Shown here one piece after another: positions 1 through 64,000 of a stretch of DNA of 64,000 bases (its first letter is position 1; each line of letters begins with the position of its first letter). The translations under genes were made by a program, and so were the position numbers. Where the stretch lies: contig JADLEX010000023.1 of assembly GCA_020845895.1 (NCBI GenBank), positions 1 to 64,000 on the forward strand, in the 5' to 3' direction. Below the pieces are notes generated by a model, which saw only the letters and a program-made list of their open reading frames with translations, was not told the origin of the DNA and ran no database searches. Source of the stretch: Deltaproteobacteria bacterium. Lineage in GTDB: Bacteria > Lernaellota > Lernaellaia > JACKCT01.

Positions 1-1
1 G

Positions 2-112
2 CTGAATGCGCTGAAAAACGAAACATCCGATCCCAAAATGAGCCTGCGAAGAAAAAGACTCGCGGCCGGATGGAGCGGAGACTATTTGAAAAAGGTGCTC
101 GGAGTTTTTTAG
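2..112 (+). CDS. C-terminal end of a possible ISAs1-family transposase (cut by window edge)
   Basis: An open frame enters from the left edge and stops with TAG at 110-112. Only 36 residues are visible. The ending, with KMSLRRKRLAAGW followed by DYLKKVLGVF, resembles the C-terminus of ISAs1/H-repeat DDE transposases, which finish with a KRxxAGWDxxYLxxVL-like pattern. That is recall of a family pattern and not a database match. No terminal inverted repeat could be identified after the stop, so the right end of an element is not defined. It could equally be the end of an unrelated basic protein. Confidence 0.4.
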   Translation: MNALKNETSDPKMSLRRKRLAAGWSGDYLKKVLGVF

Positions 113-217
113 ATGCGTTTACCCTGGAGTACCGACTGGTTAGCACAACTGCGCGGGGACCGAAACGGGAGCCGTGGAGAGCTTGACGCGCCGCGTCCTC
201 CGGTGCAAACACGGCGC

Positions 218-1183
218 ATGCGAAAAATCCTGATCGTTGCCGTCGTCGCGCTCGTTTGCGCGTTCACCGCCTGCGCCGCGCCCGAGTCGGTCGCGCCCGA
301 TCCGCTCGCCGCCATCCGCGCGCGCGGCGAGATCCGCGTCGGCTATTTCGAGGGCGAGAGCGCCGTTTACACCGACCTCACAAATGGCGAGCTGCGCGGC
401 GTTTTCGTCGATCTCATGAACGATGTCGCCGCGTCGATGTCGATCAAGATCGCCTGGGTTCGCACCGAGCCGGCCACGCTCGCCGACGACCTCGCCGCCG
501 GCGCGTTCGATTTCGCCGCCGCCCCCGTCGCCGCCACGCCCGCCCTCGCGTCGCGCCTGCTGCTCACGCAGCCCGTCGTCTGGCTCGGCCACGCGGGACT
601 CGTGCGTAAGGACAGCGCGCTCGCGCCGGCGACTCTCGACGACCTCGATCGCGAGGGCGTCCGCGTGGCCGTGCTGCGCGGCGATGCGCTGGAGATGTGG
701 CTCCCGGGACGCGTGACGAAGGCCCGCGTGATGCTCGTACCTGGTGACAGCCCTGCCGCGCCGCTCGCCGCCGTGCAAAACGGCGAAGCCGATATTGCCC
801 TCGTCGACGCCGTCTTCGCACAAAAGACGCTCGCACTCGATTCCTCGCTGCGCGGCTTGCTGCTCGCAGAGTCGGCGCAGATTCACCCGCTGCCTTGGTG
901 CTGGGCTGCGCGGCCCGGCGACGCGCGCCTCGTCGCGTTCCTCGACAGCGTCATCATCGCCGCGCGCACCACCGGTCGTCTCGAAGAAATCGCCCGCGCG
1001 TATCCCGTGCGTCTGCTGATCGCACCGCCGTGGCCGCGCGGTGGAAGCGCTCCGCCAGCACAGGCGGCGACGCCCCCCAAGCCGTCCTCGGCGACAACGG
1101 CTTCCACGCCGAAATCGACGCCCAAACCGACCCCAAAACCTTCACCGAAGCCCGCGCCGGACGAGGAAGACGGTTTTCAGTAA
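218..1183 (+). CDS. Periplasmic solute-binding-like lipoprotein
   Basis: This 321-aa protein looks like a family 3 extracellular solute-binding protein (type II periplasmic-binding fold), which captures small polar ligands for ABC uptake or signalling. The ATG at 218 is preferred over the one at 113 because it starts directly with a signal sequence (MRKILIVAVVALVCAF) and lipobox FTAC, giving a lipidated Cys19. Residues about 30-270 carry the typical opening AAIRARGEIRVGYF. The last 50 residues are a flexible tail of TPKP/SPKP repeats ending acidic. There is no permease or ATPase beside it, so its partner is unknown. It converges with the phage-like cluster, 38 bp apart. The ligand cannot be inferred. 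Confidence 0.75.
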   Translation: MRKILIVAVVALVCAFTACAAPESVAPDPLAAIRARGEIRVGYFEGESAVYTDLTNGELRGVFVDLMNDVAASMSIKIAWVRTEPATLADDLAAGAFDFAAAPVAATPALASRLLLTQPVVWLGHAGLVRKDSALAPATLDDLDREGVRVAVLRGDALEMWLPGRVTKARVMLVPGDSPAAPLAAVQNGEADIALVDAVFAQKTLALDSSLRGLLLAESAQIHPLPWCWAARPGDARLVAFLDSVIIAARTTGRLEEIARAYPVRLLIAPPWPRGGSAPPAQAATPPKPSSATTASTPKSTPKPTPKPSPKPAPDEEDGFQ

Positions 1184-1221
1184 CCGCTCGCGCCGGTGAC
1201 GATTCGATTCCCGAGACGCGG

Positions 1222-1989
1222 TTACACCCCCGCTCCCCTTCGCTTCTCGCGGCGCAGAAACTCGGCGATCTCGGGCCCGATGCGCTCGGCCAGATCGCGC
1301 GGGTCCGCCGCGCCGCCCGCCGTGACGTTCACATGAAAGGTGAACGAATCGCCGCCGATCGTTTCGCCGCGATTGGCGCGCGCGAGGCTCTCCGGCCCGA
1401 TTCGCTCCACCGCGCGGCGGCGCATCACGAACTCGCCGCGCTGCGCGACGATCGGCACCTCGTCGAAACCGAGCGCGAGACCCGCGTGAGCGCGCACCGG
1501 ACCCCCGGCGTGCAGGACGGGGCCACCCGCGTGAATAAAGTTGAGCCATCCCGCGCCGCCGCCGGTGAGCGCCGTCATCAGCGTGCGCATCACCACCATC
1601 TGCGCGGTGATCGAGATCATCTGCTTCAGAACGGCGCGCAGCGAGGTCTGCCAATCGTGCGTGCCGTCCACGAGTTCATCGGCGAGGCCCCGCCCGATCG
1701 CGCCGATCGACGACGTGAACGCCTGGCGCGTCCAATCCGCCGCGCCCGAAGCGCGTCCGATCCACTCGCGAAACGTCTCCTCGGTCATGGCCCGCCGGCG
1801 CGCGTGGGCCGCGCGTTCAGCGACGTACAGCTCCATCTCCAACGCGCGGGCGCGCTCGGCGTTTTCGCGCGCGGCGTCGCCCAGCCCGCGCATCTCCTCG
1901 CGGCTTTGCGCGAGCGTTCGACGCAGTCGCTCGGCACTCTCGGCGGACTCATCGATGCTTGCGGTTTCGGGTTCGAGGATGAGGGGCAT
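1222..1989 (-). CDS. Short phage tail tape-measure-like protein
   Basis: The 255-aa product has a helical, coiled-coil-prone N-terminus (residues 1-100, rich in Glu, Arg and Ala), a hydrophobic middle (KQMISITAQMVVMRTLMTALTG, about 125-146) and a Gly/His-rich stretch with FIHAGG and HAGG motifs followed by FDEVPIVAQRGEFVMRR. That C-terminal pattern is typical of tape-measure C-termini in siphophages and gene transfer agents, which set tail length and pass through the tube. It is unusually short; at about 0.15 nm per residue it would specify a tail near 38 nm. The start has a strong Shine-Dalgarno CCGGAG (1996-2001) six bases upstream. It is the last gene of the minus-strand cluster, an odd place for a tape measure. 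Confidence 0.7.
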   Translation of the reverse strand: MPLILEPETASIDESAESAERLRRTLAQSREEMRGLGDAARENAERARALEMELYVAERAAHARRRAMTEETFREWIGRASGAADWTRQAFTSSIGAIGRGLADELVDGTHDWQTSLRAVLKQMISITAQMVVMRTLMTALTGGGAGWLNFIHAGGPVLHAGGPVRAHAGLALGFDEVPIVAQRGEFVMRRRAVERIGPESLARANRGETIGGDSFTFHVNVTAGGAADPRDLAERIGPEIAEFLRREKRRGAGV

Positions 1990-2007
1990 TGGGGGCTCCG
2001 GAGAGAT

Positions 2008-2031
2008 TGTTGGTTTTTGGTTGTTGGTTGT
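2008..2031 (-). promoter_or_regulatory. CA-rich leader before the tape-measure gene
   Basis: On the sense (minus) strand this reads as tandem ACAACCAAC/CCAAAAACCAAC units, followed by the CCGGAG ribosome-binding site and the start codon at 1989. The same kind of leader precedes the genes starting at 3641, 12769, 39815, 48220 and 48650. It has almost no G and should be unstructured in RNA. Its function is unknown; CA-rich leaders can act as ribosome stand-by or enhancer sequence, but that is inference. Confidence 0.5.
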
Positions 2032-2037
2032 CGGGAG

Positions 2038-2107
2038 GCCCTCACCCCCGTCCCCTCTCCCCCCCGGCGGGCGAGGGGTGGCGAGCGAAGCGAGCCGGGG
2101 TGAGGGC
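2038..2107. repeat. Palindromic CCCTCACCCC...GGGGTGAGGG repeat, copy 1
   Basis: This element begins CCCTCACCCCC, contains CCCTCTCC facing a GAGGGG arm, and ends GGGGTGAGGG, so it can fold into a long hairpin. Related copies lie at 12818-12902 and 15137-15206. All three are in spacers of the phage-like cluster or just upstream of it. Similar elements are widely dispersed in proteobacterial genomes. Here it lies between the chaperone stop and the CA leader of the tape-measure gene. Confidence 0.75.
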
Positions 2108-2109
2108 CT

Positions 2110-2807
2110 TCATTCCCCATTCTTCATTCGCAATTCTTCATTCTCCATTCCCGCCGCCTCCTCCATCGCCTGCGCCACCAGTTCCGGTTCGTCGGCTCGC
2201 AGCGCGAGGCCGAAGCGCAGCCGCGCGTGTCGGCGCAGCAGCGCGAGCGAGAGCGGAGTGACGAGCAGCATCGGGCAGCGGTCCACCACCTCCCCGGCGA
2301 CGACCGTGCGAAAACGCGGATTCGATCCCGGTGGGCAGTTGCGAAGCCGACGCAGCCGTGCGTCGCAGCCGTTGCAGTCCCACGCCGCCGACGTTACGAA
2401 GACGCCCGCGGCGAATCGGAGTTTTTTCTTTCCCCCTCCCGCAGCACCGACACGTCGCGGATCGCCGCGAGAATCTCCAGATAGAGCGGCGCGGCCGACG
2501 CCCCGGCGCGCTCCCGGGCCGCGGCGACCGCCGCGCCGTCGGCGATCTCCTCGCCGTCCGCGAAACGCAAGTGTTCGACCCGCGTCACGTGCCGCGTGAG
2601 CGTGTCGCGTACGGTGTCGGGCGCGAGCGCGAATCCGTCACCGTCGCGCGTCCACACCGAGGCGCGCTCGTACTCGGCTACCGTCATCGGCCGCAGATGG
2701 AACGCGCACGGCGCGTAGTCGCGGTTCTCGCACGCCCGCCGCCGCTCACCGCCGAACTCGGGGATGTAGGGAACGATCTGTTGCGGATTCACGCGTTCAA
2801 ATTCCAT
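2110..2807 (-). CDS. Tail assembly chaperone, long form made by -1 frameshift
   Basis: Reading the first 129 codons from 2807 and slipping back one base at A AAA AAC (2421-2427) continues translation to a TGA at 2110-2112, giving a 232-aa fusion. The downstream frame is open from above the slip site to 2110 and has no plausible start of its own. The extension adds a Cys pattern (WDCNGC, then RNCPPG, then VDRCP) and a helical region. Lambda gpG/gpGT and most siphophage tail chaperones are made this way, one gene before the tape measure, as here. The final 12 residues (MENEELRMKNGE) are encoded by an intergenic-type repeat, which supplies the stop codon. Confidence 0.7.
2111..2150. repeat. ATTCTTCATTC-type repeat at the end of the chaperone extension
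   Basis: The plus strand shows repeated CATTCTTCATTC/CAATTCTTCATTC units. Related sequence occurs at 2893-2980 (in both orientations, so hairpin-forming) and at 3755-3795. Each copy lies at or over the stop codon of a tail gene. Confidence 0.65.
2394..2807 (-). CDS. Tail assembly chaperone, short form
   Basis: The 137-aa zero-frame product begins MEFERVNPQQIVPYIPEFGG and has the charged, helical character of tail assembly chaperones (gpG type), which bind the tape measure during tail assembly. It ends at TAA 2394-2396, a few codons after the A-rich slip site. The start has a Shine-Dalgarno-like CCCGGAG eight or so bases upstream. It lies one gene before the tape measure, as expected. The assignment rests on position, size and the frameshift signal more than on sequence. 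Confidence 0.65.
   Translation of the reverse strand: MEFERVNPQQIVPYIPEFGGERRRACENRDYAPCAFHLRPMTVAEYERASVWTRDGDGFALAPDTVRDTLTRHVTRVEHLRFADGEEIADGAAVAAARERAGASAAPLYLEILAAIRDVSVLREGERKNSDSPRASS
2421..2440 (-). promoter_or_regulatory. Programmed -1 ribosomal frameshift signal
   Basis: The sense strand carries heptamer A AAA AAC (2427 to 2421) in the correct phase: the zero-frame codons are AGA AAA AAC. About seven bases upstream is the purine block GGGAGGGGGA (2440 to 2431), resembling an internal Shine-Dalgarno. The E. coli dnaX frameshift uses the same layout (an SD-like stimulator upstream of A AAA AAG). GC-rich sequence downstream could form a hairpin between CGCCG and CGGCG arms. Confidence 0.7.
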
Positions 2808-2892
2808 GGGGGCTCCGGGGGTTGGAGGTCGGATGAATGCGTTGTGGATCAGTCATGCTGACGGCGCGCGCGGCCGAGGATTGGGCAACATC

Positions 2893-2980
2893 AAATGATG
2901 AATGGCGAATTGCGAATGGAGAACCTCAGCTTCTCTTGCTGCATTCTTCATTCCACATTCACCATTCTTCATTCTTCACC
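2893..2980. repeat. Inverted ATTCTTCATT-type repeat between two tail genes
   Basis: The left part (2893-2921) reads ATGATGAATGGCGAATTGCG and the right part (2942-2980) reads CATTCTTCATTCCACATTC, so the arms are roughly inverted copies. The right arm contains the TGA stop (2976-2978) of the 221-aa gene. It may act as an RNA hairpin or attenuator between the two genes. Confidence 0.55.
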
Positions 2981-3641
2981 CCGCGTCGTACTCGCAGCGC
3001 GGCGAGCACCAGAGCAGGAGTTGGAACGCCGCGCCGTGCGCCGCGCGCTCGTAGAGCATCAGGCGGCCCTCGTCATCCGAGCCCGCCGCGCCCACGTAGA
3101 ACGCCAGCTCGTAGTCGTGCTCGCCGTCGTTGTAGGTTCCCGTTTTCTGAAAGACGCGCGTGGACGATCCGTCGATCGGTCGCGCCACGCCGCCGCCCGT
3201 GTACCACGCGCCGAAGATCGGCTTGACGCTCCCGCCTTCGCTGCCCAGCAGGTTCGACTTGAGCAGACCCTCGCTCGAACCGCCGGGCAGCGCGTTCGCC
3301 GGATGATCGAGAAAGATGACCGATCCGCACACGGTGACGTAGCGGTTCGTGAATCCGCCCGCGGCCAGCATGCCGCCGTAATCGTCGCGGTCGGCGAGCA
3401 CGCGATACGATCCGTCCGACCCGGTCGGCGTCGAACCGACGACGTGGATCGTGAACCCGCCGTCGCGCTCCTGTTCCACCTGCGCGTCCGATCGCCCGCG
3501 CACGAAGTCGCACTTCACCGCGCGCAGGAATCGCTCGTTCTCCGTCACGCGCGTCGCGAAGCTCTGCCGCGTCGGCGTCCACAATCCGGGCGCGCTCTGC
3601 GCGACGAAGGCGTCGCCGTTGTTCGTGTTCCAGCTCGACAT
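2976..3641 (-). CDS. Virion or tail protein of unknown role in phage-like cluster
   Basis: This 221-aa protein has no family I recognise. It has no signal peptide or membrane segment, is Gly- and aromatic-rich, and looks like a mixed beta protein (for example GGFTIHVVGSTPTGSDGSYR and YVTVCGSVIFLDHP). The start at 3641 is supported by a CA-rich leader and a CCGGAG ribosome-binding site. It lies between the hub-like 573-aa protein and the tail chaperone, so a distal-tail, baseplate or fibre-accessory role is the natural inference. Its stop codon lies inside an intergenic-type repeat. Confidence 0.55.
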   Translation of the reverse strand: MSSWNTNNGDAFVAQSAPGLWTPTRQSFATRVTENERFLRAVKCDFVRGRSDAQVEQERDGGFTIHVVGSTPTGSDGSYRVLADRDDYGGMLAAGGFTNRYVTVCGSVIFLDHPANALPGGSSEGLLKSNLLGSEGGSVKPIFGAWYTGGGVARPIDGSSTRVFQKTGTYNDGEHDYELAFYVGAAGSDDEGRLMLYERAAHGAAFQLLLWCSPRCEYDAG

Positions 3642-3795
3642 GGTTGGGGCTCCGGAGAAGTCGTTGGTCTTTGGTTGTTGGTTTGCGGTCGACTTGTCCG
3701 CCGAAGCCTTGGCGAAGGCGGATGGTCGTTGGTCCTTGGTCAGACCCGCTCTCTCAACTCTTCATTCCACATTCTTCATTCACCATTCCTCACCG
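3642..3795. repeat. Composite spacer: CA-rich leader, CCGCC palindrome and ATTCTTC repeat
   Basis: This 148-bp spacer between two tail genes is built from repeats. In the sense (minus) direction it starts with an ATTCTTC-type element (3755-3795) that includes the upstream gene's TGA. Next comes a palindrome with arms CCGCCGAAGC/GGCGAAGGCGG (3699-3723), also found at 39768-39794. A CA-rich leader (3663-3687) and a CCGGAG ribosome-binding site follow, ending at the ATG at 3641. Confidence 0.65.
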
Positions 3796-5511
3796 CCCCC
3801 ACACCTTCAGCGCTTCGCCGTCGGGGTTTGCGTCGCCCGCGTCGGCCCAGAACGACAGCGCCGCGCGCTGAGCCGCCGACGCCTCGGCAAAGTCCGCGGG
3901 CATGACGCCGCCGCCGTGCGCCGTGGGCACGGGATCACCCGCGTCCGCGGACCACACGCCCGCGTCGGGCGCCTCGCCGCGCGCGACGAGGTCGAGTTCC
4001 ACGCTCACGGGCGGATCGAAGTCGATGCCGATCGCCGCGACCTGAAACACCCCCTCGCCCAGCGAGCCCGACACCGACACCGCATCGCCCAGGCGCGCCC
4101 CGAGCAGCGAGAAGTCGCACCGCGCGCGGACCGTGCGCAGCGACGCGAATCGCGCCTCGCGGTCGTAGAGCCACGCTCGGGCCGATTCGTCGTCGAAGAT
4201 CCAGTCGCTCTCGAGCGTCACCGGCGCCGCGGCCCCGCTCGCCACGCGGCGTGTGAACTGCCCGTCGTCCGGACGCCTGCGATAGCGCAGCGCGAGCGAC
4301 TCGCCGCCCAGTCGCCGGAGATCGTTCCACTCGCGAGCGTCGAGCAGCCGCGCGTCGTCGACGGTCGTCACGGGCGCGCTGCCCGCTCCGCCCGCCGGCA
4401 CGAGCGTGTAGAGACCGCGCCGCACGAACAGGCACAGGCCGAAGTCCGCGCCGATGCGACCGATCGCGTCCATCACCGTCGTCTCGCCGTCGATCAGCGC
4501 GCGGCAGCGGTATCCCCACGCGTCAGCCCACGCCCGCGCCGAATCAAACGACGCCACGTCGAGCGCGTCCGCCGAAAGGCTCAGGCCGTTCACGGGATCG
4601 GTCAGTAGGTGGCGGATCACGCCCACCGGCGATTCGATCAGCCGTCCGTTTTCGTCCCGCTCGCCGCGCGGACGCGCGACGCGGATCTCGTCGCCGGACT
4701 CGAAGCGCACCTCCATGCGCTCGAATTCGGAGCCGACGAGTTCGAAGGTCCCCGCCGCCGCGTCCACCACGCCGATCTCGAAGTCGCGGTAACCCGTCTC
4801 GTCGCGCTTCGGTCGGGCCGACGAATCGGTCCAGGTCGCCCGCGCGCCGAAGCTCGCGATGCCGTAGTGGCCAGGGCGGCACAGCCGAGCGCGCAGCGGG
4901 CGGTCCGTCGCATAGGGCTGCGTGTCCACGCACGCCGCCTCGATCCAGTAGTCCGACTGCTCCGCGCCGAAATCGCCGAACAGCACCGGCACCGCGCGGC
5001 CCGACCAACGCGGATCGGTCTTCGCGTCGTCGCCATACGCGAGCGCGGGGATGCGCCGATTGTCGCGCTCGACGCGGTCGCGCGCCGAGATCGCCACCGT
5101 GTACGGCCCGATCTCCACGTCGCCGCGCTCGATCATTCCCTCGTGCACGAGCGTATCCGCCGACGGCACGCCGCGGGCCGACAGGGCGAGGTAAAGTCGC
5201 ACACTCCGCCCAACGAAATACTCCGCCGCGCGGATCGTCGCGACGTCGGCGTCGGTGAGGGCCTCCGCCCCGCGCGCCAGCTCGATGCGCACCGCCGGCG
5301 AAACCACCACGCCGCCCGTGCCCAGCTCGTGACGCAGTCCCCGTACCGAGGCGATGCCCGGCCACACGCCGTCGTGACGCGGGTAAGGCGCGCCGACGAC
5401 GGAGTGCGTGCGATGTGCAAGGGCGAATCGCCACTCGCGGCCGTCGCGCGGGTCGGACTCGATTTCGATGAGCAGGTTGTAGCCGCGCAATGCGGAAGCG
5501 GTCGTCGTCAT
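3790..5511 (-). CDS. Baseplate hub-like tail protein
   Basis: The 573-aa protein starts at ATG 5511, four bases after the stop of the preceding 1154-aa gene, so the two are translationally coupled. Its central part (SFDSARAWADAWGYR..., then IGRIGADFGLCLFVRRGLYTL, about residues 335-385) resembles tail hub proteins of the gpD/late-control or tail-protein superfamilies, in which a conserved fold forms the ring between tube and spike. An N-terminal region (about 10-140) reads like a beta-rich tail attachment domain. No peptidase or lysozyme motif was seen. It is probably part of the tail tip; the exact family is uncertain. Confidence 0.55.
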   Translation of the reverse strand: MTTTASALRGYNLLIEIESDPRDGREWRFALAHRTHSVVGAPYPRHDGVWPGIASVRGLRHELGTGGVVVSPAVRIELARGAEALTDADVATIRAAEYFVGRSVRLYLALSARGVPSADTLVHEGMIERGDVEIGPYTVAISARDRVERDNRRIPALAYGDDAKTDPRWSGRAVPVLFGDFGAEQSDYWIEAACVDTQPYATDRPLRARLCRPGHYGIASFGARATWTDSSARPKRDETGYRDFEIGVVDAAAGTFELVGSEFERMEVRFESGDEIRVARPRGERDENGRLIESPVGVIRHLLTDPVNGLSLSADALDVASFDSARAWADAWGYRCRALIDGETTVMDAIGRIGADFGLCLFVRRGLYTLVPAGGAGSAPVTTVDDARLLDAREWNDLRRLGGESLALRYRRRPDDGQFTRRVASGAAAPVTLESDWIFDDESARAWLYDREARFASLRTVRARCDFSLLGARLGDAVSVSGSLGEGVFQVAAIGIDFDPPVSVELDLVARGEAPDAGVWSADAGDPVPTAHGGGVMPADFAEASAAQRAALSFWADAGDANPDGEALKVWGR

Positions 5512-5515
5512 CGCC

Positions 5516-8500
5516 TCACCCCACCGATTCATCGATCGCGAGGCGCACGTCGGCGTGATTCCACCCGCTGCCCTCGCGGCGCAGTGACGCGCCGAGGTAT
5601 CCATAGATCACGTCGCGCGCCGGGTCGTCGGCCTCGCCGCTCGCGTGCGGCGCGTCGGTGCCCTGCGAGAGACGCGTGGGATCGAGCACAACCAGCACGG
5701 GCTTCACCTGCCGGTGCCGCCGCCAGATTGTCTCGAAGGGCTGCGTTTCGTCCGGCGTGAGATCGGCGAAGACGAGATCGACGCGGCGATACGACGCGAG
5801 ATCGACCGCGCGCCGCGCCTGGCCGAGCGTCGCGGTCGTCGGCGACGGGTCGGTCCACGCCACGCCGATGCGCTGCGAATAGTTGTGCGAGGGCGTGAAG
5901 CACATCGTTGCCTCGTTCAGAATCACGCGGCCGATGGTCCACGGCGTGTCCTGCCGCGCGGGGTCCGCGTCGAAACGCGCCTCCGTGCGCACGCGCCACC
6001 AGCGACGCGACACGCCCGGCCGATGCGCGACCAAGGGCCGCGTCGCCACGCCGGAGAGATCGACCGAAAAGAGGCTCGCTCCGGAAAAGCTCGAATCGTC
6101 GCACGCCGCGAGCCGCACGCTCATATCGCGCAGTCCCGAGAGCGAGGAGATGTCGGCGAAGTTGTGGCCGAGCAGCGCGACCAGGTCGATATTGCGCGCG
6201 AGGATGAGATCGAAGACGAGCTCCGCGCGGTAAAGAATGCCGTCCGGCATGACGAGCCGGTCGCCGAGCCCGTCGCTCTTCCACGCCGTACCCAAGTCAT
6301 TCGCGCGCACGTTCGACACGGGAAATCCCGCCGCCGCGCTGTTCGTGAAGACGCGCCCGCGATCGCCCGTGAACGCGAAGGGGCCCTCGTCGCCGTGGGC
6401 GATCATGACGCGGGCGACGGCGCCGTCGGCCGCGGCGAGCGCCGTCCCCGCGACGAGCACGATGGACGCGCCGACGGACGCCGAGGTCTCGCCCGACACA
6501 TGGCGAACGCGCGCGTGCACCGTCTTGAGACCCGCGCCCGCCGTCAGAAGATGCGCGAACGCGGCGCTCGCCGCACCCGCCGGCCAGTCGCGCCAGGGCG
6601 ATGCGTGCTCGGCCTCGCCGTCGTTCCACACCCGCGCCTGCCACACCGCGCCGTCCACGTCGCCGGCCTGTGCACCGCTCGACGCCGCGACCGTCACGTG
6701 CACGCCGCGCGCCGTCGCCACCGCGCCCCCCTCGTCGATCGCGATCGCCGTCACCTCCGGCGCGCCGCGATACTCCACCCGGTCGCCGTAAAGCGTCTGC
6801 GCCGCCAGCAACCCCGCGTTGCCCGCCTCGTCGTGAAAAACCCAGCGGTATTCGTGGCGACCCGGCGCGGCCTGCGTGTCCTGAATGATCGTGTACGCGT
6901 CGGCAGGCTCGCCGTCAGGCGCGGGAAACGCCACGTCGAGCGAATGATCCCACGCGCCGTCCGTCACCGTCTCCCAGCCGTCCGCGCGAAGCCGCTGCCA
7001 CGCGCCGCCTTCGATGCGCCGTTCGATGTGCGCGTGCAGGTAATCCGCGGGAATCGGCTGCGGCGAGCGAGCGCCCGTGCGCACCACCGCGCGCGTATCG
7101 TGCGTCGATTCGGCCCACGCGTTCGCGCCGAGCGGGGCGGCGAAGTCGGGCGTGATCTGCCCCGCGCCGCCGCCGTCGGCGTGTCCCGCGTAGCCGTATC
7201 CGTAGCCCCACGCGTCGCCGTAGAGCGGATCGGCATCCGACCGGCATCCGTAAATGAAGGAAGAGCCCCGCCAGTCGACGCACCACACGGGCGCATCCAC
7301 CAGCGGCTGCGCGTGATCCCACGCGGTCGTGTACGAGCGCATCGGAAGCACGTTGATGTCGTGCGCAATGTCCGACGTGTCGATTTGCCGCGCGCCCGTG
7401 GAGCCGCCGACGACGATGGACGCTCGATTGTCGGATACCGCGACGCACCGGATCGCCTGCATGGCGTCGATAACCGGAATCGCCGCGCCGCTCGTCGCCG
7501 TGCCGACCGTGTTCGACACCACCGACTCGCGTGCGAGCGCGCCGTCATACGCGCCGTGATCGAGACGCACCACCTGCACTTTCGCATTCACGTCGCCGAA
7601 GACGAGGGCGAAGGCGCGCGGATCGCTCCCCGACACGCTCCGGGCGCTCACGGCCGCGGCGGTGATGTCCTCGGCGAGAAGCCCGGCATGGTAGAGCGGC
7701 GACGTGCGGCGCACGCGGTAGTGCGCACTGCTCGTGTCGCGCGCGCGGAAGTGCTCGAAGCGCCCGCGCAGAAACTCACTCGCGGCGACGCACGTGTTCG
7801 TCGCCGACAGCGCGGGCAGCAGCGACGTGTCGTCACCGTCCGGATCGATATGCGTACGAATCGTACTCCACGACACGGGGTCATCCGCATCGTTCGACGC
7901 GCTGATACGGATCTTCACGTCGTCGCCGTCGCGATAGCGATCGACGGCGATCCAGGGATACGTCGCGTACGTCGTCGCGTCGTGCGCGTACACGAGCGCG
8001 CCGCCATGCCACACCTCCATGCGGTTTGCCACGCCCGACGCCGTGCGCCGTCGCACGTGCAGGTATTGCGTCGCTCCGCCGAGCGTGACGAGGCCGACGA
8101 TGACCTCGGTGTACTCGTCGCCCACGGGCGCGGGCTCCTCGTCGATCGCGTATTTCGCGCGCACGCCGATGTCGCCGGGGCACGATTGCAGAAAGTACGC
8201 AGCCGCTTCGCGCAAAGGGCCGCTGTTTGAAAGCGCGAATTCGAGCCCGTTGTTTTGCGCGAGCGTCGCGCCCGGCGTGAGGTCGAGCATCCAGCTGCGT
8301 CCGTCGATGGCGTCGCCGGCGAAGTCGTCGGCGATCGCGCCGACCGAGGCGTCGGGCACGAAGACGTCGCCCGCGACCGCGTGCGGGTTGTGGATGGCGT
8401 GCACGCGCGACCCGATGGCGTAGTACAGCGTGTTGTCGTGATCGCCGGCGGGAAAGAACCCGACGCGCGAGTTCGGGCCGAATTCCAGCGCTCGCAAATC

Positions 8501-8980
8501 CCCGTCCGGCAGCGCGCGAAACCACAACGTCGCCGTGTTTCCATCGTCGCCCGTCCACCCGAGAACGCGGTGCGCCCCGCCGTCGTAAGTGCAGCCGTGA
8601 ACGTCGGCAAAGGTCGCGCCCACATCGGCCTCGATTTCGGGCGCCCAATCCGCGGGCGTCGCGTCCGCGCCGCCCGACATCGCCGTCCACGCAACACGAT
8701 AGATTTTCGCCGGATCGGAATTCGAGATCGCGTACAGGTCGTCACCGCAGCGCGCGACCTTCGCGAATCCTCCCGCGAGCCGCGCGAATCCATGCGGCGC
8801 GTTCGTGTCGAGCCGGATGACGACGAGGTCCGCGTTCGTCGCGAACGCTCCGTAACGCGCGCCGTCCGCCCCCATCCAATGCACGACCGCGTTCACGTAC
8901 TCCGACCCGACGAGAAATTCGTCGGCGTCCCACTCGAGGTCGGCGTGAACGAGATAGCCCTTGCTGTACACGAAACCCAT
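5516..8980 (-). CDS. Giant tail fibre or receptor-binding-like protein
   Basis: At 1154 aa this is the largest protein of the cluster. Residues about 1-200 contain repeated beta blades (YGAFATNADLVVIRL, GDDLYAISNSDPAKIYRV). Residues about 205-375 look like a concanavalin/LamG-type carbohydrate-binding domain opening with DDFAGDAIDGRSW. Residues about 600-820 contain Ig/fibronectin-like segments (HEYRWVFHDEAGNAG). The C-terminal 250 residues hold a discoidin-like jelly roll (VSNVRANDLGTAWKSD, LVFDLILARNIDLVALLGHN) often seen in phage tail proteins. Together these suggest adhesion to surface sugars. It has no signal peptide, as expected for a virion protein. It is preceded by the XhlA-like gene, 16 bp away. 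Confidence 0.6.
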   Translation of the reverse strand: MGFVYSKGYLVHADLEWDADEFLVGSEYVNAVVHWMGADGARYGAFATNADLVVIRLDTNAPHGFARLAGGFAKVARCGDDLYAISNSDPAKIYRVAWTAMSGGADATPADWAPEIEADVGATFADVHGCTYDGGAHRVLGWTGDDGNTATLWFRALPDGDLRALEFGPNSRVGFFPAGDHDNTLYYAIGSRVHAIHNPHAVAGDVFVPDASVGAIADDFAGDAIDGRSWMLDLTPGATLAQNNGLEFALSNSGPLREAAAYFLQSCPGDIGVRAKYAIDEEPAPVGDEYTEVIVGLVTLGGATQYLHVRRRTASGVANRMEVWHGGALVYAHDATTYATYPWIAVDRYRDGDDVKIRISASNDADDPVSWSTIRTHIDPDGDDTSLLPALSATNTCVAASEFLRGRFEHFRARDTSSAHYRVRRTSPLYHAGLLAEDITAAAVSARSVSGSDPRAFALVFGDVNAKVQVVRLDHGAYDGALARESVVSNTVGTATSGAAIPVIDAMQAIRCVAVSDNRASIVVGGSTGARQIDTSDIAHDINVLPMRSYTTAWDHAQPLVDAPVWCVDWRGSSFIYGCRSDADPLYGDAWGYGYGYAGHADGGGAGQITPDFAAPLGANAWAESTHDTRAVVRTGARSPQPIPADYLHAHIERRIEGGAWQRLRADGWETVTDGAWDHSLDVAFPAPDGEPADAYTIIQDTQAAPGRHEYRWVFHDEAGNAGLLAAQTLYGDRVEYRGAPEVTAIAIDEGGAVATARGVHVTVAASSGAQAGDVDGAVWQARVWNDGEAEHASPWRDWPAGAASAAFAHLLTAGAGLKTVHARVRHVSGETSASVGASIVLVAGTALAAADGAVARVMIAHGDEGPFAFTGDRGRVFTNSAAAGFPVSNVRANDLGTAWKSDGLGDRLVMPDGILYRAELVFDLILARNIDLVALLGHNFADISSLSGLRDMSVRLAACDDSSFSGASLFSVDLSGVATRPLVAHRPGVSRRWWRVRTEARFDADPARQDTPWTIGRVILNEATMCFTPSHNYSQRIGVAWTDPSPTTATLGQARRAVDLASYRRVDLVFADLTPDETQPFETIWRRHRQVKPVLVVLDPTRLSQGTDAPHASGEADDPARDVIYGYLGASLRREGSGWNHADVRLAIDESVG

Positions 8981-8996
8981 GCGTTCTCCGTCTGTT

Positions 8997-9257
8997 TCAG
9001 CGCAGCGCGGCGATGACGAGGCTCACCGCGAGGGACAGCGCCGCGCCGCCCAGCGCGCCCATCGCCCACCGGCGCGCGTGCTTGAGTTCACTCACGGCTT
9101 CCTCGGCGCGGGCGAGGCGCTCGGCGAAATGGTTGTGCGTGTCGATGCGCCGCTCGATGCGTTCGAGGCGCTCCGTCAGTTCGACGCGCAGTCGGCCGAC
9201 GGCCTCCTCGATGGCGCGATGGAGCAGTTCGTAGAGCTGTGCGTTGCCTTCCGTCAT
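8997..9257 (-). CDS. XhlA/holin-like coiled-coil membrane protein
   Basis: This 86-aa protein has a charged helical N-terminus with heptad character (LHRAIEEAVGRLRVELTERL, about residues 10-60) and one C-terminal membrane helix (about 66-85, WAMGALGGAALSLAVSLVIA). That layout matches XhlA-type lysis-associated proteins and small phage membrane proteins. It starts at ATG 9257, nine bases after the tail-tube gene ends. It is the only candidate lysis-related gene in the cluster; no endolysin was found. It could instead be a membrane anchor or tail accessory protein. Confidence 0.55.
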   Translation of the reverse strand: MTEGNAQLYELLHRAIEEAVGRLRVELTERLERIERRIDTHNHFAERLARAEEAVSELKHARRWAMGALGGAALSLAVSLVIAALR

Positions 9258-9265
9258 CGGTCGCC

Positions 9266-10588
9266 TCACGCGAAGATCAGCCGGATTTCGTCGTCGCCCG
9301 CGTCCTCGAGACACGGGCCCGACAGCTCCATCGGCACCTCGCGGCCCGCCTCGCTCGCGATCTCGGGGATGCGCGGCGCGAAACGCGGCGCATGGAAGGC
9401 GAAGGTCGCCCCCGGCGCGTTGCCCGCCTGCACCAGCACCTCGATCGGCGCGAACGCCCTGATCCGCCCGCGTAGCCCGGCGGTTTCGGGCGTGAAATAT
9501 CCCGCGAGCGTGAGCGTCGTTTGCCGCCGCGCGGGGTGCGTGAAGCCGCTGGGGCCGGGCGTGCCGAAGCACTCGCGCATACGCACGCCCTCCTCGATGC
9601 GCAGCTTCGCCTCGGTGATCTCGAAGGGCGCGCCGCCGACCAGCACGCGCCCCGCGATGCCGGCCACGGGCACGCCGGTGACGGTCGCGCTGTCCGGCCG
9701 CGCGGGATCGATGCGGGTGCCCGCCGGATGCGGTGAAGGTGTCGTGCCCGCGTAACCGCGCGTCACGCGCAGTTCGTTTCCCCCGAGCGCCACGTCGTTC
9801 ACGCGCACGCACTCGCCCTGAATCGCCAGCACCGCGCCGGGGTCGAAGCGGCCCGCGTCGGCGACGGCGATGGTCGTCTGCGCGTCGGTGATATCCGCGC
9901 CGAGCGCGTCGATCGCCGCCGCGTGTTCGTCCGCGCCGAAGCCCTCGAAGCGCCAGCGCGCCTCGTTTCCCGCGCTCAGCGAAATCTCCACGAGCCGCCC
10001 CACGCACCCCGGGTACGCGAAGGCGAGGCCGTCGAGGAATCGGCGGATCGTCATCGACGACGCGGGCCGCGCGGCGGGGCGATACGCCGTCGCGCCACGT
10101 ACGCTGTCGCCCACCACGGGCGCGGCGGGCAGCGCCGGCGTCCACGCGATCGATCCGCCCGCCGCGTCGGTCACGACGCGCACGTGGTAGTCGTCCCCCT
10201 GCGTGAACCCCACCGCGTCGCCCACCTGCGCGACCTGCTGCGCAACGGTGCACGACGTCGCCGTGGGCGCGGCCGCCACCGTGGTCGTGCCGGAGGCCGA
10301 CGAGGAGAGTGCGTGCGCGGCCAGCAACGCGTGCGCCGCGCCGGGGCCGGTCTCGCCGGGCATCAGGTAGCCCTCGATCTCGTATTCGAGCGAACGGCGG
10401 CGCGTGACCTGATCGGCCGTGCCGCGCCCCGCATGGCGCTCGTCGCGGGCCGCGCGCTCGTGCGTGAGGGTGAAGGCCGCGCGGGTGTGCGCGATCGCCT
10501 CGTCCGCGTCCGCGTCGGGCGCGATGCCGTAAGACGACTCGGCGGTGACGTAGAGCTGCTCGAAGAGAGGATTCGGGTAGTGCGTCAT
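9266..10588 (-). CDS. Major tail (tube) protein-like
   Basis: This 440-aa protein starts at ATG 10588 (MTHYPNPLFEQLYVTAESSYG), after an AAAAGG ribosome-binding site. The opening, position and content match siphophage tail tube proteins, which begin with a description of a tube monomer followed by beta-rich Ig-like insertions. Residues about 225-330 contain a repeated module (DAQTTIAVADAGRFDPGAVL, then GECVRVNDVALGGNELRVTR) typical of phage Ig-like or adhesive insertions, which explains the length. It follows the tail terminator gene as expected. Its self-assembling role is family knowledge and is not shown by the sequence. Confidence 0.6.
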   Translation of the reverse strand: MTHYPNPLFEQLYVTAESSYGIAPDADADEAIAHTRAAFTLTHERAARDERHAGRGTADQVTRRRSLEYEIEGYLMPGETGPGAAHALLAAHALSSSASGTTTVAAAPTATSCTVAQQVAQVGDAVGFTQGDDYHVRVVTDAAGGSIAWTPALPAAPVVGDSVRGATAYRPAARPASSMTIRRFLDGLAFAYPGCVGRLVEISLSAGNEARWRFEGFGADEHAAAIDALGADITDAQTTIAVADAGRFDPGAVLAIQGECVRVNDVALGGNELRVTRGYAGTTPSPHPAGTRIDPARPDSATVTGVPVAGIAGRVLVGGAPFEITEAKLRIEEGVRMRECFGTPGPSGFTHPARRQTTLTLAGYFTPETAGLRGRIRAFAPIEVLVQAGNAPGATFAFHAPRFAPRIPEIASEAGREVPMELSGPCLEDAGDDEIRLIFA

Positions 10589-10625
10589 GTCCTTTTCCGT
10601 CGCGACGCGCACGCGCGTTCGCGGG

Positions 10626-11057
10626 TCAAACCGTTTCGTGCCAGACGATGTCGAAAAGCGCCGCCGCGCGCAGGCCCGATTCGCCGAAGGTCGATTCCGC
10701 CGTGCGTTCGACCGCTTCGGTGAGCGCGGCGCGCGCGCCCCGCGTGGGATCGGCGAGCAGGGCGCGGTCGATGTCGCCGAGCAGGGCTTCCATCGCGGCT
10801 CGCGCCATCGCCGCGTCCGCCCCGCGCACGTGCGCGGTGACGCGCAATCGCATCGCGCATCGCCTTCGCCGCGCGGGCATCGACGACGTGCGCACGCGCT
10901 CGACCTGCGCGACGAGGGACGGGTAGCGCGGTAAGAGCCCCGGCGGAACGGGCCCGGTGCGCACGAGTTCGACGTCCGTGCCGAATCCGTTCGCACGCGA
11001 AATCGCTCCGAGCGCGGCGAGGGCGTCGCCGAAAATGCTTTGCGCGAGCGTGCTCAT
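10626..11057 (-). CDS. Tail terminator/completion-like protein
   Basis: A 143-aa protein starting at ATG 11057 (MSTLAQSIFGDALAALGAIS). The size, the position between head-tail connector and tail tube, and the ending AAALFDIVWHETV resemble tail terminator proteins (lambda gpU, minor tail protein Z family), which cap the tube and join it to the head. A basic segment SSMPARRRRCAMRLRVTAH (about residues 59-77) leads into a beta strand. No catalytic motif. The product is inferred chiefly from gene order. Confidence 0.5.
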   Translation of the reverse strand: MSTLAQSIFGDALAALGAISRANGFGTDVELVRTGPVPPGLLPRYPSLVAQVERVRTSSMPARRRRCAMRLRVTAHVRGADAAMARAAMEALLGDIDRALLADPTRGARAALTEAVERTAESTFGESGLRAAALFDIVWHETV

Positions 11058-11091
11058 CGCGTGATCCGTGCGTTGGCGTGTGCGAGCATGG

Positions 11092-11811
11092 TCAGGCCCG
11101 TCCCGATTCGACCGACCGCGCGACGCGCAGCAGACCCCCGCGACGCAGCAGCCGCCGCGCGGCGAAACACAGCTCGGCGAGCGGCGAAACGGCGCGCGTG
11201 CGAAATCCGCCCGCGCCCGGGCCGCCGACGTCGAGCGATTCGATCCCCGCCGCGGCGGCCGCGATGGCGGCGGACTGCGGCGACACGGCGAGTTGGATCG
11301 CCTGCTCGCACGCGGCTTCGAGCACTCCGCGCGGCAGCGGCGCGACGAGAACGAAGACCTCGTCGGCGGCGACATCGGGCTCGGCGGAAAGCTCGAGCGC
11401 GCCGGTGTCGGAATCGAAGTCGTCAATGCGAAACAGCCCGGCCCGGTCGAAGCGCGCCGCCCCGCCGACGAATTCCGCACGGTCGCGACCGACGAGGTTC
11501 TCGCTGCGCACCGTCGCTCCGTCCACCTCGCTCGCGCGGGCGAACTCGACCGGGTGTCCGATGATGGGGACGCCGATCGCCTGGCGCGGCCAGCCCATGC
11601 CGTGCGAGAGCGCATCGGCGACGAGCGGGGCGCGGCCGATCGTCCGCGACGCGGCGGCGAGATACCGCTCACGTCGCGCGTTGCCCGTCTCGCCCTCGCC
11701 CAGGTCGGTCCACGCGGTCGCATCGGGGTGCCGCGCGAGATACACATCCGCGAACGCGAGATCGACGATGCTCTCGGCGGCGGGATCGCACAGGGTGGTG
11801 TTGAGGGCCAT
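11092..11811 (-). CDS. Head-tail connector/adaptor protein
   Basis: This 239-aa protein starts at ATG 11811 (MALNTTLCDPAAESIVDLAF) after AGGACGAGG; an upstream in-frame ATG at 11850 was rejected for lack of a ribosome-binding site. Its N-terminal half (TYLARHPDATAWTDLGEGE..., RRERYLAAASRTIGRAP) resembles the DnaT-like/gp6-like adaptor family whose members start by describing an alpha-helical bundle under the portal. The middle (EFARASEVDGATVRSENLVG, FDSDTGALELSAEPDVAADEVFVLV) is beta-rich. It follows the coat gene and precedes the tail terminator, the canonical adaptor slot. Confidence 0.6.
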   Translation of the reverse strand: MALNTTLCDPAAESIVDLAFADVYLARHPDATAWTDLGEGETGNARRERYLAAASRTIGRAPLVADALSHGMGWPRQAIGVPIIGHPVEFARASEVDGATVRSENLVGRDRAEFVGGAARFDRAGLFRIDDFDSDTGALELSAEPDVAADEVFVLVAPLPRGVLEAACEQAIQLAVSPQSAAIAAAAAGIESLDVGGPGAGGFRTRAVSPLAELCFAARRLLRRGGLLRVARSVESGRA

Positions 11812-11905
11812 GCGCCTCGTCCTCATGGGTTCGGGGTTCGCCGGGGGCAAAGCCGCCCCCGGACTTCATTCATGGATGCGGATGGATTCGCGTCGCGCGC
11901 GCCGG

Positions 11906-12769
11906 TCACTGGCTCCAGACGTCGACGATCAGGTCGTCGTTCAGCATCGCGTAGCCGTAGATGACATCGACGGTGACGAGGGTGCCGAGGTACTCCGGCA
12001 CGTAGCTCGCCTGCACGCGCGGCCCGAGCTGGATGGCGAGGGCGATGGCGTGGCGCTGGAACATGACGCTGTGAAACGTCTCGATGCCGCTCTGGGTGCT
12101 GCTCGAAATGTTGTTCGACAAGTGCACGCGGCAGCCGAGGATGTCGCCGACGAGGCCCGTCGCCATCGGCGCGTTGGGGTCGCCCGGAGAAAGGTAATCG
12201 CGGTTCGTGAAGCCCGGCAGCGCCAGCAGCCGCGCCTTCAGGTCGGGGCCGACGACCAGGAAGCGGTCCTCGACCGGCGCGTCGGCGCTGTCGAGGTAGC
12301 GCATCGCGGCGACCAGAGCCTGGCCGACCTCCTCGTCGTCGCCGATGGCCGAAACCTGGCGCGCGGCGAGGGCGTGGAGGCCCAGCAGGTGCGTGTCGAT
12401 CGCGCGGGCGATCGCGTGGCCGGCCTTTTTCGTGTAGATCTCGCGCAGGCTGCTCTTCGCCTGCACCGCCACGATGTCCTCGATCAGGAAGCTGACTTCC
12501 TTGTGGTTCGCGAGCGGGATGCTGACCTTGTCCTCGGTGGTGGACTGGGGCGTGACCTGCGCGTTGGGGGCTTTGGTCTGCGCGGCGAAGTTCGACACGC
12601 GCGGCACGTGGATGACGTCGCCGCCGTCCGCCGCCACGTCGTCGAAACGCGCGACCAGATCGGCCATGACGAGGTTCTTTTCCGCGGCCTCGAGCACGTC
12701 GAGGGCCCACAGTTCGGGGATGAAATTCGCGGCGGTCGTGGTGGTCACGTGGGCGTTTCCGAGGGCCAT
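11906..12769 (-). CDS. Major capsid (coat) protein, P22 coat-like
   Basis: The 287-aa protein starts MALGNAHVTTTTAANFIPEL and contains ALDVLEAAEKNLVMADLVAR, then VIHVPRVSNFAAQTK and DKVSIPLANHKEVSFLIED. This opening is characteristic of the P22 coat protein/HK97-fold capsid group. The E-loop, A-domain and P-domain order follows from length. A separate scaffolding gene precedes it and no head protease is present, consistent with a P22-like assembly route. The start at 12769 has an AAGGAGT ribosome-binding site (12774-12780) and a CA-rich leader. Its identification anchors the whole cluster as capsid-forming. Confidence 0.8.
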   Translation of the reverse strand: MALGNAHVTTTTAANFIPELWALDVLEAAEKNLVMADLVARFDDVAADGGDVIHVPRVSNFAAQTKAPNAQVTPQSTTEDKVSIPLANHKEVSFLIEDIVAVQAKSSLREIYTKKAGHAIARAIDTHLLGLHALAARQVSAIGDDEEVGQALVAAMRYLDSADAPVEDRFLVVGPDLKARLLALPGFTNRDYLSPGDPNAPMATGLVGDILGCRVHLSNNISSSTQSGIETFHSVMFQRHAIALAIQLGPRVQASYVPEYLGTLVTVDVIYGYAMLNDDLIVDVWSQ

Positions 12770-12780
12770 GGGGACTCCTT

Positions 12781-12813
12781 TGTTTGGTTTTTAGTTTTTG
12801 GTTTTTGGTTGTT
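12781..12813 (-). promoter_or_regulatory. CA-rich leader before the coat protein gene
   Basis: The sense strand reads AACAACCAAAAACCAAAAAC and continues in the same CA-rich style to the AAGGAGT ribosome-binding site. It is the same leader type as before the tape-measure and 221-aa genes. It lies directly after the palindromic repeat that abuts the scaffold gene's stop. Confidence 0.5.
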
Positions 12814-12817
12814 TATT

Positions 12818-12902
12818 CCCTCACCCCGGCCTTCGGCCTCCCCTCTCCCACCCGGCGGGAGAGGGGCAGGGGTGAGGGCTTCGAGGGCCGGGGCTGAGGG
12901 CC
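12818..12902. repeat. Palindromic CCCTCACCCC...GGGGTGAGGG repeat, copy 2
   Basis: The element begins CCCTCACCCCGGCC, contains CCCTCTCCC and GGGAGAGGGG arms, and ends GGGGTGAGGGC, followed by a partial duplicate. It fills the spacer between the scaffold gene (stop at 12905) and the coat leader, where a strong RNA hairpin could adjust coat expression relative to scaffold. Confidence 0.75.
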
Positions 12903-12904
12903 TG

Positions 12905-13477
12905 CTATCCTTCTCCCCGCGCGGCGCTCTCCAGTTCCGCGCGGCGGCGGCGCAGCTCGACGAGCGTCGTCATCCGGGGCGCGGGCGCGGGGGAGGGGGA
13001 GCCCGCGGACCCCGCGCCGCCGGACGACGCGCTTTTCGCCAGATTCGGATTCTCGGTCAGGAACGCGCGCACGGCCTCGGCGAAACGCGTTTCGTCGTAA
13101 CGCGCCGGGCCGGTCGGTCCCGCGAGCGCGAGTTCGGGCGACGTGCCCTCGCCGGGCCACTCGACGCGCGGCGCGAGCAGCGACACCACCTGGTCGGGGC
13201 GGTACGCGCCGCACTCGGCGGCGGCGTCGGACAGGAGCTGGCGCGAACGCGTGTCGCGGTAGCGGCGCTCCCATTCCTTCGCCGTCGCCAGCAGCCGGTC
13301 GCGCTCGACGCCCAACGCCTCGGCGCGCCGCGCCTGCTCGTGCGCCGCGCGCTCGGTCTCGTCCATGCGGCTCGTCTCGACGCGGGTGACGGCTTCGTCA
13401 ATTTGCGAAGACAGACGCTCGATGGCGGCGTTCACGTCGGCCGCGAGTTTGGTGAGGGGATCGTTCGGGTCATCCAT
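12905..13477 (-). CDS. Scaffolding-like protein
   Basis: This 190-aa protein starts MDDPNDPLTKLAADVNAAIE at ATG 13477. It is strongly helical and charged through residues 10-85 (coiled-coil heptads, ERRYRDTRSRQLL), followed by RYDETRFAEAVRAFLTENP, a Ser/Gly/Pro linker and a short basic C-terminal helix (VELRRRRAELESAARG). A helical body with a small basic tail between portal and coat is the signature of phage scaffolding proteins, whose C-terminal helix binds coat subunits. No protease motif was seen. A longer upstream reading in the same frame is rejected because it overlaps the portal gene. Confidence 0.65.
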   Translation of the reverse strand: MDDPNDPLTKLAADVNAAIERLSSQIDEAVTRVETSRMDETERAAHEQARRAEALGVERDRLLATAKEWERRYRDTRSRQLLSDAAAECGAYRPDQVVSLLAPRVEWPGEGTSPELALAGPTGPARYDETRFAEAVRAFLTENPNLAKSASSGGAGSAGSPSPAPAPRMTTLVELRRRRAELESAARGEG

Positions 13478-13500
13478 TTGGTTTTCTCCGTGCGTGTTCG

Positions 13501-14871
13501 TCACGATTCGATTTGGTCGCCCGTCGCGACCTCGCGCAGTACCTCGGCGCGCTGATCGCCGGGCAGTTCGCGCAGCACCGCGCGGGCGAGGCGCTCCAGC
13601 ACACGACGGCGAAAGACCGGCCCGACGCCGAGTGCGAGGGTGCGTTCGCTCTCGTCCAGCAGCGCCAGCGGTTCGCTGACGCCGAAATCGCCGGGGAAGC
13701 GGATGCGAGCGTTCCAGTCGGGCGCGGCGATCGCCAGCGCGCGCTCGAAGGCCCGCGCGACATTGTCCGCCGCGTCGGCGAGCGCGTGGTTGGTGTCGAG
13801 AAAATCGAAGGCCTTGCTGATGCCGCTTTGCACGCGGCCTTCGCGGGCGCTGCCGCGCGACAGGCTCGCGAGCCGGTAGACCTCGTCGATGAGCCCGTCG
13901 ATGCGGCGCATCAGCAGATCGGCCTGCGCGGCGTCTGGGCTGATGTATTCGGGCGCGCGGTGGCCCTCGGGGTAGAGGAAGATCGAGCTGGTGCCGAGCC
14001 GCGCGATGTCGCCGTTTTCGCCGTACTCCGCGGCGCTGCCCTCGGCGACGAGTTGCGAAAACGTCTGACGGTACAGGATCTCGCCGAGCAGCGACCCGAG
14101 GTTGAAGATCTCGCGGTTCACGTGGACGATCGACGCGAGCAGGCTCTCGCCCACCACGGGATCGTCGCCCTCGCGGAATCGGCACGACACGAAGGGCACG
14201 CGCCCGAAGGGATGGTCGCCCTCGTCCACGCACTCCCCCGTCTCGTCGATCAGGGTCCATCCGTTCGCGGTCCACAGGCGATAGCGCGTGCGTTCGACGT
14301 CCGTCGGCGTGCCCGCCGAAGCCTGGGAGACGTCGCGCCGCCGTTCGCGCACGAGCGCCCATTCGAGCCCGCCCGCGCCGCCCGCGTTCCAGTTCAGAAA
14401 GTCGCCGGGCAGCACGAGATACAGATAGCTGCGCAGGCCGAGCGCGAGCTCGTCGGCGACGGTCGCGGGGCGCGCGTCGGTGCGCGGGCGATCGACGCCG
14501 ATCACCACGTGGCCGTAAACCGCGGCGAGGGTCAGCGCGCGCTTCATGACGTCGACGAGGCCGTGGCCGCGCCCGTCGGCGTCGGCGAGCAGCGCGGGCG
14601 CGCCGGCCTCGGGAAGGATGGTCGGGCCGACACGGAAGATCGACGCGACGTAGGTGTCCACGACCGGGCGGCAGTAGTTGAGGTGGAACGCGCGGGCGAG
14701 GCGTCGCCGGTGGTCGGCGGCGTTTTCGAGCCGATGGGAAAAAAGATTGGACGCCGTCAGGTAGTCGGCGCCTCCCTGGAAACTCTGCCAGGCGAGACGC
14801 CAGAAGGCGCGGCGCGATTCGTGATGGGGATGGCGGGATTCGATCAGATCCCTGAACGGCGTCCGCGTCAT
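13501..14871 (-). CDS. Portal protein
   Basis: The 456-aa protein starts at ATG 14871 (MTRTPFRDLIESRHPHHESR) with an AAGGAG ribosome-binding site ten bases upstream. It contains RRLARAFHLNYCRPVVDTYV, LVDVMKRALTLAAVYGHVVI and ISPDAAQADLLMRRIDGLID, the pattern of SPP1/P22-type phage portal proteins, with clip, wing and long stem helices in the usual order. Portals form the 12-fold ring through which DNA is packaged with terminase. It is the first structural gene; no terminase precedes it, which is where one normally lies. The large terminase is instead at 48650. Confidence 0.75.
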   Translation of the reverse strand: MTRTPFRDLIESRHPHHESRRAFWRLAWQSFQGGADYLTASNLFSHRLENAADHRRRLARAFHLNYCRPVVDTYVASIFRVGPTILPEAGAPALLADADGRGHGLVDVMKRALTLAAVYGHVVIGVDRPRTDARPATVADELALGLRSYLYLVLPGDFLNWNAGGAGGLEWALVRERRRDVSQASAGTPTDVERTRYRLWTANGWTLIDETGECVDEGDHPFGRVPFVSCRFREGDDPVVGESLLASIVHVNREIFNLGSLLGEILYRQTFSQLVAEGSAAEYGENGDIARLGTSSIFLYPEGHRAPEYISPDAAQADLLMRRIDGLIDEVYRLASLSRGSAREGRVQSGISKAFDFLDTNHALADAADNVARAFERALAIAAPDWNARIRFPGDFGVSEPLALLDESERTLALGVGPVFRRRVLERLARAVLRELPGDQRAEVLREVATGDQIES

Positions 14872-15304
14872 CGGCCCGTGCTCCTTTTCTTCGGCCGGAT
14901 CGATGGGCCCGGCATCCCGGACCCTCGACCCGCCGTCGCCCGCGAAGGGCTGTATTTTTCTTCGTCGAAACCGTTTTCGCCCGCTCGTGTTTTTCGCGCT
15001 GTCGCTTTTCGCGCTGTCGATGTTTTCCTCACCCTTCGCGTGGCGAACGGGTGTTTTGCGCGTCACGATGCGTCAGCGGGTGGGAATGGGCGCGAGTTGT
15101 CGCGCGGCGGCGCGAGTCGGCACGGGATGGGCCGAAGCCCTCACCCCCGGCCCCTCTCCCGCCGGGCGGGAGAGGGGTGGCGAGCGCAGCGAGACGGGGT
15201 GAGGGATGAAATCGGAGACATGCGGTGCGAAGTGCTGCATGTCCACGGTCGCGGCTCCGTCGCGCCCGGCCCGCCGCGCGACATCCTCATATCGACGAAG
15301 CGCT
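14872..15304. other. Intergenic region upstream of the portal gene
   Basis: This 433-bp stretch carries no convincing gene. It contains the third CCCTCACCCC palindromic repeat (15137-15206), a short direct repeat of TTTTCGCGCTGTCG (about 14997-15020) and A/T-richer sequence around 14950-15060 that could hold the promoter of the particle cluster. No clear -35/-10 pair could be assigned. Confidence 0.4.
15137..15206. repeat. Palindromic CCCTCACCCC...GGGGTGAGGG repeat, copy 3
   Basis: Same element type as at 2038-2107, including the GGGTGGCGAGCG spacer, with arms GCCCTCACCCCC and GGGGTGAGGG and an inner CCCTCTCCC/GGGAGAGGGG stem. It lies between the lipoprotein gene end and the portal gene start. 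Confidence 0.75.
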
Positions 15305-15814
15305 TCACACGCAGGATCCCGCGCCGACTTCGAACACATGCTCTTCCGTCTCCGCGAGATCCAAAGACACTTCGAAGAGCACGTGGTCATCCCCGCCGAA
15401 TTCCACGCTGTGCCACGCAATCGTCCACGTCCCCGGCGTCACGCCGTTGACCCGAAATTCCACGTCGTGCAGGCAGGAACACATGGCCGGATTCTCGCCG
15501 ACATCCGATTCGTCAATGACCAGAGATCCCTCGCCGACTGTGGCCTCGACCGCGACTTCGAATCCGCAGTTGCGGCACGCATTCTCGTGAACCACGCCGA
15601 GGACGCCGTCGCTGATCGCAAATCGAACGCGCTCGACAGTGGACGCCTTGTTCGCCTCATCCACGCACGCACTCTGCGAAACGTCGAACACCGGCGAGGC
15701 GTCGCTCTCTTCCGTGCCGCCGTTCCCATCGTCGCTCGCGCACGAGAGCGAGCCGGCGACCAGAGCCGCGATGGCGACAGTCAAGAAACTCTGCCAGGCG
15801 CAACCGATTTTCAT
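15305..15814 (-). CDS. Small secreted lipoprotein, unknown function
   Basis: The 169-aa protein starts at ATG 15814 (MKIGCAWQSFLTVAIAALVA), nine bases after an AAAGGA site. It has a signal peptide with lipobox ending SLSC, then an acidic linker (DDGNGGTEESD). The mature part has about seven Cys and beta-type sequence (VGEGSLVIDESDVGENPA, VEFRVNGVTPGTWTIAWH). The phrase NGVTPGTW suggests an Ig-like fold. No enzyme motif was found. It lies upstream of the particle cluster on the same strand but is separated by 430 bp and a repeat, so a link is not implied. Confidence 0.65.
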   Translation of the reverse strand: MKIGCAWQSFLTVAIAALVAGSLSCASDDGNGGTEESDASPVFDVSQSACVDEANKASTVERVRFAISDGVLGVVHENACRNCGFEVAVEATVGEGSLVIDESDVGENPAMCSCLHDVEFRVNGVTPGTWTIAWHSVEFGGDDHVLFEVSLDLAETEEHVFEVGAGSCV

Positions 15815-15972
15815 GGTAAGCATCCTTTCGATCCGCGTCGAAGAAAATCCCGAGAGACATCCTCGATTCAGTGGAGTTTAGCACGAGCGCTATCGGGAAG
15901 GGGGCGTGCCTTTGGATGTCCGCTTGGTATGGCGTCCAAGGAACACCAATGCAGCGTGCGGCGGCGGCGGAA

Positions 15973-16890
15973 TTATCGAAAAAGATCCATTTGCTCATCG
16001 TCGGAAGGCAACCGATCGTGGCATTTTCCCGCGACGATATCCGGATTTTTGCACGCGCAGGATTTGATCGTGATTCCGAATTCCCCGGCCATCCGCTCCA
16101 TCGCGCCGAGCCGTTCGCGGCGGTACTCTTCGGACGGCAGCAACATCGCGCAGCCTTCCCCGCCAAGCCTGGCCGTCTTTACGTAGAGACGTCGCATGAC
16201 CGCGTCGAAGTCCCAATCTTTGAATCGGACGGCCATCGCAGGGCGAATCGCCGGGCGGATGTGCAGGAACGATGCGGCGGCCTCACGACACCGGCGCCCC
16301 GACACCTCCCGGAGCAGAGCCACGAGCGAGGAATCCGTGTCGGTCAACATCGGGATCAAGGGGTCCATCCGCAGCTCCACGCGAGCGCCGATTTCGACGA
16401 GATACGAAATGTTCCGCAGCCGACCGGCCACGGAGGTCGCGCCGGGCTCGAACGTTGAACGCACGCGATCGTCGGTCGTGGTCAACCCCACCTGTGCATT
16501 CACGCGGTCGGAGTGCCTCGAGAACAACTGGAGAAAGCGATCCGGGATCTTGGCCTTCGTCATGATCAGCAGGGGAATATTCTCCGCGAGCAGCATCTCC
16601 ATCATGGAAAACTGCTCGTCCAAAATCGCCGGAATCGGAATGAACGGGTCCGTCGCCGAGCTGAAATAGACCAGCCTGGGTTTCCGCTTCTTCCGTGCTA
16701 GCTCAGCCTCCAGCCGTTTCGCACTGCCGGCGTAGAAGGATATTCGGCCATCACCGGGGTTATTCCGGTACGATTGCGCGTAACAATACCGGCATCGAAG
16801 AGGGCACCCCGCGGTCAGATTGATGACGTACGCATCGGACAGGCAGGGTAGACTCGGCCGCGCCAGAATGGGGGGCCTTTCTCTGCTCAA
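15973..16890 (-). CDS. Radical SAM protein, spore-photoproduct-lyase-like group
   Basis: The 305-aa protein carries the radical SAM cluster motif CPLRCRYC (Cys29, Cys33, Cys36) after INLTAG, then VYFSSATDPFIP and the TIM-barrel pattern LLIMTKA, VNAQVGLTT, ELRMDPLIP. These are features of SPL/Rv2578c-type radical SAM enzymes, which bind a 4Fe-4S cluster and S-adenosylmethionine. A C-terminal Cys motif (SCACKNPDIVAGKCHDR) may hold a second cluster. It is followed by a second SPL-like gene on the same strand. The substrate is unknown; DNA-photoproduct repair is possible but not demonstrated. Confidence 0.7.
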   Translation of the reverse strand: MSRERPPILARPSLPCLSDAYVINLTAGCPLRCRYCYAQSYRNNPGDGRISFYAGSAKRLEAELARKKRKPRLVYFSSATDPFIPIPAILDEQFSMMEMLLAENIPLLIMTKAKIPDRFLQLFSRHSDRVNAQVGLTTTDDRVRSTFEPGATSVAGRLRNISYLVEIGARVELRMDPLIPMLTDTDSSLVALLREVSGRRCREAAASFLHIRPAIRPAMAVRFKDWDFDAVMRRLYVKTARLGGEGCAMLLPSEEYRRERLGAMERMAGEFGITIKSCACKNPDIVAGKCHDRLPSDDEQMDLFR

Positions 16891-17011
16891 GGAGAATCTC
16901 CGGCAAATTCCACCTCCCGGGCCTGGTCGAGCAACTGGGCCTTTCTTTGTGTCCCCCCTCGCCCCGTCAAACTCCCTGGATGTTCGGCTCGATCCTTCGC
17001 CGAAATTTCGA

Positions 17012-18262
17012 TCACAGCAGGCAGTTGCATCGCCCGAGATTCTGAATCGTATTCGTCGCCCGCCAGACGTCTTTCTCCTCGAGACACAGCGCCAGATCGA
17101 GGTCCGGTCGGAGCGCGCGAGCCTCGTTCGTCAGGAATGCGTACATCTCCTCCCGCAGACCCGCCTCGTAGCGCCCGCGACCGTCGCCGCCATCGCGACG
17201 CGGGCGCTCGAGGTGAACCGAGATCGCGTTCTCGCGGCCCATCTTCCGTTCCATGAGCCGCCTGGCCCCATCGTAGATGCATATCGCTCCGAATGTCAGC
17301 CGGACCAGCGGAACCTCCACCAACAATCGACGCAGAAAACGCGCGTAGCAATCGCGCCATCCGTCCGTCGGAATGACGGGCATGATGATGGCGCGCACAG
17401 GGTACCCCGCCGCGACGCACGCGTTCATCGCGTCGATCCGTTCGTCGATCGTGGGAACATCCGACTCGAACTCTTCGCACACTTCGGGCGGGTTGAGGCT
17501 CCAGGAAAGATGCGTTCGCCCCGCGTGTTCGAGGTCGAGGAGATTGTCCACGTCGGCACTCTTCGTCAGGAGCGTCATCTGGGCATATCGATGCCGGGCG
17601 AAGAACGGTACGAGCGTGCGTGAGTAGCCGGTCAGGGGATCGAGCGCCATGGGATCCTGGAGCTTGCCGAGGTAGAAAGCCGTCTGCCGCGCGCGTCGGT
17701 TCGCGACGCGGTCAATCGCGTCCAGAATTTCCGGCAGATTCACGAAGATCTTGACGGTCGGCGACCACTTCACGCCCATGGTTCCCGCAAGATAACAATA
17801 TTTGCAGTCGTAGGCGCAAAAACCGTATGGCGAGAAATGCCAGTAGTTCGGGCAGATGTTTTCCGACTCTTCGCTAAAACGCAGCGGATCCTTGTGCTCG
17901 CCGAACACCAGCGTTCGCTTCCCCCGGTAGTGTCGCGCGAGCATGTCGTCCTCGCCGAGGTCCACCGCGTTGTGCGCGACATCCGAGGCTTCCATGATCT
18001 CGGCATCGGGGTAGACGGCGCAGATTCTTTCGACCAGATCGCGCCGCTCCGGTGTCGACAGGCTGCCCTTGGCGAGGACGATGCGTTCGACGTGAAAAAA
18101 ACGCGGAGCGCGGGGTGGACGCGAGTTGTCCGAAAGCGCTGTCTCCCGCGTCCGGGTAAGCAGGTTCAGTTGTTGCGTTGGATGCGCGAGCGACTCACGT
18201 CCGAGTCTCGATTCGCCGGGTGGGCATCCCCGTGAACTTCTGCCAGCGCCGTAGGATGACAT
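17012..18262 (-). CDS. Spore photoproduct lyase (SplB)-like radical SAM protein
   Basis: The 416-aa protein has FCAYDCKYCYLAG (Cys149, Cys153, Cys156), preceded by ICPNYWHFSPYG, and VRLTFGAICIYDGARRLMER near the C-terminus, typical of the SplB family that reverses thymine photoproducts by radical chemistry. It ends NLGRCNCLL. The start is uncertain: ATG 18262 overlaps the upstream methyltransferase gene by 68 bp, and no ATG, GTG or TTG is present in frame between the upstream stop and codon 90. Either the overlap is real or the start is a rare codon. It pairs with the SPL-like gene downstream. Confidence 0.7.
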   Translation of the reverse strand: MSSYGAGRSSRGCPPGESRLGRESLAHPTQQLNLLTRTRETALSDNSRPPRAPRFFHVERIVLAKGSLSTPERRDLVERICAVYPDAEIMEASDVAHNAVDLGEDDMLARHYRGKRTLVFGEHKDPLRFSEESENICPNYWHFSPYGFCAYDCKYCYLAGTMGVKWSPTVKIFVNLPEILDAIDRVANRRARQTAFYLGKLQDPMALDPLTGYSRTLVPFFARHRYAQMTLLTKSADVDNLLDLEHAGRTHLSWSLNPPEVCEEFESDVPTIDERIDAMNACVAAGYPVRAIIMPVIPTDGWRDCYARFLRRLLVEVPLVRLTFGAICIYDGARRLMERKMGRENAISVHLERPRRDGGDGRGRYEAGLREEMYAFLTNEARALRPDLDLALCLEEKDVWRATNTIQNLGRCNCLL

Positions 18263-19424
18263 CGCAGTATTCGGGTTTTCTCTCCACCAGGATCGCACTA
18301 CGACCGGCCATCTCCGCGGCAATGAGGGTCGTTCCAGAGCCGCCGAACGGCTCGAGGATGCGGGCCGATTTGGGACCGGCGTAAGCCAAAATCGATCGGT
18401 AAGGCAATTCTACAGGGCAGACAGCGGGATGTCCATAGCTCTCTTGCTGTTTGGTAACGGGCGCTACTTCCCAAACGTCTGAGTGGTGATCAGCCATATA
18501 TCTCGCCGACTGATCAGTCATTCGAGTCAACGGTCCAGGTTTCTGGTATACAAGCAACGCTTCCCAGCGTAATGCTGGATAGTAGAGATGATTTCTTTGG
18601 ATATGCAAATTTCGTGGAACACTGTAGTTGGCATGAGGTTTGACCCAAACTATTGTATCTAGAAATCGAAATCCTGCATCTTCAAACATGCTTGCATGAT
18701 GTGCAACGTGGTTGTGATCCGTTTCTACTCCGTTCGCTATGTTCCATGTGACAACGCCCCCATCTTTGAGATTATCAAAGCAATTGACGATTATTTTTTG
18801 CATATCGGTCAGATATTCATCGTAGCTACTCCACTGAGCATACTCGCGTTGGTTGAAATACGGAGGGCCACCGAATATGTGATCGACTGGTCGCTCATCT
18901 ACGCCAAGATGTATCGACGACGGTTCGCGTGAATCTCCGCAAATCAATCGATGACTTCCGAGTTCAAACCGATCTCCAAATCTGATTTCAGTTTTTTCAG
19001 CGATCGCAGGGATGTTTTCCTTTGCGTCGTCATCATCAAGAATCCGTCTGAGTTCTTCATTCGAAAACCCGATGGCGTCGAGCGAAACCTCGTCAGATTC
19101 CAGTCCTTTCAGAATCTGGCGCAAACCGGGAAAATCCCAATCGGCGATCTCTGCAGTCTTGTTATCTGCAACCGAGAAGGCTCGGCGCTGGGGATCAGAC
19201 AGTTCAACGACGACGACCGGCACTTCCGCGAGCGAAAGCGATTTTGCTGCCTTCCAACGAGTATGGCCAGCAACGATAACGAAGTTATGATCACAGACTA
19301 TGGGTACGTTGAAACCAAATGCCTTGATACTTTTGGCAACCACCTCTACGGCGTGATCGTTTTTTCTGGGGTTTTCTGGCCACGGTCTTAGATTTTCTGT
19401 TTTCAAGTATTGCACTTTCAACAT
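18195..19424 (-). CDS. ParB-like domain fused to DNA methyltransferase
   Basis: The 409-aa protein has an N-terminal ParB/Srx-like domain (ENLRPWPENPRKND, FVIVAGHTRWKAAK, residues 10-90) and a C-terminal beta-class amino-methyltransferase with the SAM-binding motif EPFGGSGTT (358-366). The catalytic motif that normally reads (D/S/N)PP(Y/F) is GGPPY here (185-189), so the first residue is Gly; activity is doubtful or altered. Such fusions are common in phages and mobile islands. The sequence is clearly AT-richer than its neighbours between about 18400 and 19420, which suggests transfer. It overlaps the SplB-like gene downstream. Confidence 0.75.
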   Translation of the reverse strand: MLKVQYLKTENLRPWPENPRKNDHAVEVVAKSIKAFGFNVPIVCDHNFVIVAGHTRWKAAKSLSLAEVPVVVVELSDPQRRAFSVADNKTAEIADWDFPGLRQILKGLESDEVSLDAIGFSNEELRRILDDDDAKENIPAIAEKTEIRFGDRFELGSHRLICGDSREPSSIHLGVDERPVDHIFGGPPYFNQREYAQWSSYDEYLTDMQKIIVNCFDNLKDGGVVTWNIANGVETDHNHVAHHASMFEDAGFRFLDTIVWVKPHANYSVPRNLHIQRNHLYYPALRWEALLVYQKPGPLTRMTDQSARYMADHHSDVWEVAPVTKQQESYGHPAVCPVELPYRSILAYAGPKSARILEPFGGSGTTLIAAEMAGRSAILVERKPEYCDVILRRWQKFTGMPTRRIETRT

Positions 19425-19442
19425 TTTGGTGCCTCCAGTGGG

Positions 19443-19820
19443 TTATTTCTTCCGTTGAGTTTTGCTGGAGTGATATCTTGCGATGCGTTCTGCAACCAAG
19501 GAGTTAAGAAATTTTTGCACGTACTCGTGAATCGTTCCGTCGGGATAAACGATGCTATTGGCAATAAGGCATTCGGCATCACGCTGACCCTCAAAAGGGG
19601 AAAGCCCCGCATGTCGATACCATTGTTGTCGATCAAATTCGATTGAACCCCATGGACCCCTGCCGGATTGACACGAATCGGAGACGGCCAAGCGTCTTAT
19701 TTCAACGGTTTTCCACGCGACGACGAGCTTCTGAGCACGCGGATTCTCCGCGATTAGGATAATCGCGTCGGGCGATTCTTTGGCGCGTAGTGCTTCGACG
19801 ATTTCTTCGAATGTCATCAT
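19443..19820 (-). CDS. Hypothetical protein beside the ParB-methyltransferase
   Basis: This protein starts at one of two adjacent ATGs (19820 or 19817; the GAGGAG site favours the second), MTFEEIVEALRAKESPDAI. It is about 125 aa, soluble, and ends basic (ARYHSSKTQRKK). The gap to the methyltransferase start is 18 bp on the same strand, so they are probably cotranscribed. Base composition is intermediate and similar to the methyltransferase. I recognise no family; an accessory role to the methyltransferase is a guess from position alone. Confidence 0.6.
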   Translation of the reverse strand: MMTFEEIVEALRAKESPDAIILIAENPRAQKLVVAWKTVEIRRLAVSDSCQSGRGPWGSIEFDRQQWYRHAGLSPFEGQRDAECLIANSIVYPDGTIHEYVQKFLNSLVAERIARYHSSKTQRKK

Positions 19821-20110
19821 GTCTCCTCGCGCAAAAATTTTACAACGCAATAGTACTATAGATCGCTCTCGGTTGTTTTGCAAGCGGCATTAAACGACGA
19901 AACACGCCCATTCGCGACAATCGGAGTCGGTCACGATAGTTGCGGGTAGTATTCGAATGGCGGATTGGCAGGGGCAGCCCACAGTCGTGGGCGACCGTTC
20001 CACATTCCGAGCATCGTCAATCGCGTCGCCCCCCCGCCGTCTTGACGCTCCCGGGGGCGCGTGGTAGCGGATTGCCTTCGGTCTGGCCGGACCAGAGGGA
20101 GAGGTTTTCC

Positions 20111-21607
20111 GTGAACCGTCGCTTGCTGTTTGGCGTATTGGCGCTGTGCGCCGTGGTGTGTCTGAGTGTCTTTGCGTCGTCCGCGTTCGCGCGCGTCATC
20201 ACGCCCGAGGAACTCGCGCGAATCCGCGCCGAGGCGCGGCCCATGCCGTTTCCCGATCCCGAGCGCGGCACCGTGACGAGCGGACCGACGCACATGATCT
20301 ACAAGTTCGATCCCCGCGACGTGGTGATCGAGGACGAGCCGGTGGACACGCCGCGCCTGTTCGACAGCGGCCCGTCGGGGCGCCCCAAGGTCGGCGGGCC
20401 CACGCAGATCAACGACACCACCTCGCCGCCCTACAGCGCCGCCGTGCACCTGTATCTGCGATTCGGAACGGTCGGCTGGTCGGGATGCTCGGGCGCGTTC
20501 ATCTACGACACGGGCACGGTGCTGACCGCGGGGCACTGCGTCTACAATCACGATTACGGCGGCCTCGCCAACGAGATCATTGTGATCCCCGCGCAGGACG
20601 AAGGCAATTCGCCCTGGGGATCGAAGAACGCGGTGAACTGGGCGACGAACGACTCGTGGGCGAACTGGGAAGACTACACGCAGGACTGGGCGGTCATCGC
20701 CGTGCCGTCGTTTTCGGGGCCCGCGCCGATGGGGCACATCTTCGACTCGTCAAATTCCTGGTATTACGACAACGAGTTCCAGACGGCGGGCTATCCGGCC
20801 GATCTGGGGTACCCCGGCGACGAGATGTGGTGGCAGTCGGCGTATCCGGATTACGTGGACTCCCGCCTGATCCGGCCCGACTACACCTTCGGCACCGATC
20901 CCTACTACTGCATCCCCGGCCAGAGCGGCAGCGGGGTCTTTCATCAGGACGGTTCGGACTACAACATCACGGCGGTGCTGACGCTCGCGAGCTGCCATTC
21001 GGTGCGCCTCAATCAGCAGATCGTGAACTTCATCAGCTCGTTCACGAGCGGCTGCGACGGCTGTTTGATCGACGGCGCGTGTTACGAGGACGGCACGAAC
21101 CGCCCCGGCAACGACTGCGAGGTGTGCGACACCGACGAGGATGTCGAGGACTGGACATCGCTCGACGGCGATTCGTGCGACGACGGGTTCTTCTGCACGT
21201 CGAACGACACCTGTAACGAGGGCACTTGCTGGGGCCTGGGCGACACGTGCGACGCCGACCGGACCTGCGACGAGAACACGAATAGTTGCGAGGGCGGATC
21301 GGGCGGCGATGACGACGACGCGGGCGCGGGCTCGTGCGGCGACTGGCTGAACCTCATCTACGGCGGATGCGACCTCGCCTTCGTGTCGGGCGGCGTGGAC
21401 CTCGAGGCGCAGGCCGCCTACGACTCGTGCCAGGCCGGCGGCGACAGTTGGGAGTGCGTGGGCTCGTGCGTGAATCACGAGAACGTCACCGACTGCGAGA
21501 CGCTCGCGGCGTGCCTGTCCACCGCGTGCGGCCTGCCGACCGAATCCGAAAACGGCGGAGGCGGCGATGATGACGACGATGACGACGGGGGCGGCTGCGG
21601 GTTCTGA
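20111..21607 (+). CDS. Secreted trypsin-like serine protease with Cys-rich C-terminus
   Basis: Translation from GTG 20111 (ribosome-binding site AGGGAGAGG) gives 498 aa. A signal peptide (to about Ala28) precedes a chymotrypsin-fold S1/glutamyl-endopeptidase-like domain with LTAGHC (His142), QDWAVI (Asp192) and GQSGSG (Ser272). Residues after about 320 contain Cys-rich repeats (CLIDGACYEDG, CDTDED, CTSNDTCNEGTC) and the end is a poly-Asp/Gly tail. Such Cys-rich and Asp-tract tails are frequent in Myxococcota-type secreted proteins. It probably cleaves proteins in the periplasm or outside the cell; targets are unknown. Confidence 0.8.
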   Translation: MNRRLLFGVLALCAVVCLSVFASSAFARVITPEELARIRAEARPMPFPDPERGTVTSGPTHMIYKFDPRDVVIEDEPVDTPRLFDSGPSGRPKVGGPTQINDTTSPPYSAAVHLYLRFGTVGWSGCSGAFIYDTGTVLTAGHCVYNHDYGGLANEIIVIPAQDEGNSPWGSKNAVNWATNDSWANWEDYTQDWAVIAVPSFSGPAPMGHIFDSSNSWYYDNEFQTAGYPADLGYPGDEMWWQSAYPDYVDSRLIRPDYTFGTDPYYCIPGQSGSGVFHQDGSDYNITAVLTLASCHSVRLNQQIVNFISSFTSGCDGCLIDGACYEDGTNRPGNDCEVCDTDEDVEDWTSLDGDSCDDGFFCTSNDTCNEGTCWGLGDTCDADRTCDENTNSCEGGSGGDDDDAGAGSCGDWLNLIYGGCDLAFVSGGVDLEAQAAYDSCQAGGDSWECVGSCVNHENVTDCETLAACLSTACGLPTESENGGGGDDDDDDDGGGCGF

Positions 21608-21725
21608 CATTTCGTGCGGGATCGTGTCGCGGGAAAGATGAAACGATTCTTGACTGCCCCCATTGAGGGGGGTTAGCGTGAGATTGCCGTCCCGACTAAT
21701 GTGGAATGGGGCGGCGTACGCAGGG

Positions 21726-21755
21726 AGGCCTCGATGTTCGGGGCCTTTTCCTTTT
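21726..21755 (+). terminator. Possible rho-independent terminator
   Basis: A 7-bp stem (AGGCCTC with GGGGCCT, one G-U pair) with a 7-nt loop is followed by TTTTCCTTTT. It lies after the protease gene and just before the NYN-domain gene, so it could end the first or attenuate the second. Confidence 0.4.
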
Positions 21756-21777
21756 CCGGATTTTCGGGGGAGTTTCA

Positions 21778-22608
21778 ATGGATCGGACGGCGGTGTTCGT
21801 CGATGCGGGATACCTGTTCGCCGCGGGATCGCGATTGATTGCCGGCCAGAAACTTCCGCGAGGCGCTTTCCATCTCGACTACGACGCCGTCCTGAACGTG
21901 CTCAACGATCTCGTACGCGACCTGACCGGTCTGCCTCTTCTGCGCTTCTATTGGTACGACGGAACGGCCACGGGCGCGACGCCCCAACAGCTCGCCTTGG
22001 CCTATCGCCCGAATGTGAAACTTCGGCTCGGATTCGTGAATCGTATGGGGGAACAGAAGGGCGTGGACTCGTTGATCGTCACGGACCTGATCAACCTTGC
22101 CCGCAATCACGCGATGGCCGACGCCGTGCTCATGACCGGAGACGAAGACATTCGAGTCGGCGTACAGCAGGCGCAGGAGTTCGGCGTTCGCGTTCATCTC
22201 ATCGGGATAGAGCCCGCCGGCGAAAACCAGTCCGGATTCCTCGTCCAGGAAGCGGACGGTGTGCGTCAGTTGTCGATTGATTCTGTCCAGAGTTTTCTGA
22301 AGCTGGTTCCGGGCTTCAGGACTTCCGCCGAGGAGAGCACGTCATCGATCGCCGCGAGCATCGATTCGGCCACCGAGACACCGGCGTCACTCGCTTCCGA
22401 AGCCGAACGGATCGCGGGCGAACTTTCGCGGGAAGAGATCGCCGCCGTATTGAAGGAATCCAGCGGAGGCGGCGTGCCTGCCGACATCGATCGACGGCTC
22501 CTGTCCGCCGGAACCCGTGCGACCGGCGATTTCCGTCTAACGTCGGAGCAGAAGCGAACGCTCCGCGAAGCCTTCCTCGCGGCGTGCCGGCGTTTGACGA
22601 CAATTTAG
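21778..22608 (+). CDS. NYN-domain (PIN-like) putative nuclease
   Basis: The 276-aa protein starts MDRTAVFVDAGYLFAAG, seven bases after GGGGGAG. Residues 1-160 show the NYN/LabA-DUF88 pattern: FVDAGYL (Asp9), KGVDSLIVTDL (Asp97, Asp103) and LMTGDEDI (Asp122, Asp124), the acidic residues that bind metal in PIN-like ribonucleases. After about residue 185 the protein is Ser/Ala/Glu-rich and helical, with a terminal basic helix. It stands alone on the plus strand. An RNA-cleaving or regulatory role is family inference. Confidence 0.75.
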   Translation: MDRTAVFVDAGYLFAAGSRLIAGQKLPRGAFHLDYDAVLNVLNDLVRDLTGLPLLRFYWYDGTATGATPQQLALAYRPNVKLRLGFVNRMGEQKGVDSLIVTDLINLARNHAMADAVLMTGDEDIRVGVQQAQEFGVRVHLIGIEPAGENQSGFLVQEADGVRQLSIDSVQSFLKLVPGFRTSAEESTSSIAASIDSATETPASLASEAERIAGELSREEIAAVLKESSGGGVPADIDRRLLSAGTRATGDFRLTSEQKRTLREAFLAACRRLTTI

Positions 22609-22640
22609 CTGTCCGGAAGGACCGAACCCTGTTCGACCCG

Positions 22641-22889
22641 TCATTCGGGCCGATCGTCTTTCCGCTGTCGCGTCCGCAGATCGGGTTCTCCGGACTTGGA
22701 CATTTTGACATTCACATGTAGCTCGAAATCGACTGCCCGTTTTCTCGCTCGGTCTCCTGAAGACCGATTCCCGCGATGTTGCACGAACCACAAGCAGACG
22801 AGCCCAACGACCCAAAAGCCAGCGAGCAATTCGGAATGCTCGGTAACGAACCTAAGCCATGTCAGGAGCTTGATCGCGTAGTCGACCAT
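22641..22889 (-). CDS. Small single-pass membrane protein
   Basis: An 82-aa protein starting MVDYAIKLLTWLRFVTEHSE at ATG 22889, with GGGAGG nine bases upstream. One hydrophobic segment (LLAGFWVVGLVCLWFV, about residues 22-38) is followed by a basic soluble tail (RNRSSGDRARKRAVDFELH). It converges with the NYN gene, 32 bp away. No family recognised. The clear ribosome-binding site and membrane segment support it as real. Confidence 0.5.
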   Translation of the reverse strand: MVDYAIKLLTWLRFVTEHSELLAGFWVVGLVCLWFVQHRGNRSSGDRARKRAVDFELHVNVKMSKSGEPDLRTRQRKDDRPE

Positions 22890-23144
22890 CAATTTGAACC
22901 TCCCGAAGCAGCCCGCCGACATAGGCGTTCGGCGTCGCTTCAATGGCGCGCAAGCGGGTTTTCGCTCGTCGCACGGATTCTATCGCACGAAGTTCGCGTT
23001 TCTGTTTCGTAAAAATGGTAGAAAATTTTTATGGGTAGGGGCGGTCGAAAACGATCTCGGTTTTCGTTGGCGCAGACGGGTATCATCCGCCTCGTCGAGG
23101 CGGGCCGAGAAATCGGATTTCGATCTGGCTTGAGCCGGACCGGT

Positions 23145-23867
23145 CTACTTCCGAATCGCCGGGTCGCGCGGGTCGCGCACGTCTTCAGGCTCGCCGATCC
23201 AGTGGCGCATTTCGGAGCAGTAGAAACGCAGGCTGCGTACGATGGTCTGATCGGCGCCCGAGCCGTCGGCGTTCTGGAAGTAGCTGATCTTCATGCCGGT
23301 GACGAAACGACCGTCGGGGCACCCGGTCCACTCGCGGATCACGCCCGAGCCGTACTCGTTCGCGCCCTGCTGCTCGGCCACGGGCCAGTAGCGGCGACAC
23401 TGGCGGCGCACGCCGGTCACGTTGCGCCGGTCGGACGTCGCCGCGGTCATGCCCGTGAGGAAAAAGCCCGTGTCGCACGTGTCGCGGATCGACTCGCCGC
23501 CGAACTCCGCGCCCGTCGCGCCGATCTGCTCGGTGAGCAGCAGTTCGTTGGGCTCGGTGCACACGAGGCCAAGGCCGGTCAGCGTGCCGACGCCGTCCAC
23601 CACGGACACGTTGTACGACATGCCGCGCGCGACCTCGCCGTCCTTGCAGTGATACGTCCTGTCGCAGTAAGCGCGCTCGGCGGTGTCCTCGTCGGCCGTG
23701 CAGGGCGTGCCGACACGGGAGGAGAGCGTCGTGGACTTCGTGAACATATAGAGCTGTCCGCGCGCCGATTTGGAAAGCGCCGTCCCCGCCGCCGCGAGCG
23801 CGAAGAGCGCGATGGCCGCGCCGATCAGCGCGGGACGCACCCGGCGACCCGTTCTCACGTTCCGCAT
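23145..23867 (-). CDS. Secreted or membrane-anchored Cys-containing protein
   Basis: The 240-aa protein has a basic N-terminus and a hydrophobic segment (ALIGAAIALFALAAAGTALS, residues 13-32), then a Cys-rich extracytoplasmic part with pairs around residues 56, 68, 73, 102, 130, 156 and 181. Repeated phrases (FFLTGMTAATSDRRNVTG and RFVTGMKISYF) suggest two or three copies of a small beta module. No known family recognised. It has no operon partners. Confidence 0.6.
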   Translation of the reverse strand: MRNVRTGRRVRPALIGAAIALFALAAAGTALSKSARGQLYMFTKSTTLSSRVGTPCTADEDTAERAYCDRTYHCKDGEVARGMSYNVSVVDGVGTLTGLGLVCTEPNELLLTEQIGATGAEFGGESIRDTCDTGFFLTGMTAATSDRRNVTGVRRQCRRYWPVAEQQGANEYGSGVIREWTGCPDGRFVTGMKISYFQNADGSGADQTIVRSLRFYCSEMRHWIGEPEDVRDPRDPAIRK

Positions 23868-24002
23868 ATTTGTTCCGGCCTTTCTCCGCCGCGTCCGGTC
23901 AACGACTGGACCCCAAAAACGGCGCTCACGTTAAACAAGCCATTTCGGCAGGTCAAGGACGATCGGCGACCAAAAACCAACAACCAAAAACCCAATTCTA
24001 CG

Positions 24003-24650
24003 TCACACCCCCCGCTCGTCCGGCGGCCAGATGAACTTGTGCATCTGGAGCTGGAATCGGGCCGGCACGCGATCGGCGAGCATCCAGTTCACCACATCGA
24101 CCGGGGTGAGCGCGCCGAAGACGACGGAGAGCAGCACCGCCCCCGCGCGTCGGTGCAGTTCGTGGCGGGCGATCGCGTCGCGGGCGTATTCGTAATCGCG
24201 GCGCGACGCGAGCACGAATTTCACCTCGTCCTTCGCGCGCAGCGCGTCGATGTTCGACCACAAATTGCGCGAATCCTCGCCCGAATCGGGGCACTTGAGA
24301 TCCATGATGACGCGGGCGCGCTCGTCGAGCGCGTCGATGGGATACGCGCCGCTGGTCTCGATCAGCACGGTTCGCCCCGCGTCGCACAGCTGGGTCACGA
24401 GCGCGGGGACCTCTTTTTGCGCGAGCGGCTCTCCGCCCGTGATCTCGACGAAGTCCACGCCGAACGCCAGCGCGCGCGCGAGCACGTCGGCGCATTCCAT
24501 CGTCTCGCCGCCCTCGAACGCATAGGCCGTGTCGCACCACACGCAACGCAGCGGGCAGCCGGTGGTGCGCACAAACACGCACGGCAGCCCGGCGAAGGTC
24601 GATTCGCCCTGCACCGAAAGATAGATCTCGTGGATGCGCAGCGCGCTCAC
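24003..24650 (-). CDS. queE: 7-carboxy-7-deazaguanine synthase
   Basis: The 215-aa product from GTG 24650 begins SALRIHEIYLSVQGESTFAG and contains GCPLRCVWCD (the three-Cys radical SAM motif), VEITGGEPL, DLKCPDSG and HKFIWPP. These are the hallmarks of QueE, which converts 6-carboxytetrahydropterin to 7-carboxy-7-deazaguanine in queuosine/preQ0 synthesis using SAM and Mg. The start overlaps the ftcD stop by four bases (GTGA), so the two are cotranslated. QueC, QueD and QueF are not in the window. Its place behind histidine-degradation genes is unusual. Confidence 0.88.
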   Translation of the reverse strand: MSALRIHEIYLSVQGESTFAGLPCVFVRTTGCPLRCVWCDTAYAFEGGETMECADVLARALAFGVDFVEITGGEPLAQKEVPALVTQLCDAGRTVLIETSGAYPIDALDERARVIMDLKCPDSGEDSRNLWSNIDALRAKDEVKFVLASRRDYEYARDAIARHELHRRAGAVLLSVVFGALTPVDVVNWMLADRVPARFQLQMHKFIWPPDERGV

Positions 24651-26161
24651 GTCCCGAGGTCGCCTTCCGTCGCGTCCGCCGCGGCGCGAAGCTCGGCGAC
24701 GACCGAGGCGTCGTCGATGCCACCGAGGTTGATCCGCACATTGGCGAGCGCGCCGCGCACGCCCGTCGCCGCCATCATGCGGCCCACGTCGAGATCGGAC
24801 GCGCAGTTGACGTTGCTGCGCCCGTCGAGTCCCTGCAGCACGCGAAGCACCTCGACGCCGAGCTTCGCATTCGCCAGCGGTACACGCGCGGCGTGAATCG
24901 TCGCCGCCTGCACGGCAGCCGTGCGCGCGGCCTGCTGCTCGGGGGTATCCTTGGGCAGCGCGTACGCCGCCATCACCTCGCCGTAGGCGTCGGCGTCGGC
25001 GTCGATCGCCGCGCGGGCGCGGGCCGAAATTGTGTGCAGCGCGGCCATGGCGTCGCGCACGCACGATTCATGCTCGGCGTATTTCTTCTTGCCCGTCGTG
25101 AGTTCGCAGACCATCAGCCCGAGCGCGGCGGCCGACGCGATGGCAAACGCCGCCACGCTGCCGCCGCCCGGCGCGGCCGATTTGCCCGCCACCGCGTCGA
25201 GAAACGGCGCGGCCATGTCGGCGAGCGGCGTGCGGCTCGCGACGGCGGAGCCGCCCGCGGCGACCTGCGCGATGCGGTTCTCCAAAATCATGTCGGGCGA
25301 GAAATTCTCGACGCGCAGATAGAAGTCCGCCGCGGCATCGAGCGCGCGCTGCGGCACGAGGCCGACGATCTCGCTGCCCACGACGGCGACGCCGTAGCGC
25401 GCCGCTTCGCTCTTCACCATCTCGACCGCGCGGTGGATCGGCGTTCCTTCGAAATCCGTCAGGTTCATCGACACCTGGGCGATACCGCGCGCGTCGAGCT
25501 TCACGCCCATCGCCTTCACATAAAGCAATCCGCCCGACGAATGGCGAACGGCCTTGGCGATGCGGTTCGCGACGGCGAGGTCGCTCGTCGCGAGATTGAC
25601 GTTGTACGCGACGAGAAACTTGCGCGCGCCGACAATCGCCGCGCCCGCCGTGGGATGCAGTTCCGGACCGCCGCGATCGGGGCGGCGCGCCGCGTTGGTC
25701 TTCACCTCGTCGCGGATGCCCTCGAATTCGCCCCGACGAACATCGGCCAGATTTTCGCGATCGGGCCGCGTCGCCGCCTGCTCATAAAAATACACGGGCA
25801 GGCCGAGCTCATTCCACAACCGGTCGCCGACTTCGCGCGCAATCGACACGCACTCGCCCATCGTCACGCCGCGCACGGGAATGAAGGGGATCACGTCCAC
25901 CGCGCCCAGGCGCGGATGCCCGCCGGTGTGCGTGGTGAGGTCGATCAGGCGCATCGCCGTCGCCGCGCCGCGCAGGGCCGCCTCGCCCACCGCTTCGCGC
26001 GTGCCGACATAAGTGACGACGGCGCGGTTGTGGTCGGCGTCGGATTCGTGGCCGAGCACATAAACGTTCGGCGCGGACGCGATGGCCGCGACGATCGCGT
26101 CGATCACCTCGGGTCGCCGGCCTTCACTGAAATTCGGAACGCACTCGACAATCGTCTTCAC
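24647..26161 (-). CDS. ftcD: Bifunctional glutamate formimidoyltransferase/formimidoyl-THF cyclodeaminase
   Basis: The 504-aa protein starts MKTIVECVPNFSEGRR, characteristic of the formiminotransferase N-domain; THTGGHPRLGAVDVIPF and LHPTAGAAIVGARKFLVAYN follow. From about residue 310 a cyclodeaminase domain appears (PGGGSVAAFAIASAAALG, residues 333-350). It transfers the formimino group of N-formimino-glutamate to tetrahydrofolate and deaminates it to methenyl-THF, completing histidine breakdown after HutI. It lies 15 bp after hutI and overlaps queE. Confidence 0.9.
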   Translation of the reverse strand: MKTIVECVPNFSEGRRPEVIDAIVAAIASAPNVYVLGHESDADHNRAVVTYVGTREAVGEAALRGAATAMRLIDLTTHTGGHPRLGAVDVIPFIPVRGVTMGECVSIAREVGDRLWNELGLPVYFYEQAATRPDRENLADVRRGEFEGIRDEVKTNAARRPDRGGPELHPTAGAAIVGARKFLVAYNVNLATSDLAVANRIAKAVRHSSGGLLYVKAMGVKLDARGIAQVSMNLTDFEGTPIHRAVEMVKSEAARYGVAVVGSEIVGLVPQRALDAAADFYLRVENFSPDMILENRIAQVAAGGSAVASRTPLADMAAPFLDAVAGKSAAPGGGSVAAFAIASAAALGLMVCELTTGKKKYAEHESCVRDAMAALHTISARARAAIDADADAYGEVMAAYALPKDTPEQQAARTAAVQAATIHAARVPLANAKLGVEVLRVLQGLDGRSNVNCASDLDVGRMMAATGVRGALANVRINLGGIDDASVVAELRAAADATEGDLGT

Positions 26162-26176
26162 GGTCTTGCCCCCGAC

Positions 26177-27421
26177 TCAAATACGACGCGACACAACAGC
26201 GCCGCCGACAATGACAACGCGGCACGGATTCGTGCCGAAATGATACGGAATCCGACGCTCGTCGGACCCATCCAAAATCACGAGATCGGCCCGCGCGCCC
26301 GGCTCGATACGCCCGCGATCGCCCAGGCCCAGCGACGCCGCGCCGTTCGCGGTTGCGGCGACGAGCGCTTCGTGCGGCGTCATCTTCATCCGATTGCACG
26401 CGAGGGCAAGCATCATCGGCATCGACCACGAGGGCGAACTGCCAGGGTTGAAATCGGTGGCGACAAACACCGCCGCACCCGCGTCGACAAGCGCCCGCGC
26501 GGGTGGATATCGGTCGAGCCCAAGGTGAAACACCGAACCGGGCAGGAGCCCCGCCGTCGCACCGCTCGACGCGATCGCCGGGATTTCGTCGCCCGACAAA
26601 TGCTCCAGATGATCGACGCTCGTCACCCCGGCGCGAATCGCCGCGAGCGCGCCGCCGTTACGCGCGTGCTGCTCGACATGGGCACGGCAGACGAGGTCGC
26701 AACGCGCGGCGGCGGCGAAGATGCGTTTCATCTCGTCGATGGTGAAGGCGGCCTCGTCGCAATACACGTCGCAAAAATGCGCGAGACCCTCGCCCGCGGC
26801 CTCGGGGATCACGCGCTCGCACCATAGGCGCACGTAGCCCTCGCGATCGCGCGCGTATTCGGGCGGCACCACGTGCGCGAGCAGCGTGGGCAGCACGGAC
26901 AGCGCCGAGCGCTCGCCCATCGAGCGGATCGCGCGCAGCATCTTCATTTCGCTTTCGAAATCGAGGCCGTAGCCGCTTTTCGCCTCGATCGTCGTCGTGC
27001 CGTATTCCAGAAAACGTGCGGCGTGGTCGAGCGCGATGTCGACCAGCAGCGATTCGTCCGCCTCGCGCACCGCGCGCACACTCGACAAAATTCCGCCGCC
27101 CGAGGCCGCGATCTGTTGATAGGTCTCGCCGCGAATGCGTCGCTCGTATTCGCCGTGGCGTGTGCGGGCGAAAACCGGGTGCGTGTGCGCGTCGACAAAT
27201 CCGGGGATCACGGAGCACCCGCGCGCGTCGATGACTTCCGCATTTTGCGCGGCCATAAGACGCAGCACCTCGGCCTCGTGGCCGACCGCGACAATCGCCG
27301 GGCCGTCGCACAGCACCGCCGCGTTCTCGACGACGCCCGCGTCGGCCAGCGCCGCGCCGCGCCGCGCGCCCGGTCCGACCCCGCACGTCGCGAGCCGCGA
27401 AATGTTGCGGATCAAAATCAT
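26177..27421 (-). CDS. hutI: Imidazolonepropionase
   Basis: The 414-aa amidohydrolase carries [20 protein letters not shown] (metal-binding His pair), [30 protein letters not shown] and [10 protein letters not shown], which match HutI. It hydrolyses 4-imidazolone-5-propionate to N-formimino-L-glutamate using a Zn or Fe ion in the cytoplasm. Its start overlaps the hutU stop by four bases (ATGA), showing translational coupling in a hutU-hutI-ftcD operon. Confidence 0.92.
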
Positions 27422-29076
27422 CGCGGCCCCAACATGGGGATCTTCACGTCGCGCTCGCGGGCGAAGTTGATCGCCTCGTCGTAGCCCGCGTCAGCGTGCC
27501 GGAAAACGCCCATCGCGGGGTCGTTCGTCAGCACCCGTTCGAGCCGCGCCGCCATGCGCGGCGTTCCGTCCGCGATGGCGACCTGCCCCGCGTGCAGCGA
27601 ATAGCCGATCCCCACGCCGCCGCCGTGGTGGAAGCTCACCCAGCTCGCGCCCGACGACGCCGCGACGAGCGCGTTGAGCACCGGCCAGTCGGCCACCGCG
27701 TCGGTGCCGTCCTTCATCGCCTCGGTCTCGCGGTAGGGGCTCGCCACGCTCCCGCAGTCCAGATGATCGCGGCCGAAGACGATCGGCGCGGCGAGCTCGC
27801 CGGCCGCCACCATGTCGTTCACGCGCAGCGCGAACGCCGCGCGCTCGCCGTAGCCGAGCCAGCAGATGCGCGCGGGCAGGCCCTGAAACGCCACGCGCTC
27901 GCGGGCCAGCGCGATCCACCGTGCGAGCGAGGGATGGTCGCCGAACATGTCGAGCACCAAATCGTCGGTCTTGCGGATGTCGTCGGGATCGCCCGAGAGC
28001 GCCGCCCAGCGAAACGGCCCGCGCCCTTCGCAAAACATCGGGCGGATGTAGGCGGGCACGAATCCGGGAAACGCGAACGCGTCGTCCACGCCCGCTTCCT
28101 TGGCGAACGTGCGGATGTTGTTGCCGTAGTCGAAGGTCACAGCCCCGGCCCGCATGAGCGCCAGCATGCCGCGCACGTGCTCGCCGATCGACGCGACGGC
28201 GCGGCGGCGGTACTCGGCGGTGTCGCGCGCGCGCAGATCGAGCGCTTCGGCGAGGCTCATGCCGTGCGGCACGTATCCGCCGATGGGGTCGTGCGCGCTC
28301 GTCTGGTCGGTCACGATGTCGGGCCGGGCGCCGCGGCGCGCGAGTTCGGGGATCACGTCGGCGCAGTTGCCGACAAGCCCGACGGCGAGCGCCTCCCTGC
28401 GATCCCGCGCGTCCATCACCCACGCGAGCGCCTCGTCGAGCGAGTGGGTCATGCGGTCGCAGTAGCGCGTGTCGATGCGCTTGCGGATTCGCGCCGCGTC
28501 GACGTCGATGCCCAGAAACGCCGCGCCGTTCATCGTCGCCGCGAGCGGCTGAGCGCCGCCCATGCCGCCGAGCCCGCCGGTCACCACGAGCCGCCCGGCG
28601 AGCGTGCCGCCGAAATGCGCCCGCGCGGCGGCGGCGAAGGTCTCGTAGGTGCCCTGCAAAATGCCCTGCGTGCCGATGTAGATCCACGAGCCCGCGGTCA
28701 TCTGGCCGTACATCATCAGCCCGCGCCGATCGAGCTCGTCGAAGACCGCCCAGTCCGCCCACTTCCCCACGAGATTGGAGTTCGCGATCAGCACGCGCGG
28801 CGCGTCCTCGTGCGTGCGGATGATGCCCACGGGTTTGCCCGACTGCACGAGCAGCGTCTCGTCGTTTTCGAGATCGCGCAGAGACCGCACAATCGCGTCG
28901 AAGCACTCCCAGTTGCGCGCGGCCTTGCCGCGCCCGCCGTACACGACCAGGTTCGCCGGATCCTCGCCGACGCGATCGTCCAGATTGTTCATGAGCATGC
29001 GCAGCGCGGCTTCCTGGTGCCAGCCTTTGCACGAGAGCGCGGCGCCGGTGGGGGCGCTGATCGGCGGGCGGAACAT
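27418..29076 (-). CDS. hutU: Urocanate hydratase
   Basis: Starting at ATG 29076 ([20 protein letters not shown]) the 552-aa protein matches urocanase along its length: [55 protein letters not shown] and [15 protein letters not shown]. It uses tightly bound NAD to convert urocanate to imidazolonepropionate. It is the first gene of the operon. HutH (histidase), which makes urocanate, is not in this window and would have to be elsewhere or upstream substrates imported. Confidence 0.92.
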
Positions 29077-29204
29077 GGGGGGCTCCCCGTGGGATCGTGA
29101 GATGCGACCGTCATTATCGGAATGGCGTCGAGGGGTGTAAAGCGCGCTGGACGCGATCACGCCCGGCGCGCTAGAAACATCGGACACGAACAGGGAGAAA
29201 CGAG

Positions 29205-30206
29205 ATGGCGATTCGCGCGATGGCGGCGATGGAACAGGGCGGGGCGCTCGCGCCGTGGAGCTACGAGCCGGACGCGCTGGGGCCGATGGACGTGCGCGTG
29301 CGCGTGAAAAGCTGCGGCATTTGTTTCAGCGACGTGCACATGATCGACAACGACTGGGGCGCTTCGCGCTATCCGCTCGTGCCGGGGCACGAGGCCGTGG
29401 GCGTCGTCGAGGAACTGGGCGGCGGCGTGACCCACCTGAAACTCGGCGACCGCGTCGGCGTGGGCTGGCAGCGCGGCGCTTGCCTGCAATGTTCCGACTG
29501 CCTGCGCGGCGACGAAAACCTGTGCGCCGAAAACCGCGCCACGATTATTCACGGGCGCGGCGGATTCGCCGAGGCGCTCGTCATCGATTCGCGCTTCGCG
29601 TTTCGTCTGCCGGAAGGACTCGACACCACGACGGCGGGGCCGCTGCTGTGCGGCGGCGTCACGGTGTATTCCGCACTGCGTCACGCGGGGATGCGTTCAG
29701 GGCAGAACGTCGGCGTGATCGGCGTGGGCGGCCTCGGGCACCTCGCGGTGCAGTTCGCGGCGAAGCTCGGCAACCGGGTGACGGTCTTTACGACGAGCGA
29801 CGACAAAGCCGAGCTCGCTTCGCGACTTGGGGCGCACGAGGCGGTGGTGACGCGCGCGGGCGAAGAGCCGTCGTGCTCGCGCGATCTCGACGTGCTCATC
29901 AGCACCGTGCCCGTCGCGCTCGATTTCGCCGCGTACCTCGACCTGCTGGGCTCCGACGCGACGATGACGTTCGTCGGCGTGCCGAACGAACCGATGAGCG
30001 TGCCGCTCGTCAAGCTGCTCGCGCGGCGTCGGCGCATCACGGCGAGCCCGATCGGCGGGCGCGCGATGATGGACGAGATGCTGCGCACGGCGGACACCTT
30101 CGGCATCGCGCCGATCGTCGAGACGTTCCCGCTGGCCGCCGCGGGCGACGCCATCGCGAAAGTCCGCGCCAATGCCGTTCGCTACCGCGCCGTGCTGACG
30201 GTCTGA
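29205..30206 (+). CDS. Zinc-dependent alcohol dehydrogenase (MDR, YahK/cinnamyl-type)
   Basis: The 333-aa protein has the catalytic zinc motifs [13 protein letters not shown] and [11 protein letters not shown], the structural zinc loop [15 protein letters not shown], and the Rossmann fingerprint [13 protein letters not shown]. This is the medium-chain dehydrogenase family in the YahK/Adh branch that reduces aldehydes with NADPH. The substrate cannot be predicted. The start has GGGAGAAACG upstream. It is divergent from hutU and stands alone. Confidence 0.85.
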
Positions 30207-30325
30207 TTTTCCGAAGCCTCGCGGCCCTGGCTCGGCGTCTTTGCACCGACGCATGACAGTTCGCCGGCATTCGGATTCTCCCATTCTCCAACCCCGGGTG
30301 GCGTCCCGCCAAGATATCGATCGCT

Positions 30326-30353
30326 ATAACCGAATAACCGTTTAAACGGTTAT
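30326..30353. promoter_or_regulatory. Perfect 20-bp palindrome with an extra half-site
   Basis: ATAACCGTTTAAACGGTTAT at 30334-30353 is a perfect palindrome. A third ATAACCG half-site sits 8 bp upstream at 30326-30332. It lies in the convergent gap between the alcohol dehydrogenase and the sigma-54 activator gene. No T-run follows, so it resembles an operator more than a terminator. Confidence 0.45.
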
Positions 30354-30399
30354 ACAGGTATACCATCTCCGAAATGCGGAGTCGGCGCGCCGGGCGCTC

Positions 30400-31962
30400 T
30401 CACCGCTTGTACAGCTTCGGATTGATCCCGTGCGCCTGGATGCGGTAGGCGAGCTTGCGGTAGGTCATGTTCAACTCGCGCGCGGCCGACGCCACGTTGC
30501 CCGACAGGCGTTTGAGCGCCTCGATGATGATCTCGCGCTCGTACGTGTCGAGCTGAGATTCGAGCGAGCCTGTCATCTCGGTCTGCGTCGCCTCGGCGGT
30601 CTGCAGCGAAGGCGGCAGGTGGAAACCGTGGATCGCACCGTCGGAAGACAGCAGCACCGCGCGCTCGAGAACATTCTGCAATTCGCGCACGTTGCCCGGC
30701 CAGTGGTAGCGCATGAGCATGTCGATGGCCGGGGTCGAGATGCGTTTCACCGTCTTGTTCATGATCTTCGAATACGTCTCGCAGAAGTGATCGGCGAGCA
30801 GCAGGATGTCGCTCTTGCGTTCGCGCAGCGGCGGCAGGTGGATCGAGAAGACGTTGAAGCGGTAGAACAAGTCCTCGCGGAACAGACCCTCCTGAATCAT
30901 CGACTCGAGCGGCTTGTGCGTCGCCGCGACGATGCGCACGTCGAGCGGAATGGTGCGCGTCGCGCCCACGCGCTCGAACTCGCGCTCCTGCAAGACGCGC
31001 AACAGCTTCACCTGCACGCGCGGCGAAAAATCGCCGATCTCGTCGAGGAAAATCGTACCCCCGGCGGCGGCCTCGAATCGCCCCACGCGATCGCGCACCG
31101 CGCCGGTGAACGCGCCTTTGACGTGGCCGAACAGCTCCGATTCGAGCAGACTTTCGGAGAGCGCGCCGCAGTTCACCCGCACGAAGGGGCCGTCGCGACG
31201 CAGGCTGTTGTAGTGGATCGCCTGCGCGACGAGTTCCTTGCCCGTGCCGTTTTCGCCGCGCAGCAGCGCGGTGGTGTCGGTGGGCGCCACCTGCATGATG
31301 AGGCTGTACACCTCCTGCATGGCCGCCGAGGTGCCGACGATGTTCGCGTGGCGGAAGCGCTCGGCGAGGCGGTCGCGCTGCTCGCGGTCCTCGTGCATGC
31401 GGTCGTGCATCTCCGAGGTTTCCTGCCGCAGCCGCACGCTGTGGGCGATCATGAAGGTGATGGCGCGGAGCAGGTCGGCGTCCTGCGCGAGTTCGGATAA
31501 CGGCACGCGGGGTTTTTCGACCGAAAGCGTGCCGATGACCTCGATGCCCAGGCGGATCGGCGTGCAGATGCAGGACGCGTCGCGCACGCCCTCGCCCGTA
31601 TCCTTGCCGACACTGGGCAGCACGACGGTCTGGCCGGTCTGGTAAGTGCGGCCGACGACGCCCTCGCCGACGTTGTAGCTGGTGTGGCGGACTTGCGCCT
31701 CGCTCAGACCCAGCGACGCCTCGACACGCAGACGCCCTGATGACTTTTCGAAGATGGCCACCATTCCGCGCGTGACGCCGAGGTTTGCGCCGAGGATCTC
31801 CATCACGCGGTCGAGGGTCTCGATGTCTTTGAGGCCGCGTTCGAGCAGCGAGCCGATCTGGTAGAGCACGCGCAGGCGTGGGCGCTCGGTGCTCTGGGGA
31901 GCTGCCGCGGGAACAGCGGAATCTGATTCGGGACGCGCGGCGTCCGAGTCGGGATCGGTCAT
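30400..31962 (-). CDS. NifA-like sigma-54-dependent transcriptional activator
   Basis: The 520-aa protein has a GAF domain (about 30-180), an AAA+ domain (about 205-440) with Walker A GENGTGKE (236-243), the sigma-54 contact loop GAFTGA (283-288) and LDEIGD, and a C-terminal Fis-type helix-turn-helix ([20 protein letters not shown]). The architecture and the ending [10 protein letters not shown] resemble NifA. It would activate sigma-54 promoters in response to a GAF-sensed signal. No nitrogen-fixation genes are in the window, so the target regulon is unknown. Confidence 0.85.
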
Positions 31963-32090
31963 GGCACAGCCAATTCAAGAGGGAAATACAGTTGCCGATA
32001 TTCGACAACAAAATGGACGAAAATGTCAAATGAAGCTTTGGTTCGGTGGCGCACACCTCAGGCTGTTTTGGGGTTCCACCGCTTTCCGGG

Positions 32091-32134
32091 CGAACTCCGA
32101 AATCCGGAGTCCGAAATTCGGAATCCGGAGTTCG
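32091..32134. repeat. 44-bp imperfect palindrome upstream of comM
   Basis: Outer arms CGAACTCCG and CGGAGTTCG flank an inner CCGAAATTCGG palindrome and TCCGGA units. In RNA this would be a long hairpin in the comM leader. It may be a dispersed repeat of the ATTCGGAATCC type or a regulatory hairpin. Confidence 0.45.
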
Positions 32135-32272
32135 TGGTGCGCTTTCCGGCCACTTCACCGAATAATAACGCTATTAATTCAAATAGTTACGGAATTGTCG
32201 GAACACGGCACGCAACTTGGAAAAGAGTTTCGCGGACAGGGCGCTCGGGATTTTTGGGGGAGGACGCGAGAT

Positions 32273-33823
32273 ATGGGCTTGAAGGTCAACACCGCATCGG
32301 TCATCGGCGTCGAAGCTCAACCCGTCGAGGTGCAGGTCGACGCCAGGCGTGGAGTGTTCCTCTTCAACATCGTCGGTCTGCCCGACAGCGCCGTGCGCGA
32401 GGCCAAGGACCGCGTCCAGGCCGCCCTGTATACGAGCGGGTACTACCTCCCTGAGAGACACTACACCGTGAACCTCGCGCCGTCGGACGTCCGCAAAGCG
32501 GGCGCGGGCTTCGACCTGCCGATCGCCGTGGGGCTTTTGGCGGGTATCGGCGTGGTCCCCGAGAATGGCCCGCTGGAACGCTTCGCGATCGTCGGCGAGC
32601 TCAGTCTCGACGGTTCGATTCGGGGCGTGCGCGGCGCGCTGGCGGTGGCGTCGTCGCTCGCGTCGCAGGGGCTCACGGGGCTGATCGTTCCCGAGGAAAA
32701 CGCGCGCGAGGCGGCGGTGGTGCGCGGCGTCGAAGTCGTACCCGTCCGGCATCTCACCGACGTGATTGCGTTCCTGCGCGGCGAAACGGCCATTCCCGCC
32801 GTGACGCTGGATCCCGACGCGCTGCTCGCCGAGGCGTGGCAGGGCGGCGACCTGGACTATCGCGACGTCGCCGGGCAGGAGCACGCCAAACGCGCCATGG
32901 AAATCGCCGCCGCCGGCGGGCACAACGTGTTGATGATCGGCCCGCCGGGGTCGGGCAAGACGATGCTCGCCAAGCGCCTGCCCACGATTCTGCCCGATAT
33001 GAGCGTGGCCGAGGCGCTCGAGGTGACGAAAATCCACTCCGTCGCCGGGCGGCTGCCGGAGGACCGCGGGCTGGTCGTGCGCCGCCCCTTCGAGAGCCCG
33101 CACCACACGATCAGTTCGGCGGGTCTCGCGGGTGGGGGCGTGGGGGTGCCGCGCCCGGGCACGCTGAGCCTCGCGCATCGCGGGGTTTTGTTTCTCGACG
33201 AGTTGCCCGAATTCGGCCGCCACGTACTCGAAGTCCTGCGCCAGCCGCTGGAGACGGGATCGATCTCGATCGTGCGCAGCGCGGCCGAGGTGACGTTTCC
33301 CGCGGACGTGTGCGTGGTCGCCGCGATGAATCCGTGTCCGTGCGGGTATTTCGGCGAACCGCTGCGGCACTGCACGTGTTCGCCCGAGACCGTGGCGCGT
33401 TACCGGCGGCGGCTCTCGGGGCCGCTGCTCGATCGCATCGACCTGCACATCGAGGTGCCGTCGCTGCGTTACCGGGAGTTGGCGGCGCCGCGCGCGGGGG
33501 AATCGTCGGAACAAATCCGCGCGCGGGTGATGGCGGCGCGGCACGTGCAGGCAAAACGCTTCGCGGGGACCTCCGTGGCGTGCAACGCGCGGATGACTCC
33601 CGCGCAGCTTCGCGAATTCGTCGCGCTCGATGCCGATGGCCACCGGATCATGGAATCGGTGATGGAGCGGCTCGGGCTCTCGGCGCGCGCGCATGATCGC
33701 ATCCTGAAGGTCGCGCGCACGATCGCCGACCTCGACGGCTGCGAATCCGTGCGCGCGACGCATCTGGCCGAAGCGGTGCAGTACCGCGGCCTCGACCGCG
33801 CGTCGAATCTGCGTGCGGCTTAG
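32273..33823 (+). CDS. comM: ComM/YifB-family Mg-chelatase-like AAA+ ATPase
   Basis: From ATG 32273 (after GGGGGAGGA) the 516-aa protein shows the N-terminal ChlI-like/Lon-S16-type domain (VQVDARRGVFLFNIVGLPDS), then the AAA+ core with Walker A GPPGSGKTMLAKRL, LFLDELPEF and AAMNPCPCGYFG, and a C-terminal Mg-chelatase lid (MTPAQLREFVALDAD). ComM drives branch migration of recombination intermediates during natural transformation. The preceding upstream reading is not needed. It lies directly before the repressor-like gene. Confidence 0.88.
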   Translation: MGLKVNTASVIGVEAQPVEVQVDARRGVFLFNIVGLPDSAVREAKDRVQAALYTSGYYLPERHYTVNLAPSDVRKAGAGFDLPIAVGLLAGIGVVPENGPLERFAIVGELSLDGSIRGVRGALAVASSLASQGLTGLIVPEENAREAAVVRGVEVVPVRHLTDVIAFLRGETAIPAVTLDPDALLAEAWQGGDLDYRDVAGQEHAKRAMEIAAAGGHNVLMIGPPGSGKTMLAKRLPTILPDMSVAEALEVTKIHSVAGRLPEDRGLVVRRPFESPHHTISSAGLAGGGVGVPRPGTLSLAHRGVLFLDELPEFGRHVLEVLRQPLETGSISIVRSAAEVTFPADVCVVAAMNPCPCGYFGEPLRHCTCSPETVARYRRRLSGPLLDRIDLHIEVPSLRYRELAAPRAGESSEQIRARVMAARHVQAKRFAGTSVACNARMTPAQLREFVALDADGHRIMESVMERLGLSARAHDRILKVARTIADLDGCESVRATHLAEAVQYRGLDRASNLRAA

Positions 33824-34021
33824 CGACAAGATCCGCGTCCCGTTCCCCCAGTGCGGGGCGCGCGCGAGGGAAAACGCAATGTACGGGAAAAGCACAACGG
33901 GCGAGCGGATCTCGTCCTCAAAACGAACGCGGCGGCGGGGCCGCCCCCGCCGCCCAACTCACGTCGCAACGACGATCGCGCGGATTCGTTCCGCGAATAT
34001 CGAGTGGCGAACGGAGGAATC

Positions 34022-34699
34022 ATGAGCGGACCGAAGAACGAAGGGTTTATCGGGCGACTCTCGGAGCTCATCGAGGAACTCGGCGGCGGCCACTACTCGC
34101 GCTTCGCCCGAATCGTCGGCACGGGCGCCACGACCATCGACAACTACATGCGCGGCAAGAGCGTGCCGGGTCTGAACATGATCGTGGACATCTGCCGGCA
34201 GTGCGGTGTGACGCCCAACTGGCTGATTTTCGGATGGTCGCCGAAATTCGGCGCGGCCTCCCGCCCGATGCCCGAGTCGATCCGGCTCGTGCACGCGGGA
34301 GAGGCGGGCGTCGTGTCGAGCGACGACTTCCAGACCGTGCCCATCCTCAAACCCGATGCCTGGCGAGATCCCGCGTGCTTTCGCGTCTGCGCGGAGACGA
34401 TGGAAGGGTTCACGGTTTCGCATGCCAAGCCCGGCTCGCGCCTCGCCGCGATCCGCATGCCCGACGACGCAATGGGCGACGAGGTCGCGCGCGGCGACCT
34501 GATCGTCTTCGACATGGAGAGCCGCGAAGCGGCCGCGATCGAAGGACACCTCGTCGCCGTGAAGTTCGACGATGCGGTCACCGTGCGTCGCGTAATGGAC
34601 GAGCGATTTCTGGCGAACGACGTGCGCCGCCACGCGCCGCAAAAGGCGATGCGTAGGCAGATCCTCGGCGCGGTCGTGGAGGTTCGCAAAAGCGTGTGA
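34022..34699 (+). CDS. CI-like repressor with degenerate S24 peptidase domain
   Basis: The 225-aa protein starts at ATG 34022 after CGGAGGA. Residues about 8-72 form a CI-type DNA-binding domain (HYSRFARIVGTGATTIDNYM, then GVTPNWLIFG). Residues about 120-215 follow the LexA/CI S24 pattern (RGDLIVFD, HLVAVKFDD, VTVRRV). The nucleophile position, normally Ser in a DSM motif, is Ala150 (PDDAMGDE), and the general-base Lys is Arg189. Self-cleavage should be impossible, so classical SOS induction is not expected. It sits 200 bp after comM. It may regulate the dispersed phage-like genes; that is inference. Confidence 0.75.
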   Translation: MSGPKNEGFIGRLSELIEELGGGHYSRFARIVGTGATTIDNYMRGKSVPGLNMIVDICRQCGVTPNWLIFGWSPKFGAASRPMPESIRLVHAGEAGVVSSDDFQTVPILKPDAWRDPACFRVCAETMEGFTVSHAKPGSRLAAIRMPDDAMGDEVARGDLIVFDMESREAAAIEGHLVAVKFDDAVTVRRVMDERFLANDVRRHAPQKAMRRQILGAVVEVRKSV

Positions 34700-34755
34700 G
34701 GTGTCGGCGCGCGTGGACGCGTCGCGAACGGTCTTTGACAATCAGCAGGGAGCGT

Positions 34756-35739
34756 CTATTCCGCGGATTCCAGCCTGCGGCCGACGATTTTGAGGAAGAG
34801 ATCCTCGAGGCCGGGCTCGGTCTTGCCGAAGCTCTCGACGCGCAGTCCCTTGTCTCGCGCCGCCTGGAGCACGCCAAGGATCATTTCGTCGGAACGCAGC
34901 CCGAAGCGCACCTCCCACCAGCCGGCGGCCTCGTCCACGCCGTGCAGGTAGGGTTTCTCAACGCCGTCGACCCCGCCGATGATCTCGGGCCGCGCGGGCA
35001 GGGGCGCGAGCTGAAGCCGGTACACCGCTCCATCGCCGAGCTGGCGGCGCAGGTTGGCGGGCGTATCGCAAACGACGATCTTGCCCCGGTCGATGATCGC
35101 GATACGGTCGCACAATGCCTCGGCCTCGGCCATGTAATGCGTGGTCAGGAAAACAGTCTTCTCGCGGTGGTCTGCGGTCCAGGCGCGAATCGTGTCGCGT
35201 ACTTCGCGGGCGATGTGCACATCGAGGCCCAGGGTCGGTTCGTCGAGAAAGAAGATCTTGGGATCGGTGACGAAGCCGCGAATGATATTCATCTTCTGAC
35301 GCATGCCCGTTGAGAGCTTCGACACCTTGGTGCGGGTGTCCGCCGTCATGCCGAACTGTTCCAGGTAGCGTTTGATGCGCGCCCGGGCCACGTCGCCCGG
35401 CACGCCCCAAAACTGGGAAAACATCCAGATGTTTTCCTCGACGTTCAGGATGCCGTAGCCGCTGGTCTCGCCGCCGGAGACCATGTTGATGAGGCGTCGG
35501 ACCTTCGCGGTCTCGGTGACGACGTTGTGGCCGTCGACGAATGCCTCGCCGCTTGTGGGGTACAGCAGCGTGCAAAGGATCTTGATGAGCGTGGTTTTGC
35601 CCGCGCCGTTCGGGCCGAGGAACCCAAAGATCTCGCCGGACCGGACCTCGATGTCGACGCCGGCGAGGGCCGTATGCGGCTCCTTGCCCTTCTTTTTGAA
35701 CACCCGCACAAGATTGCGGGAGTGAATCGCCGGCGGCAT
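34756..35739 (-). CDS. ABC transporter ATP-binding protein (ABC-2/DrrA type)
   Basis: The 327-aa protein has Walker A GPNGAGKTT, signature LSTGMRQKMN, Walker B IFFLDEPTLGLD and H-loop TTHYM, as in ATPases of ABC-2-type exporters (DrrA/CcmA-like). A C-terminal extension (about 230-327) is typical of the group. No permease gene adjoins, so the partner must lie elsewhere. It would energise export of a drug, lipid or polysaccharide. Confidence 0.8.
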   Translation of the reverse strand: MPPAIHSRNLVRVFKKKGKEPHTALAGVDIEVRSGEIFGFLGPNGAGKTTLIKILCTLLYPTSGEAFVDGHNVVTETAKVRRLINMVSGGETSGYGILNVEENIWMFSQFWGVPGDVARARIKRYLEQFGMTADTRTKVSKLSTGMRQKMNIIRGFVTDPKIFFLDEPTLGLDVHIAREVRDTIRAWTADHREKTVFLTTHYMAEAEALCDRIAIIDRGKIVVCDTPANLRRQLGDGAVYRLQLAPLPARPEIIGGVDGVEKPYLHGVDEAAGWWEVRFGLRSDEMILGVLQAARDKGLRVESFGKTEPGLEDLFLKIVGRRLESAE

Positions 35740-35966
35740 GGAAATCCTCGCGAACCGTGCAGGGAACTTCAGTCAGGCGTGCGAATCTAAGGTTCGCCTT
35801 TTGCGAGTGTCAAGGACGGGACGTCTCCGGTCTTCCACGCCGTAAAGCAATTGTCAGGTTTCGCGCGAAACCGTGACGAGGGCCATCGAGTCTTGCTCGG
35901 CACCGCCGGTGTCGAGCGTTTCGCGGCGCGCCTCGATGCCCGGTGACGTAACGTCCGTTTCCGTCC

Positions 35967-35996
35967 TTGATCGCTTTCGGGGCCGTGTGCTAGTTT
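35967..35996 (+). promoter_or_regulatory. Putative sigma-70-type promoter for the 1235-aa gene
   Basis: TTGATC (35967-35972) and TAGTTT (35991-35996) are separated by 18 bp, 37 bp upstream of the ATG at 36033. The match is moderate. It lies in the 293-bp divergent spacer with the ABC gene, where nothing else was recognised. Confidence 0.3.
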
Positions 35997-36032
35997 CGGG
36001 GCGCTTTTGAAACAACGCGCGGCGGAGCGTCG

Positions 36033-39000
36033 ATGCGGGGCGCATGCCCGGTCTGTGACCGGCGTTTCTACATCCCGGACCACAAGGTGCGTGACGAGGG
36101 GCTCCCGGTGCGGTGCCCCGCGTGCAAAACCGTCACGCGCTTTTTCCCCGAACACAAGACGACAATATTTTCGGTCGACTTCCAACCGACCCCCGAGCCC
36201 GAGCCCGAACCCGAGCTTGAGCATGTGGCACAGCCGCCCCCGGCTGTGCGTGAACCCGAGCCGGAACCCGAACCCCAACCTGAGCCCGAGTCGACACCCG
36301 AGCCGGAGACTGAGCCGGAGCTTGAGCATGTGGCACAGCCGCCCCCGGCTGTGCATGAATCCGAGCCGGAACCCGAACCCGAACCCGAACTCGAGCCCGA
36401 ACCTGAGCCGGAGCCCGAACCGGAGCTTCATGAGAATGTGGCGCGGGCGCCCTCGCCTGCGATCGATGCCGTGGAGCCGTCCTTCGCCCCGACCGAGGGC
36501 GGTCGGGCCACGGAAGTCGAAACTGAGAACGAGGCGGAACTCGCACAGCCGAGGGCGGCTGTGCCACATGTGTTACCCGAGGTTGAGTCCGAACCCGAAC
36601 CCGAGCCCGAGCCCGCGAAACTGGAATCCTCGCGTGCGGAACTGAAGATCGAGGTTCACTCGTCCGGCAGTCCGGTCGTCTCGATCGAAACGCCCGAGAA
36701 GCCGTCGCTGTGGAAGAAGCTCTTCGGTCGCGTTCGCGAAGACCGAGAAGAGGAAGAGCCCGTTCCGCCGCCTCCGGATTACGATGCGGGCTGGGTCGAG
36801 ACGTCCCGCGTTGGGGAAGTAACCGAGCCTGCGCCCGAGCCTGAACCCGAACCCGAGCCCGAACCCGAGCCCGCGCCGGAGCCGGAAGCTGAGTTGGAGA
36901 ACGCACAGCCGGGGGCGGCCGTGCCACATGACGAGCCTGAGGCTGAGCCTGAGCCTGAACCTGAGCCAGAACCCGAGCCCGAGCTCGAACCCGAGCCTGA
37001 GCCTGAGCCTGAACCTGAGCCAGAACCCGATCCCGAGCTCGAACCCGAGCCTGAGCCCGCGCCGGAGCCGGAAGCTGAGTTGGAGAACGCACAGCCGGGG
37101 GCGGCTGTGCCACATGACGAGCCTGAGCCTGAACCTGAGCCAGAACCCGATCCCGAGCTCGAACCCGAGCCCGAGCTCGAACCCGAGCCTGAGGCTAAGC
37201 CTGAACCCGAGCCCGAGCCGATTCCCATTTCCTCGCCCGCGCTCCAGCCTTCGCACGACGCGCTTCGCGCGAAGCCGGGGTCAACGCGAATCGACCTCAA
37301 GATCGAGGTACCTGCGGATGTCCGCCCATCACTGACGGTCGAGCCATCCGAAAAGCCTCCGACGTTGTGGCAAAAGCTGTTCGGAACGGGACGCGAAGAA
37401 GCGCCGGTCGAAGTGGTCGAACGCTCAGAGGCGGAACTCGAACCCAAGTATGAACATGTGGCACAGCCGCCCTCGGCTGTGCTCGAGCCTGAACCCGAGC
37501 CCGAAACGGAAACGGGATCTGATCTCGCGCCGCCGATGACTGCTGTGCCGCGCGAGCCGCCTGCTTTCCCGGCGGAACTGCCCGCCGAAGAAGCGCCGGA
37601 CGACTACGTCGAGCAGGTGCTGGACGAGGTGGAACGGCCTTCGCTGTGGAAGCAGGCGCATGACTTCGTTCACGCGGCGCACGAACACGACGCGCATCCC
37701 GTCGCGCCGCCGACGGACGTGGAGCCGGAGCCCGAACCCGAACTCGAACCCGAGTCAGATCATGTGGCACAGCCGCCCTCGGCTGTGCTGATTTCAGAAG
37801 AACCTGAATCGGAATCTGAACCTGAACTCGAGCCCGAGTCGGAACTTGCTCCCGCACCGGAGACGGAACCCGAGCCGGAGCACGCACAGCCGGGGGCGGC
37901 TGTGCCACATGGCGGGTTCGACGTCGAAGCAGTGCCGGAACCCGAGACCGACGCTGAGGCGCCGCCGGAAATCGAGCCGGATGCCGCCGTCTTAGCGGCC
38001 CCGGAAGTTTCCGTTCCCGAGGATTTCCCCGGCGCACCCGCCATGCCGTGCGTGCCGATTGTCGAGATTGAGGAAGAGCTGGTGGCCGAGCCGGCGGCCG
38101 AGCCGGAGCCAGAACCCGAGACCGAACCCGAGCCCGAGCCGGAGCACGCACAGCCGGGGGCGGCTGTGCCACATGACGAGCCGGAACCCGAGCCCATTCC
38201 CAAGTTCGAAGAAGAGCCGGAGCTTGAACCCGAGCCGGAATTCATCTCCATCCCCGAACCCGAACCCGAACCCGAACCGGGCGACGAGTTTCAGGAGGTC
38301 GTGCTCGACGAGGACGACGAGACGCCGGACACCCTGACCGGCCCCGCGATTCCGGCGCTCGGGGAACCCGCGTCGATGCCGGACCTCGTCGACGATCGTG
38401 GAGCGATCGAACGCATCATCTCGCCGGCCCATGCTCACTGGGCGGTACCGCACGAAACGCGCGCTCCGTCGCCGCTCGTGTTCGAGCCCGAGGTCGTGCG
38501 GGTGGAGCCGTCCGGGGCGGCGCGCCTCGACACGGGTGTGCCCGAGCTCGTCCGGCGCATCACCCCGCGCCGTCTACTGATCGGAACCTTCATCGCGATC
38601 GCGATCATCGTCGCCGCGGCGCTCGTCTTTCGCCCGCGCGAAGCCGCGCCGCCGGGAACGCCGCCCGCGCCCGAACGCGTCACCGATCCGACGGTCGAGG
38701 CGCTTGAGGACTTCGCCGTCGCGCGGTCGCTCGAACGCACCGGCATTCCCATCGATCGGGAGAAGGCGGTGGATCTCTTCGGCCAGGCGCTCGCCACGGA
38801 CCCGAGTTTGAACGACGCGCGGGCGCGACTGGTATGGCACCGGGTCGAGGACGGCCTGGTCGCGCAAAACCGCGACCTGATCGAGCAGGGGTGCGTCGAG
38901 GCGGAAAATCTCGCGCCCGAAACCGCCCAATCCCGCGCCGGCTTCCTCGCGCTCGGGCTTTGCCGCTTCGCGCGCGAGGACTTCAACGGCGCGACCAAGC

Positions 39001-39740
39001 TCGCCCTGCGTGCGACGCACGTCCCCGAAGACGGAACCGCGCAGCCGCAGGGGCCTGAGCTCGACCGGCAGGTCGCCGAAGGCTACGTGCTGCTCGCGCG
39101 GATCTACGGCGCGCAAAAAGACGAGGAGCGCCAACTCGAATCGCTGCGCGCGGCGACGGCCCGCGACCGGGGCAGCTTCGAAGCGCACACGCGTCTCGCG
39201 CAGCTCTTCGAAAATCGCCGCGATTGGAAATCGGCTTACGACGCGGCGGCGGCGGCGCTGCACGCGAGCCCGAACAATCCCGAGGCGAAGTCGGCGGTCG
39301 AGATGTATCGCGGTCGCATGAAGGGCGGCGGCGACCAGCTCGTCTATGGCGATGACAAGGAGCTCGCGAGCGACGCCGAAAAACGCAAGGCGTTCGCGTA
39401 TCTGCTCGCCAAGGCACGTGCGATGCGGCGCGGCGGCGGATACCACCCGGCGCTCGGCCAACTCGAAAAGGCGCTCAAACTTCAGCCGGGCAACGTCGAG
39501 GCGCTGATGGAGACCGGTTGGATCTACCTCGACATGAAATCGCCCGACGCGGCGATCGAAGCGTTCACCGACGCCAAGGCGCAGGGGTCGGCCGACGCGT
39601 ATTTCGGGCTCGGCGCGGCGTACGAGGCCAAGGGCCAAAGCGCGGCGGCGCTGGAAAATTACGAGAAATTCATTAAGCTCCGCCCCGACGCGCCCGAGTC
39701 GGCGCAGGCAAAAACCTCGGTGGAAAAGCTCAAGGGCTGA
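36033..39740 (+). CDS. Zinc-ribbon, Pro/Glu-rich, transmembrane TPR protein
   Basis: This 1235-aa protein begins with an MJ0042-type zinc ribbon (Cys5, Cys8, Cys28, Cys31). A low-complexity region of about 770 residues follows, dominated by EPEPEPE-type repeats, with short basic/Ser segments (for example [16 protein letters not shown] and [14 protein letters not shown]) recurring. One membrane helix lies at about 846-868 ([19 protein letters not shown]), then tetratricopeptide repeats at about 890-1230 ([20 protein letters not shown]). Such zinc-ribbon/Pro-rich/TM proteins occur in delta-type bacteria, and TPRs probably scaffold a complex across the membrane. Nine palindromic DNA repeats are embedded in frame in the PE region. 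Confidence 0.75.
36222..38175. repeat. Nine in-frame palindromic GGCACAGCCG elements inside a coding sequence
   Basis: A 28-bp palindromic element built on TGGCACAGCCG...CGGCTGTGC occurs in forward orientation at 36222-36249, 36327-36354, 37455-37482 and 37761-37788, and inverted at 36543-36570, 36903-36930, 37089-37116, 37884-37911 and 38148-38175. Forward copies encode HVAQPP(P/S)AV, inverted ones AQP(G/R)AAVPH, always in frame. A tenth copy lies outside genes at 48148-48175. They are repeat insertions exapted as protein sequence. Confidence 0.85.
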
Positions 39741-39814
39741 TTCCGCCAACCGAAGACCAACAACCAATCCGCCTTCGCCAAGGCTACGGCGGACAGGCGA
39801 CCAAAGACCCAAAC
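39741..39814 (+). repeat. Composite spacer before gatC: CA-rich blocks around a CCGCC palindrome
   Basis: After the upstream stop the plus strand reads ACCGAAGACCAACAACCAAT, then a CCGCCTTCGCCAAGGC...GGCGGA palindrome (39768-39794, shared with 3699-3723), then GACCAAAGACCCAAAC directly before ATG 39815. No Shine-Dalgarno is visible. The same layout precedes other genes in this window. Confidence 0.6.
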
Positions 39815-40117
39815 ATGAACGTTGACGAAACACTGATCCGAAATGTCGCCGCGCTCGCGCGGCTCGATCCCGACGGGCTCGACATTCCTGAACTCACGCG
39901 CCACATGCGCGAGGTGATCGAATACGTCGAGCAGCTCAAGGAACTCGACGTCGCGGGCATCGCCGCCACCGCGCATGGCCGCCCCATGCCGCTGCCGTTG
40001 CGCGACGACGCGGCGCGCCCCGGCCTGACCGTGGACGAGGCGCTCGCGGGCGCGCCGAAACGCCAGGGCAATTTCGTCGTCGTGCCGCGCGTGATCGAAG
40101 GGGGCGGCGCGACATGA
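39815..40117 (+). CDS. gatC: Aspartyl/glutamyl-tRNA amidotransferase subunit C
   Basis: The 100-aa protein ([20 protein letters not shown], then [20 protein letters not shown], ending [11 protein letters not shown]) is GatC, which wraps around GatA and stabilises the heterotrimer that makes Asn-tRNA and Gln-tRNA from mischarged Asp/Glu-tRNA. Its stop overlaps the gatA ATG by four bases (ATGA). It has a CA-rich leader and no clear ribosome-binding site. Confidence 0.9.
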
Positions 40118-41610
40118 GCCTCGAAGCGCAGCTCGATCGCCTCACCCTCGCGGGGGCGAAGGCGATGCTCGACAACAAGGATGCGACCAGCGTGGAGTTG
40201 GTCGATGCGTGCGTCGCGCGGGCCGAACGCCTGGACCCGAAACTCAATCTGTTCATCACGCGCACCTTCGATCAAGCCCGCGCCAAGGCCGCGGATGCGG
40301 ATGCGCGTCGTGCGCGAGGCGGCGAATTGCCCGCGCTGCTCGGCCTGCCGATCGGCCTCAAGGACATCCTGTGCACCAAGGGCGTGCGCACGAGCGCGGC
40401 GAGCGCGATCCTCGAAAACTTCGTGCCGCCCTATTCGGCGACGTGCGTGAAGAAGCTGTGCTGCGCCAACCACGGGGCCGGCGCGATCAGCGTCGGCAAG
40501 CTGAATCAGGACGAATTCGCGATGGGATCGTCGGGCGAGAACAGCCACTTCGGCCCGACGCGCAATCCGCACGACGTCACGCGCGTGCCGGGCGGATCGT
40601 CGTCGGGCAGCGCGGCGGCGGTGGCGTCGTCCGCGGTGCTCGCGGCGCTCGGCACCGACACGGGCGGCTCGATCCGCCAGCCCGCGTCGCACTGCGGCAT
40701 CGTGGGCATCAAACCCACGTATGGGCGCGTGTCGCGCTGGGGCGTGGTGGCCTACGCGTCGAGCCTCGATCAGGTCGGCCCGATGACGAGAACCGTCGAG
40801 GATGCGGCGCTCATGCTCGGCGCGATCTGCGGCCACGACGAAAAGGATTCGACGAGCCTGCCCGACGCGGTGCCCGACTTCACGACGGCGCTCACCGGCG
40901 ACATCCGGGGGCTACGCCTCGGCGTGCCGCGCGAATATTTCGGCGAGGGCCTCGCGCCCGATGTGGAACACGCCGTGTGCGCCGCGATCGACACGGCGAA
41001 AAAACTCGGCGCCGAGATCGTGGATATCGATCTGCCGCACACGCGCTACGCGGTGGCGACGTATTACCTGGTCGCACCCGCGGAGTGTTCCAGCAACCTC
41101 GCGCGCTACGACGGCGTGCGTTACGGGCTCCGCGCGCCTGCGACTGACCTGCTCGAGATGTATACGAAATCGCGCACAGCGGGCTTCGGTCCGGAGGTGC
41201 GCCGCCGCATCATGCTCGGCGTGTTCGCGCTTTCGTCGGGATACTACGACGCTTACTACGGTCGCGCGTGCCAGGTGCGCACGCTGATCCGCGAGGATTT
41301 TTCGCGCGCGTTCGAACACGTGGATCTCATCGTCTCGCCCACCGCGCCCGAGACGGCGTTCAAAATCGGCGAGCGCGCCGACGATCCGCTGCGCATGTAC
41401 CTGTCCGACATCCTGAACATCCCCGTGAATCTCGCGGGCCTGCCGGGCATGTCGATTCCGTGCGGCGCGGACGACGCGGGCCTGCCCGTGGGATTGCAGA
41501 TCATCGGCCGTCCGATGGACGAGGCCACGATGCTGCGTTTCGGCGACGCGATGGAAAAGGCGCTGCCGCCGCGCATCGTGCCGAACCATGCTAAACTCGC
41601 GGGAACCTGA
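40114..41610 (+). CDS. gatA: Aspartyl/glutamyl-tRNA amidotransferase subunit A
   Basis: The 498-aa amidase has the amidase-signature residues around [19 protein letters not shown] and [13 protein letters not shown] (Ser-cisSer-Lys catalytic type) plus the N-terminal helix of GatA. It releases ammonia from glutamine for transamidation. In most genomes gatB follows it directly or after gatC; here a two-gene cassette intervenes, whose first ribosome-binding site overlaps the gatA stop (TGAGGAGG). Confidence 0.93.
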
Positions 41611-41620
41611 GGAGGCGGCG

Positions 41621-42715
41621 ATGAAAATCGAACGTGTCGAGATCACGAATTTTCGCGGGATCGATCATCTGGCGCTGGATTTCGTCGACCCGGCTGGAAA
41701 GCCGCTCGATCTCGTCGTCCTAGCAGGCCCGAACGGCTGCGGGAAAACGAGCGTGCTGGAGGCGTGCCTATTGTCATGCGAATATCAAGCACTTCCTCAT
41801 GGAAAAGAAGGAAATTCATTCAATATAGGCCTCAAATCCGAAAATGCCGAGATTATAATTGACATTGATGCTGGATCTGATAAAAAGTTCAAATTAAAAA
41901 ATACACTTCGATCAATTTCTCTTGAAGATCTCGTGATGTCAAAGTTGCAAAACGGGGCCGATGTTTTCAGTGAAGACTCGATATCTGCCGTGTGGAGCTT
42001 CGCCAAAGAGAGGCAAAATGCATCTGAAATGCAGAAAAAGTTGAAAGATTCTGTAGAGTATTTTTCATCGTCAAGGCAGCAGGTTTTGGCCGGTGGATTA
42101 CCTGTAGCGATCGCTGGGAATCTCGAATCTTTTGTCACGGAAGAAAATGTGAGATTAAAAATATTGAAATCGTATTGTATCGACGTTACAGCACTTAGAG
42201 GGTTTCGGCGAAATGATAATTCGCCAAAGAATGATCCTGTTTTTGAATCCTTGGCTTTGGCTTGGAGTTATTTTTATCCACATTCTAAAATCAAATTTGA
42301 AGCTAGGCCCGTTGATTCACGGCACATAGACGATCAACAGCTAAACGATGTGAGAAGGATGAACTTCGACTTATTTATAGTTGATGATTTGAATAAAAAA
42401 ATAGTCTCTGTAGATAAATTGAGTTCGGGAGAGATTGAAATATTATGTATGTTGGGCACTTTCGCGATTGTAAAGAACAAGCCGAAATTATTGTTCATCG
42501 ACGAGCCGGAACTGCACCTGCACCCGACTTGGCATCGAGCGATTCTTCGTGCGCTGCGCGAGGTTCTCCCCGACACGCAGATCATCTGCGCGACGCACTC
42601 CCCCGACGTGCTCGATGCCGTCGAATACTACCAGCGATTCGTTCTTCTCGACGAAAATGACCCGCGCGTTCGTCTTCGCAATTCACGTGCGCTCAGCGAA
42701 GGCGGTCGCGACTGA
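41621..42715 (+). CDS. AAA-type ATPase (AAA_15), AriA-like component of a PARIS-like system
   Basis: The 364-aa protein starts at ATG 41621 (MKIERVEITNFRGIDHLALD), after GAGGAGG that overlaps the gatA stop. It has an ABC/OLD-type ATPase core: Walker A GPNGCGKT (36-43), signature LSSGE (267-271), Walker B LLFIDEPELHLHP (290-302) and ATHSP (324-328). The middle (about 55-285) is AT-rich and divergent, while both ends match host GC. A DUF4435 gene follows with 1-bp overlap. That pairing is the defining layout of PARIS (AriA/AriB), where the ATPase senses anti-restriction proteins. Other OLD-like defence systems remain possible. Confidence 0.72.
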   Translation: MKIERVEITNFRGIDHLALDFVDPAGKPLDLVVLAGPNGCGKTSVLEACLLSCEYQALPHGKEGNSFNIGLKSENAEIIIDIDAGSDKKFKLKNTLRSISLEDLVMSKLQNGADVFSEDSISAVWSFAKERQNASEMQKKLKDSVEYFSSSRQQVLAGGLPVAIAGNLESFVTEENVRLKILKSYCIDVTALRGFRRNDNSPKNDPVFESLALAWSYFYPHSKIKFEARPVDSRHIDDQQLNDVRRMNFDLFIVDDLNKKIVSVDKLSSGEIEILCMLGTFAIVKNKPKLLFIDEPELHLHPTWHRAILRALREVLPDTQIICATHSPDVLDAVEYYQRFVLLDENDPRVRLRNSRALSEGGRD

Positions 42716-43551
42716 TGCCGACGCACAGTCACCTGTCTGCGGAAATCGCCCGTTCGGTAGTCGTCGTTTGGGTCGAAGACGAGCTGACGCGTGCGTATCC
42801 CACGGCGCTGTGGGAAGACAAGGACATCACGTGTCGATTCGCCGGCGGAAGCAACGCCGTGCGGGGAATCGTGCGCGACACACACGATGGCTGGGTATTT
42901 GGGATCGTCGATCGCGACTTTGGAACAGACAATTTCGACCGATGGGCGAATCCACCGGGAGACCTGACCGTTTATCGTCTCCCGGTGTTCGAGATCGAGA
43001 ACTACCTGCTCGATTTCGAGCTGATCGCGGATTGCCGCGCGAATTACGCGAATAGAAGTGAGGACGAGGTCCGAAGCAGAGCCATTCAGTGCGCCGAAGC
43101 CATGCCCGCGTGGCTCGCATGCCGCGATGTCCTTGCGAGGTGCCGCGGTGAAATGATCGGCGAATATTTCGAGAATCCGACATTCGGCACCATTCCCGAT
43201 TTGGCTGCCGCGACGACGTACATTGGAAGCCAGCCGTGGCTTCGCGACCTGGAATTGCGTGCGCACGAGGTCGTCGCGAATCTCAATCCATATTTGAATG
43301 TCGCACACACATTACGAAGGCAGCAATTGGAGAACCAAATTTGGAATCGAGACTTTCCCGGTAAAGAAATCTTTAGGACCGTGCGTGGATACGTCACGCA
43401 AACCGCCGCGCGGGCGCGAGAGGGAACGTCGGTGCAAGAAGACATCGACTTGGCGCGGGCCATTGCGGATAGCCAGCGAGCCGCGAACCGCATTCCTTCG
43501 GATTTGGCGCTTCTCCACGATTCCCTCGTGAGGAGGGTAGGACTCGCATGA
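42715..43551 (+). CDS. DUF4435 (Toprim-like) protein, AriB-like effector
   Basis: The 278-aa protein overlaps the ATPase stop (TGATG). Residues 15-100 show the DUF4435/Toprim pattern: VVVWVEDELTRAY (Glu21, acidic 22-23), FGIVDRDFG (Asp66, Asp68) and VYRLPVFEIENYLLD. In PARIS the DUF4435 protein AriB is the toxic nuclease (acting on tRNA) released by AriA on infection. Its genome position, between gatA and gatB, makes the cassette part of a housekeeping operon. Confidence 0.72.
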   Translation: MPTHSHLSAEIARSVVVVWVEDELTRAYPTALWEDKDITCRFAGGSNAVRGIVRDTHDGWVFGIVDRDFGTDNFDRWANPPGDLTVYRLPVFEIENYLLDFELIADCRANYANRSEDEVRSRAIQCAEAMPAWLACRDVLARCRGEMIGEYFENPTFGTIPDLAAATTYIGSQPWLRDLELRAHEVVANLNPYLNVAHTLRRQQLENQIWNRDFPGKEIFRTVRGYVTQTAARAREGTSVQEDIDLARAIADSQRAANRIPSDLALLHDSLVRRVGLA

Positions 43552-43588
43552 AGAAAACGTACCGCAGGTCCACTTCCGAGGTCTCCGC

Positions 43589-45022
43589 ATGAACGCGCGC
43601 CCCTACGACATCGTCATCGGCCTCGAGGTCCACGTTCAGCTTTTCACGAAGACCAAGGCGTTCTGTTCGTGCCCGACCGACTTCGGCCACGACGCGAACA
43701 CGCAGGTCTGCCCCGTGTGCATGGGCATGCCCGGCATGCTGCCCGTGCTCAACCGCCGCGTCGCCGAGATGGCCGTGCTGCTCGGCCTCGCCACGCACTG
43801 CTCCGTGAATCGCGAATCGGTTTTCGCGCGCAAAAACTATTTTTATCCCGACCTGCCCAAGGGCTATCAGATCAGCCAGTACGACAAGCCGATCTGCGAG
43901 CACGGCTGGTTGCCCGTAATCGTGGACGGCGCGGAGCGGCGCTTCGGCATCACGCGCATTCACATCGAGGAAGACGCGGGCAAGTCGATGCACGGCGGCG
44001 GCGGATCGCTGCTCGACTACAACCGCACCGGCGTGCCGCTGCTCGAAATCGTTTCCGAGCCCGATTTCCGCACGAGCGACGAGGCGGTGGCGTATCTGAA
44101 AACCATTCGCCAACTCGTGCGCACGCTCGGCGTTTCCGACGGCAATATGGAGGAAGGCTCGTTTCGCTGCGACGCCAATATTTCGGTGCGTCCCACGCCC
44201 GATCATCCATTCGGCACGCGCGCCGAACTGAAAAACATCAACAGCTTCCGGTACATCCAGCGCGCGCTGGAATACGAGGCCGCGCGCCAATGGGATCTGT
44301 TGCAGCACGGCGAGGTCGTGGTGCAGGAAACGCGCCTGTACGACGCCGAGAAGGGCCGCACCTATTCGATGCGCGGCAAGGAAGAGGCGCACGATTATCG
44401 CTACTTCCCCGATCCCGATCTGCATCCGCTGATCGTCGAGCCCGCCATGATCGACGCGGCGCGCGCCGAGTTGCCAGAATTGCCGTGGGAAAAGCGCGTG
44501 CGTTTTGAGCGCGACTACACGCTGTCGATTTACGACGCCGAGGTTCTGACCGCGGACGACGAGCTGTCCGCGTATTACGAGTCGGTTCTGGGCGAGGGCA
44601 TATCGCCCAAGACCGCGGCCAACTGGGTGTCGTCCGAACTGCTCGGCGCGCTCAACCAGCGCGGGTTGGAACTGGCGAAGAACCCCATCGACGCGCCGCG
44701 CCTGCGCGAATTGCTCACGCTCATCGCGTCGGAAAAAATCACGGGCAAGATCGCCAAGGACGTGTTCGCCGCGATGTTCGACACGAAGGACAGCCCGGCG
44801 AAGATCGTCGAGTCGATGGGCGTTTCGCAGATCAGCGACGTGGCCGCGATCGAGAAGATCGTGGACGAGATCATCGCCGCGAATCCCAAACAGGTCGAAC
44901 AGTTCCGCTCGGGCAAAACCGCCGTCATGGGATTTTTCGTCGGCCAGGTCATGAAGGCCAGCCGCGGCCAGGCTCATCCCCAGATCACGCACGACCTTCT
45001 GGCGAAAAAACTCGGCGGCTGA
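43589..45022 (+). CDS. gatB: Aspartyl/glutamyl-tRNA amidotransferase subunit B
   Basis: The 477-aa protein starts MNARPYDIVIGLEVHVQLFT and carries KTKAFCSCPTDFG, VCPVCMGMPGMLPVLN, KNYFYPDLPKGYQISQYD and the C-terminal tRNA-binding helical/YqeY region. It is the kinase/tRNA-binding subunit of GatCAB. Its start lies 37 bp after the DUF4435 stop with only a weak GAGG site, and it converges with the broken methylase gene, 11 bp away. Confidence 0.92.
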   Translation: MNARPYDIVIGLEVHVQLFTKTKAFCSCPTDFGHDANTQVCPVCMGMPGMLPVLNRRVAEMAVLLGLATHCSVNRESVFARKNYFYPDLPKGYQISQYDKPICEHGWLPVIVDGAERRFGITRIHIEEDAGKSMHGGGGSLLDYNRTGVPLLEIVSEPDFRTSDEAVAYLKTIRQLVRTLGVSDGNMEEGSFRCDANISVRPTPDHPFGTRAELKNINSFRYIQRALEYEAARQWDLLQHGEVVVQETRLYDAEKGRTYSMRGKEEAHDYRYFPDPDLHPLIVEPAMIDAARAELPELPWEKRVRFERDYTLSIYDAEVLTADDELSAYYESVLGEGISPKTAANWVSSELLGALNQRGLELAKNPIDAPRLRELLTLIASEKITGKIAKDVFAAMFDTKDSPAKIVESMGVSQISDVAAIEKIVDEIIAANPKQVEQFRSGKTAVMGFFVGQVMKASRGQAHPQITHDLLAKKLGG

Positions 45023-45033
45023 TCACCCGCGGT

Positions 45034-47940
45034 CTATTTATCAGCATAGAGCGGCTTTCCGCAGACTGTTGGTTCGCGCCCGATAGCGCTTCGCAACGGA
45101 TCCAAGGACGGAAGTTCAAAAGCCGCCGCGATGCCGCGATCGATTTTCGCTCGCACCGGATCATCGGCCATCTCCGAAATCGGAAGCAGGGTTTCCCGGC
45201 TGACCCGATCATAAAGGTCCAGCAGGCTCTCGCGCTGCCGTTTTTTCAGCTTACCGAAATTCGGAACGGGCAGGGATGAAAGGGAAGGCTTTCGCAACTC
45301 GACCCATGGACCCTCCGTCATCGTTCGAATCGAAAGTAACGAGAGAATTCCGATGCTGCTGTTCAGCCACAGGGCAAGTAACTGTTCGATATCGTGGGAG
45401 ACCGCCTTCGCCGGCCACCAGGTATTTGAGAGTGCCTCGACGGGGAGCAGGCATGCGACGGTTCGATTTGCGTTGAGCCGGAGTCTTTCGGCGAGCATCA
45501 ACTTCGCGGCTTTCGGCCAAAGAAGAGCGACCGGTCGTTTCGGGCGGTTCTCCTTGGGATGGACGAGAGGTTCCAGATATCCGTTGGGAATCTGGCTGAT
45601 CGTTAAAACGCGATCCGATTTGTGACTCCAAAAAGCTGGGTACGGCGTGGGGTCCTTAGAAAACGTGAACCCGTCGTGAATATCCCGACGGTCCGGACCG
45701 AGGTGAACAATCTTGCCAAGAGTTTCGCAGGGGACTTCCTTCTTTTCCGCAGTGCCGGGAATGAAAACGACACCTGTCTTTCAATTCCGCGCGGCACGAC
45801 TGACATCGACTTGGGCGAAGGTCGCCGGATACCAACCGGAGTCGCGGATCTCGTTCCAGGGAACCGACACGGCTTCTCCGGCCTTCCGGTCACCGAGTCG
45901 GATCGACGAAATCGCGTGGTCATCCTCGAACTGCGCGGGCGCTGGGTCACCAACGATTCCGGCAATCGTGAGCGCCTCGATAGGCGACGTCATGTTTTTC
46001 CAGAGGTTGACGAAACCCGTTCTCGGTCCGTGGTTCTCGCCGTTGGCGCGCCGGCGGGCGACGATCAGGATTTCGCTCAGGTCCGTGCTCTCGGAAAAAC
46101 TCCATTTCTCGGGATCGTGACTGCTGACAACGTATTCCAGAATGAAGTGGTCAGACAGCATGGATCTCGACTTTTCCCATGCCACCCCGGTTGCGAGAGA
46201 GGCGGGAAGCACGAACGCGAGCCGACCTTCAGACTTCAGACGTTTCGCGGCAACAGCCAAAAATACGGACCCGAGACCGGCCGTGGTGCTCGCCCAATCA
46301 GATTGAGTGGAGTCCGCTTCGGCCTTCAGCATCTTGGCGAGGCGTTTCTGCATTTCGGATCGTTCCGTTTCGGACAACGAGCCGAACAGTAGATTGCCGC
46401 CGACCCTTCGCACAAAAGGAGGATTCATGACGAACAGGTCGATCTCCGGGAGCGTCGCCTGGGTTCGTCGTTCTCCCGATCCCGTGACGCGTGCCGCGTC
46501 GCCCGCCTTCTCCACCGGCCTCATCAGATCGAGTTGCACGCCGAGTGTTGTTTCCTTCAGGAATCCGAGACTGCCCAGCGCGTATTGTCCCTCGGATGTT
46601 CGGCCGTGAGGGAGGCTCATCAGGTTCATCGTCCGGAACGGGACTTCCGGGTCCAGCGTGGCCAAGGTGGACGCGGTCAGGTGGACAGCGCTCGCCAGCA
46701 CGTCATACCCATGGAGGACGTCTTCCACCATCGCCCGGTGAAACGCCCTCCGATCCGCCGGATCGACGCGTTCATTCTTCCGGAATTTTTCCGTCACGAA
46801 ATTGTCGGACGCGGCTTGCAACGCCGCCATGAGAAGCGTTCCCGTACCGCAGGCTAGATCGGCGACGCGAAATGACCGGATCACTTCAGGATCGGCCCAG
46901 TTCACGGCTGGCCACAACCGGGGCTGCAGCGCCAACTTGAGCAGCAACGTCGCTGCAGGCACTGACGTATAGAACGTCCCGAGGTGTTTTGCGGAAAGCA
47001 GCAGAAGGTGGAAGATACGCCCCACGAGGTCGTGACGCAGGGCGGCCCGATTCCTGACTACGCCGTCCGCTCGCGTGTAGAGAGTTTTCACCGCATCGTC
47101 CACGTCCCGCATCACCGGAGCGCTCTGAAGAATCCTGCGCGCCACGTCAAAAATCGGAACGTAGTTGATCGCGTCCATGATCGATTTCCACTCGTCGCAC
47201 AATCGCAGAATGGGACTGGCGTCCTCGAATATCGCGGCAAGCGACGCCACACGGGGATTTGCGCCCGACAGCAACGAATGAAACGTGACGGCGTTCGCGA
47301 CGGTGAGCGCGGCGATCTGTGCGGATGAGTCCGCTTTCAGGCCGTCGAGTGGATCGCTCGACGCATACTCTTCCTCGGTGATGATTCCAAGCACTCGTGC
47401 GCATCGACGGCATCCGACCGGATTCGTCCGTATCGCCGCGACGAGCGGCTGCATCGAGAAGCGGAGCAATTCGACGGCCGACTCGACGACATCCTCCTGG
47501 GCGAGGACGGCGTGGGTGCGCCGGAGGCCTTCGACCAAATCACTGAGGCTGCCCTTCGACCAGTCCGATGAACCGGCTTCGGTCGATATGATCCATTCCA
47601 GTGACTGCTCGCTTTTCATCCCGTCGAGCAGCCGATCAAAAGAAACCCGTCGAAGCCTCGTGGGGTAGACGAGAGCGACGCCGATGTGCGCGTGCAAGGT
47701 TTCGATTCGCTCTCGCGCTTGTGCGAAAACTACGTCCTTGGCGTTCCCCTGATCGGCGATCTTGCCCTCGATGACATGACGCAGCCCATGCTCGACGATC
47801 ATGACGTCGGGGAGTGCGCGTCGTTGACCCTGCGCCGTGCGGATCAGATGAGACGTTTCCGGGTCGGCCGACACGCCGAGTTCTATGAGCGCCATCGCCG
47901 CAAAGACGTTCAATACTTCTTCTCGATGTGCGTCGGCCAT
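45034..47940 (-). pseudogene. Type IIG-like restriction/N6-methylase gene broken by one in-frame TGA
   Basis: From ATG 47940 (MADAHREEVLNVFAAMALIE) the frame encodes 719 residues, meets TGA at 45783-45781, and stays open in the same frame for another 248 codons to 45034. The N-terminus has a PD-(D/E)XK-like pattern (LPDVMI, then IEGK, residues 43-60). Motif I is DLACGTGTLL (361-370) and motif IV is NPPF (506-509). The part after the TGA reads like the expected C-terminus (TISQIPNGYLEPLVHPK, LLALWLNSSIGILSLLS). A single nonsense change, a sequencing error or readthrough would explain it; recoding is not evident. Confidence 0.75.
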
Positions 47941-48147
47941 GGAATGCCCTCTCGTGTGACGCGTTGATAGCAGAAATCCGTTCGCAAGAGAAACTCGGCA
48001 CGTCGTAACGCCTCCCGGCGCGTCGTGACGTACCTCGACGCATTTCGCCGCCGACACCCGTTCATCCGGCGAAGGGTGAGGGAGCGCGTTTCGCCTTGCG
48101 ACGACAGGGCAGGTGCGGGCGCACTCGACGGCGGCTTTTACAGATAT

Positions 48148-48175
48148 GAACAGCCGAGGGCGGCTGTTCCACATG
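48148..48175. repeat. Intergenic copy of the palindromic GCACAGCCG element
   Basis: This copy (inverted orientation) differs from those inside the 36033 gene at two paired positions: GAACAGCCG on one arm and CGGCTGTTC on the other, so C-G became A-T in both arms. The compensatory change supports selection on a hairpin. A CA-rich leader follows it. Confidence 0.75.
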
Positions 48176-48219
48176 ACGGACTCCGGGTCGACCAACGACC
48201 AACGACCAAAGACCCACCA

Positions 48220-48420
48220 ATGACCGAAGAAACCTTTCATGCCATGTGGGAAGCCGTGCGCGGGCGGATCGCCGAGATGCTCGCGGGCGAATTTCCCGAC
48301 ACCGATCTCGACGAGATCACCAAGCTGCTGGAGCGCGTGCAAAAAGGCATCGCCGCCGCGCGCGACCGCGGCGAGGACGTGATCGTCGTCAACATCGCGA
48401 TTCCGGGTACTGAAGAATAG
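48220..48420 (+). CDS. Small acidic protein upstream of the terminase
   Basis: The 66-aa protein (MTEETFHAMWEAVRGRIAEM, ending VIVVNIAIPGTEE) begins at ATG 48220 after ACCAACGACC/GACCAAAG CA-rich sequence, with no Shine-Dalgarno. It is helical then strands. Its place, upstream of the large terminase on the same strand, is where a small terminase subunit would lie, but no helix-turn-helix is recognisable and 230 bp of repeats lie between. Function unknown. Confidence 0.5.
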   Translation: MTEETFHAMWEAVRGRIAEMLAGEFPDTDLDEITKLLERVQKGIAAARDRGEDVIVVNIAIPGTEE

Positions 48421-48482
48421 CGGGAGTCGACGACCGTGCGGATGTCGATTCAAGCGGGCGGATGTCGGCTCAGGTGGGGTAT

Positions 48483-48548
48483 GTCATTCTGAGCGAAGCG
48501 AAGAATCTGCGGTGGAGAAGGAAGATCCTTCGCTGCGCTCAGGGTGAC
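48483..48548. repeat. TCATTCTGAGCGAAG-type inverted repeat
   Basis: Arm GTCATTCTGAGCGAAGCG (48483 on) pairs with CGCTGCGCTCAGGGTGAC (to 48548). This is a widely dispersed intergenic palindrome in many bacteria. It lies upstream of the terminase gene, followed by a CA-rich leader (about 48575-48646). Confidence 0.75.
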
Positions 48549-48574
48549 AAGAGTCGGCATACGACCACCGGCGA

Positions 48575-48646
48575 ACGAACGACGACAAACGACGAACAAC
48601 CAACGGCCAACGACCGATAACCAACATCCAACAACCAACAACCCAT
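48575..48646 (+). promoter_or_regulatory. Long CA-rich leader before the terminase start
   Basis: Continuous GACGACAAACGACGAACAAC and AACATCCAACAACCAACAAC sequence runs into the GTG at 48650. No Shine-Dalgarno is present. It is the longest of the CA-rich leaders in the window. Confidence 0.5.
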
Positions 48647-48649
48647 TCC

Positions 48650-49903
48650 GTGCTCCACCTCTTCGCAAACTACCACCCCCACGACGGCCAAAAGCGGCTG
48701 CACCGCGCGGGCACGCGCTTCGTCGCGCTGTGCGCCGGGGTGCGTTCGGGCAAGACGTACGGCGCGGCGCGCGAGTTCCTGCGACGCGTATACGCCGACC
48801 GTTGGGCCAAGTCGGGATCGCTGCTCTACTGGGCCGTCGCGCCCACGCACGATCTGGGCGAGGTGCAGTGGCGCGAGGTGATGAGCGCGCTCGCGGGTCC
48901 GGTCGCCGTGATCGTGCGCAACGTCCACCGCACCGACCGGCGCATCGAGCTGGCGGGGGACATCTCCGTCGAGTTCAAGAGCGCGCACGTGCCCGAGCGG
49001 CTCGTGGGCGTCGGCCTCGACGGATTGTGGATCGACGAGGCCGCCCGCGTGGATGAGCGCGCGTGGACCGGGCAACTGCGCATGCGACTGTCGGACCGGC
49101 TCGGCTGGGGACTTTTTTCGACCACGCCGCTCTCGCGCAACTGGTTCTTTCGCGAGATCTGGCGGCGCGGCGATCCGGGCGACGCACTGGCGTTACCCGA
49201 CTACGGCCGCGCGCATTTCACCACCGCGGAAAACACCGCGCTGCCGCACCTGGCCGCCGAGGTCGAGCGCGCTCGCCGCGAATTGCCCGCGCGGTATTTC
49301 GAGCGCGAGTATCTCGCGTCGTTCGATGCCTTCATCGGCCAAGTCTTCGAGGGCTTCGATCGCCGCGCGCACGTGTTTGCGGACGCCGACGCGCCGTCGC
49401 GGTTCGACGAGGTGCGCGTAGGCGTGGACTGGGGATTCCGAAACCCCGGCGCGATGATCGTGGTCGCCCGCGACGGCGACGGGTGCTGGTGGACGCTCGA
49501 CGAGCGCTACGAACGCGGCTTGCCAGTGGTAGGGGATGGACGCACGTGGGTTGCGATCGCGCGTGAACTCGCCGAGCGGTGGCGCCCGTCGGCCTTCGCG
49601 TGCGATCCCGCGCGGCCGGAGTACATCCGCGCGCTGCGCGGCGCGGGATTGCCGGCGCGCGCCGCGAAAAACGACGTGGCCTCGGGCATCGCGCGCATCT
49701 GCACGCTGCTGCACCCCGATCGCCCCGGCGGGCCGCTGCTGCGCGTGCACGCGGGGTGCGTTCAGCTTCTGTCGGAAATCCCGCAATACCGGTGGCGCGA
49801 CGACGATGGTGCGCGTGAAGAGCCCGTGAAGCAGGACGACCATGCGATCGACGCGTGGCGCTATGCCCTCGTGACCGACCCGCACAAGCCGGGTTTCTGG
49901 TGA
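48650..49903 (+). CDS. Phage terminase large subunit
   Basis: The 417-aa protein has the complete packaging-motor pattern: Walker A AGVRSGKT (29-36), Walker B GLWIDEA (125-131, Asp129-Glu130), coupling motif STTP (157-160), and an RNase H-fold nuclease with VGVDWGFRNPG (Asp260), FACDPARPEY (Asp319) and KQDDHAIDAW (Asp396/397/401). It translocates DNA through a portal into a procapsid and cuts it. It is intact, yet no other structural gene adjoins; the nearest are 34 kb away on the other strand. The start is a GTG at 48650 without a Shine-Dalgarno. The stop is followed after 100 bp by a glycosidase gene. Confidence 0.9.
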   Translation: MLHLFANYHPHDGQKRLHRAGTRFVALCAGVRSGKTYGAAREFLRRVYADRWAKSGSLLYWAVAPTHDLGEVQWREVMSALAGPVAVIVRNVHRTDRRIELAGDISVEFKSAHVPERLVGVGLDGLWIDEAARVDERAWTGQLRMRLSDRLGWGLFSTTPLSRNWFFREIWRRGDPGDALALPDYGRAHFTTAENTALPHLAAEVERARRELPARYFEREYLASFDAFIGQVFEGFDRRAHVFADADAPSRFDEVRVGVDWGFRNPGAMIVVARDGDGCWWTLDERYERGLPVVGDGRTWVAIARELAERWRPSAFACDPARPEYIRALRGAGLPARAAKNDVASGIARICTLLHPDRPGGPLLRVHAGCVQLLSEIPQYRWRDDDGAREEPVKQDDHAIDAWRYALVTDPHKPGFW

Positions 49904-50004
49904 CGCGGGCGTGCGGACGACGGGGGCATGACAAATCCCGATGCGCGTGAGAAATTGGCGTCGTCGGGCGCGTGGGAATTCGCGCCGATTCCGGGAGATA
50001 CATC

Positions 50005-52125
50005 ATGTGGGCGTGTTGGCGGTTTTGGATCGCGGCGGCGGTGTTCGTGTGCGTCGCGACGAGTGCGTGCGACGACCACTACGATTTCGAAGACGGGCGC
50101 GACCGGCCGCTCGGCCAAGTGCGCGTCGATCAGAGCTATTTGCGCGACGACGCGAACCGCTACGTCTTCCTGCACGGCGCGAACCTGTCGGGCAGCACCA
50201 AGTTCCCTGCGGGCACGGACCCCGTCACCTACGTGGGCAAGCCTTTCGACCTCGCCGACGCCGAACACCACTTCGCCATCATGCGAAAGCTCGGCTTCAA
50301 CACGATCCGTTTTCTCGTGATCTGGGAGGGCGTCGAGCCCTACGCGAGCGGCGAGTACGACGAGGATTACCTCGACTATGTGGAAAAGGTGGTGCGTCTC
50401 GCCGGCGAGAATGGGCTCTACGTTTTCCTCGACATGCACCAGGACTTTTTCTCGCGCCACCTCGTCGCGCTCTTCGACGACGGCGGCGACGAGATGAATC
50501 TCTACGACGAAAAGGAAATCGCGCTCGCCGGGGAATACGGTCTCAACAACCGCGTGGGCGGCGACGGCGCGCCCGCGTGGGCGGTGAAGACGTGCCTGCC
50601 CGAGAAATTCGTCGGCGGCCCGGAGTGGGGTCTGCCGTTCTGGCTCGGCTCCAGCCCGCGCACGGTGTCGGACGTCATCCCCTTCCAGCTTTGGGGCGTC
50701 AACATCTTCATCTCGCTCGACGTGAACCGCTGCTTCGCGGCGATGCTCGCCGGGCGCGAGGTGTATCCGCACCATACGATCGAAGGGAAAAACGTCGAGG
50801 ACTACCTGCAGGACAGCTACGCCAACGCGTGGCGGCAGATCGCGATGCGCGTTAAGGATTCGCCGAACGTGCTGGGCTATGACCTCATGAACGAGCCCGC
50901 GGGGCTTTTCATCCGGCTGCCGATTCAGGCGCTGCTCTATCGCGAGGCCAAGTCCGCCGGCGGCAAGATCGGGAACGAGCGCGCGATGGAGATCGTGAAT
51001 GAGTTTCTCGACGGGCTCGTCGAAAACGGCCTCGGCGCGGGGCAGGCCGACCTGATGCGCGAGGTGTTCATGTCGGACATCGGACTGCCGGCGAGCGTGG
51101 ACGAGATCGAGGCGCAGGGGTTCGCGCCCGACCGCGCGTTCGATCCGTGGCGGCCGGAGCTCGACGCGGCGCTCGCCATCAATTCGAACTTCAACAAGAC
51201 GCACCTACAACCGTTCTACGAGAAGGTGGGCGGCGCGATTCTGGAAGAGGACCCCGACGCGATCATGTTCATCGAGCAGGCGCTGGGGGCGATGGACCGG
51301 GGTATCGGCGGGCAGTGGGCCGAGCCGATGACGCGCCCCGAGGGTTTCGACCAGATGGTGTACGCGCCGCACTACTACACGGACATCTACCCGCATCTGG
51401 GCGTCAACGCACCGCCGCGCGAGTTCACACCCGAGGAAAAATGGCTGCGCGACTACCGCGACCCCATCGCGGAGGCGATCGAACCCGCGACGTTTTCGCT
51501 CGGCAATCCGCCGGTGTTGATGGGTGAGTTCGGCACCTACTTCAACTTCGGCGGCATCGATGAGTCGATGGCGAACGACTACCACATCTCGACGCTCGTG
51601 CTCAATCCGTATTACGAGGCGTACGACGAAATGCTCGTGCACCGCACCGTGTGGTGCTATTCGCCCGAAAACACCGCGGAGAACGGCGACGGCTGGAACC
51701 GCGAGGACTTTTCGGTGCTCGGCCCCGACGGCGAGCCGCGCTCGTGGCAGGCGTATTCGCGAACGGTTCCGCGCGCCACCGCCGGGCGTCTGCTCTCGAT
51801 GTACTTCCACTCGCCGGTGCACTACTTCGAGCCGCGCCCCGGCGAACAGACGCCTTATCTCGAATTCCACATGGAGATGGCGGGCAAGGAGACCGACGCG
51901 CCCACCGAGATTTTCGTGCCGCCGCTACAGTACACCGACGGCTTCTACGTGAAGGTGTCGGACGGTCGCTGCGAGTACGATCCCGAACGCTTCGTACTGT
52001 ATTGGCACGTCGCCGCCGACGACCCCGGCGCGGTCCACACCATCACGATCAATCCGCCTTACGCGCAGGGCGATCCCGGCGATTGGGATTATTTCTTCCG
52101 CGGGAACGAAGTGCTGGAGCGATAG
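50005..52125 (+). CDS. Lipoprotein glycoside hydrolase, GH5 endoglycoceramidase-like
   Basis: The 706-aa protein starts MWACWRFWIAAAVFVC after CGGGAG, with a lipobox SAC (Cys22) followed by Asp-Asp. The TIM-barrel contains YVFLHGANLSG, LGFNTIRFLVIWEGVEP, YVFLDMHQDFFS, the acid/base motif LMNEPAG (Glu297), YAPHYYTDIYPH and nucleophile motif LMGEFGTYFN (Glu508). This is the clan A GH5 pattern closest to endoglycoceramidases, which cleave glycolipid head groups. The last 150 residues are a beta-sandwich. It stands next to the terminase, but functional linkage is not implied. Confidence 0.8.
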   Translation: MWACWRFWIAAAVFVCVATSACDDHYDFEDGRDRPLGQVRVDQSYLRDDANRYVFLHGANLSGSTKFPAGTDPVTYVGKPFDLADAEHHFAIMRKLGFNTIRFLVIWEGVEPYASGEYDEDYLDYVEKVVRLAGENGLYVFLDMHQDFFSRHLVALFDDGGDEMNLYDEKEIALAGEYGLNNRVGGDGAPAWAVKTCLPEKFVGGPEWGLPFWLGSSPRTVSDVIPFQLWGVNIFISLDVNRCFAAMLAGREVYPHHTIEGKNVEDYLQDSYANAWRQIAMRVKDSPNVLGYDLMNEPAGLFIRLPIQALLYREAKSAGGKIGNERAMEIVNEFLDGLVENGLGAGQADLMREVFMSDIGLPASVDEIEAQGFAPDRAFDPWRPELDAALAINSNFNKTHLQPFYEKVGGAILEEDPDAIMFIEQALGAMDRGIGGQWAEPMTRPEGFDQMVYAPHYYTDIYPHLGVNAPPREFTPEEKWLRDYRDPIAEAIEPATFSLGNPPVLMGEFGTYFNFGGIDESMANDYHISTLVLNPYYEAYDEMLVHRTVWCYSPENTAENGDGWNREDFSVLGPDGEPRSWQAYSRTVPRATAGRLLSMYFHSPVHYFEPRPGEQTPYLEFHMEMAGKETDAPTEIFVPPLQYTDGFYVKVSDGRCEYDPERFVLYWHVAADDPGAVHTITINPPYAQGDPGDWDYFFRGNEVLER

Positions 52126-52128
52126 GGC

Positions 52129-52341
52129 TCACGCCACGATCGGCTTCTTCTTCGACGGCTTGTCGGGGGTTCTGTCCTTCGGCTCGAACATCGTGCACGG
52201 CATGCCCGAGTTCGCGAAGACCTGGACGCTGGGAATCTGCACGGATTTGAAGCCGAACGCGCGGCAGCCGTGTGGGCATGCGGGATCCCACGTCACGGCA
52301 TAGTGCCGGCATCGGCGGCAGTTGATTTGCTCCGGCGGCAT
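52129..52341 (-). CDS. Small conserved Cys-containing protein
   Basis: The 70-aa protein (MPPEQINCRRCRHYAVTWDP, then PHGCRAFGFKSVQIPSVQVF, NSGMPCTMFEPK) has a CxxC and further Cys in an order I recall from a widespread family of small uncharacterised proteins of delta-type bacteria. The Cys pattern suggests a zinc site. It ends four bases from the preceding gene end and is convergent with it. Function is unknown. Confidence 0.65.
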   Translation of the reverse strand: MPPEQINCRRCRHYAVTWDPACPHGCRAFGFKSVQIPSVQVFANSGMPCTMFEPKDRTPDKPSKKKPIVA

Positions 52342-52396
52342 GGCCAAGGTTATACCACGGCAGCGATGGAATCCGAACGTCGAGAAAGGTCGGCGG

Positions 52397-53107
52397 ATGT
52401 TCCCAAACGTCGAAACGCACATGAACGGCGCCGCGCTCGTGATCACGATGCGCCGCCCGGAGCACGCAAACGCCTACGATGACGCCATGCTCGCGGGTAT
52501 CGCAAACGCGCTCGCGTCGGCTCTTGTCGAACCCGCGGTGTCGGTCATCGTCATTCGCGGCGCGGGCGATCGGCATTTTTGCGCGGGGGCCGATCTCGAC
52601 GCGCTGCGCGCGCGCGATCCGCTTTCGGTCCTCGATCTTCCCAGCGCGCGGCTCTTCGCGGCCATCGCGGCGTTTCCGAAGGCGACGATCGCGGCGGTGA
52701 ACGGCGCGGCGGTGGGGGGCGGGTGCGAGTTGGCCATCGCGTGCGACCTGCGTGTGGCGTCTCAAGATGCGTTCTTCGCGCTGCCGGAAACAGGGCTCGG
52801 TTTGATCCCCGCCGCCGGGGGCTCGCACCGTCTCGCGGCGCTCGTGGGCCTCGGTCGCGCGAAGGAGATGATCCTCACGGGCCGACGCGTGGATGCGGAC
52901 ACGGCGCTCGCGTGGGGACTCGCGAACGACGTCTGCGCTCCCGAGGATCTCGATACGCGCGTGCTCGCGCTTGCGGCGTCGATTGCGGAAAAGGACGGCG
53001 ACGCGATCGCACTTGCCAAGGAGACGATGGCGCTCTCGTTCGCCGCGCCCGCCGGCTCCGCGCTGGCCCGACTCGCGCAGACGCTGCTCGGGCTACGGCG
53101 AAAGTGA
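52397..53107 (+). CDS. Enoyl-CoA hydratase/isomerase family protein
   Basis: The 236-aa crotonase-fold protein has oxyanion-hole motifs HFCAGADLDAL and AAVGGGCELAIACDLRV and the catalytic region LPETGLGLIPAAGGSHRLAA. It would hydrate or isomerise an enoyl-CoA thioester in fatty-acid or amino-acid metabolism. It starts at ATG 52397 after GAAAGG. It is isolated, so its pathway is not evident. Confidence 0.85.
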   Translation: MFPNVETHMNGAALVITMRRPEHANAYDDAMLAGIANALASALVEPAVSVIVIRGAGDRHFCAGADLDALRARDPLSVLDLPSARLFAAIAAFPKATIAAVNGAAVGGGCELAIACDLRVASQDAFFALPETGLGLIPAAGGSHRLAALVGLGRAKEMILTGRRVDADTALAWGLANDVCAPEDLDTRVLALAASIAEKDGDAIALAKETMALSFAAPAGSALARLAQTLLGLRRK

Positions 53108-53147
53108 TGAGATCTCGCGCGACCGGACGGCGCGCGATTCATGAAGA

Positions 53148-53174
53148 ACGGCCGCCCCGAAGCGGAGCGGCCGT
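53148..53174. terminator. GC-rich inverted repeat between convergent genes
   Basis: ACGGCCGC and GCGGCCGT form a perfect 8-bp stem around an 11-nt loop. It sits between the convergent enoyl-CoA hydratase and coiled-coil genes and could serve as a bidirectional terminator, although no T-run follows. Confidence 0.35.
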
Positions 53175-53227
53175 ATGCGGCAGGGCCAATCTCGAACCGC
53201 GGTACGGTTCGGGAACTGGTCGTCGGA

Positions 53228-53716
53228 TCAGGCGTCGCCCTTCGCGCGGCGAATGACCTTGGGCGCGCTCGACACGGCGCTCTCATGACCGGGCAGGCAC
53301 ACAACGCCGTACGCCGGATTCAGGATCTGATTGCGCTTCTTGAGAATCTGCAGCGCGTTGCGCACCGACGAAATCGGGCTCTTGGAGGAACCGGCCGCGC
53401 TGCGCTTGGAGAGTTCGTCGAGAATCTCATGCGCGGACATCGGGCGACCGTACTGCTCCATGATCTCGAGGATGAGGTTGTTCATCGTGAATCCGCCGCG
53501 ACGAGCGCGACCGCGGGTGCGGCGCTGAATCATCGGCTTCACGTCGGCCTTGCCTTCCCAGACGAGGAGCAGGTCTTCGCGGCGCTTCATGTCTTCGCGC
53601 ACCTGAAAGATTTCCTTGTCGAGTTCAGCTTTCTTCCCGTTGATCTCGTCGATCTTGCGTTGGAGTTCGTCGAGTTCGCGGCGGACAGTGGCGATAATCT
53701 CGGTGGTCGAGGACAT
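53228..53716 (-). CDS. Coiled-coil plus winged-helix-like protein
   Basis: The 162-aa protein starts MSSTTEIIATVRRELDELQR (ATG 53716) with a coiled coil through about residue 50, a basic linker (IQRRTRGRARRGG), then a winged-helix-like domain (about 75-150: NNLILEIMEQYGRPMSAHEI, ISSVRNALQILKKRNQI). This resembles HTH proteins with an oligomerising N-terminus; DNA or RNA binding is likely. No operon partners. Confidence 0.65.
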   Translation of the reverse strand: MSSTTEIIATVRRELDELQRKIDEINGKKAELDKEIFQVREDMKRREDLLLVWEGKADVKPMIQRRTRGRARRGGFTMNNLILEIMEQYGRPMSAHEILDELSKRSAAGSSKSPISSVRNALQILKKRNQILNPAYGVVCLPGHESAVSSAPKVIRRAKGDA

Positions 53717-54619
53717 TGGAATTACCCCCAGTGGAATTTCGGGTTGGACATGACCGACGTATAACAACATCCCACTTTGGCGTCAATGGAAAATCTGTTA
53801 CGCGAAACTTTTCCGTGCGTCCGTCGGCGAAAAGGCCATCAGCCCAAAATGTGCCCGATTTTTGGAATTCGTGTCCCCGGCGAGTGAATCCGCAAGGTTC
53901 GTTCACGCACACGAATTTCCGCGCTTTTTCAGGCACTTTCACGTCTTTTCTCCATGGGCATCACAGAAAAATGAACGAATTCCCGAGAGGCTTATCGAGA
54001 AAAACGGTTAAAAATTCCCAAAGTTCAGCCTTTTCAGAATCGGCGAACTTTGAAAATTTCTGATCGCTTTTCCAAAAAGAGCCTAAAAACCGGATGCTTC
54101 GGGAGGACGCCCAGGTCGAATTTTTTCGACTTTTCCGAGTTGGCTTCGTGCCCTCGCCGCCTTCCAGCTCCTCTCTGCTTGATCGGTCACGATTGGGATA
54201 CCTTGGAATCCGGCTGGAAAACGTAACAGTCGACCACGTTGCGCAAAGGCCTGCGTACGTCTTTTGCCGCTCATTCCAGCGTCATCGCCCACCGGCGAAG
54301 TCTTCGCGTCCTTCCCATGACGATTGTCTGAGAAATCCCTTGGTTTCCATCTGCGGAATTCGACGCGGGCTGACGAAACCGCTTTTTGACCCGCGTTGAT
54401 GGATTCACCGATCCATAGGTCAATCGCGACGATGAATCAACGCACCTGTCGCAATTCGTCGTGCCCGGATGTCGCCACGTTGCGCCGCCCCCCCATCTCC
54501 ACATCCGTATGTCCCGTGGTCTTGGGATTCGATCGAAGAGTGTGCTAACGTTCCGCGAGTTGGATCGGCGTCCCGCCGCGAGTCGGGCAGCGTATGCCGG
54601 TCTTCGTGAGGGGGAATGA
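53717..54619. other. 900-bp AT-richer region without a recognisable gene
   Basis: Short open frames exist on both strands but none has a good start with ribosome-binding site and protein-like content. The part from 53780 to 54110 is clearly AT-richer than the surroundings, with T-runs and AAAATTTC-type sequence. No large inverted repeat was found by eye. It could hold an untranslated RNA, promoters for the flanking divergent genes, or decayed sequence. Confidence 0.4.
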
Positions 54620-54982
54620 ATGACACGGTATCTCGCGATCTTCGTTGCCGCACTGGTCGTTGTGCTCGGCGCGCATCATTTCACGCAGGGGGCTTCGACC
54701 GGTCCCGCGGGCGTGCAGATTCTCTCGCTCACGGGGAAGAAGCCGGCGATCTTCAATCACACCGCGCATGTGGAACGCGCGCAGGGCAATTGCCGGATCT
54801 GCCATCACAAGGACGCGCCGGGCACCGGCTCGAAGTGCATGACGTGTCACACCGAGCCCGCGAAGGCGGGCATCCCCGGCGGACGCCAGGCGTTTCACGA
54901 GTGCATCAAGTGTCACGCGCCGGGCACGGGTCCGATCTATCCGAAGGACTGCATGACCTGCCACGTGCGTCCGGGCGTGTGA
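54620..54982 (+). CDS. Periplasmic tetrahaem cytochrome c (c7/c3-like)
   Basis: The 120-aa protein has a signal peptide (MTRYLAIFVAALVVVLGAHH) and four CxxCH haem motifs (CRICH, CMTCH, CIKCH, CMTCH) within 70 residues, with extra His residues (FNHTAHVE, FHECIKCH) as sixth ligands. Such low-molecular-mass multihaem cytochromes carry electrons in the periplasm of deltaproteobacterial-type anaerobes or facultative organisms. Ribosome-binding site GGGGGAA precedes ATG 54620. No reductase is nearby. Confidence 0.85.
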   Translation: MTRYLAIFVAALVVVLGAHHFTQGASTGPAGVQILSLTGKKPAIFNHTAHVERAQGNCRICHHKDAPGTGSKCMTCHTEPAKAGIPGGRQAFHECIKCHAPGTGPIYPKDCMTCHVRPGV

Positions 54983-55017
54983 GCCTCCGTCAACGCACGG
55001 ACCGCGTTCGAGCAACA

Positions 55018-58000
55018 TCACCCGCCGAGTTCGTGTTCGAAAACGCGCGAGCGTGTTTCCTCGTTCAGTGCGCGGACGAGATCCGACGTGTGCCGATGGT
55101 GCGTGAAGAGAAGCACCTGCGTGTGATCGGACAACTGCGCCAGCGATTCGAGCGCCGCCGTCGCGCGATTCTCGTCGAACTGCACGAGCAGGTCGTCCGC
55201 GATGACGGGCAACGCGAGACCATCGACCGCGCGCCGCTCGATCCACGCGAGACGCAGCGCGAGCCAGAGCTGGTCGCGCGCGCCGTCGCTCATGGCGGGG
55301 ACTGGAACCGGATCGCGTGACGTCGGGCGAAAACCCGCGATCGTCGGCGGGTCGTCGCTGTAGTTGGCGCCGAGTTTTTCGAACGAACCGTGCGTGAGCT
55401 TTTGGAACAATTCCCCCGCCCGGGCCAGCACCGGATTTTGCGAACGATCGCCGAGGGATTCGATCCGCGCGGCGAGCAAATGCGTCGCGAAACGCAGACG
55501 CCGCCAGCGTGCGACCGCATCGCGCAGTTCGGCGAGCACGCGTTCCCGCTCGTCGAGCAACTGGGCCGCTCGCGACGCGGGCGCCTCGTCGCGAAGATCC
55601 GCGCGCGCGGCGGCGATTTCGTCCCGGAGTTCGTCATATTCCCGGCGCAGGTCATCCAGTTCGCGCTGCGCGATGTCGAGATCGAGTTCGGAGGGTTCGT
55701 CGCCCTGAGTAATTTCGCCGCGCAAGGTTTCCAGATCCGCGCCGCGGGCCTCGCGTGTCAGGTCGGATCGCAGGCCGTCGCACTTTTCGGCGAGCACGCG
55801 CTTTCGCGCGGCAAACCGGGCGATGTCTTCGATCTCGTCGGCCGTGTCGCATTTCGCCCGCATTCGCAGCGCGTCGATTTCGGCGAGCGCCGCTTGGAGC
55901 CCGGTTTTCGCTGCATGAAGAGCCTTTTCGTCCTGGACTTCGCGCATCTCCAGATCCCGGAGGCGCTCGTTGTCCGTCATCGCCCGCTGAAGCCGCCCGT
56001 GCAACTCTTCGATGAGATCCGCCGCGTCGGTCTGCGCGGGCGCGATTCCCGACACTTCGCTCAGCTCCCGCGCTCGCCGCCGAACGTCTTCGATATGCGC
56101 GGTCATCTTTGCGATACGCGCGTCGAGGCCGCGAATCTCTTTTTCGTACCCGAAATATTCGTCGAGCTTCTTGAGCACCTCCGCCGCCTGCGCGGGAGCC
56201 GCGTCGCCGGTCATCGGCAAATCGGCGACAGCCAAGCGCCATAGGTCGGCCCATCGCGTCCGCTCATTACGCACCTGTTCGAAACGACCCGATGCCTCGG
56301 CCAGTTCCAGTTCGCGGGACTGCCGGGCGGCATCGGCGATCGCGCGTTTCTGATCCAGGCGCCGCTCGTCTCCAATGATCCGCTTCGCGGCGGCATGGAG
56401 CGCCGCGAGCGTCTCGCCGGCCGCCGTCTGTTCCCCACACGCCTCGAGCGCGCGTGACAGCCGGGCGCGCCATTCGTCGGCCTCGCGTCTCGTGGTTTGC
56501 GCCCGTTCGACCGATTCCCGCGCAACGCGGGCTTTCTCGCGAACCGCGCTGAAGGCGTCGAGCCATTCGCGCATCTCGGACGGCGATTTCGGCGTCACGG
56601 CGGCGTCCCGCCACTCGGCGTTCCAATCGTGCTCAAACGTGTCGCGGCGAACGCGCCAATCGTTTTGGGCTTCGACGCACTCGGCGCGCGCCATTTCGTC
56701 CCGCGCGGCTTCCAATTCGAGTCGCACCGCCTCGGCGACCCGCGTCGAGTCGCCGCGCAGCCGGTCGGCGGCTTCGTCCGCCTCACGCATGGCGTGCTCG
56801 AAGGCGGCGGCCGGATCGCGCCCGCTGTCGTAAGCGGCCCAGGTATTGGTGTCGTTCGCGCCACCCAGCCAGGCGTCGCGAACCAGTTTCCAACCCTGAT
56901 CGCGATGTTGGCGGGCGGCGATCAGGGCCGCCTCGGTGGGCACTTCGCTTTCGCGCGCCAGTTCGCGCCCCCGCTCGTCGCGCTCCTGCGCCGCGCTGTC
57001 CAGGCGGCGGCTACGCTCGTCCAACTCGCGTTGCGCCTGCTCGATCGCAACGATTTCGCGTTCGAATCGCGTCACCGTCGCGCGCGCCGGGATCGGCGTT
57101 TGTTCGATTTCGTCCGCGCCGCGTGTCCACAGCGGCAATGCGGCCGTCTCGCGACCGAGATCCGCCCGGGCGCGTGCAGCGGCGATTTCGGCTTCGTTGG
57201 CGGTTTTTTGCGGATCGCCGGTCCGTGCGAGATCATCGCAGAGTTCGGCCAGAGACCGCGGATCGCGAGCGGCGGGCATCGCCGCCCTTTCGGCTTTTTG
57301 AAGACTCAACATCGACTCGGCATGGCGCGCGCGTTCGACCGCTTCGGCATATCGCGTCGTGATGGTCTGATGCGACAGCACGAGTTCGTTGAGTTCCGCC
57401 CGGCGCGCGACCGGCAGGCGCAGCGTGGCATCGGCGGCGTCGCGGGAAAGGGCCGGATCGAGATCGCGCAAAATCGCGTCGGCGTCTGTGCCGCGAATGA
57501 GCCGATCGCTCTTCACACCGGGCAGATCCCGCGCGGCGGCCTGATAAGACCCGACTTCCTGATGAAGCGCGCGGATCGCCGACGCGCAGGCCAGCACATC
57601 GCGCGCCACCCGGATCGCGTCTTTTTCGGCCCGCGTCATGTCCAGCGTATTTTCGGTGTTGCGCACGACGTCGGTGAAATTGTTTCTCTTGGTCCGCGCC
57701 TGCGTGAGTTCCATGTCGAACGACTCGGGAAGATCGGGAACGAGGGCGAGCGCGGCGAGTTCGCGCTCGGTGGCGTCAAGCTCGTCGAATTTCGGCCGTA
57801 TTTGGATCCGGCGTTGCAGCCGGTCGACATCGATGGTGCGCTCGTCGAGAGTCCCTTTCAGTCGTCTCGCCTTCGCGTTCGCATCTTCGAGTCGCCGCGA
57901 CCGGGTTTCATAATCCGATGGATTCAGCAACGCCTCGTCGGCCTCCTTTTTTATCACGTCGGCTCTGGCGACAAGGTCGTTGATCTTCCGTGTTCTCGCC

Positions 58001-58527
58001 GATGCGCCAAACAACGCTTCCGACTCGGCGATCAGCGCGTCGCGGAGTCCTCGCACGTCGGCCCCGCCGCGCCCGGCCGCGAACAGGCTCTCGGCCAGCG
58101 CTCCGCCGGCCTTGAGCAATTCCTCCCCGCCTCTGCGCAGCCCGTCATGATCGAGTCCGAACATGCGAACGAATTCGTCCCTGTTCACGCCGCCGAGCAG
58201 CGCCCGTAGCGAGCCCTCGTCGATCGGCGCGCCGCCGGCATCCACGAGTGAATTCTTGTCCCTCTTGAGCCGCGTGATGTCGATGGCGCGACCGTCGTCT
58301 GTTTCGATCCGCGCACCGACGCGCAGATCCTTGTATGCGAACCGAAAGTCGTCCGGCGTTTGCTTGGGAAATCCATAGAGCAGGGCGAGTATCGCGCGAA
58401 GCGCCGTGCTTTTTCCCGCCTCGTTCGCGCCGTGGACCACGTGCAGACCGCGCGCGGTGGCGGACAGGTCCAAAACGCGATCCTGAAAATGGCCGTATCG
58501 TTCGAGGCGCAGCTCCAGAAATCTCAT
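55018..58527 (-). CDS. YhaN-like SMC-type ATPase of a DNA repair pair
   Basis: This 1169-aa protein starts MRFLELRLERYGHFQDRVLD at ATG 58527 and has Walker A GANEAGKST (33-41), very long coiled coils (about 170-950), and a C-terminal ATPase half with the signature MSDGARDQLWLALRLA, Walker B LPVIADDLLVQFDE and FTHH. This is the SbcC/Rad50-related YhaN family. It overlaps the preceding metallophosphoesterase gene by four bases (ATGA), as in other nuclease-ATPase pairs that process DNA ends. Confidence 0.85.
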   Translation of the reverse strand: MRFLELRLERYGHFQDRVLDLSATARGLHVVHGANEAGKSTALRAILALLYGFPKQTPDDFRFAYKDLRVGARIETDDGRAIDITRLKRDKNSLVDAGGAPIDEGSLRALLGGVNRDEFVRMFGLDHDGLRRGGEELLKAGGALAESLFAAGRGGADVRGLRDALIAESEALFGASARTRKINDLVARADVIKKEADEALLNPSDYETRSRRLEDANAKARRLKGTLDERTIDVDRLQRRIQIRPKFDELDATERELAALALVPDLPESFDMELTQARTKRNNFTDVVRNTENTLDMTRAEKDAIRVARDVLACASAIRALHQEVGSYQAAARDLPGVKSDRLIRGTDADAILRDLDPALSRDAADATLRLPVARRAELNELVLSHQTITTRYAEAVERARHAESMLSLQKAERAAMPAARDPRSLAELCDDLARTGDPQKTANEAEIAAARARADLGRETAALPLWTRGADEIEQTPIPARATVTRFEREIVAIEQAQRELDERSRRLDSAAQERDERGRELARESEVPTEAALIAARQHRDQGWKLVRDAWLGGANDTNTWAAYDSGRDPAAAFEHAMREADEAADRLRGDSTRVAEAVRLELEAARDEMARAECVEAQNDWRVRRDTFEHDWNAEWRDAAVTPKSPSEMREWLDAFSAVREKARVARESVERAQTTRREADEWRARLSRALEACGEQTAAGETLAALHAAAKRIIGDERRLDQKRAIADAARQSRELELAEASGRFEQVRNERTRWADLWRLAVADLPMTGDAAPAQAAEVLKKLDEYFGYEKEIRGLDARIAKMTAHIEDVRRRARELSEVSGIAPAQTDAADLIEELHGRLQRAMTDNERLRDLEMREVQDEKALHAAKTGLQAALAEIDALRMRAKCDTADEIEDIARFAARKRVLAEKCDGLRSDLTREARGADLETLRGEITQGDEPSELDLDIAQRELDDLRREYDELRDEIAAARADLRDEAPASRAAQLLDERERVLAELRDAVARWRRLRFATHLLAARIESLGDRSQNPVLARAGELFQKLTHGSFEKLGANYSDDPPTIAGFRPTSRDPVPVPAMSDGARDQLWLALRLAWIERRAVDGLALPVIADDLLVQFDENRATAALESLAQLSDHTQVLLFTHHRHTSDLVRALNEETRSRVFEHELGG

Positions 58528-59762
58528 CGCGCGTCTCCGCTCCGCGCGAGCTTCGCCGCGAGCAACGCGCACGTATCGGCGGCGTCGGGCGCGTTGTCCG
58601 CGCCGAACAGGTCGTGCAGGTCGCGCGGCAGTTTCTTTTTCAGCGCCTCGTCATCCTTGCGCATTTCGATCATCGCGGCCGCCACCAATTCGGGGTCGTC
58701 CGCGATGCGTTCCAGATCGAAATCCGACCCGATCGATTTCGCGTCCGTCGGCGCACTCGTCTCCCACGCCACTTTTTCGACCCACCCGCGACTTCGCGAA
58801 ACGTTCGTCACCGCTTGCCTTGCCTCGGCTGTCCAGCGCTCATGGTCAGCGACGATGTCCCGATGCGCCGGGCACGAGCCGCGCACCCGGATTCGCAGCG
58901 CCACAGGCCGTCCCTCGGCTTCGTCGATCGAACCCGCCGCGGCGGCCTCGACGCGTTCGATTGCGGTTTCGCCATCTCCGCATCCCGCGGCATCAACCTC
59001 GACGAGCGCCCAGCGCGCCGCATCGAGAGCGACGAATTCCGGCTCGGCCACGCGGCCATCCGTCACGCGCACCATCATCGCGCCCTTTTCACCCGTTTCA
59101 CGGGCGTGACGGCCCTGCGTGTTGCCGGGGTAAACGATCCACGGATCGGCGCGCACGATTCGCCGCGCGTGCACGTGACCCAGCGCCCAGTAGTCGTATC
59201 CTTTCGCAATCAGATCTTCGACGCCGCAAGGCGCGTAGGGTTCGTGATCCGGACTGCCCGCAAGGCTGGTGTGAAGCACGCCGATATTCACGTAACCGGA
59301 ACGGCGCTCGGGATAAGACGCGACGATATTCGCCGACTCGGCCCGCTTGCCGAAGCCGCGCCCGTGAATCGCGACGCCGAGGTCTTCCCATACCACGCTT
59401 TCGGCGTGTTCCGTCGCGAAACGGGAGACGTTGTCCGGCAGGCGCAGGGATTTTGTGATGACCGATTGCGCATCGTGGTTGCCCTGAATCAGCGCGACGC
59501 GAACGCCGGCGTCGCGAAGGCGCGACATGCCGTGCGCGAAATACAGTCCCGTGTTGAAGTCGCGCCAGTCGCCGTCGTACACGTCCCCGGCGATGACGAC
59601 GAACGCCGCGTCGGCCTCGATCGCGAAACGCACGAGGTTGTCAAAAGCGCGCCGCGTCGCGTCGCGCATCGCCTCGACCGGCGCGCCGGGATAATCGGCG
59701 AGTCCCTTCAGTCGGGAATCGAGATGGATATCCGCCGCGTGAATAAAGCAAAAGTCCGTCAT
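58524..59762 (-). CDS. YhaO/SbcD-like metallophosphoesterase
   Basis: Starting at ATG 59762, the 412-aa protein has the calcineurin-like phosphoesterase motifs FIHAADIHLDS (Asp11, His13), IAGDVYDGD (Asp60), IQGNHD (Asn95-His96-Asp97) and LGHVHARR. It is the nuclease partner of the YhaN-like ATPase downstream, with a 4-bp overlap. The pair resembles Mre11-Rad50. Confidence 0.85.
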   Translation of the reverse strand: MTDFCFIHAADIHLDSRLKGLADYPGAPVEAMRDATRRAFDNLVRFAIEADAAFVVIAGDVYDGDWRDFNTGLYFAHGMSRLRDAGVRVALIQGNHDAQSVITKSLRLPDNVSRFATEHAESVVWEDLGVAIHGRGFGKRAESANIVASYPERRSGYVNIGVLHTSLAGSPDHEPYAPCGVEDLIAKGYDYWALGHVHARRIVRADPWIVYPGNTQGRHARETGEKGAMMVRVTDGRVAEPEFVALDAARWALVEVDAAGCGDGETAIERVEAAAAGSIDEAEGRPVALRIRVRGSCPAHRDIVADHERWTAEARQAVTNVSRSRGWVEKVAWETSAPTDAKSIGSDFDLERIADDPELVAAAMIEMRKDDEALKKKLPRDLHDLFGADNAPDAADTCALLAAKLARSGDAR

Positions 59763-59891
59763 GCGTTTTTCCGGGAGGGAGGTTACGCCGAAATGATCGG
59801 CCAAAGCCGGGCGGGAGGCAACATCTGTTCCCCATTTCCCGCGCAACCATTAAACTGCCGTTCTCGCAACGCCCACAAACCGGAGCCGTGC

Positions 59892-61220
59892 ATGCGCCCG
59901 ATTTTCCGCACCGTCGTCTTCGTCGCTCTCGTTGCCCTGATCGCGTCCGCCGCATGGCGCGCCGCGCCGGCCTCGGGGGCCGACGCCGCCGCCATCGCCG
60001 CCGATCTGGCGAAGGAATCGCGCGGCAAGATCCAGCCGATCGAGGATGAAACCGGCGCGATGAACGCGTTCTACGCGCAGCTTTCTCGAAGCGCCGCGAA
60101 GTTGTCCGGCTCGGTGACGCGCGTGGCGCACTTCGGGGATTCGACGATCGAGATGGACCTGACCCCCGGGCCGATGCGGCGATTGATGGCGGCGCGTTTC
60201 GGCGACGGCGGCCGCGGTTTTGTGCTCATGGGTCGGCCCAAGCCGTGGTATCGGCCTTACGACGTCGAGTTCGACCCCGACTCGACGTGGATTTCGAGCG
60301 ACGTGAAGGAAAACGACGTCAAGGACCGGCGCTTCGGCCTCGGCGGCGCGTACCTGCTCGCATACAAGGACAAGGCGACGACGAAGGTCGGCACCGCGAA
60401 GGGCGGGCCGACGGGCGAGAGCGTCTCGCGATTCGAACTGCTCGTGCCGGTGCGTCCCGACAACGGCTCGTTCGCGGTCGCGATCGACGGCAAAAGCCTG
60501 GGCACGGTCGTCGCCACCGGCGCGGACGCCGAGGGCGTGGCCGAGTTCAAGCTGCCCGACGGCAAACACACGATCGAGATCACCGCGCTCACCAAGGATT
60601 CGCGCGCCTACGGTGTGATCCTGGGCCGCGACGGGCCCGGCGTGGTGTGGGACGCGCTGGGCGTCAACGGCACCGGCGTGCCGAGCTGGTTGTCGGCGAA
60701 CGAGGACAACTGGATTGCGCACCTGCGTCACCGCAATCCCGATCTCATCATCCTCGCGCTCGGCACCAACGACACCTCGCCCGACCTCGATCTGGAGGCG
60801 TACAAGAAGCAGGTCGCGCGGCTGATCGAGCGCGCGCGCAAAGCCGTGCCCAGCGCGTCGATCCTGTGGCAGGCGCCGCTCGACCGCGCGACCAAATCGG
60901 GCGGCGATCTGGTGACGAGTCCGATGCTGCCGAAGATCGTGGCTGCGCAGCGCGAGGTGGCGAAGCAGCAGAAGGCGGCGTTCTGGAGCGCGTACGACGC
61001 GATGGGCGGCAACGGCTCGATGGCGCGCTGGTACAAGGCCAAGCCGCAACTGGGTGCGGCGGATCTGTTCCACCCGACGCGCGAGGGCGGCGAAGTGATC
61101 GCCAAGATGCTCTACGACGCGATGATGACGGACTTCGCGAAGTATCTGCAGAAGAGCGGCGTGGCCGCGTCGGCGCGCGAAGCGGTGGCGAGCCCGCTGG
61201 TGAAGCTGAGCCCGAATTGA
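59892..61220 (+). CDS. Secreted SGNH/GDSL hydrolase
   Basis: The 442-aa protein has a signal peptide (MRPIFRTVVFVALVALIASA) and an SGNH fold: block I HFGDSTIEMD, block III LALGTNDTS, block V DLFHPTREGG. A beta-rich insertion lies between about residues 115 and 240. Such proteins act as esterases or acetyl transferases on cell-surface sugars. The ATG at 59892 is preferred since it gives the signal peptide. It is divergent from the repair pair. Confidence 0.8.
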   Translation: MRPIFRTVVFVALVALIASAAWRAAPASGADAAAIAADLAKESRGKIQPIEDETGAMNAFYAQLSRSAAKLSGSVTRVAHFGDSTIEMDLTPGPMRRLMAARFGDGGRGFVLMGRPKPWYRPYDVEFDPDSTWISSDVKENDVKDRRFGLGGAYLLAYKDKATTKVGTAKGGPTGESVSRFELLVPVRPDNGSFAVAIDGKSLGTVVATGADAEGVAEFKLPDGKHTIEITALTKDSRAYGVILGRDGPGVVWDALGVNGTGVPSWLSANEDNWIAHLRHRNPDLIILALGTNDTSPDLDLEAYKKQVARLIERARKAVPSASILWQAPLDRATKSGGDLVTSPMLPKIVAAQREVAKQQKAAFWSAYDAMGGNGSMARWYKAKPQLGAADLFHPTREGGEVIAKMLYDAMMTDFAKYLQKSGVAASAREAVASPLVKLSPN

Positions 61221-61283
61221 CAGGGAGCGATCACGCCCGCGTCGTTCGCGGCGCGCCAGCGTGAAGGCACGGGTCGCCGGGAA

Positions 61284-62036
61284 TCAAACCGGAGCGTGGG
61301 CCGAATTGAAAGGGGGTTTGCCGCCGCTTTGCACGCGGCCGTCGAGTCCGGCTTGGATCTGTCGAACGAATTCTTCCGCGGCGGCGCGAGGGTTAGCGGC
61401 ATTTCGGATCGGGCGTCCGACGACGATGTAATTCGCTCCTTCGCAAATCGCGGTCCGCGCGTCGACGTGGCGCTTGTGATCGTCCATGCTTCCGTCCGAT
61501 TGGCGGATGCCGGGGGTGACGATGACGATCTGACCGCCGACCTGCTCGCGAATGGTTCGAGCTTCGCGTCCCGACGCGATGACTCCGTCGCAACCGAGTT
61601 CTGCGGCCCGCTTCGCCCTGGCCAGCACGAGGTCGTCCACCGTGCACGCGAATCCCAAGTCCCGCATGTCGTCGTTGTCCAGACTCGTGAGAACCGTAAC
61701 GATCAGAATCTTCAGGTCCGCGTCTCCTCGCCCATTGACGGCCGCCTGAACGATTTTTCCCCCGCCGTGGACAGTGAGGAAACTGATCCCGAGTTTGGCG
61801 GCCTGACGCACCGTGCGCTCGACGGTCTCCTCGATATCGTTGTACTTCAAATCGAGAAAAACGCGTTTCCCCCGGGCGAGCAACCAGTTCACCATCTCGG
61901 TTCCGCCGACCAGGTGGAGTTCCAAGCCGACCTTGAAAAACGAGACAACGCCATCCAGTTGGTCGACGAGAGTCTTCGCGCTGTCGGCAGAGGAAAAGTC
62001 CAGCGCCACAATGAGTCGGTCGGCGGCTTCAGTCAT
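61284..62036 (-). CDS. pyrF: Orotidine-5'-phosphate decarboxylase
   Basis: The 250-aa protein (MTEAADRLIVALDFSSADSA) has the class I active-site motif VFLDLKYNDI (Asp62, Lys64, Asp67), FFKVGLELH and VTPGIRQSDGSMDDHKR. It makes UMP in pyrimidine synthesis. Its ATG lies eight bases inside the preceding RHH gene, so the two are coupled. Confidence 0.92.
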   Translation of the reverse strand: MTEAADRLIVALDFSSADSAKTLVDQLDGVVSFFKVGLELHLVGGTEMVNWLLARGKRVFLDLKYNDIEETVERTVRQAAKLGISFLTVHGGGKIVQAAVNGRGDADLKILIVTVLTSLDNDDMRDLGFACTVDDLVLARAKRAAELGCDGVIASGREARTIREQVGGQIVIVTPGIRQSDGSMDDHKRHVDARTAICEGANYIVVGRPIRNAANPRAAAEEFVRQIQAGLDGRVQSGGKPPFNSAHAPV

Positions 62037-62232
62037 CTTGGAGCTCCCGTGACATGGCTTTGAGCGGTCTGATCGGCAGCTCGCGCTGGGGCTGCAAGTA
62101 CTCGATGTAACTCGCCACGGCATCCCGGATCAGGACGCTGCGGGGAATCTTTGTTCTCGCGGAGATTCTGTCAAGCTCTTCGAGCAGGTTCGGGTCGAAA
62201 GACACACTGACGGGGATTTTTCGCTCCACCAT
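62029..62232 (-). CDS. Ribbon-helix-helix DNA-binding protein
   Basis: The 67-aa protein starts MVERKIPVSVSFDPNLLEEL, a CopG/Arc-type ribbon-helix-helix: an N-terminal beta strand, then two helices (PNLLEELDRISART, PRSVLIRDAVASYIEYL), then a flexible tail. These bind DNA as dimers, usually to their own operator. It overlaps pyrF by eight bases and is preceded by a strong promoter overlapping a dyad, so autoregulation of the rhh-pyrF operon is likely. An orphan antitoxin is an alternative. Confidence 0.8.
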   Translation of the reverse strand: MVERKIPVSVSFDPNLLEELDRISARTKIPRSVLIRDAVASYIEYLQPQRELPIRPLKAMSRELQDD

Positions 62233-62252
62233 GGCATGCTCCAGTTCGCTTC

Positions 62253-62281
62253 TTAATAATCTGAATAATTAAGATTGTCAA
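62253..62281 (-). promoter_or_regulatory. Sigma-70-type promoter of the rhh-pyrF operon with overlapping dyad
   Basis: The sense strand has TTGACA (62281-62276), a 17-bp spacer, and TATTAA (62258-62253), a near-consensus promoter. TAATTATTCAGATTATTA within it is an imperfect dyad, a good candidate operator for the RHH protein. The region is distinctly AT-rich. Confidence 0.6.
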
Positions 62282-62393
62282 AGATACCTCGGCACTTTCC
62301 GGCCCGCACCTGTCATTCGCTCTTCGCTCAGGTTTTTTTCCAAGGAAGGCACGTGCTATGAATGCTCTGTCTTGGATCCGAACGGAGACAGCG

Positions 62394-63536
62394 ATGCGAC
62401 GGGTGATTGGCGTACTGGCGGTGACGGTGGTGATGTTCGCAACGGGAACGGCGACGGCGCTGGACGATCAGCCCTTCGCGTTCGCGGGGGGCGGGCTCGG
62501 CATCCACACCATCGACGCGCCGGCGTACAACGACGCGCTTGCCGCGGTGAACGCCGACGACTTCCGCACGTGGTCGCCCGCGATCGGTGCGTGGTTCGGC
62601 GCGGGGCTCGACCGCATCTGCCTCGAAGGCTTTCTCGGCGGCGGCGGGCAGTCGCAGTCGGGTTCGGCGGGCGACCTGGACCTCGGCGCGTTCTTCATCG
62701 GCCTCGACGGCGGCTACGCGTTCATCGATACGCGGCGCGTGCGTGCGTTTGCTCTGGCGGGCCTCGCCCTCACCGGCCAAAGCCTGAGCATCGACTGGAG
62801 CGCCGACACGCAGTCGACGATCGACGATGCGCGCGATTCGACGAGCGGGCGGGCGGGATCGTCGCCGAGCACCACGGTGGACGCCGAGATCGCCGACATT
62901 CCGCGCTCGACCGACATCAGCCGCACGGCGCTGGCGGGGCATCTGGCGCTGCAACTTGACGTGTACGTGGCCGAGTGGAAGAGCCGCGAATGGCTCTCGC
63001 GGCTGTCGGTGGGCGGGCGCGTGGGCTGGCTGCCGGCGATCGCGACCGGCGAATGGCGGAACAGCTCGGGCGACGACGTTTCGGGCGACACGCCCGACGC
63101 CTCGGCGAGCATGTCGTACGTGTTTCTGACGATCGGCGGGGCGTGGGACAAGCGGCGCGAGACGCGACTCCACAAGGGCAACGTCCCGGCCGAATCGGAC
63201 AAGCTGAATGCGCCGAAGAAACCGGAGGACAATCGGCGGGTCAAACCGCGAAAGGGCGACGAGCGGATCGAGCGCGAGATGAAAAAACCGCGAAAGGACG
63301 ACGATCGGCTGGAGCGGGAGATGAAGAAGCCGAAGAAGGACCCCGACCGCTCGAAGGATCCCGATCGCGATCTCGACAAAAAGCCGGGCGCGGTGCCGCC
63401 GCTGAAGGACGATCGGGGCGACAAGAAAGACGACAAGAAAGACGACGACGAGAAGGACGACGACAAGGACAAGAAGGATAAGGACAAAGACAAGGACGAC
63501 GACGACGACAAGGACAAGGGCGGCGGGCGGAAGTAG
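62394..63536 (+). CDS. Secreted protein with highly charged Asp/Lys-rich C-terminus
   Basis: From ATG 62394 (after GGAGACAGCG) the 380-aa protein has a signal peptide (RRVIGVLAVTVVMFATGTATA), a Gly-rich beta-type body (about 25-265: FAGGGLGIHTIDAP, LDLGAFFIGLDGGYAFIDTR), possibly an outer-membrane beta-barrel or sandwich, and a 115-residue tail of Lys/Asp repeats (KKDDKKDDDE type). An earlier ATG at 62358 is in frame but less supported. Function unknown. Confidence 0.7.
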   Translation: MRRVIGVLAVTVVMFATGTATALDDQPFAFAGGGLGIHTIDAPAYNDALAAVNADDFRTWSPAIGAWFGAGLDRICLEGFLGGGGQSQSGSAGDLDLGAFFIGLDGGYAFIDTRRVRAFALAGLALTGQSLSIDWSADTQSTIDDARDSTSGRAGSSPSTTVDAEIADIPRSTDISRTALAGHLALQLDVYVAEWKSREWLSRLSVGGRVGWLPAIATGEWRNSSGDDVSGDTPDASASMSYVFLTIGGAWDKRRETRLHKGNVPAESDKLNAPKKPEDNRRVKPRKGDERIEREMKKPRKDDDRLEREMKKPKKDPDRSKDPDRDLDKKPGAVPPLKDDRGDKKDDKKDDDEKDDDKDKKDKDKDKDDDDDKDKGGGRK

Positions 63537-63542
63537 TTCGCG

Positions 63543-64000
63543 CTACTCGAAGCGCACGAAATCGACGACGAGCGCGCTGTCCCAGTAAGGGTCCGCGGTA
63601 TCGGCGACGCCCAGCACCAGGGTGATCGTCTCGCCGGGATAAACCGGCCACGCCGCGAATCCACCGCTCGCCAAATGGGCGTCCCACACCGCGCCCCCCG
63701 CGTTGTACGACGCATCCACCGACGTCGCGATGCCGCCGAGCGTCGATGCCGATCCCGGAATGTCGCCGAAGTCGCCGCCCGATCCGTTCTCCATCGTGCG
63801 ATCGACCGCGAATCCGCGCGTCCCGCCCGCGACGAACGCGAACGCCGTGTCGGCGTAAGGCGAGCCAAGCCACTCGGAGGCGTCCTGCGTGAGCAGGTCG
63901 TAGGAGAGGATCATGCTCGTCGCGCCATCGGGCACGACGATCGCGCGCGCGGCGAGGCATGCGGTGCGTCCGTCGCCACCCGTGGTCAGCAGCCCGTACG
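63543..64000 (-). CDS. C-terminal part of a secreted protein (cut by window edge)
   Basis: The frame is open from the right edge to its stop at 63543; 151 residues are visible. The content is beta-rich with Asp/Gly (LLTTGGDGRTACLAARAIVV, ASYNAGGAVWDAHLASGGF, DPYWDSALVVDFVRFE), the pattern of bacterial cell-surface jelly-roll domains (choice-of-anchor type) that end with a pair of strands. It is convergent with the charged protein, 6 bp apart. Confidence 0.7.
   Translation of the reverse strand, partial: YGLLTTGGDGRTACLAARAIVVPDGATSMILSYDLLTQDASEWLGSPYADTAFAFVAGGTRGFAVDRTMENGSGGDFGDIPGSASTLGGIATSVDASYNAGGAVWDAHLASGGFAAWPVYPGETITLVLGVADTADPYWDSALVVDFVRFE

What the first reader, a model, noticed from the sequence alone, without database searches (positions are those of the whole stretch)
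1222..49903. A dispersed, phage-derived particle locus (possible gene transfer agent)
The sequence shows a contiguous portal-scaffold-coat-connector-terminator-tube-tail set (1222-14871, minus) with none of the usual terminase, protease, integrase, replication or endolysin genes. A complete large terminase lies 34 kb away on the opposite strand (48650-49903) between an unrelated methylase and a glycosidase. A CI-type repressor with an inactive peptidase lies between them. Housekeeping genes separate the parts, and base composition of the structural genes resembles the host. Split packaging and structural genes, short tape measure and dead repressor are known traits of gene transfer agents; the reading is inference.
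Basis: partly seen in the sequence, partly recalled or inferred. Interest (0 to 1): 0.8.

Follow-up and report, generated by a model that had tools for sequence, protein, structure and literature searches.

The report
Candidate two-locus gene transfer agent
A bacterium from the little-known phylum Ca. Lernaellota (FEN-1099) carries an intact kit for phage-like, DNA-packaging particles, with the packaging motor kept 34 kb away from the shell-and-tail genes; comparison with relatives suggests the bacteria have kept it as their own device, probably to move DNA between cells, but no particle has been seen.

Summary
A 13.7-kb one-strand operon (1222-14871, minus) encodes portal, scaffold, coat, adaptor, tail terminator, tube, tail proteins and a 255-aa tape measure, with no terminase, protease, integrase, replication or lysis gene. 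An intact large terminase (TerL, 48650-49903, plus) lies 34 kb away and is the genome's only match to its family (phrog_2). The two parts belong together: in family f3 of the same class (G004, G005, G006) orthologous TerL, portal, coat and tail genes sit in one ~20-kb cluster. In the window's family f1 the split predates the genus: G001 has the same structural order, and TerL stands apart in G000, G001 and G002, always behind a 66-aa ORF that could be a small terminase without a DNA-binding domain. All 13 genes compared between G000 and G001 are intact with dN<dS; TerL and portal trees follow RpoB; no virus contig shares more than two distant homologues. This fits the comparative criteria for gene transfer agents; Brachyspira GTA also keeps terL outside its cluster. 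Against it: the coat gene is mosaic, G002 lacks structural genes, G003 has a different, damaged head, and nothing was tested in culture. The 'dead repressor' is real but not tied to the locus.

The parts
13501..14871 (-). portal protein (456 aa), first gene of the structural operon
   Evidence: phrog_145 E 2e-58; 65% identical to G001, 46-59% to f3 genomes
12905..13477 (-). scaffolding protein (190 aa)
   Evidence: position; G006 orthologue hits phrog_206 head scaffolding; orthologues in G001, G006
11906..12769 (-). major capsid protein, HK97 fold, T7/P22-like (287 aa)
   Evidence: phrog_267 E 5e-43, Phage_capsid_2; solved T7-like coats
11092..11811 (-). head-tail adaptor (239 aa)
   Evidence: G006 orthologue hits phrog_477 adaptor Ad1
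10626..11057 (-). tail terminator (143 aa)
   Evidence: G001 orthologue hits phrog_4204 tail terminator
9266..10612 (-). tail tube protein (448 aa)
   Evidence: PF18906 Phage_tube_2 E 3e-14, phrog_290; orthologue in 6 of 7 class genomes
8997..9257 (-). small ORF of the operon (86 aa), function unknown
   Evidence: gene call only
5516..8980 (-). large tail protein (1154 aa), inferred tail tip/hub
   Evidence: orthologues in G001, G003-G006; no phage homologue
3790..5532 (-). tail-associated protein (580 aa), function unknown
   Evidence: orthologues in G001, G003-G006; no phage homologue
2976..3641 (-). conserved protein (221 aa), low-confidence beta-sandwich; possible distal tail/receptor-binding protein
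   Evidence: 63% identical to G001; model pLDDT 59
2394..2807 (-). conserved tail-module protein (137 aa)
   Evidence: orthologues in G001, G003-G006
2110..2271 (-). small ORF (53 aa), conserved in G001
   Evidence: 43% over 47 aa to L073:3167-3376
1222..1989 (-). short tape-measure protein (255 aa), last gene of operon
   Evidence: phrog_24 E 4e-13, PF09718; orthologues 238-310 aa
48220..48420 (+). 66-aa ORF directly upstream of TerL in all three f1 genomes; candidate small terminase lacking a DNA-binding domain (inferred)
   Evidence: about 50% identity in G001 and G002; two-helix model, pLDDT 73; no family hit
48650..49903 (+). large terminase TerL (417 aa), ATPase and nuclease motifs intact
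   Evidence: phrog_2 E 4e-46; sole phrog_2 match in genome; motifs invariant
33851..34699 (+). S24-type regulator with lost catalytic Ser and Lys; considered and not assigned to the locus

Best explanation
The two loci together encode a host-kept, phage-derived DNA-packaging particle that most likely works as a gene transfer agent. Structural proteins from the 13.7-kb operon build a scaffold-dependent, protease-free head of the T7/P22 type with a short non-contractile tail (about 38 nm from the 255-aa tape measure). TerL, expressed from its own locus with a candidate small terminase that lacks a DNA-binding domain, fills heads with whatever cellular DNA it meets, and the particle delivers it to related cells. 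Shown: gene content, intactness, orthology to a united cluster in the sister family, the shared split in family f1, dN below dS, no integrase or replication genes recognised. Inferred: headful random packaging, the role of the 66-aa ORF, release and delivery.
For: Orthologues of TerL, portal, coat, tube, tape measure and tail proteins lie in one ~20-kb cluster in f3 (G004, G005, G006), so the separated TerL is the partner of the structural genes. G001 has the same structural order; TerL is apart from structural genes in G000, G001 and G002. All 13 genes compared are intact between G000 and G001 with dN<dS. TerL motifs are invariant; nearest solved relatives are TerLs of phages D6E, P74-26 and SPP1 (phage names from own knowledge of the entries). 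TerL and portal trees agree with RpoB. TerL is the single phrog_2 match in the genome. No att-like repeat and no tRNA at the G000 cluster; no integrase or replication gene recognised in G004's ~20-kb cluster or flanks. No viral contig shares more than two distant homologues. Precedent: BhGTA terL outside the cluster (PMC9662315); GTA small terminases lack the DNA-binding domain (PMC11841831).
Against: The coat gene is not vertically inherited throughout: G004 and G005 coats are 25% identical although their portals are 62%. Gene order differs among f3 genomes. G002 has TerL and the 66-aa ORF but no portal, coat, tube or large tail protein. G003 joins the same tail module to an unrelated, apparently damaged head module beside a tRNA. 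In G004 an intact S24 repressor, an amidase and a holin-like ORF adjoin the cluster, as in a prophage. No lysis gene was found in f1. The carbon-saving amino acid signature of RcGTA was not seen in the coat. No particle or packaged DNA is known.
Confidence: 0.6

Rival explanations
1. An ancient but ordinary lineage of temperate phages of this phylum: the f3 clusters are short or cryptic prophages with a CI-type repressor, and the f1 loci are prophage remnants split by rearrangement and slowly decaying.
For: Intact S24 repressor, amidase and holin-like ORF at the G004 cluster; mosaic coat gene; different head module and adjoining tRNA-Leu in G003; G002 lacks structural genes.
Against: No integrase or replication gene recognised in any cluster; 13 of 13 genes intact and constrained between two genera in which TerL stands outside the cluster; TerL and portal follow the host tree; no virus with this gene set.
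Confidence: 0.2
2. A host-kept phage-like killer particle that packages host DNA but does not deliver it usefully (a PBSX-like bacteriocin).
For: Same gene content would be expected: head, short tail, TerL, no replication genes. The 221-aa protein could be a receptor-binding part (low-confidence model).
Against: Nothing specific; head, portal and TerL stay constrained, which a pure killer would not need, but PBSX keeps them too (own knowledge).
Confidence: 0.12
3. The terminase and the structural operon are unrelated leftovers of two different phages that happen to lie in one window.
For: Opposite strands and 34 kb of other genes between them.
Against: Their orthologues are adjacent in G004, G005 and G006, and TerL and portal identities fall off in parallel across the genomes.
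Confidence: 0.04

Closest known systems
BhGTA (VSH-1) of Brachyspira, Brachygtaviriformidae
   Same: A single terL lies outside the structural cluster, is conserved across the genus and separate from phage terLs; compact structural cluster of 16.3 kb (PMC9662315).
   Different: Different host phylum; here head and tail genes have recognisable phage relatives, and the BhGTA cluster holds an endolysin gene. No sequence comparison with BhGTA was run.
RcGTA and relatives, Rhodogtaviriformidae
   Same: Structural operon plus separate loci, mostly vertical descent, small terminase without DNA-binding domain (PMC9662315, PMC7947584). Short tape measure and no replication or integration genes (own knowledge).
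   Different: RcGTA terL sits in the cluster; RcGTA's other accessory loci were not looked for one by one; the carbon-saving signature was not found in the coat.
PBSX-type defective phages of Bacillus
   Same: Host-kept particle that packages chromosomal DNA (own knowledge).
   Different: PBSX is one contiguous element and kills rather than transfers (own knowledge); no sequence relation was tested.
Phages with phrog_145 portal, phrog_267 coat or phrog_2 TerL
   Same: Each gene has phage relatives: portal 28-30% in ~110-kb phages, coat 33-40% and TerL up to 41% in IMG/VR.
   Different: No virus contig examined holds more than two of the genes; the 1154-aa and 580-aa tail proteins have no phage homologue.

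Membership tests
Gene transfer agent (criteria of PMC9662315) | Particle proteins homologous to tailed-phage proteins | tested here: met
   portal, coat, tube, tape measure, TerL, and scaffold, adaptor, terminator through orthologues
Gene transfer agent (criteria of PMC9662315) | Fully endogenised, often across several loci | tested here: met
   two loci 34 kb apart with housekeeping genes between; TerL also apart in G001 and G002
Gene transfer agent (criteria of PMC9662315) | Mostly vertical inheritance, co-diversification with host | tested here: inconclusive
   TerL and portal trees match RpoB; coat mosaic in f3, G003 head replaced
Gene transfer agent (criteria of PMC9662315) | Packages mostly random host DNA | not testable with these tools
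   needs particles
Gene transfer agent (criteria of PMC9662315) | Cannot package its whole own genome | not testable with these tools
   head capacity unknown; in the window the gene set spans 48.7 kb of chromosome
Gene transfer agent (criteria of PMC9662315) | DNA delivered to other cells | not testable with these tools
   needs a culture; no cultured member of the phylum is known to me
Gene transfer agent | Small terminase without DNA-binding domain (PMC11841831) | tested here: inconclusive
   66-aa ORF upstream of TerL in three genera, two-helix model, no HTH, but no homology to a known small terminase
Gene transfer agent of the RcGTA type | Carbon-saving amino acid make-up | tested here: not met
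   coat not lower than viral homologues (2.76 vs mean 2.71 side-chain carbons per residue); TerL only slightly lower; few GC-matched controls; not claimed for all GTAs
Active prophage | Integrase, replication genes, att sites | tested here: not met
   none recognised in the G000, G001 or G004 clusters; no att-like direct repeats at G000 or G004
Tailocin (phage-tail-like bacteriocin) | Tail genes without head and packaging genes | tested here: not met
   portal, coat and TerL present and constrained

The most novel reading that the evidence does not exclude
An independently evolved gene transfer agent in phylum FEN-1099 (Ca. Lernaellota/Podoxiota), whose packaging motor and a DNA-binding-domain-free small terminase left the structural operon before the genera of one family diverged, while the sister family still shows the united ancestral cluster with repressor and, in one genome, lysis genes: a before-and-after series of phage domestication.
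Probability: 0.5. Interest if true: 0.75.

Novelty: new member of a known kind. Interest (0 to 1): 0.6.

Why it matters
Gene transfer agents with established genes are known from very few lineages (Alphaproteobacteria and Brachyspira, with Desulfovibrio and Methanococcus less well characterised), and a review asks how widespread they are in distant groups (PMC11841831). A family-wide, intact, two-locus candidate in an uncultured phylum would be a new independent origin. It repeats the orphan-terL arrangement of Brachyspira, which suggests that separating the motor from the shell genes may be a recurring step in domestication. The sister family with a united cluster makes that step open to study.

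Tried and rejected
A fixed chromosomal position: an lgt gene near both the G001 TerL and the G004 cluster turned out to be different paralogues. The window's S24 regulator as the locus's own repressor: nearest relatives lie elsewhere. Conserved lysis gene: the G004 amidase has no match in other class genomes at E 0.001, only a 26% pairwise hit in G003. Carbon-saving signature: not seen in the coat. Fold of the 221-aa protein: model too weak, no significant match. RNA families in the window or G006 cluster: none. A profile of the 1154-aa tail protein could not be used for a virus scan. TerL as a pseudogene in G002: one frameshift near homopolymers, but rpoB in that assembly is also frameshifted, so sequencing error is likely. 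Tailocin: excluded by head and packaging genes.

Full report
CHECKING THE OBSERVATION. The window is bases 1-64000 of a 123,877-base contig (C23) of a 4.98-Mb genome in 171 contigs. Portal, major coat, tube and tape-measure C-terminus are clear at the stated places; scaffold, head-tail adaptor and tail terminator, for which I rely on orthologues in sister genomes, are confirmed there. Thirteen ORFs fill 93.5% of 1222-14871, all on the minus strand. TerL at 48650-49903 is complete with Walker A, Walker B and three nuclease acidic residues invariant in five genomes. It is the only phrog_2 match in the genome, and no phrog_38 terminase exists there. The rest of the contig to its far end shows no recognisable phage gene (read by eye from protein starts).

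WHOSE GENOME. FEN-1099 is a GTDB phylum also called Ca. Lernaellota or Podoxiota, with 7 genomes in one listing (PMC11382960). The assignment of the window to this group rests on the tool's kinship table (G006 is in the same class) and is therefore an inference. Seven class members are held, in three families: f1 (G000 = window, G001, G002), f2 (G003), f3 (G004, G005, G006).

THE TWO LOCI BELONG TOGETHER. In f3, TerL lies 1-5 kb from portal in one cluster that also holds coat, tube, tape measure and the large tail proteins. In G004 the cluster covers about 20 kb and includes an S24 repressor with Ser and Lys intact, TerL, scaffold, coat, a glycosyltransferase, portal, tail genes, a holin-like ORF and an amidase; no integrase or replication gene was recognised. 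In f1 the structural genes of G001 keep the window's order on two short contigs (C212: portal, scaffold, coat; C159: a glycosyltransferase fragment, then adaptor to tape measure), while its TerL is on C133 with at least 2.9 kb and 7.5 kb of unrelated sequence on its sides. G002 has TerL on a 172-kb contig and no portal, coat, tube or large tail protein found anywhere. So the separation is shared by three genera and is not a misassembly of one genome. A 66-aa ORF precedes TerL in all three.

SELECTION AND DESCENT. Between G000 and G001 all 13 genes compared are intact with dN below dS (Nei-Gojobori; TerL 0.29/0.85, portal 0.30/0.99, coat 0.26/0.60, tape measure 0.45/0.92; RpoB 0.17/0.62). dS is near saturation, so exact ratios are not reliable; the third-position excess is the safer sign. 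TerL and portal trees give the f1/f3 split with G004+G005 inside f3, as RpoB does; with viral TerLs added, the class TerLs are one side of a branch (support 93/93). The G002 TerL row was spliced across a frameshift, so its long branch is partly artefact. The coat is the exception: G006 is close to f1 (57-62%), while G004 and G005 differ from each other (25%) although their portals are 62% alike. Coat genes have therefore been exchanged or have evolved very fast in f3.

VIRUS RELATIVES. Portal: 28-30% to ~110-kb phages, one distant IMG/VR contig. TerL: up to 41%. Coat: 33-40%. Among the viral loci fetched none shares more than two genes with the set. The 1154-aa and 580-aa tail proteins have no match in 50,697 phage records but are present in f1, f2 and f3.

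THE ODD RELATIVE. G003 has the same tail module joined to TerS, TerL (phrog_38) and a short portal (phrog_12) of an unrelated head type, low-GC insertions, a protease-like fragment (my reading of the sequence) and no recognised coat gene, next to a tRNA-Leu; no duplicated tRNA end was found. It looks like a replaced and damaged head, which fits phage-like module exchange and weakens a claim of pure vertical descent across the class.

MECHANISM. The coat and scaffold place the head with T7/P22-type, protease-free heads, so the missing protease is not evidence of domestication. The 238-310-aa tape measures predict tails of about 36-46 nm at the usual 0.15 nm per residue. TerL's nearest solved relatives are D6E, P74-26 and SPP1 TerLs (SPP1 is a headful packager, own knowledge). 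Known GTA small terminases are reported to lack the DNA-binding domain (PMC11841831); the 66-aa ORF would fit, but that is position plus a two-helix model only. Release is unexplained in f1: no lysis gene was found.

COMPARISON. GTA criteria in PMC9662315 that can be read from genomes are met (phage-like particle genes, full endogenisation over several loci) or partly met (vertical descent). The experimental ones are open. BhGTA of Brachyspira is the nearest precedent: its sole terL is outside the structural cluster and conserved in the genus (PMC9662315). I found no paper on mobile elements of this phylum. Verdict: probable new GTA lineage, a new member of a known kind, unproven without particles.

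Noticed in passing
L034:12452-19427 (G006 cluster): Four copies of a 300-nt piece of the tape-measure gene, 1.7-2.8 kb apart; three truncated copies with different 3' ends precede the full one, with unidentified ORFs between them.
   Followed up: partly
L073:13458-14420, L031:4514-6280, L032:13203-15101: A glycosyltransferase gene sits inside the structural cluster in G001, G004 and G005 but not in the window; G006 has a methyltransferase gene in its cluster (L034:9636-10478).
   Followed up: partly
window 41588-43551: A low-GC gene pair (AAA_21 OLD/AbiEii-like ATPase and a DUF4435-like protein) is inserted between gatA and gatB; possible defence pair.
   Followed up: no
window 45781-48453: Low-GC, N6-methylase-like large protein directly beside the terminase locus, possibly a restriction-modification enzyme.
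   Followed up: no
window 15973-19424: Two radical-SAM genes (spore photoproduct lyase family) next to a ParB_N + N6/N4 DNA methylase in the lowest-GC part of the window.
   Followed up: no
window 33851-34699: S24/HTH regulator that lost catalytic Ser and Lys; its close relatives in G001, G002 and G004 also have Lys replaced by Arg, so a non-cleaving regulator subfamily exists in this class.
   Followed up: partly
window 48421-48649: About 230 bp between the 66-aa ORF and TerL contains what looks like a dispersed repeat; in G002 the two genes nearly touch and in G001 they are 55 bp apart.
   Followed up: no
G000:C109:20143-20433 (outside the window): A weak second match to the large tail protein profile (E 2e-5) inside a 1167-aa open frame elsewhere in the genome; probably a shared domain.
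   Followed up: no

Follow-up and report, generated by a model that had tools for sequence, protein, structure and literature searches.

The tail assembly chaperone (TAC) gene of a phage-derived element in Candidatus Lernaellota carries a complete -1 frameshift signal, and the frame entered by the slip encodes a domain with four cysteines (Cys4), which is kept within the phylum, in genomes outside it and in phages. The whole is best explained, in our reading very probably, by a frameshifted chaperone with a minor Cys4-T form that would act inside a long-kept, possibly GTA-like element. The gene lies in a window of 64 kb, by which we mean the whole stretch of DNA that was analysed. The host phylum is Candidatus Lernaellota, which corresponds to FEN-1099 in GTDB (PMC13248872, PMC11382960); the tie from the isolate name to the phylum name is one that we infer. 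Frameshifting of this kind is already known; what is new is the family of Cys4 extensions and the setting in which it occurs, and searches of open-licence papers brought up no description of a zinc-binding or Cys-rich tail chaperone extension.

The TAC open reading frame is located on the minus strand at 2807-2394 and its zero-frame product comprises 137 aa. The slippery heptamer A AAA AAC stands at 2427-2421 (minus strand), and the initial annotation was right to place it in the phase of a -1 slip (X XXY YYZ), the zero-frame codons being AGA AAA AAC. The SD-like stretch that had been pointed out upstream is GGGAGGGGGA at 2440-2431, in which 7 nt separate the end of GGGAGG from the slip, and the short zero-frame tail that was described past the slip consists of 8 codons (SDSPRASS). 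The -1 frame is indeed start-less and open for 103 codons (2110..2421, minus strand), beginning with the C of the heptamer and running to a TGA at 2112-2110; going upstream from the slip, this frame meets its stop after 73 codons and has no start codon on the way, and the earliest start codon within the extension is a GTG at 2289, 44 codons in. Re-reading of the sequence gave the same coordinates and the same length of 232 aa for the fusion product. Overlooked at that stage was a strong RNA hairpin at 2413-2383 with a main stem of 11 bp, which starts 8 nt 3' of the heptamer (spacer 7 nt) and which is predicted to fold, together with its flanks, at -23.2 kcal/mol (z -2.45). SD-like stretch, A-rich heptamer and downstream hairpin are thereby present in a tail chaperone of the lambda G/GT kind, in agreement with the dnaX or lambda G-GT design that had been proposed. 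Eleven AAAAAAC heptamers occur on the two strands of the window, and only one of them, the one at 2427-2421 in the TAC gene, joins a long zero-frame ORF on its upstream side (144 codons) with a long -1 frame on its downstream side (103 codons).

The TAC protein of this genome has no direct match in Pfam or PHROG, and its homologues match phrog_344 weakly. The fold of the zero-frame part as predicted by AF2 (pLDDT 79.2) matches annotated TACs with a probability of 0.82-0.95 and E 0.03-0.06, which gives moderate support to the assignment. The extension ends in ~13 residues (..ENEELRMKNGE) that derive from an interspersed spacer repeat: ATTCTTCATTC-type repeats occupy the gaps between element genes at 1989-2160, 2807-2990 and 3641-3790 and supply the last ~13 codons, so that the end of the extension in this genome is probably not ancestral. 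Since, moreover, the zero-frame tail extends over 8 codons and the extension ends inside the repeat, this copy of the gene could be drifting. The terminase gene of genome G001 (L178) seems to have an in-frame insertion of sequence resembling these repeats.

The fusion protein, used as a query against 193 genomes, had homologues in 5 further ones, all from the same class as the genome under study. The chaperone is present in 6 of the 7 genomes that make up the phylum sample, compared with 5 of 379 other genomes (1.3%; p 7e-10). Among the phylum members the fusion can be aligned over its whole length, with CxxC, RNC and CP invariant; the junction reads A AAA AAC in all six, a TGA follows immediately in four, and downstream RNA structures are predicted in each (z -1.8 to -3.6). 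The initial annotation had asked whether homologues conserve the -1 frame, and slip site and -1 frame alike are kept in 6/6 homologues of the phylum as well as in phages. The dN/dS value between the copy in the window and that of G001 is near saturation and was not relied on. Profile searches over 386 genomes, which did not require a slip site, provide an unbiased set of 12 places in 11 genomes, including matches in 5 genomes outside the phylum. An in-phase slip site occurs at 12/12 of these places, namely A AAA AAC at 10, A AAA AAA at one and a run of ten A at another, the homologue of G032. A CxxC with further Cys is found in 11 of the 12, the exception being G262 with an extension that has no Cys. 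Genome G233, from outside the phylum, holds two diverged frameshifted chaperone copies (L165, L172) with an extension richer in Cys.

In IMG/VR, a pattern scan for the slip heptamer together with the Cys motif returned at least 120 contigs; scans with single chaperone proteins had given no matches there because the family is too diverged, an obstacle that the motif pattern overcame. The Cys motif lies in the -1 frame in at least 97 contigs and in the zero frame in none among the matches listed. As heptamer and Cys motif were both part of the retrieval pattern, their conservation in these 97 contigs is circular, and the unbiased set remains that of the 12 places. Among the matches listed, the zero frame ends directly past the slip in 42 of 65 dereplicated phage contigs, and an ORF of tape measure size (200 codons or more) starts right behind the extension in 82 of the 86 phage loci with room for it. 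The same layout is seen in an isolated phage, Agrobacterium phage JP1 (PQ741606.1), in which JP1_031 and JP1_032, annotated as two hypothetical proteins, stand ahead of the tape measure gene. As judged from these contigs, the extension domain is common to a large, undescribed phage group.

The phage members also carry traces of selection on the signal itself. In 73 dereplicated members among the matches listed, GAG is used for the Glu codon at position -4 from the slip in 33 of 41 cases (55% elsewhere; p 0.002) and GAA for that at position -2 in 35 of 46 (p 5e-5), and predicted anti-SD pairing exceeds that of synonymous shuffles at -16 to -7 nt (z -5.5) and is weaker closer to the slip. These codon statistics indicate that the SD-like spacing is under synonymous selection in the phage family. 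RNA folding rises above dinucleotide shuffles only just downstream of the slip, with a mean z of -2.38 there as against -0.37 and -0.05 for the control windows. In an ungapped subfamily of 30 sequences, a stem of 13 bp is paired in 86% of cells (26-45% when slid) and covaries, with 27 double-changed cells vs. 11 after shuffling (0/500), and its 3' arm contains the first Cys codon; ungapped consensus folding of the C15 and C20 subfamilies found no common structure. For the extension in the -1 frame, the median dN/dS is 0.14 over 111 pairs, which are not independent of each other, and there is a third-position excess. Measured in this way, the -1 frame is under purifying selection.

The four Cys listed for the extension in the initial annotation are present in the order given there: Cys16 and Cys19 form a CxxC (2365..2376), an RNC extends from Arg27 to Cys29 (2335..2343) and Cys49 is followed by Pro50 (2272..2277), all on the minus strand. 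Their description as unusual for such extensions did not hold, the four Cys being instead family-defining, as they occur in 64/64 aligned extensions, where the motif was in the retrieval pattern, and a CxxC with further Cys occurs at 11/12 places where it was not required. In the alignment of 64 extensions from among the matches listed, L1, C16, C19, R27, C29, C49 and P50 are invariant, an invariance imposed by the inclusion of these residues in the search pattern; independent evidence comes from the phylum alignment and the set of 12 places. On these alignments, CxxC-x7-RxC...CP defines the extension family. The AF2 model of the extension (pLDDT 86.8) is mainly helical with one short hairpin and had no match below E 1 in PDB or BFVD, and no fitting family was found for the extension in Pfam, NCBIfam or PHROG. 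Matches to TMEM106_N and Nudix, each obtained with one member, were dismissed, and a retroviral zinc-knuckle in a PDB profile search (E 0.11) was at chance level and left unused.

In the window the TAC gene directly precedes the gene of a short tape measure protein of 255 aa (1222..1989; PF09718 1.2e-5; phrog_24 3.6e-13) and shares the minus strand with it and with a series of further element genes. These encode an element protein of 221 aa (2976..3641; conserved in G001, 64%), an element tail protein of 573 aa from the ATG used (3790..5511; homologues in the clusters of G001, G003 and G005), a protein of 1154 aa whose size and place suggest a large fibre or host-contact protein (5516..8980; homologues in 5 relatives), a holin-like protein of 86 aa (8997..9257; phrog_689 3.5e-6), the tail tube protein (9266..10588; PF18906 2.5e-14), a tail terminator-like protein of 143 aa (10626..11057; phrog_4204 0.0022, a weak match), a probable head-tail protein of 252 aa (11092..11850; homologues in G001 and G006), the major capsid protein (11906..12769; phrog_267 4.7e-43), a scaffold-like protein of 190 aa (12905..13477; homologues ahead of the capsid gene in G001 and G006) and the portal protein (13501..15066; phrog_145 2e-58). 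The terminase large subunit (TerL) of the element is encoded on the opposite, plus strand at 48650..49903 (phrog_2 3.9e-46), 34 kb from the portal gene. An XRE/LexA-like regulator lies at 34046-34594, 19 kb from the portal gene, and regulators of the same family adjoin the cluster in two genomes (L016 6552-7070; L015 15664-16335), which makes this family a candidate regulator of the element. An ATPase-like protein (SbcC/ABC-like) encoded at 41588-42715 on the plus strand is related to several phage families that have no assigned function.

Across the phylum, TerL, capsid and portal genes are single copy in each genome having them, the clusters comprise ~14-16 kb, and neither an integrase nor replication genes were noticed in them. 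Gene order is scrambled among the genomes and the ORFs are intact: the order is TAC, TerL, capsid, tape measure, portal, tube, fibre in G005, where the TAC gene thus precedes the terminase gene, and TerL, capsid, portal, tube, tape measure, TAC, fibre in G004. Tube, TAC and tape measure genes follow each other in G003 and G006, and the tube gene is several genes upstream of the TAC gene in the window and in G001. The tape measures are short (255-310 aa); in G006, C-terminal tape measure pieces occur four times in tandem with small unrelated ORFs between them (L014 4597-11410). In the TerL tree the phylum forms one clade (95/97) with the family of the genome under study separate (99/95), and the closest full-length viral TerL is ~32% identical; the fibre tree agrees with it in following the host families. 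The capsid and portal trees are discordant with the host families, and as the capsid and portal of G006 fall with the other family, some exchange of head genes has occurred. The head module of G003 is another one, and G002, the phylum genome without the chaperone, keeps a disrupted TerL alone. This terminase is split across two frames (L224 9803-11054), possibly by decay or by an assembly error.

With 65% GC, the window is rich in long spurious ORFs, and it might be supposed that the heptamer arose by chance and that the -1 frame is no more than a shadow ORF such as GC-rich sequence produces; this was rejected on the conservation of the -1 frame and the selection on it, as the frame forms a conserved domain in phages and other phyla, its stimulators are selected and the junction is kept at 12/12 unbiased places, which leaves chance a practically negligible explanation. 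Transcriptional slippage on the run of six A, in place of ribosomal frameshifting, is very improbable as the source of the fusion: polymerase slippage is plausible on the A10 run of the G032 homologue, but elsewhere six A are followed by C, and the in-phase site, the SD-like spacing and the covarying hairpin are ribosomal features. The frameshift is about as certain as comparative sequence allows. For the Cys4 motif, a disulfide or redox element or another structural role must be weighed against a zinc site, given that the motif is known as a sequence pattern, that the AF2 model resembles no solved structure and that the G262 homologue dispenses with Cys altogether. However, structural zinc sites usually show just such a CxxC together with two more invariant Cys, and conditions in the bacterial cytoplasm are reducing; we consider a role other than zinc binding rather unlikely and take the extension to be probably zinc-binding.

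With regard to the element as a whole, the cluster might be an ordinary or decaying prophage with a normal siphovirus frameshift, its phylum-wide presence reflecting frequent infection by related temperate phages. The exchange of head genes between lineages, the deviating head module of G003, the lone terminase remnant of G002, the holin-like gene and the frequency of the same TAC design in free phage contigs all agree with a prophage, which we regard as a possibility of somewhat less than even weight. It is harder to reconcile with single copies in nearly all genomes of the phylum as against the 1.3% elsewhere, with compact clusters lacking a noticed integrase or replication gene, with TerL and fibre trees that match the host families at such a distance from viral TerL, with ORFs that stayed intact despite the scrambled order and the remote terminase, and with tape measures of such small size. 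A GTA fits this distribution and is a tentative reading. Stated in full, it would be a short-tailed, phylum-wide and vertically inherited GTA that forms a lineage of its own apart from those known, with frameshift-dependent assembly and a zinc-binding T domain from a large, undescribed family shared with free phages, which we put forward as a possibility that likewise has somewhat less than even weight.

For the frameshifted chaperone in a long-kept element we propose the following course of events. The gene would encode a siphovirus-type tail assembly chaperone on which the majority of ribosomes terminate soon after A AAA AAC, releasing the 137-aa, G-like form. The upstream SD-like contact and the downstream hairpin would hold a presumed minority of ribosomes, which slip by -1 and complete the 232-aa, GT-like fusion. 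The added domain would carry a small Cys4 site and, by analogy with lambda gpT, this T domain may connect tail tube subunits with the tape measure that the chaperone coats. The set of portal, capsid, tube, short tape measure, fibre and distant terminase genes appears to have been retained by Candidatus Lernaellota through family-level divergence, and most economically it would serve a short-tailed siphovirus particle that is GTA-like or was domesticated in some other way, and that may be produced and package DNA.

The G/GT frameshift has a widespread branch with Cys4 extensions that current family libraries miss, so that in annotation the second product is split off or lost, phage JP1 being an example. 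A good comparative case of stimulated -1 frameshifting in tail genes is offered by the selected SD-like spacing together with the covarying hairpin, and a candidate GTA-like element over a whole uncultured phylum is a testable claim on gene exchange there.

The lambda gpG/gpGT chaperones and the conserved G-T frameshift of siphoviruses, as reviewed in PMC5009743 (citing Xu, Hendrix and Duda, 2004), are the nearest known design: one gene gives two products through a -1 slip near its end, the -1 frame is start-less and the gene stands directly ahead of the tape measure gene. Unlike lambda, the gene described here has the heptamer A AAA AAC between an SD-like and a hairpin stimulator, the Cys4 domain that forms its extension belongs to a family which Pfam, NCBIfam and PHROG do not contain, and the Lernaellota element has a scrambled gene order. 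With Escherichia coli dnaX it shares an internal SD-like sequence, an A-rich heptamer and a downstream hairpin in the same order, whereas the heptamer ends in C here and in G in dnaX, and the slip lengthens the protein here and shortens it in dnaX. Agrobacterium phage JP1 shares the chaperone design, including the heptamer A AAA AAC and a CxxC-x7-RxC...CP extension, with the pair between the tube and tape measure genes; in contrast to the element, it is a phage of 97 kb with a long tape measure, and its pair is annotated as unrelated hypotheticals. Like GTAs such as RcGTA, the element is a compact, single-copy structural set that is kept by a host lineage, with a short tape measure and without integrase or replication genes that were noticed; unlike RcGTA, it belongs to a different phylum.
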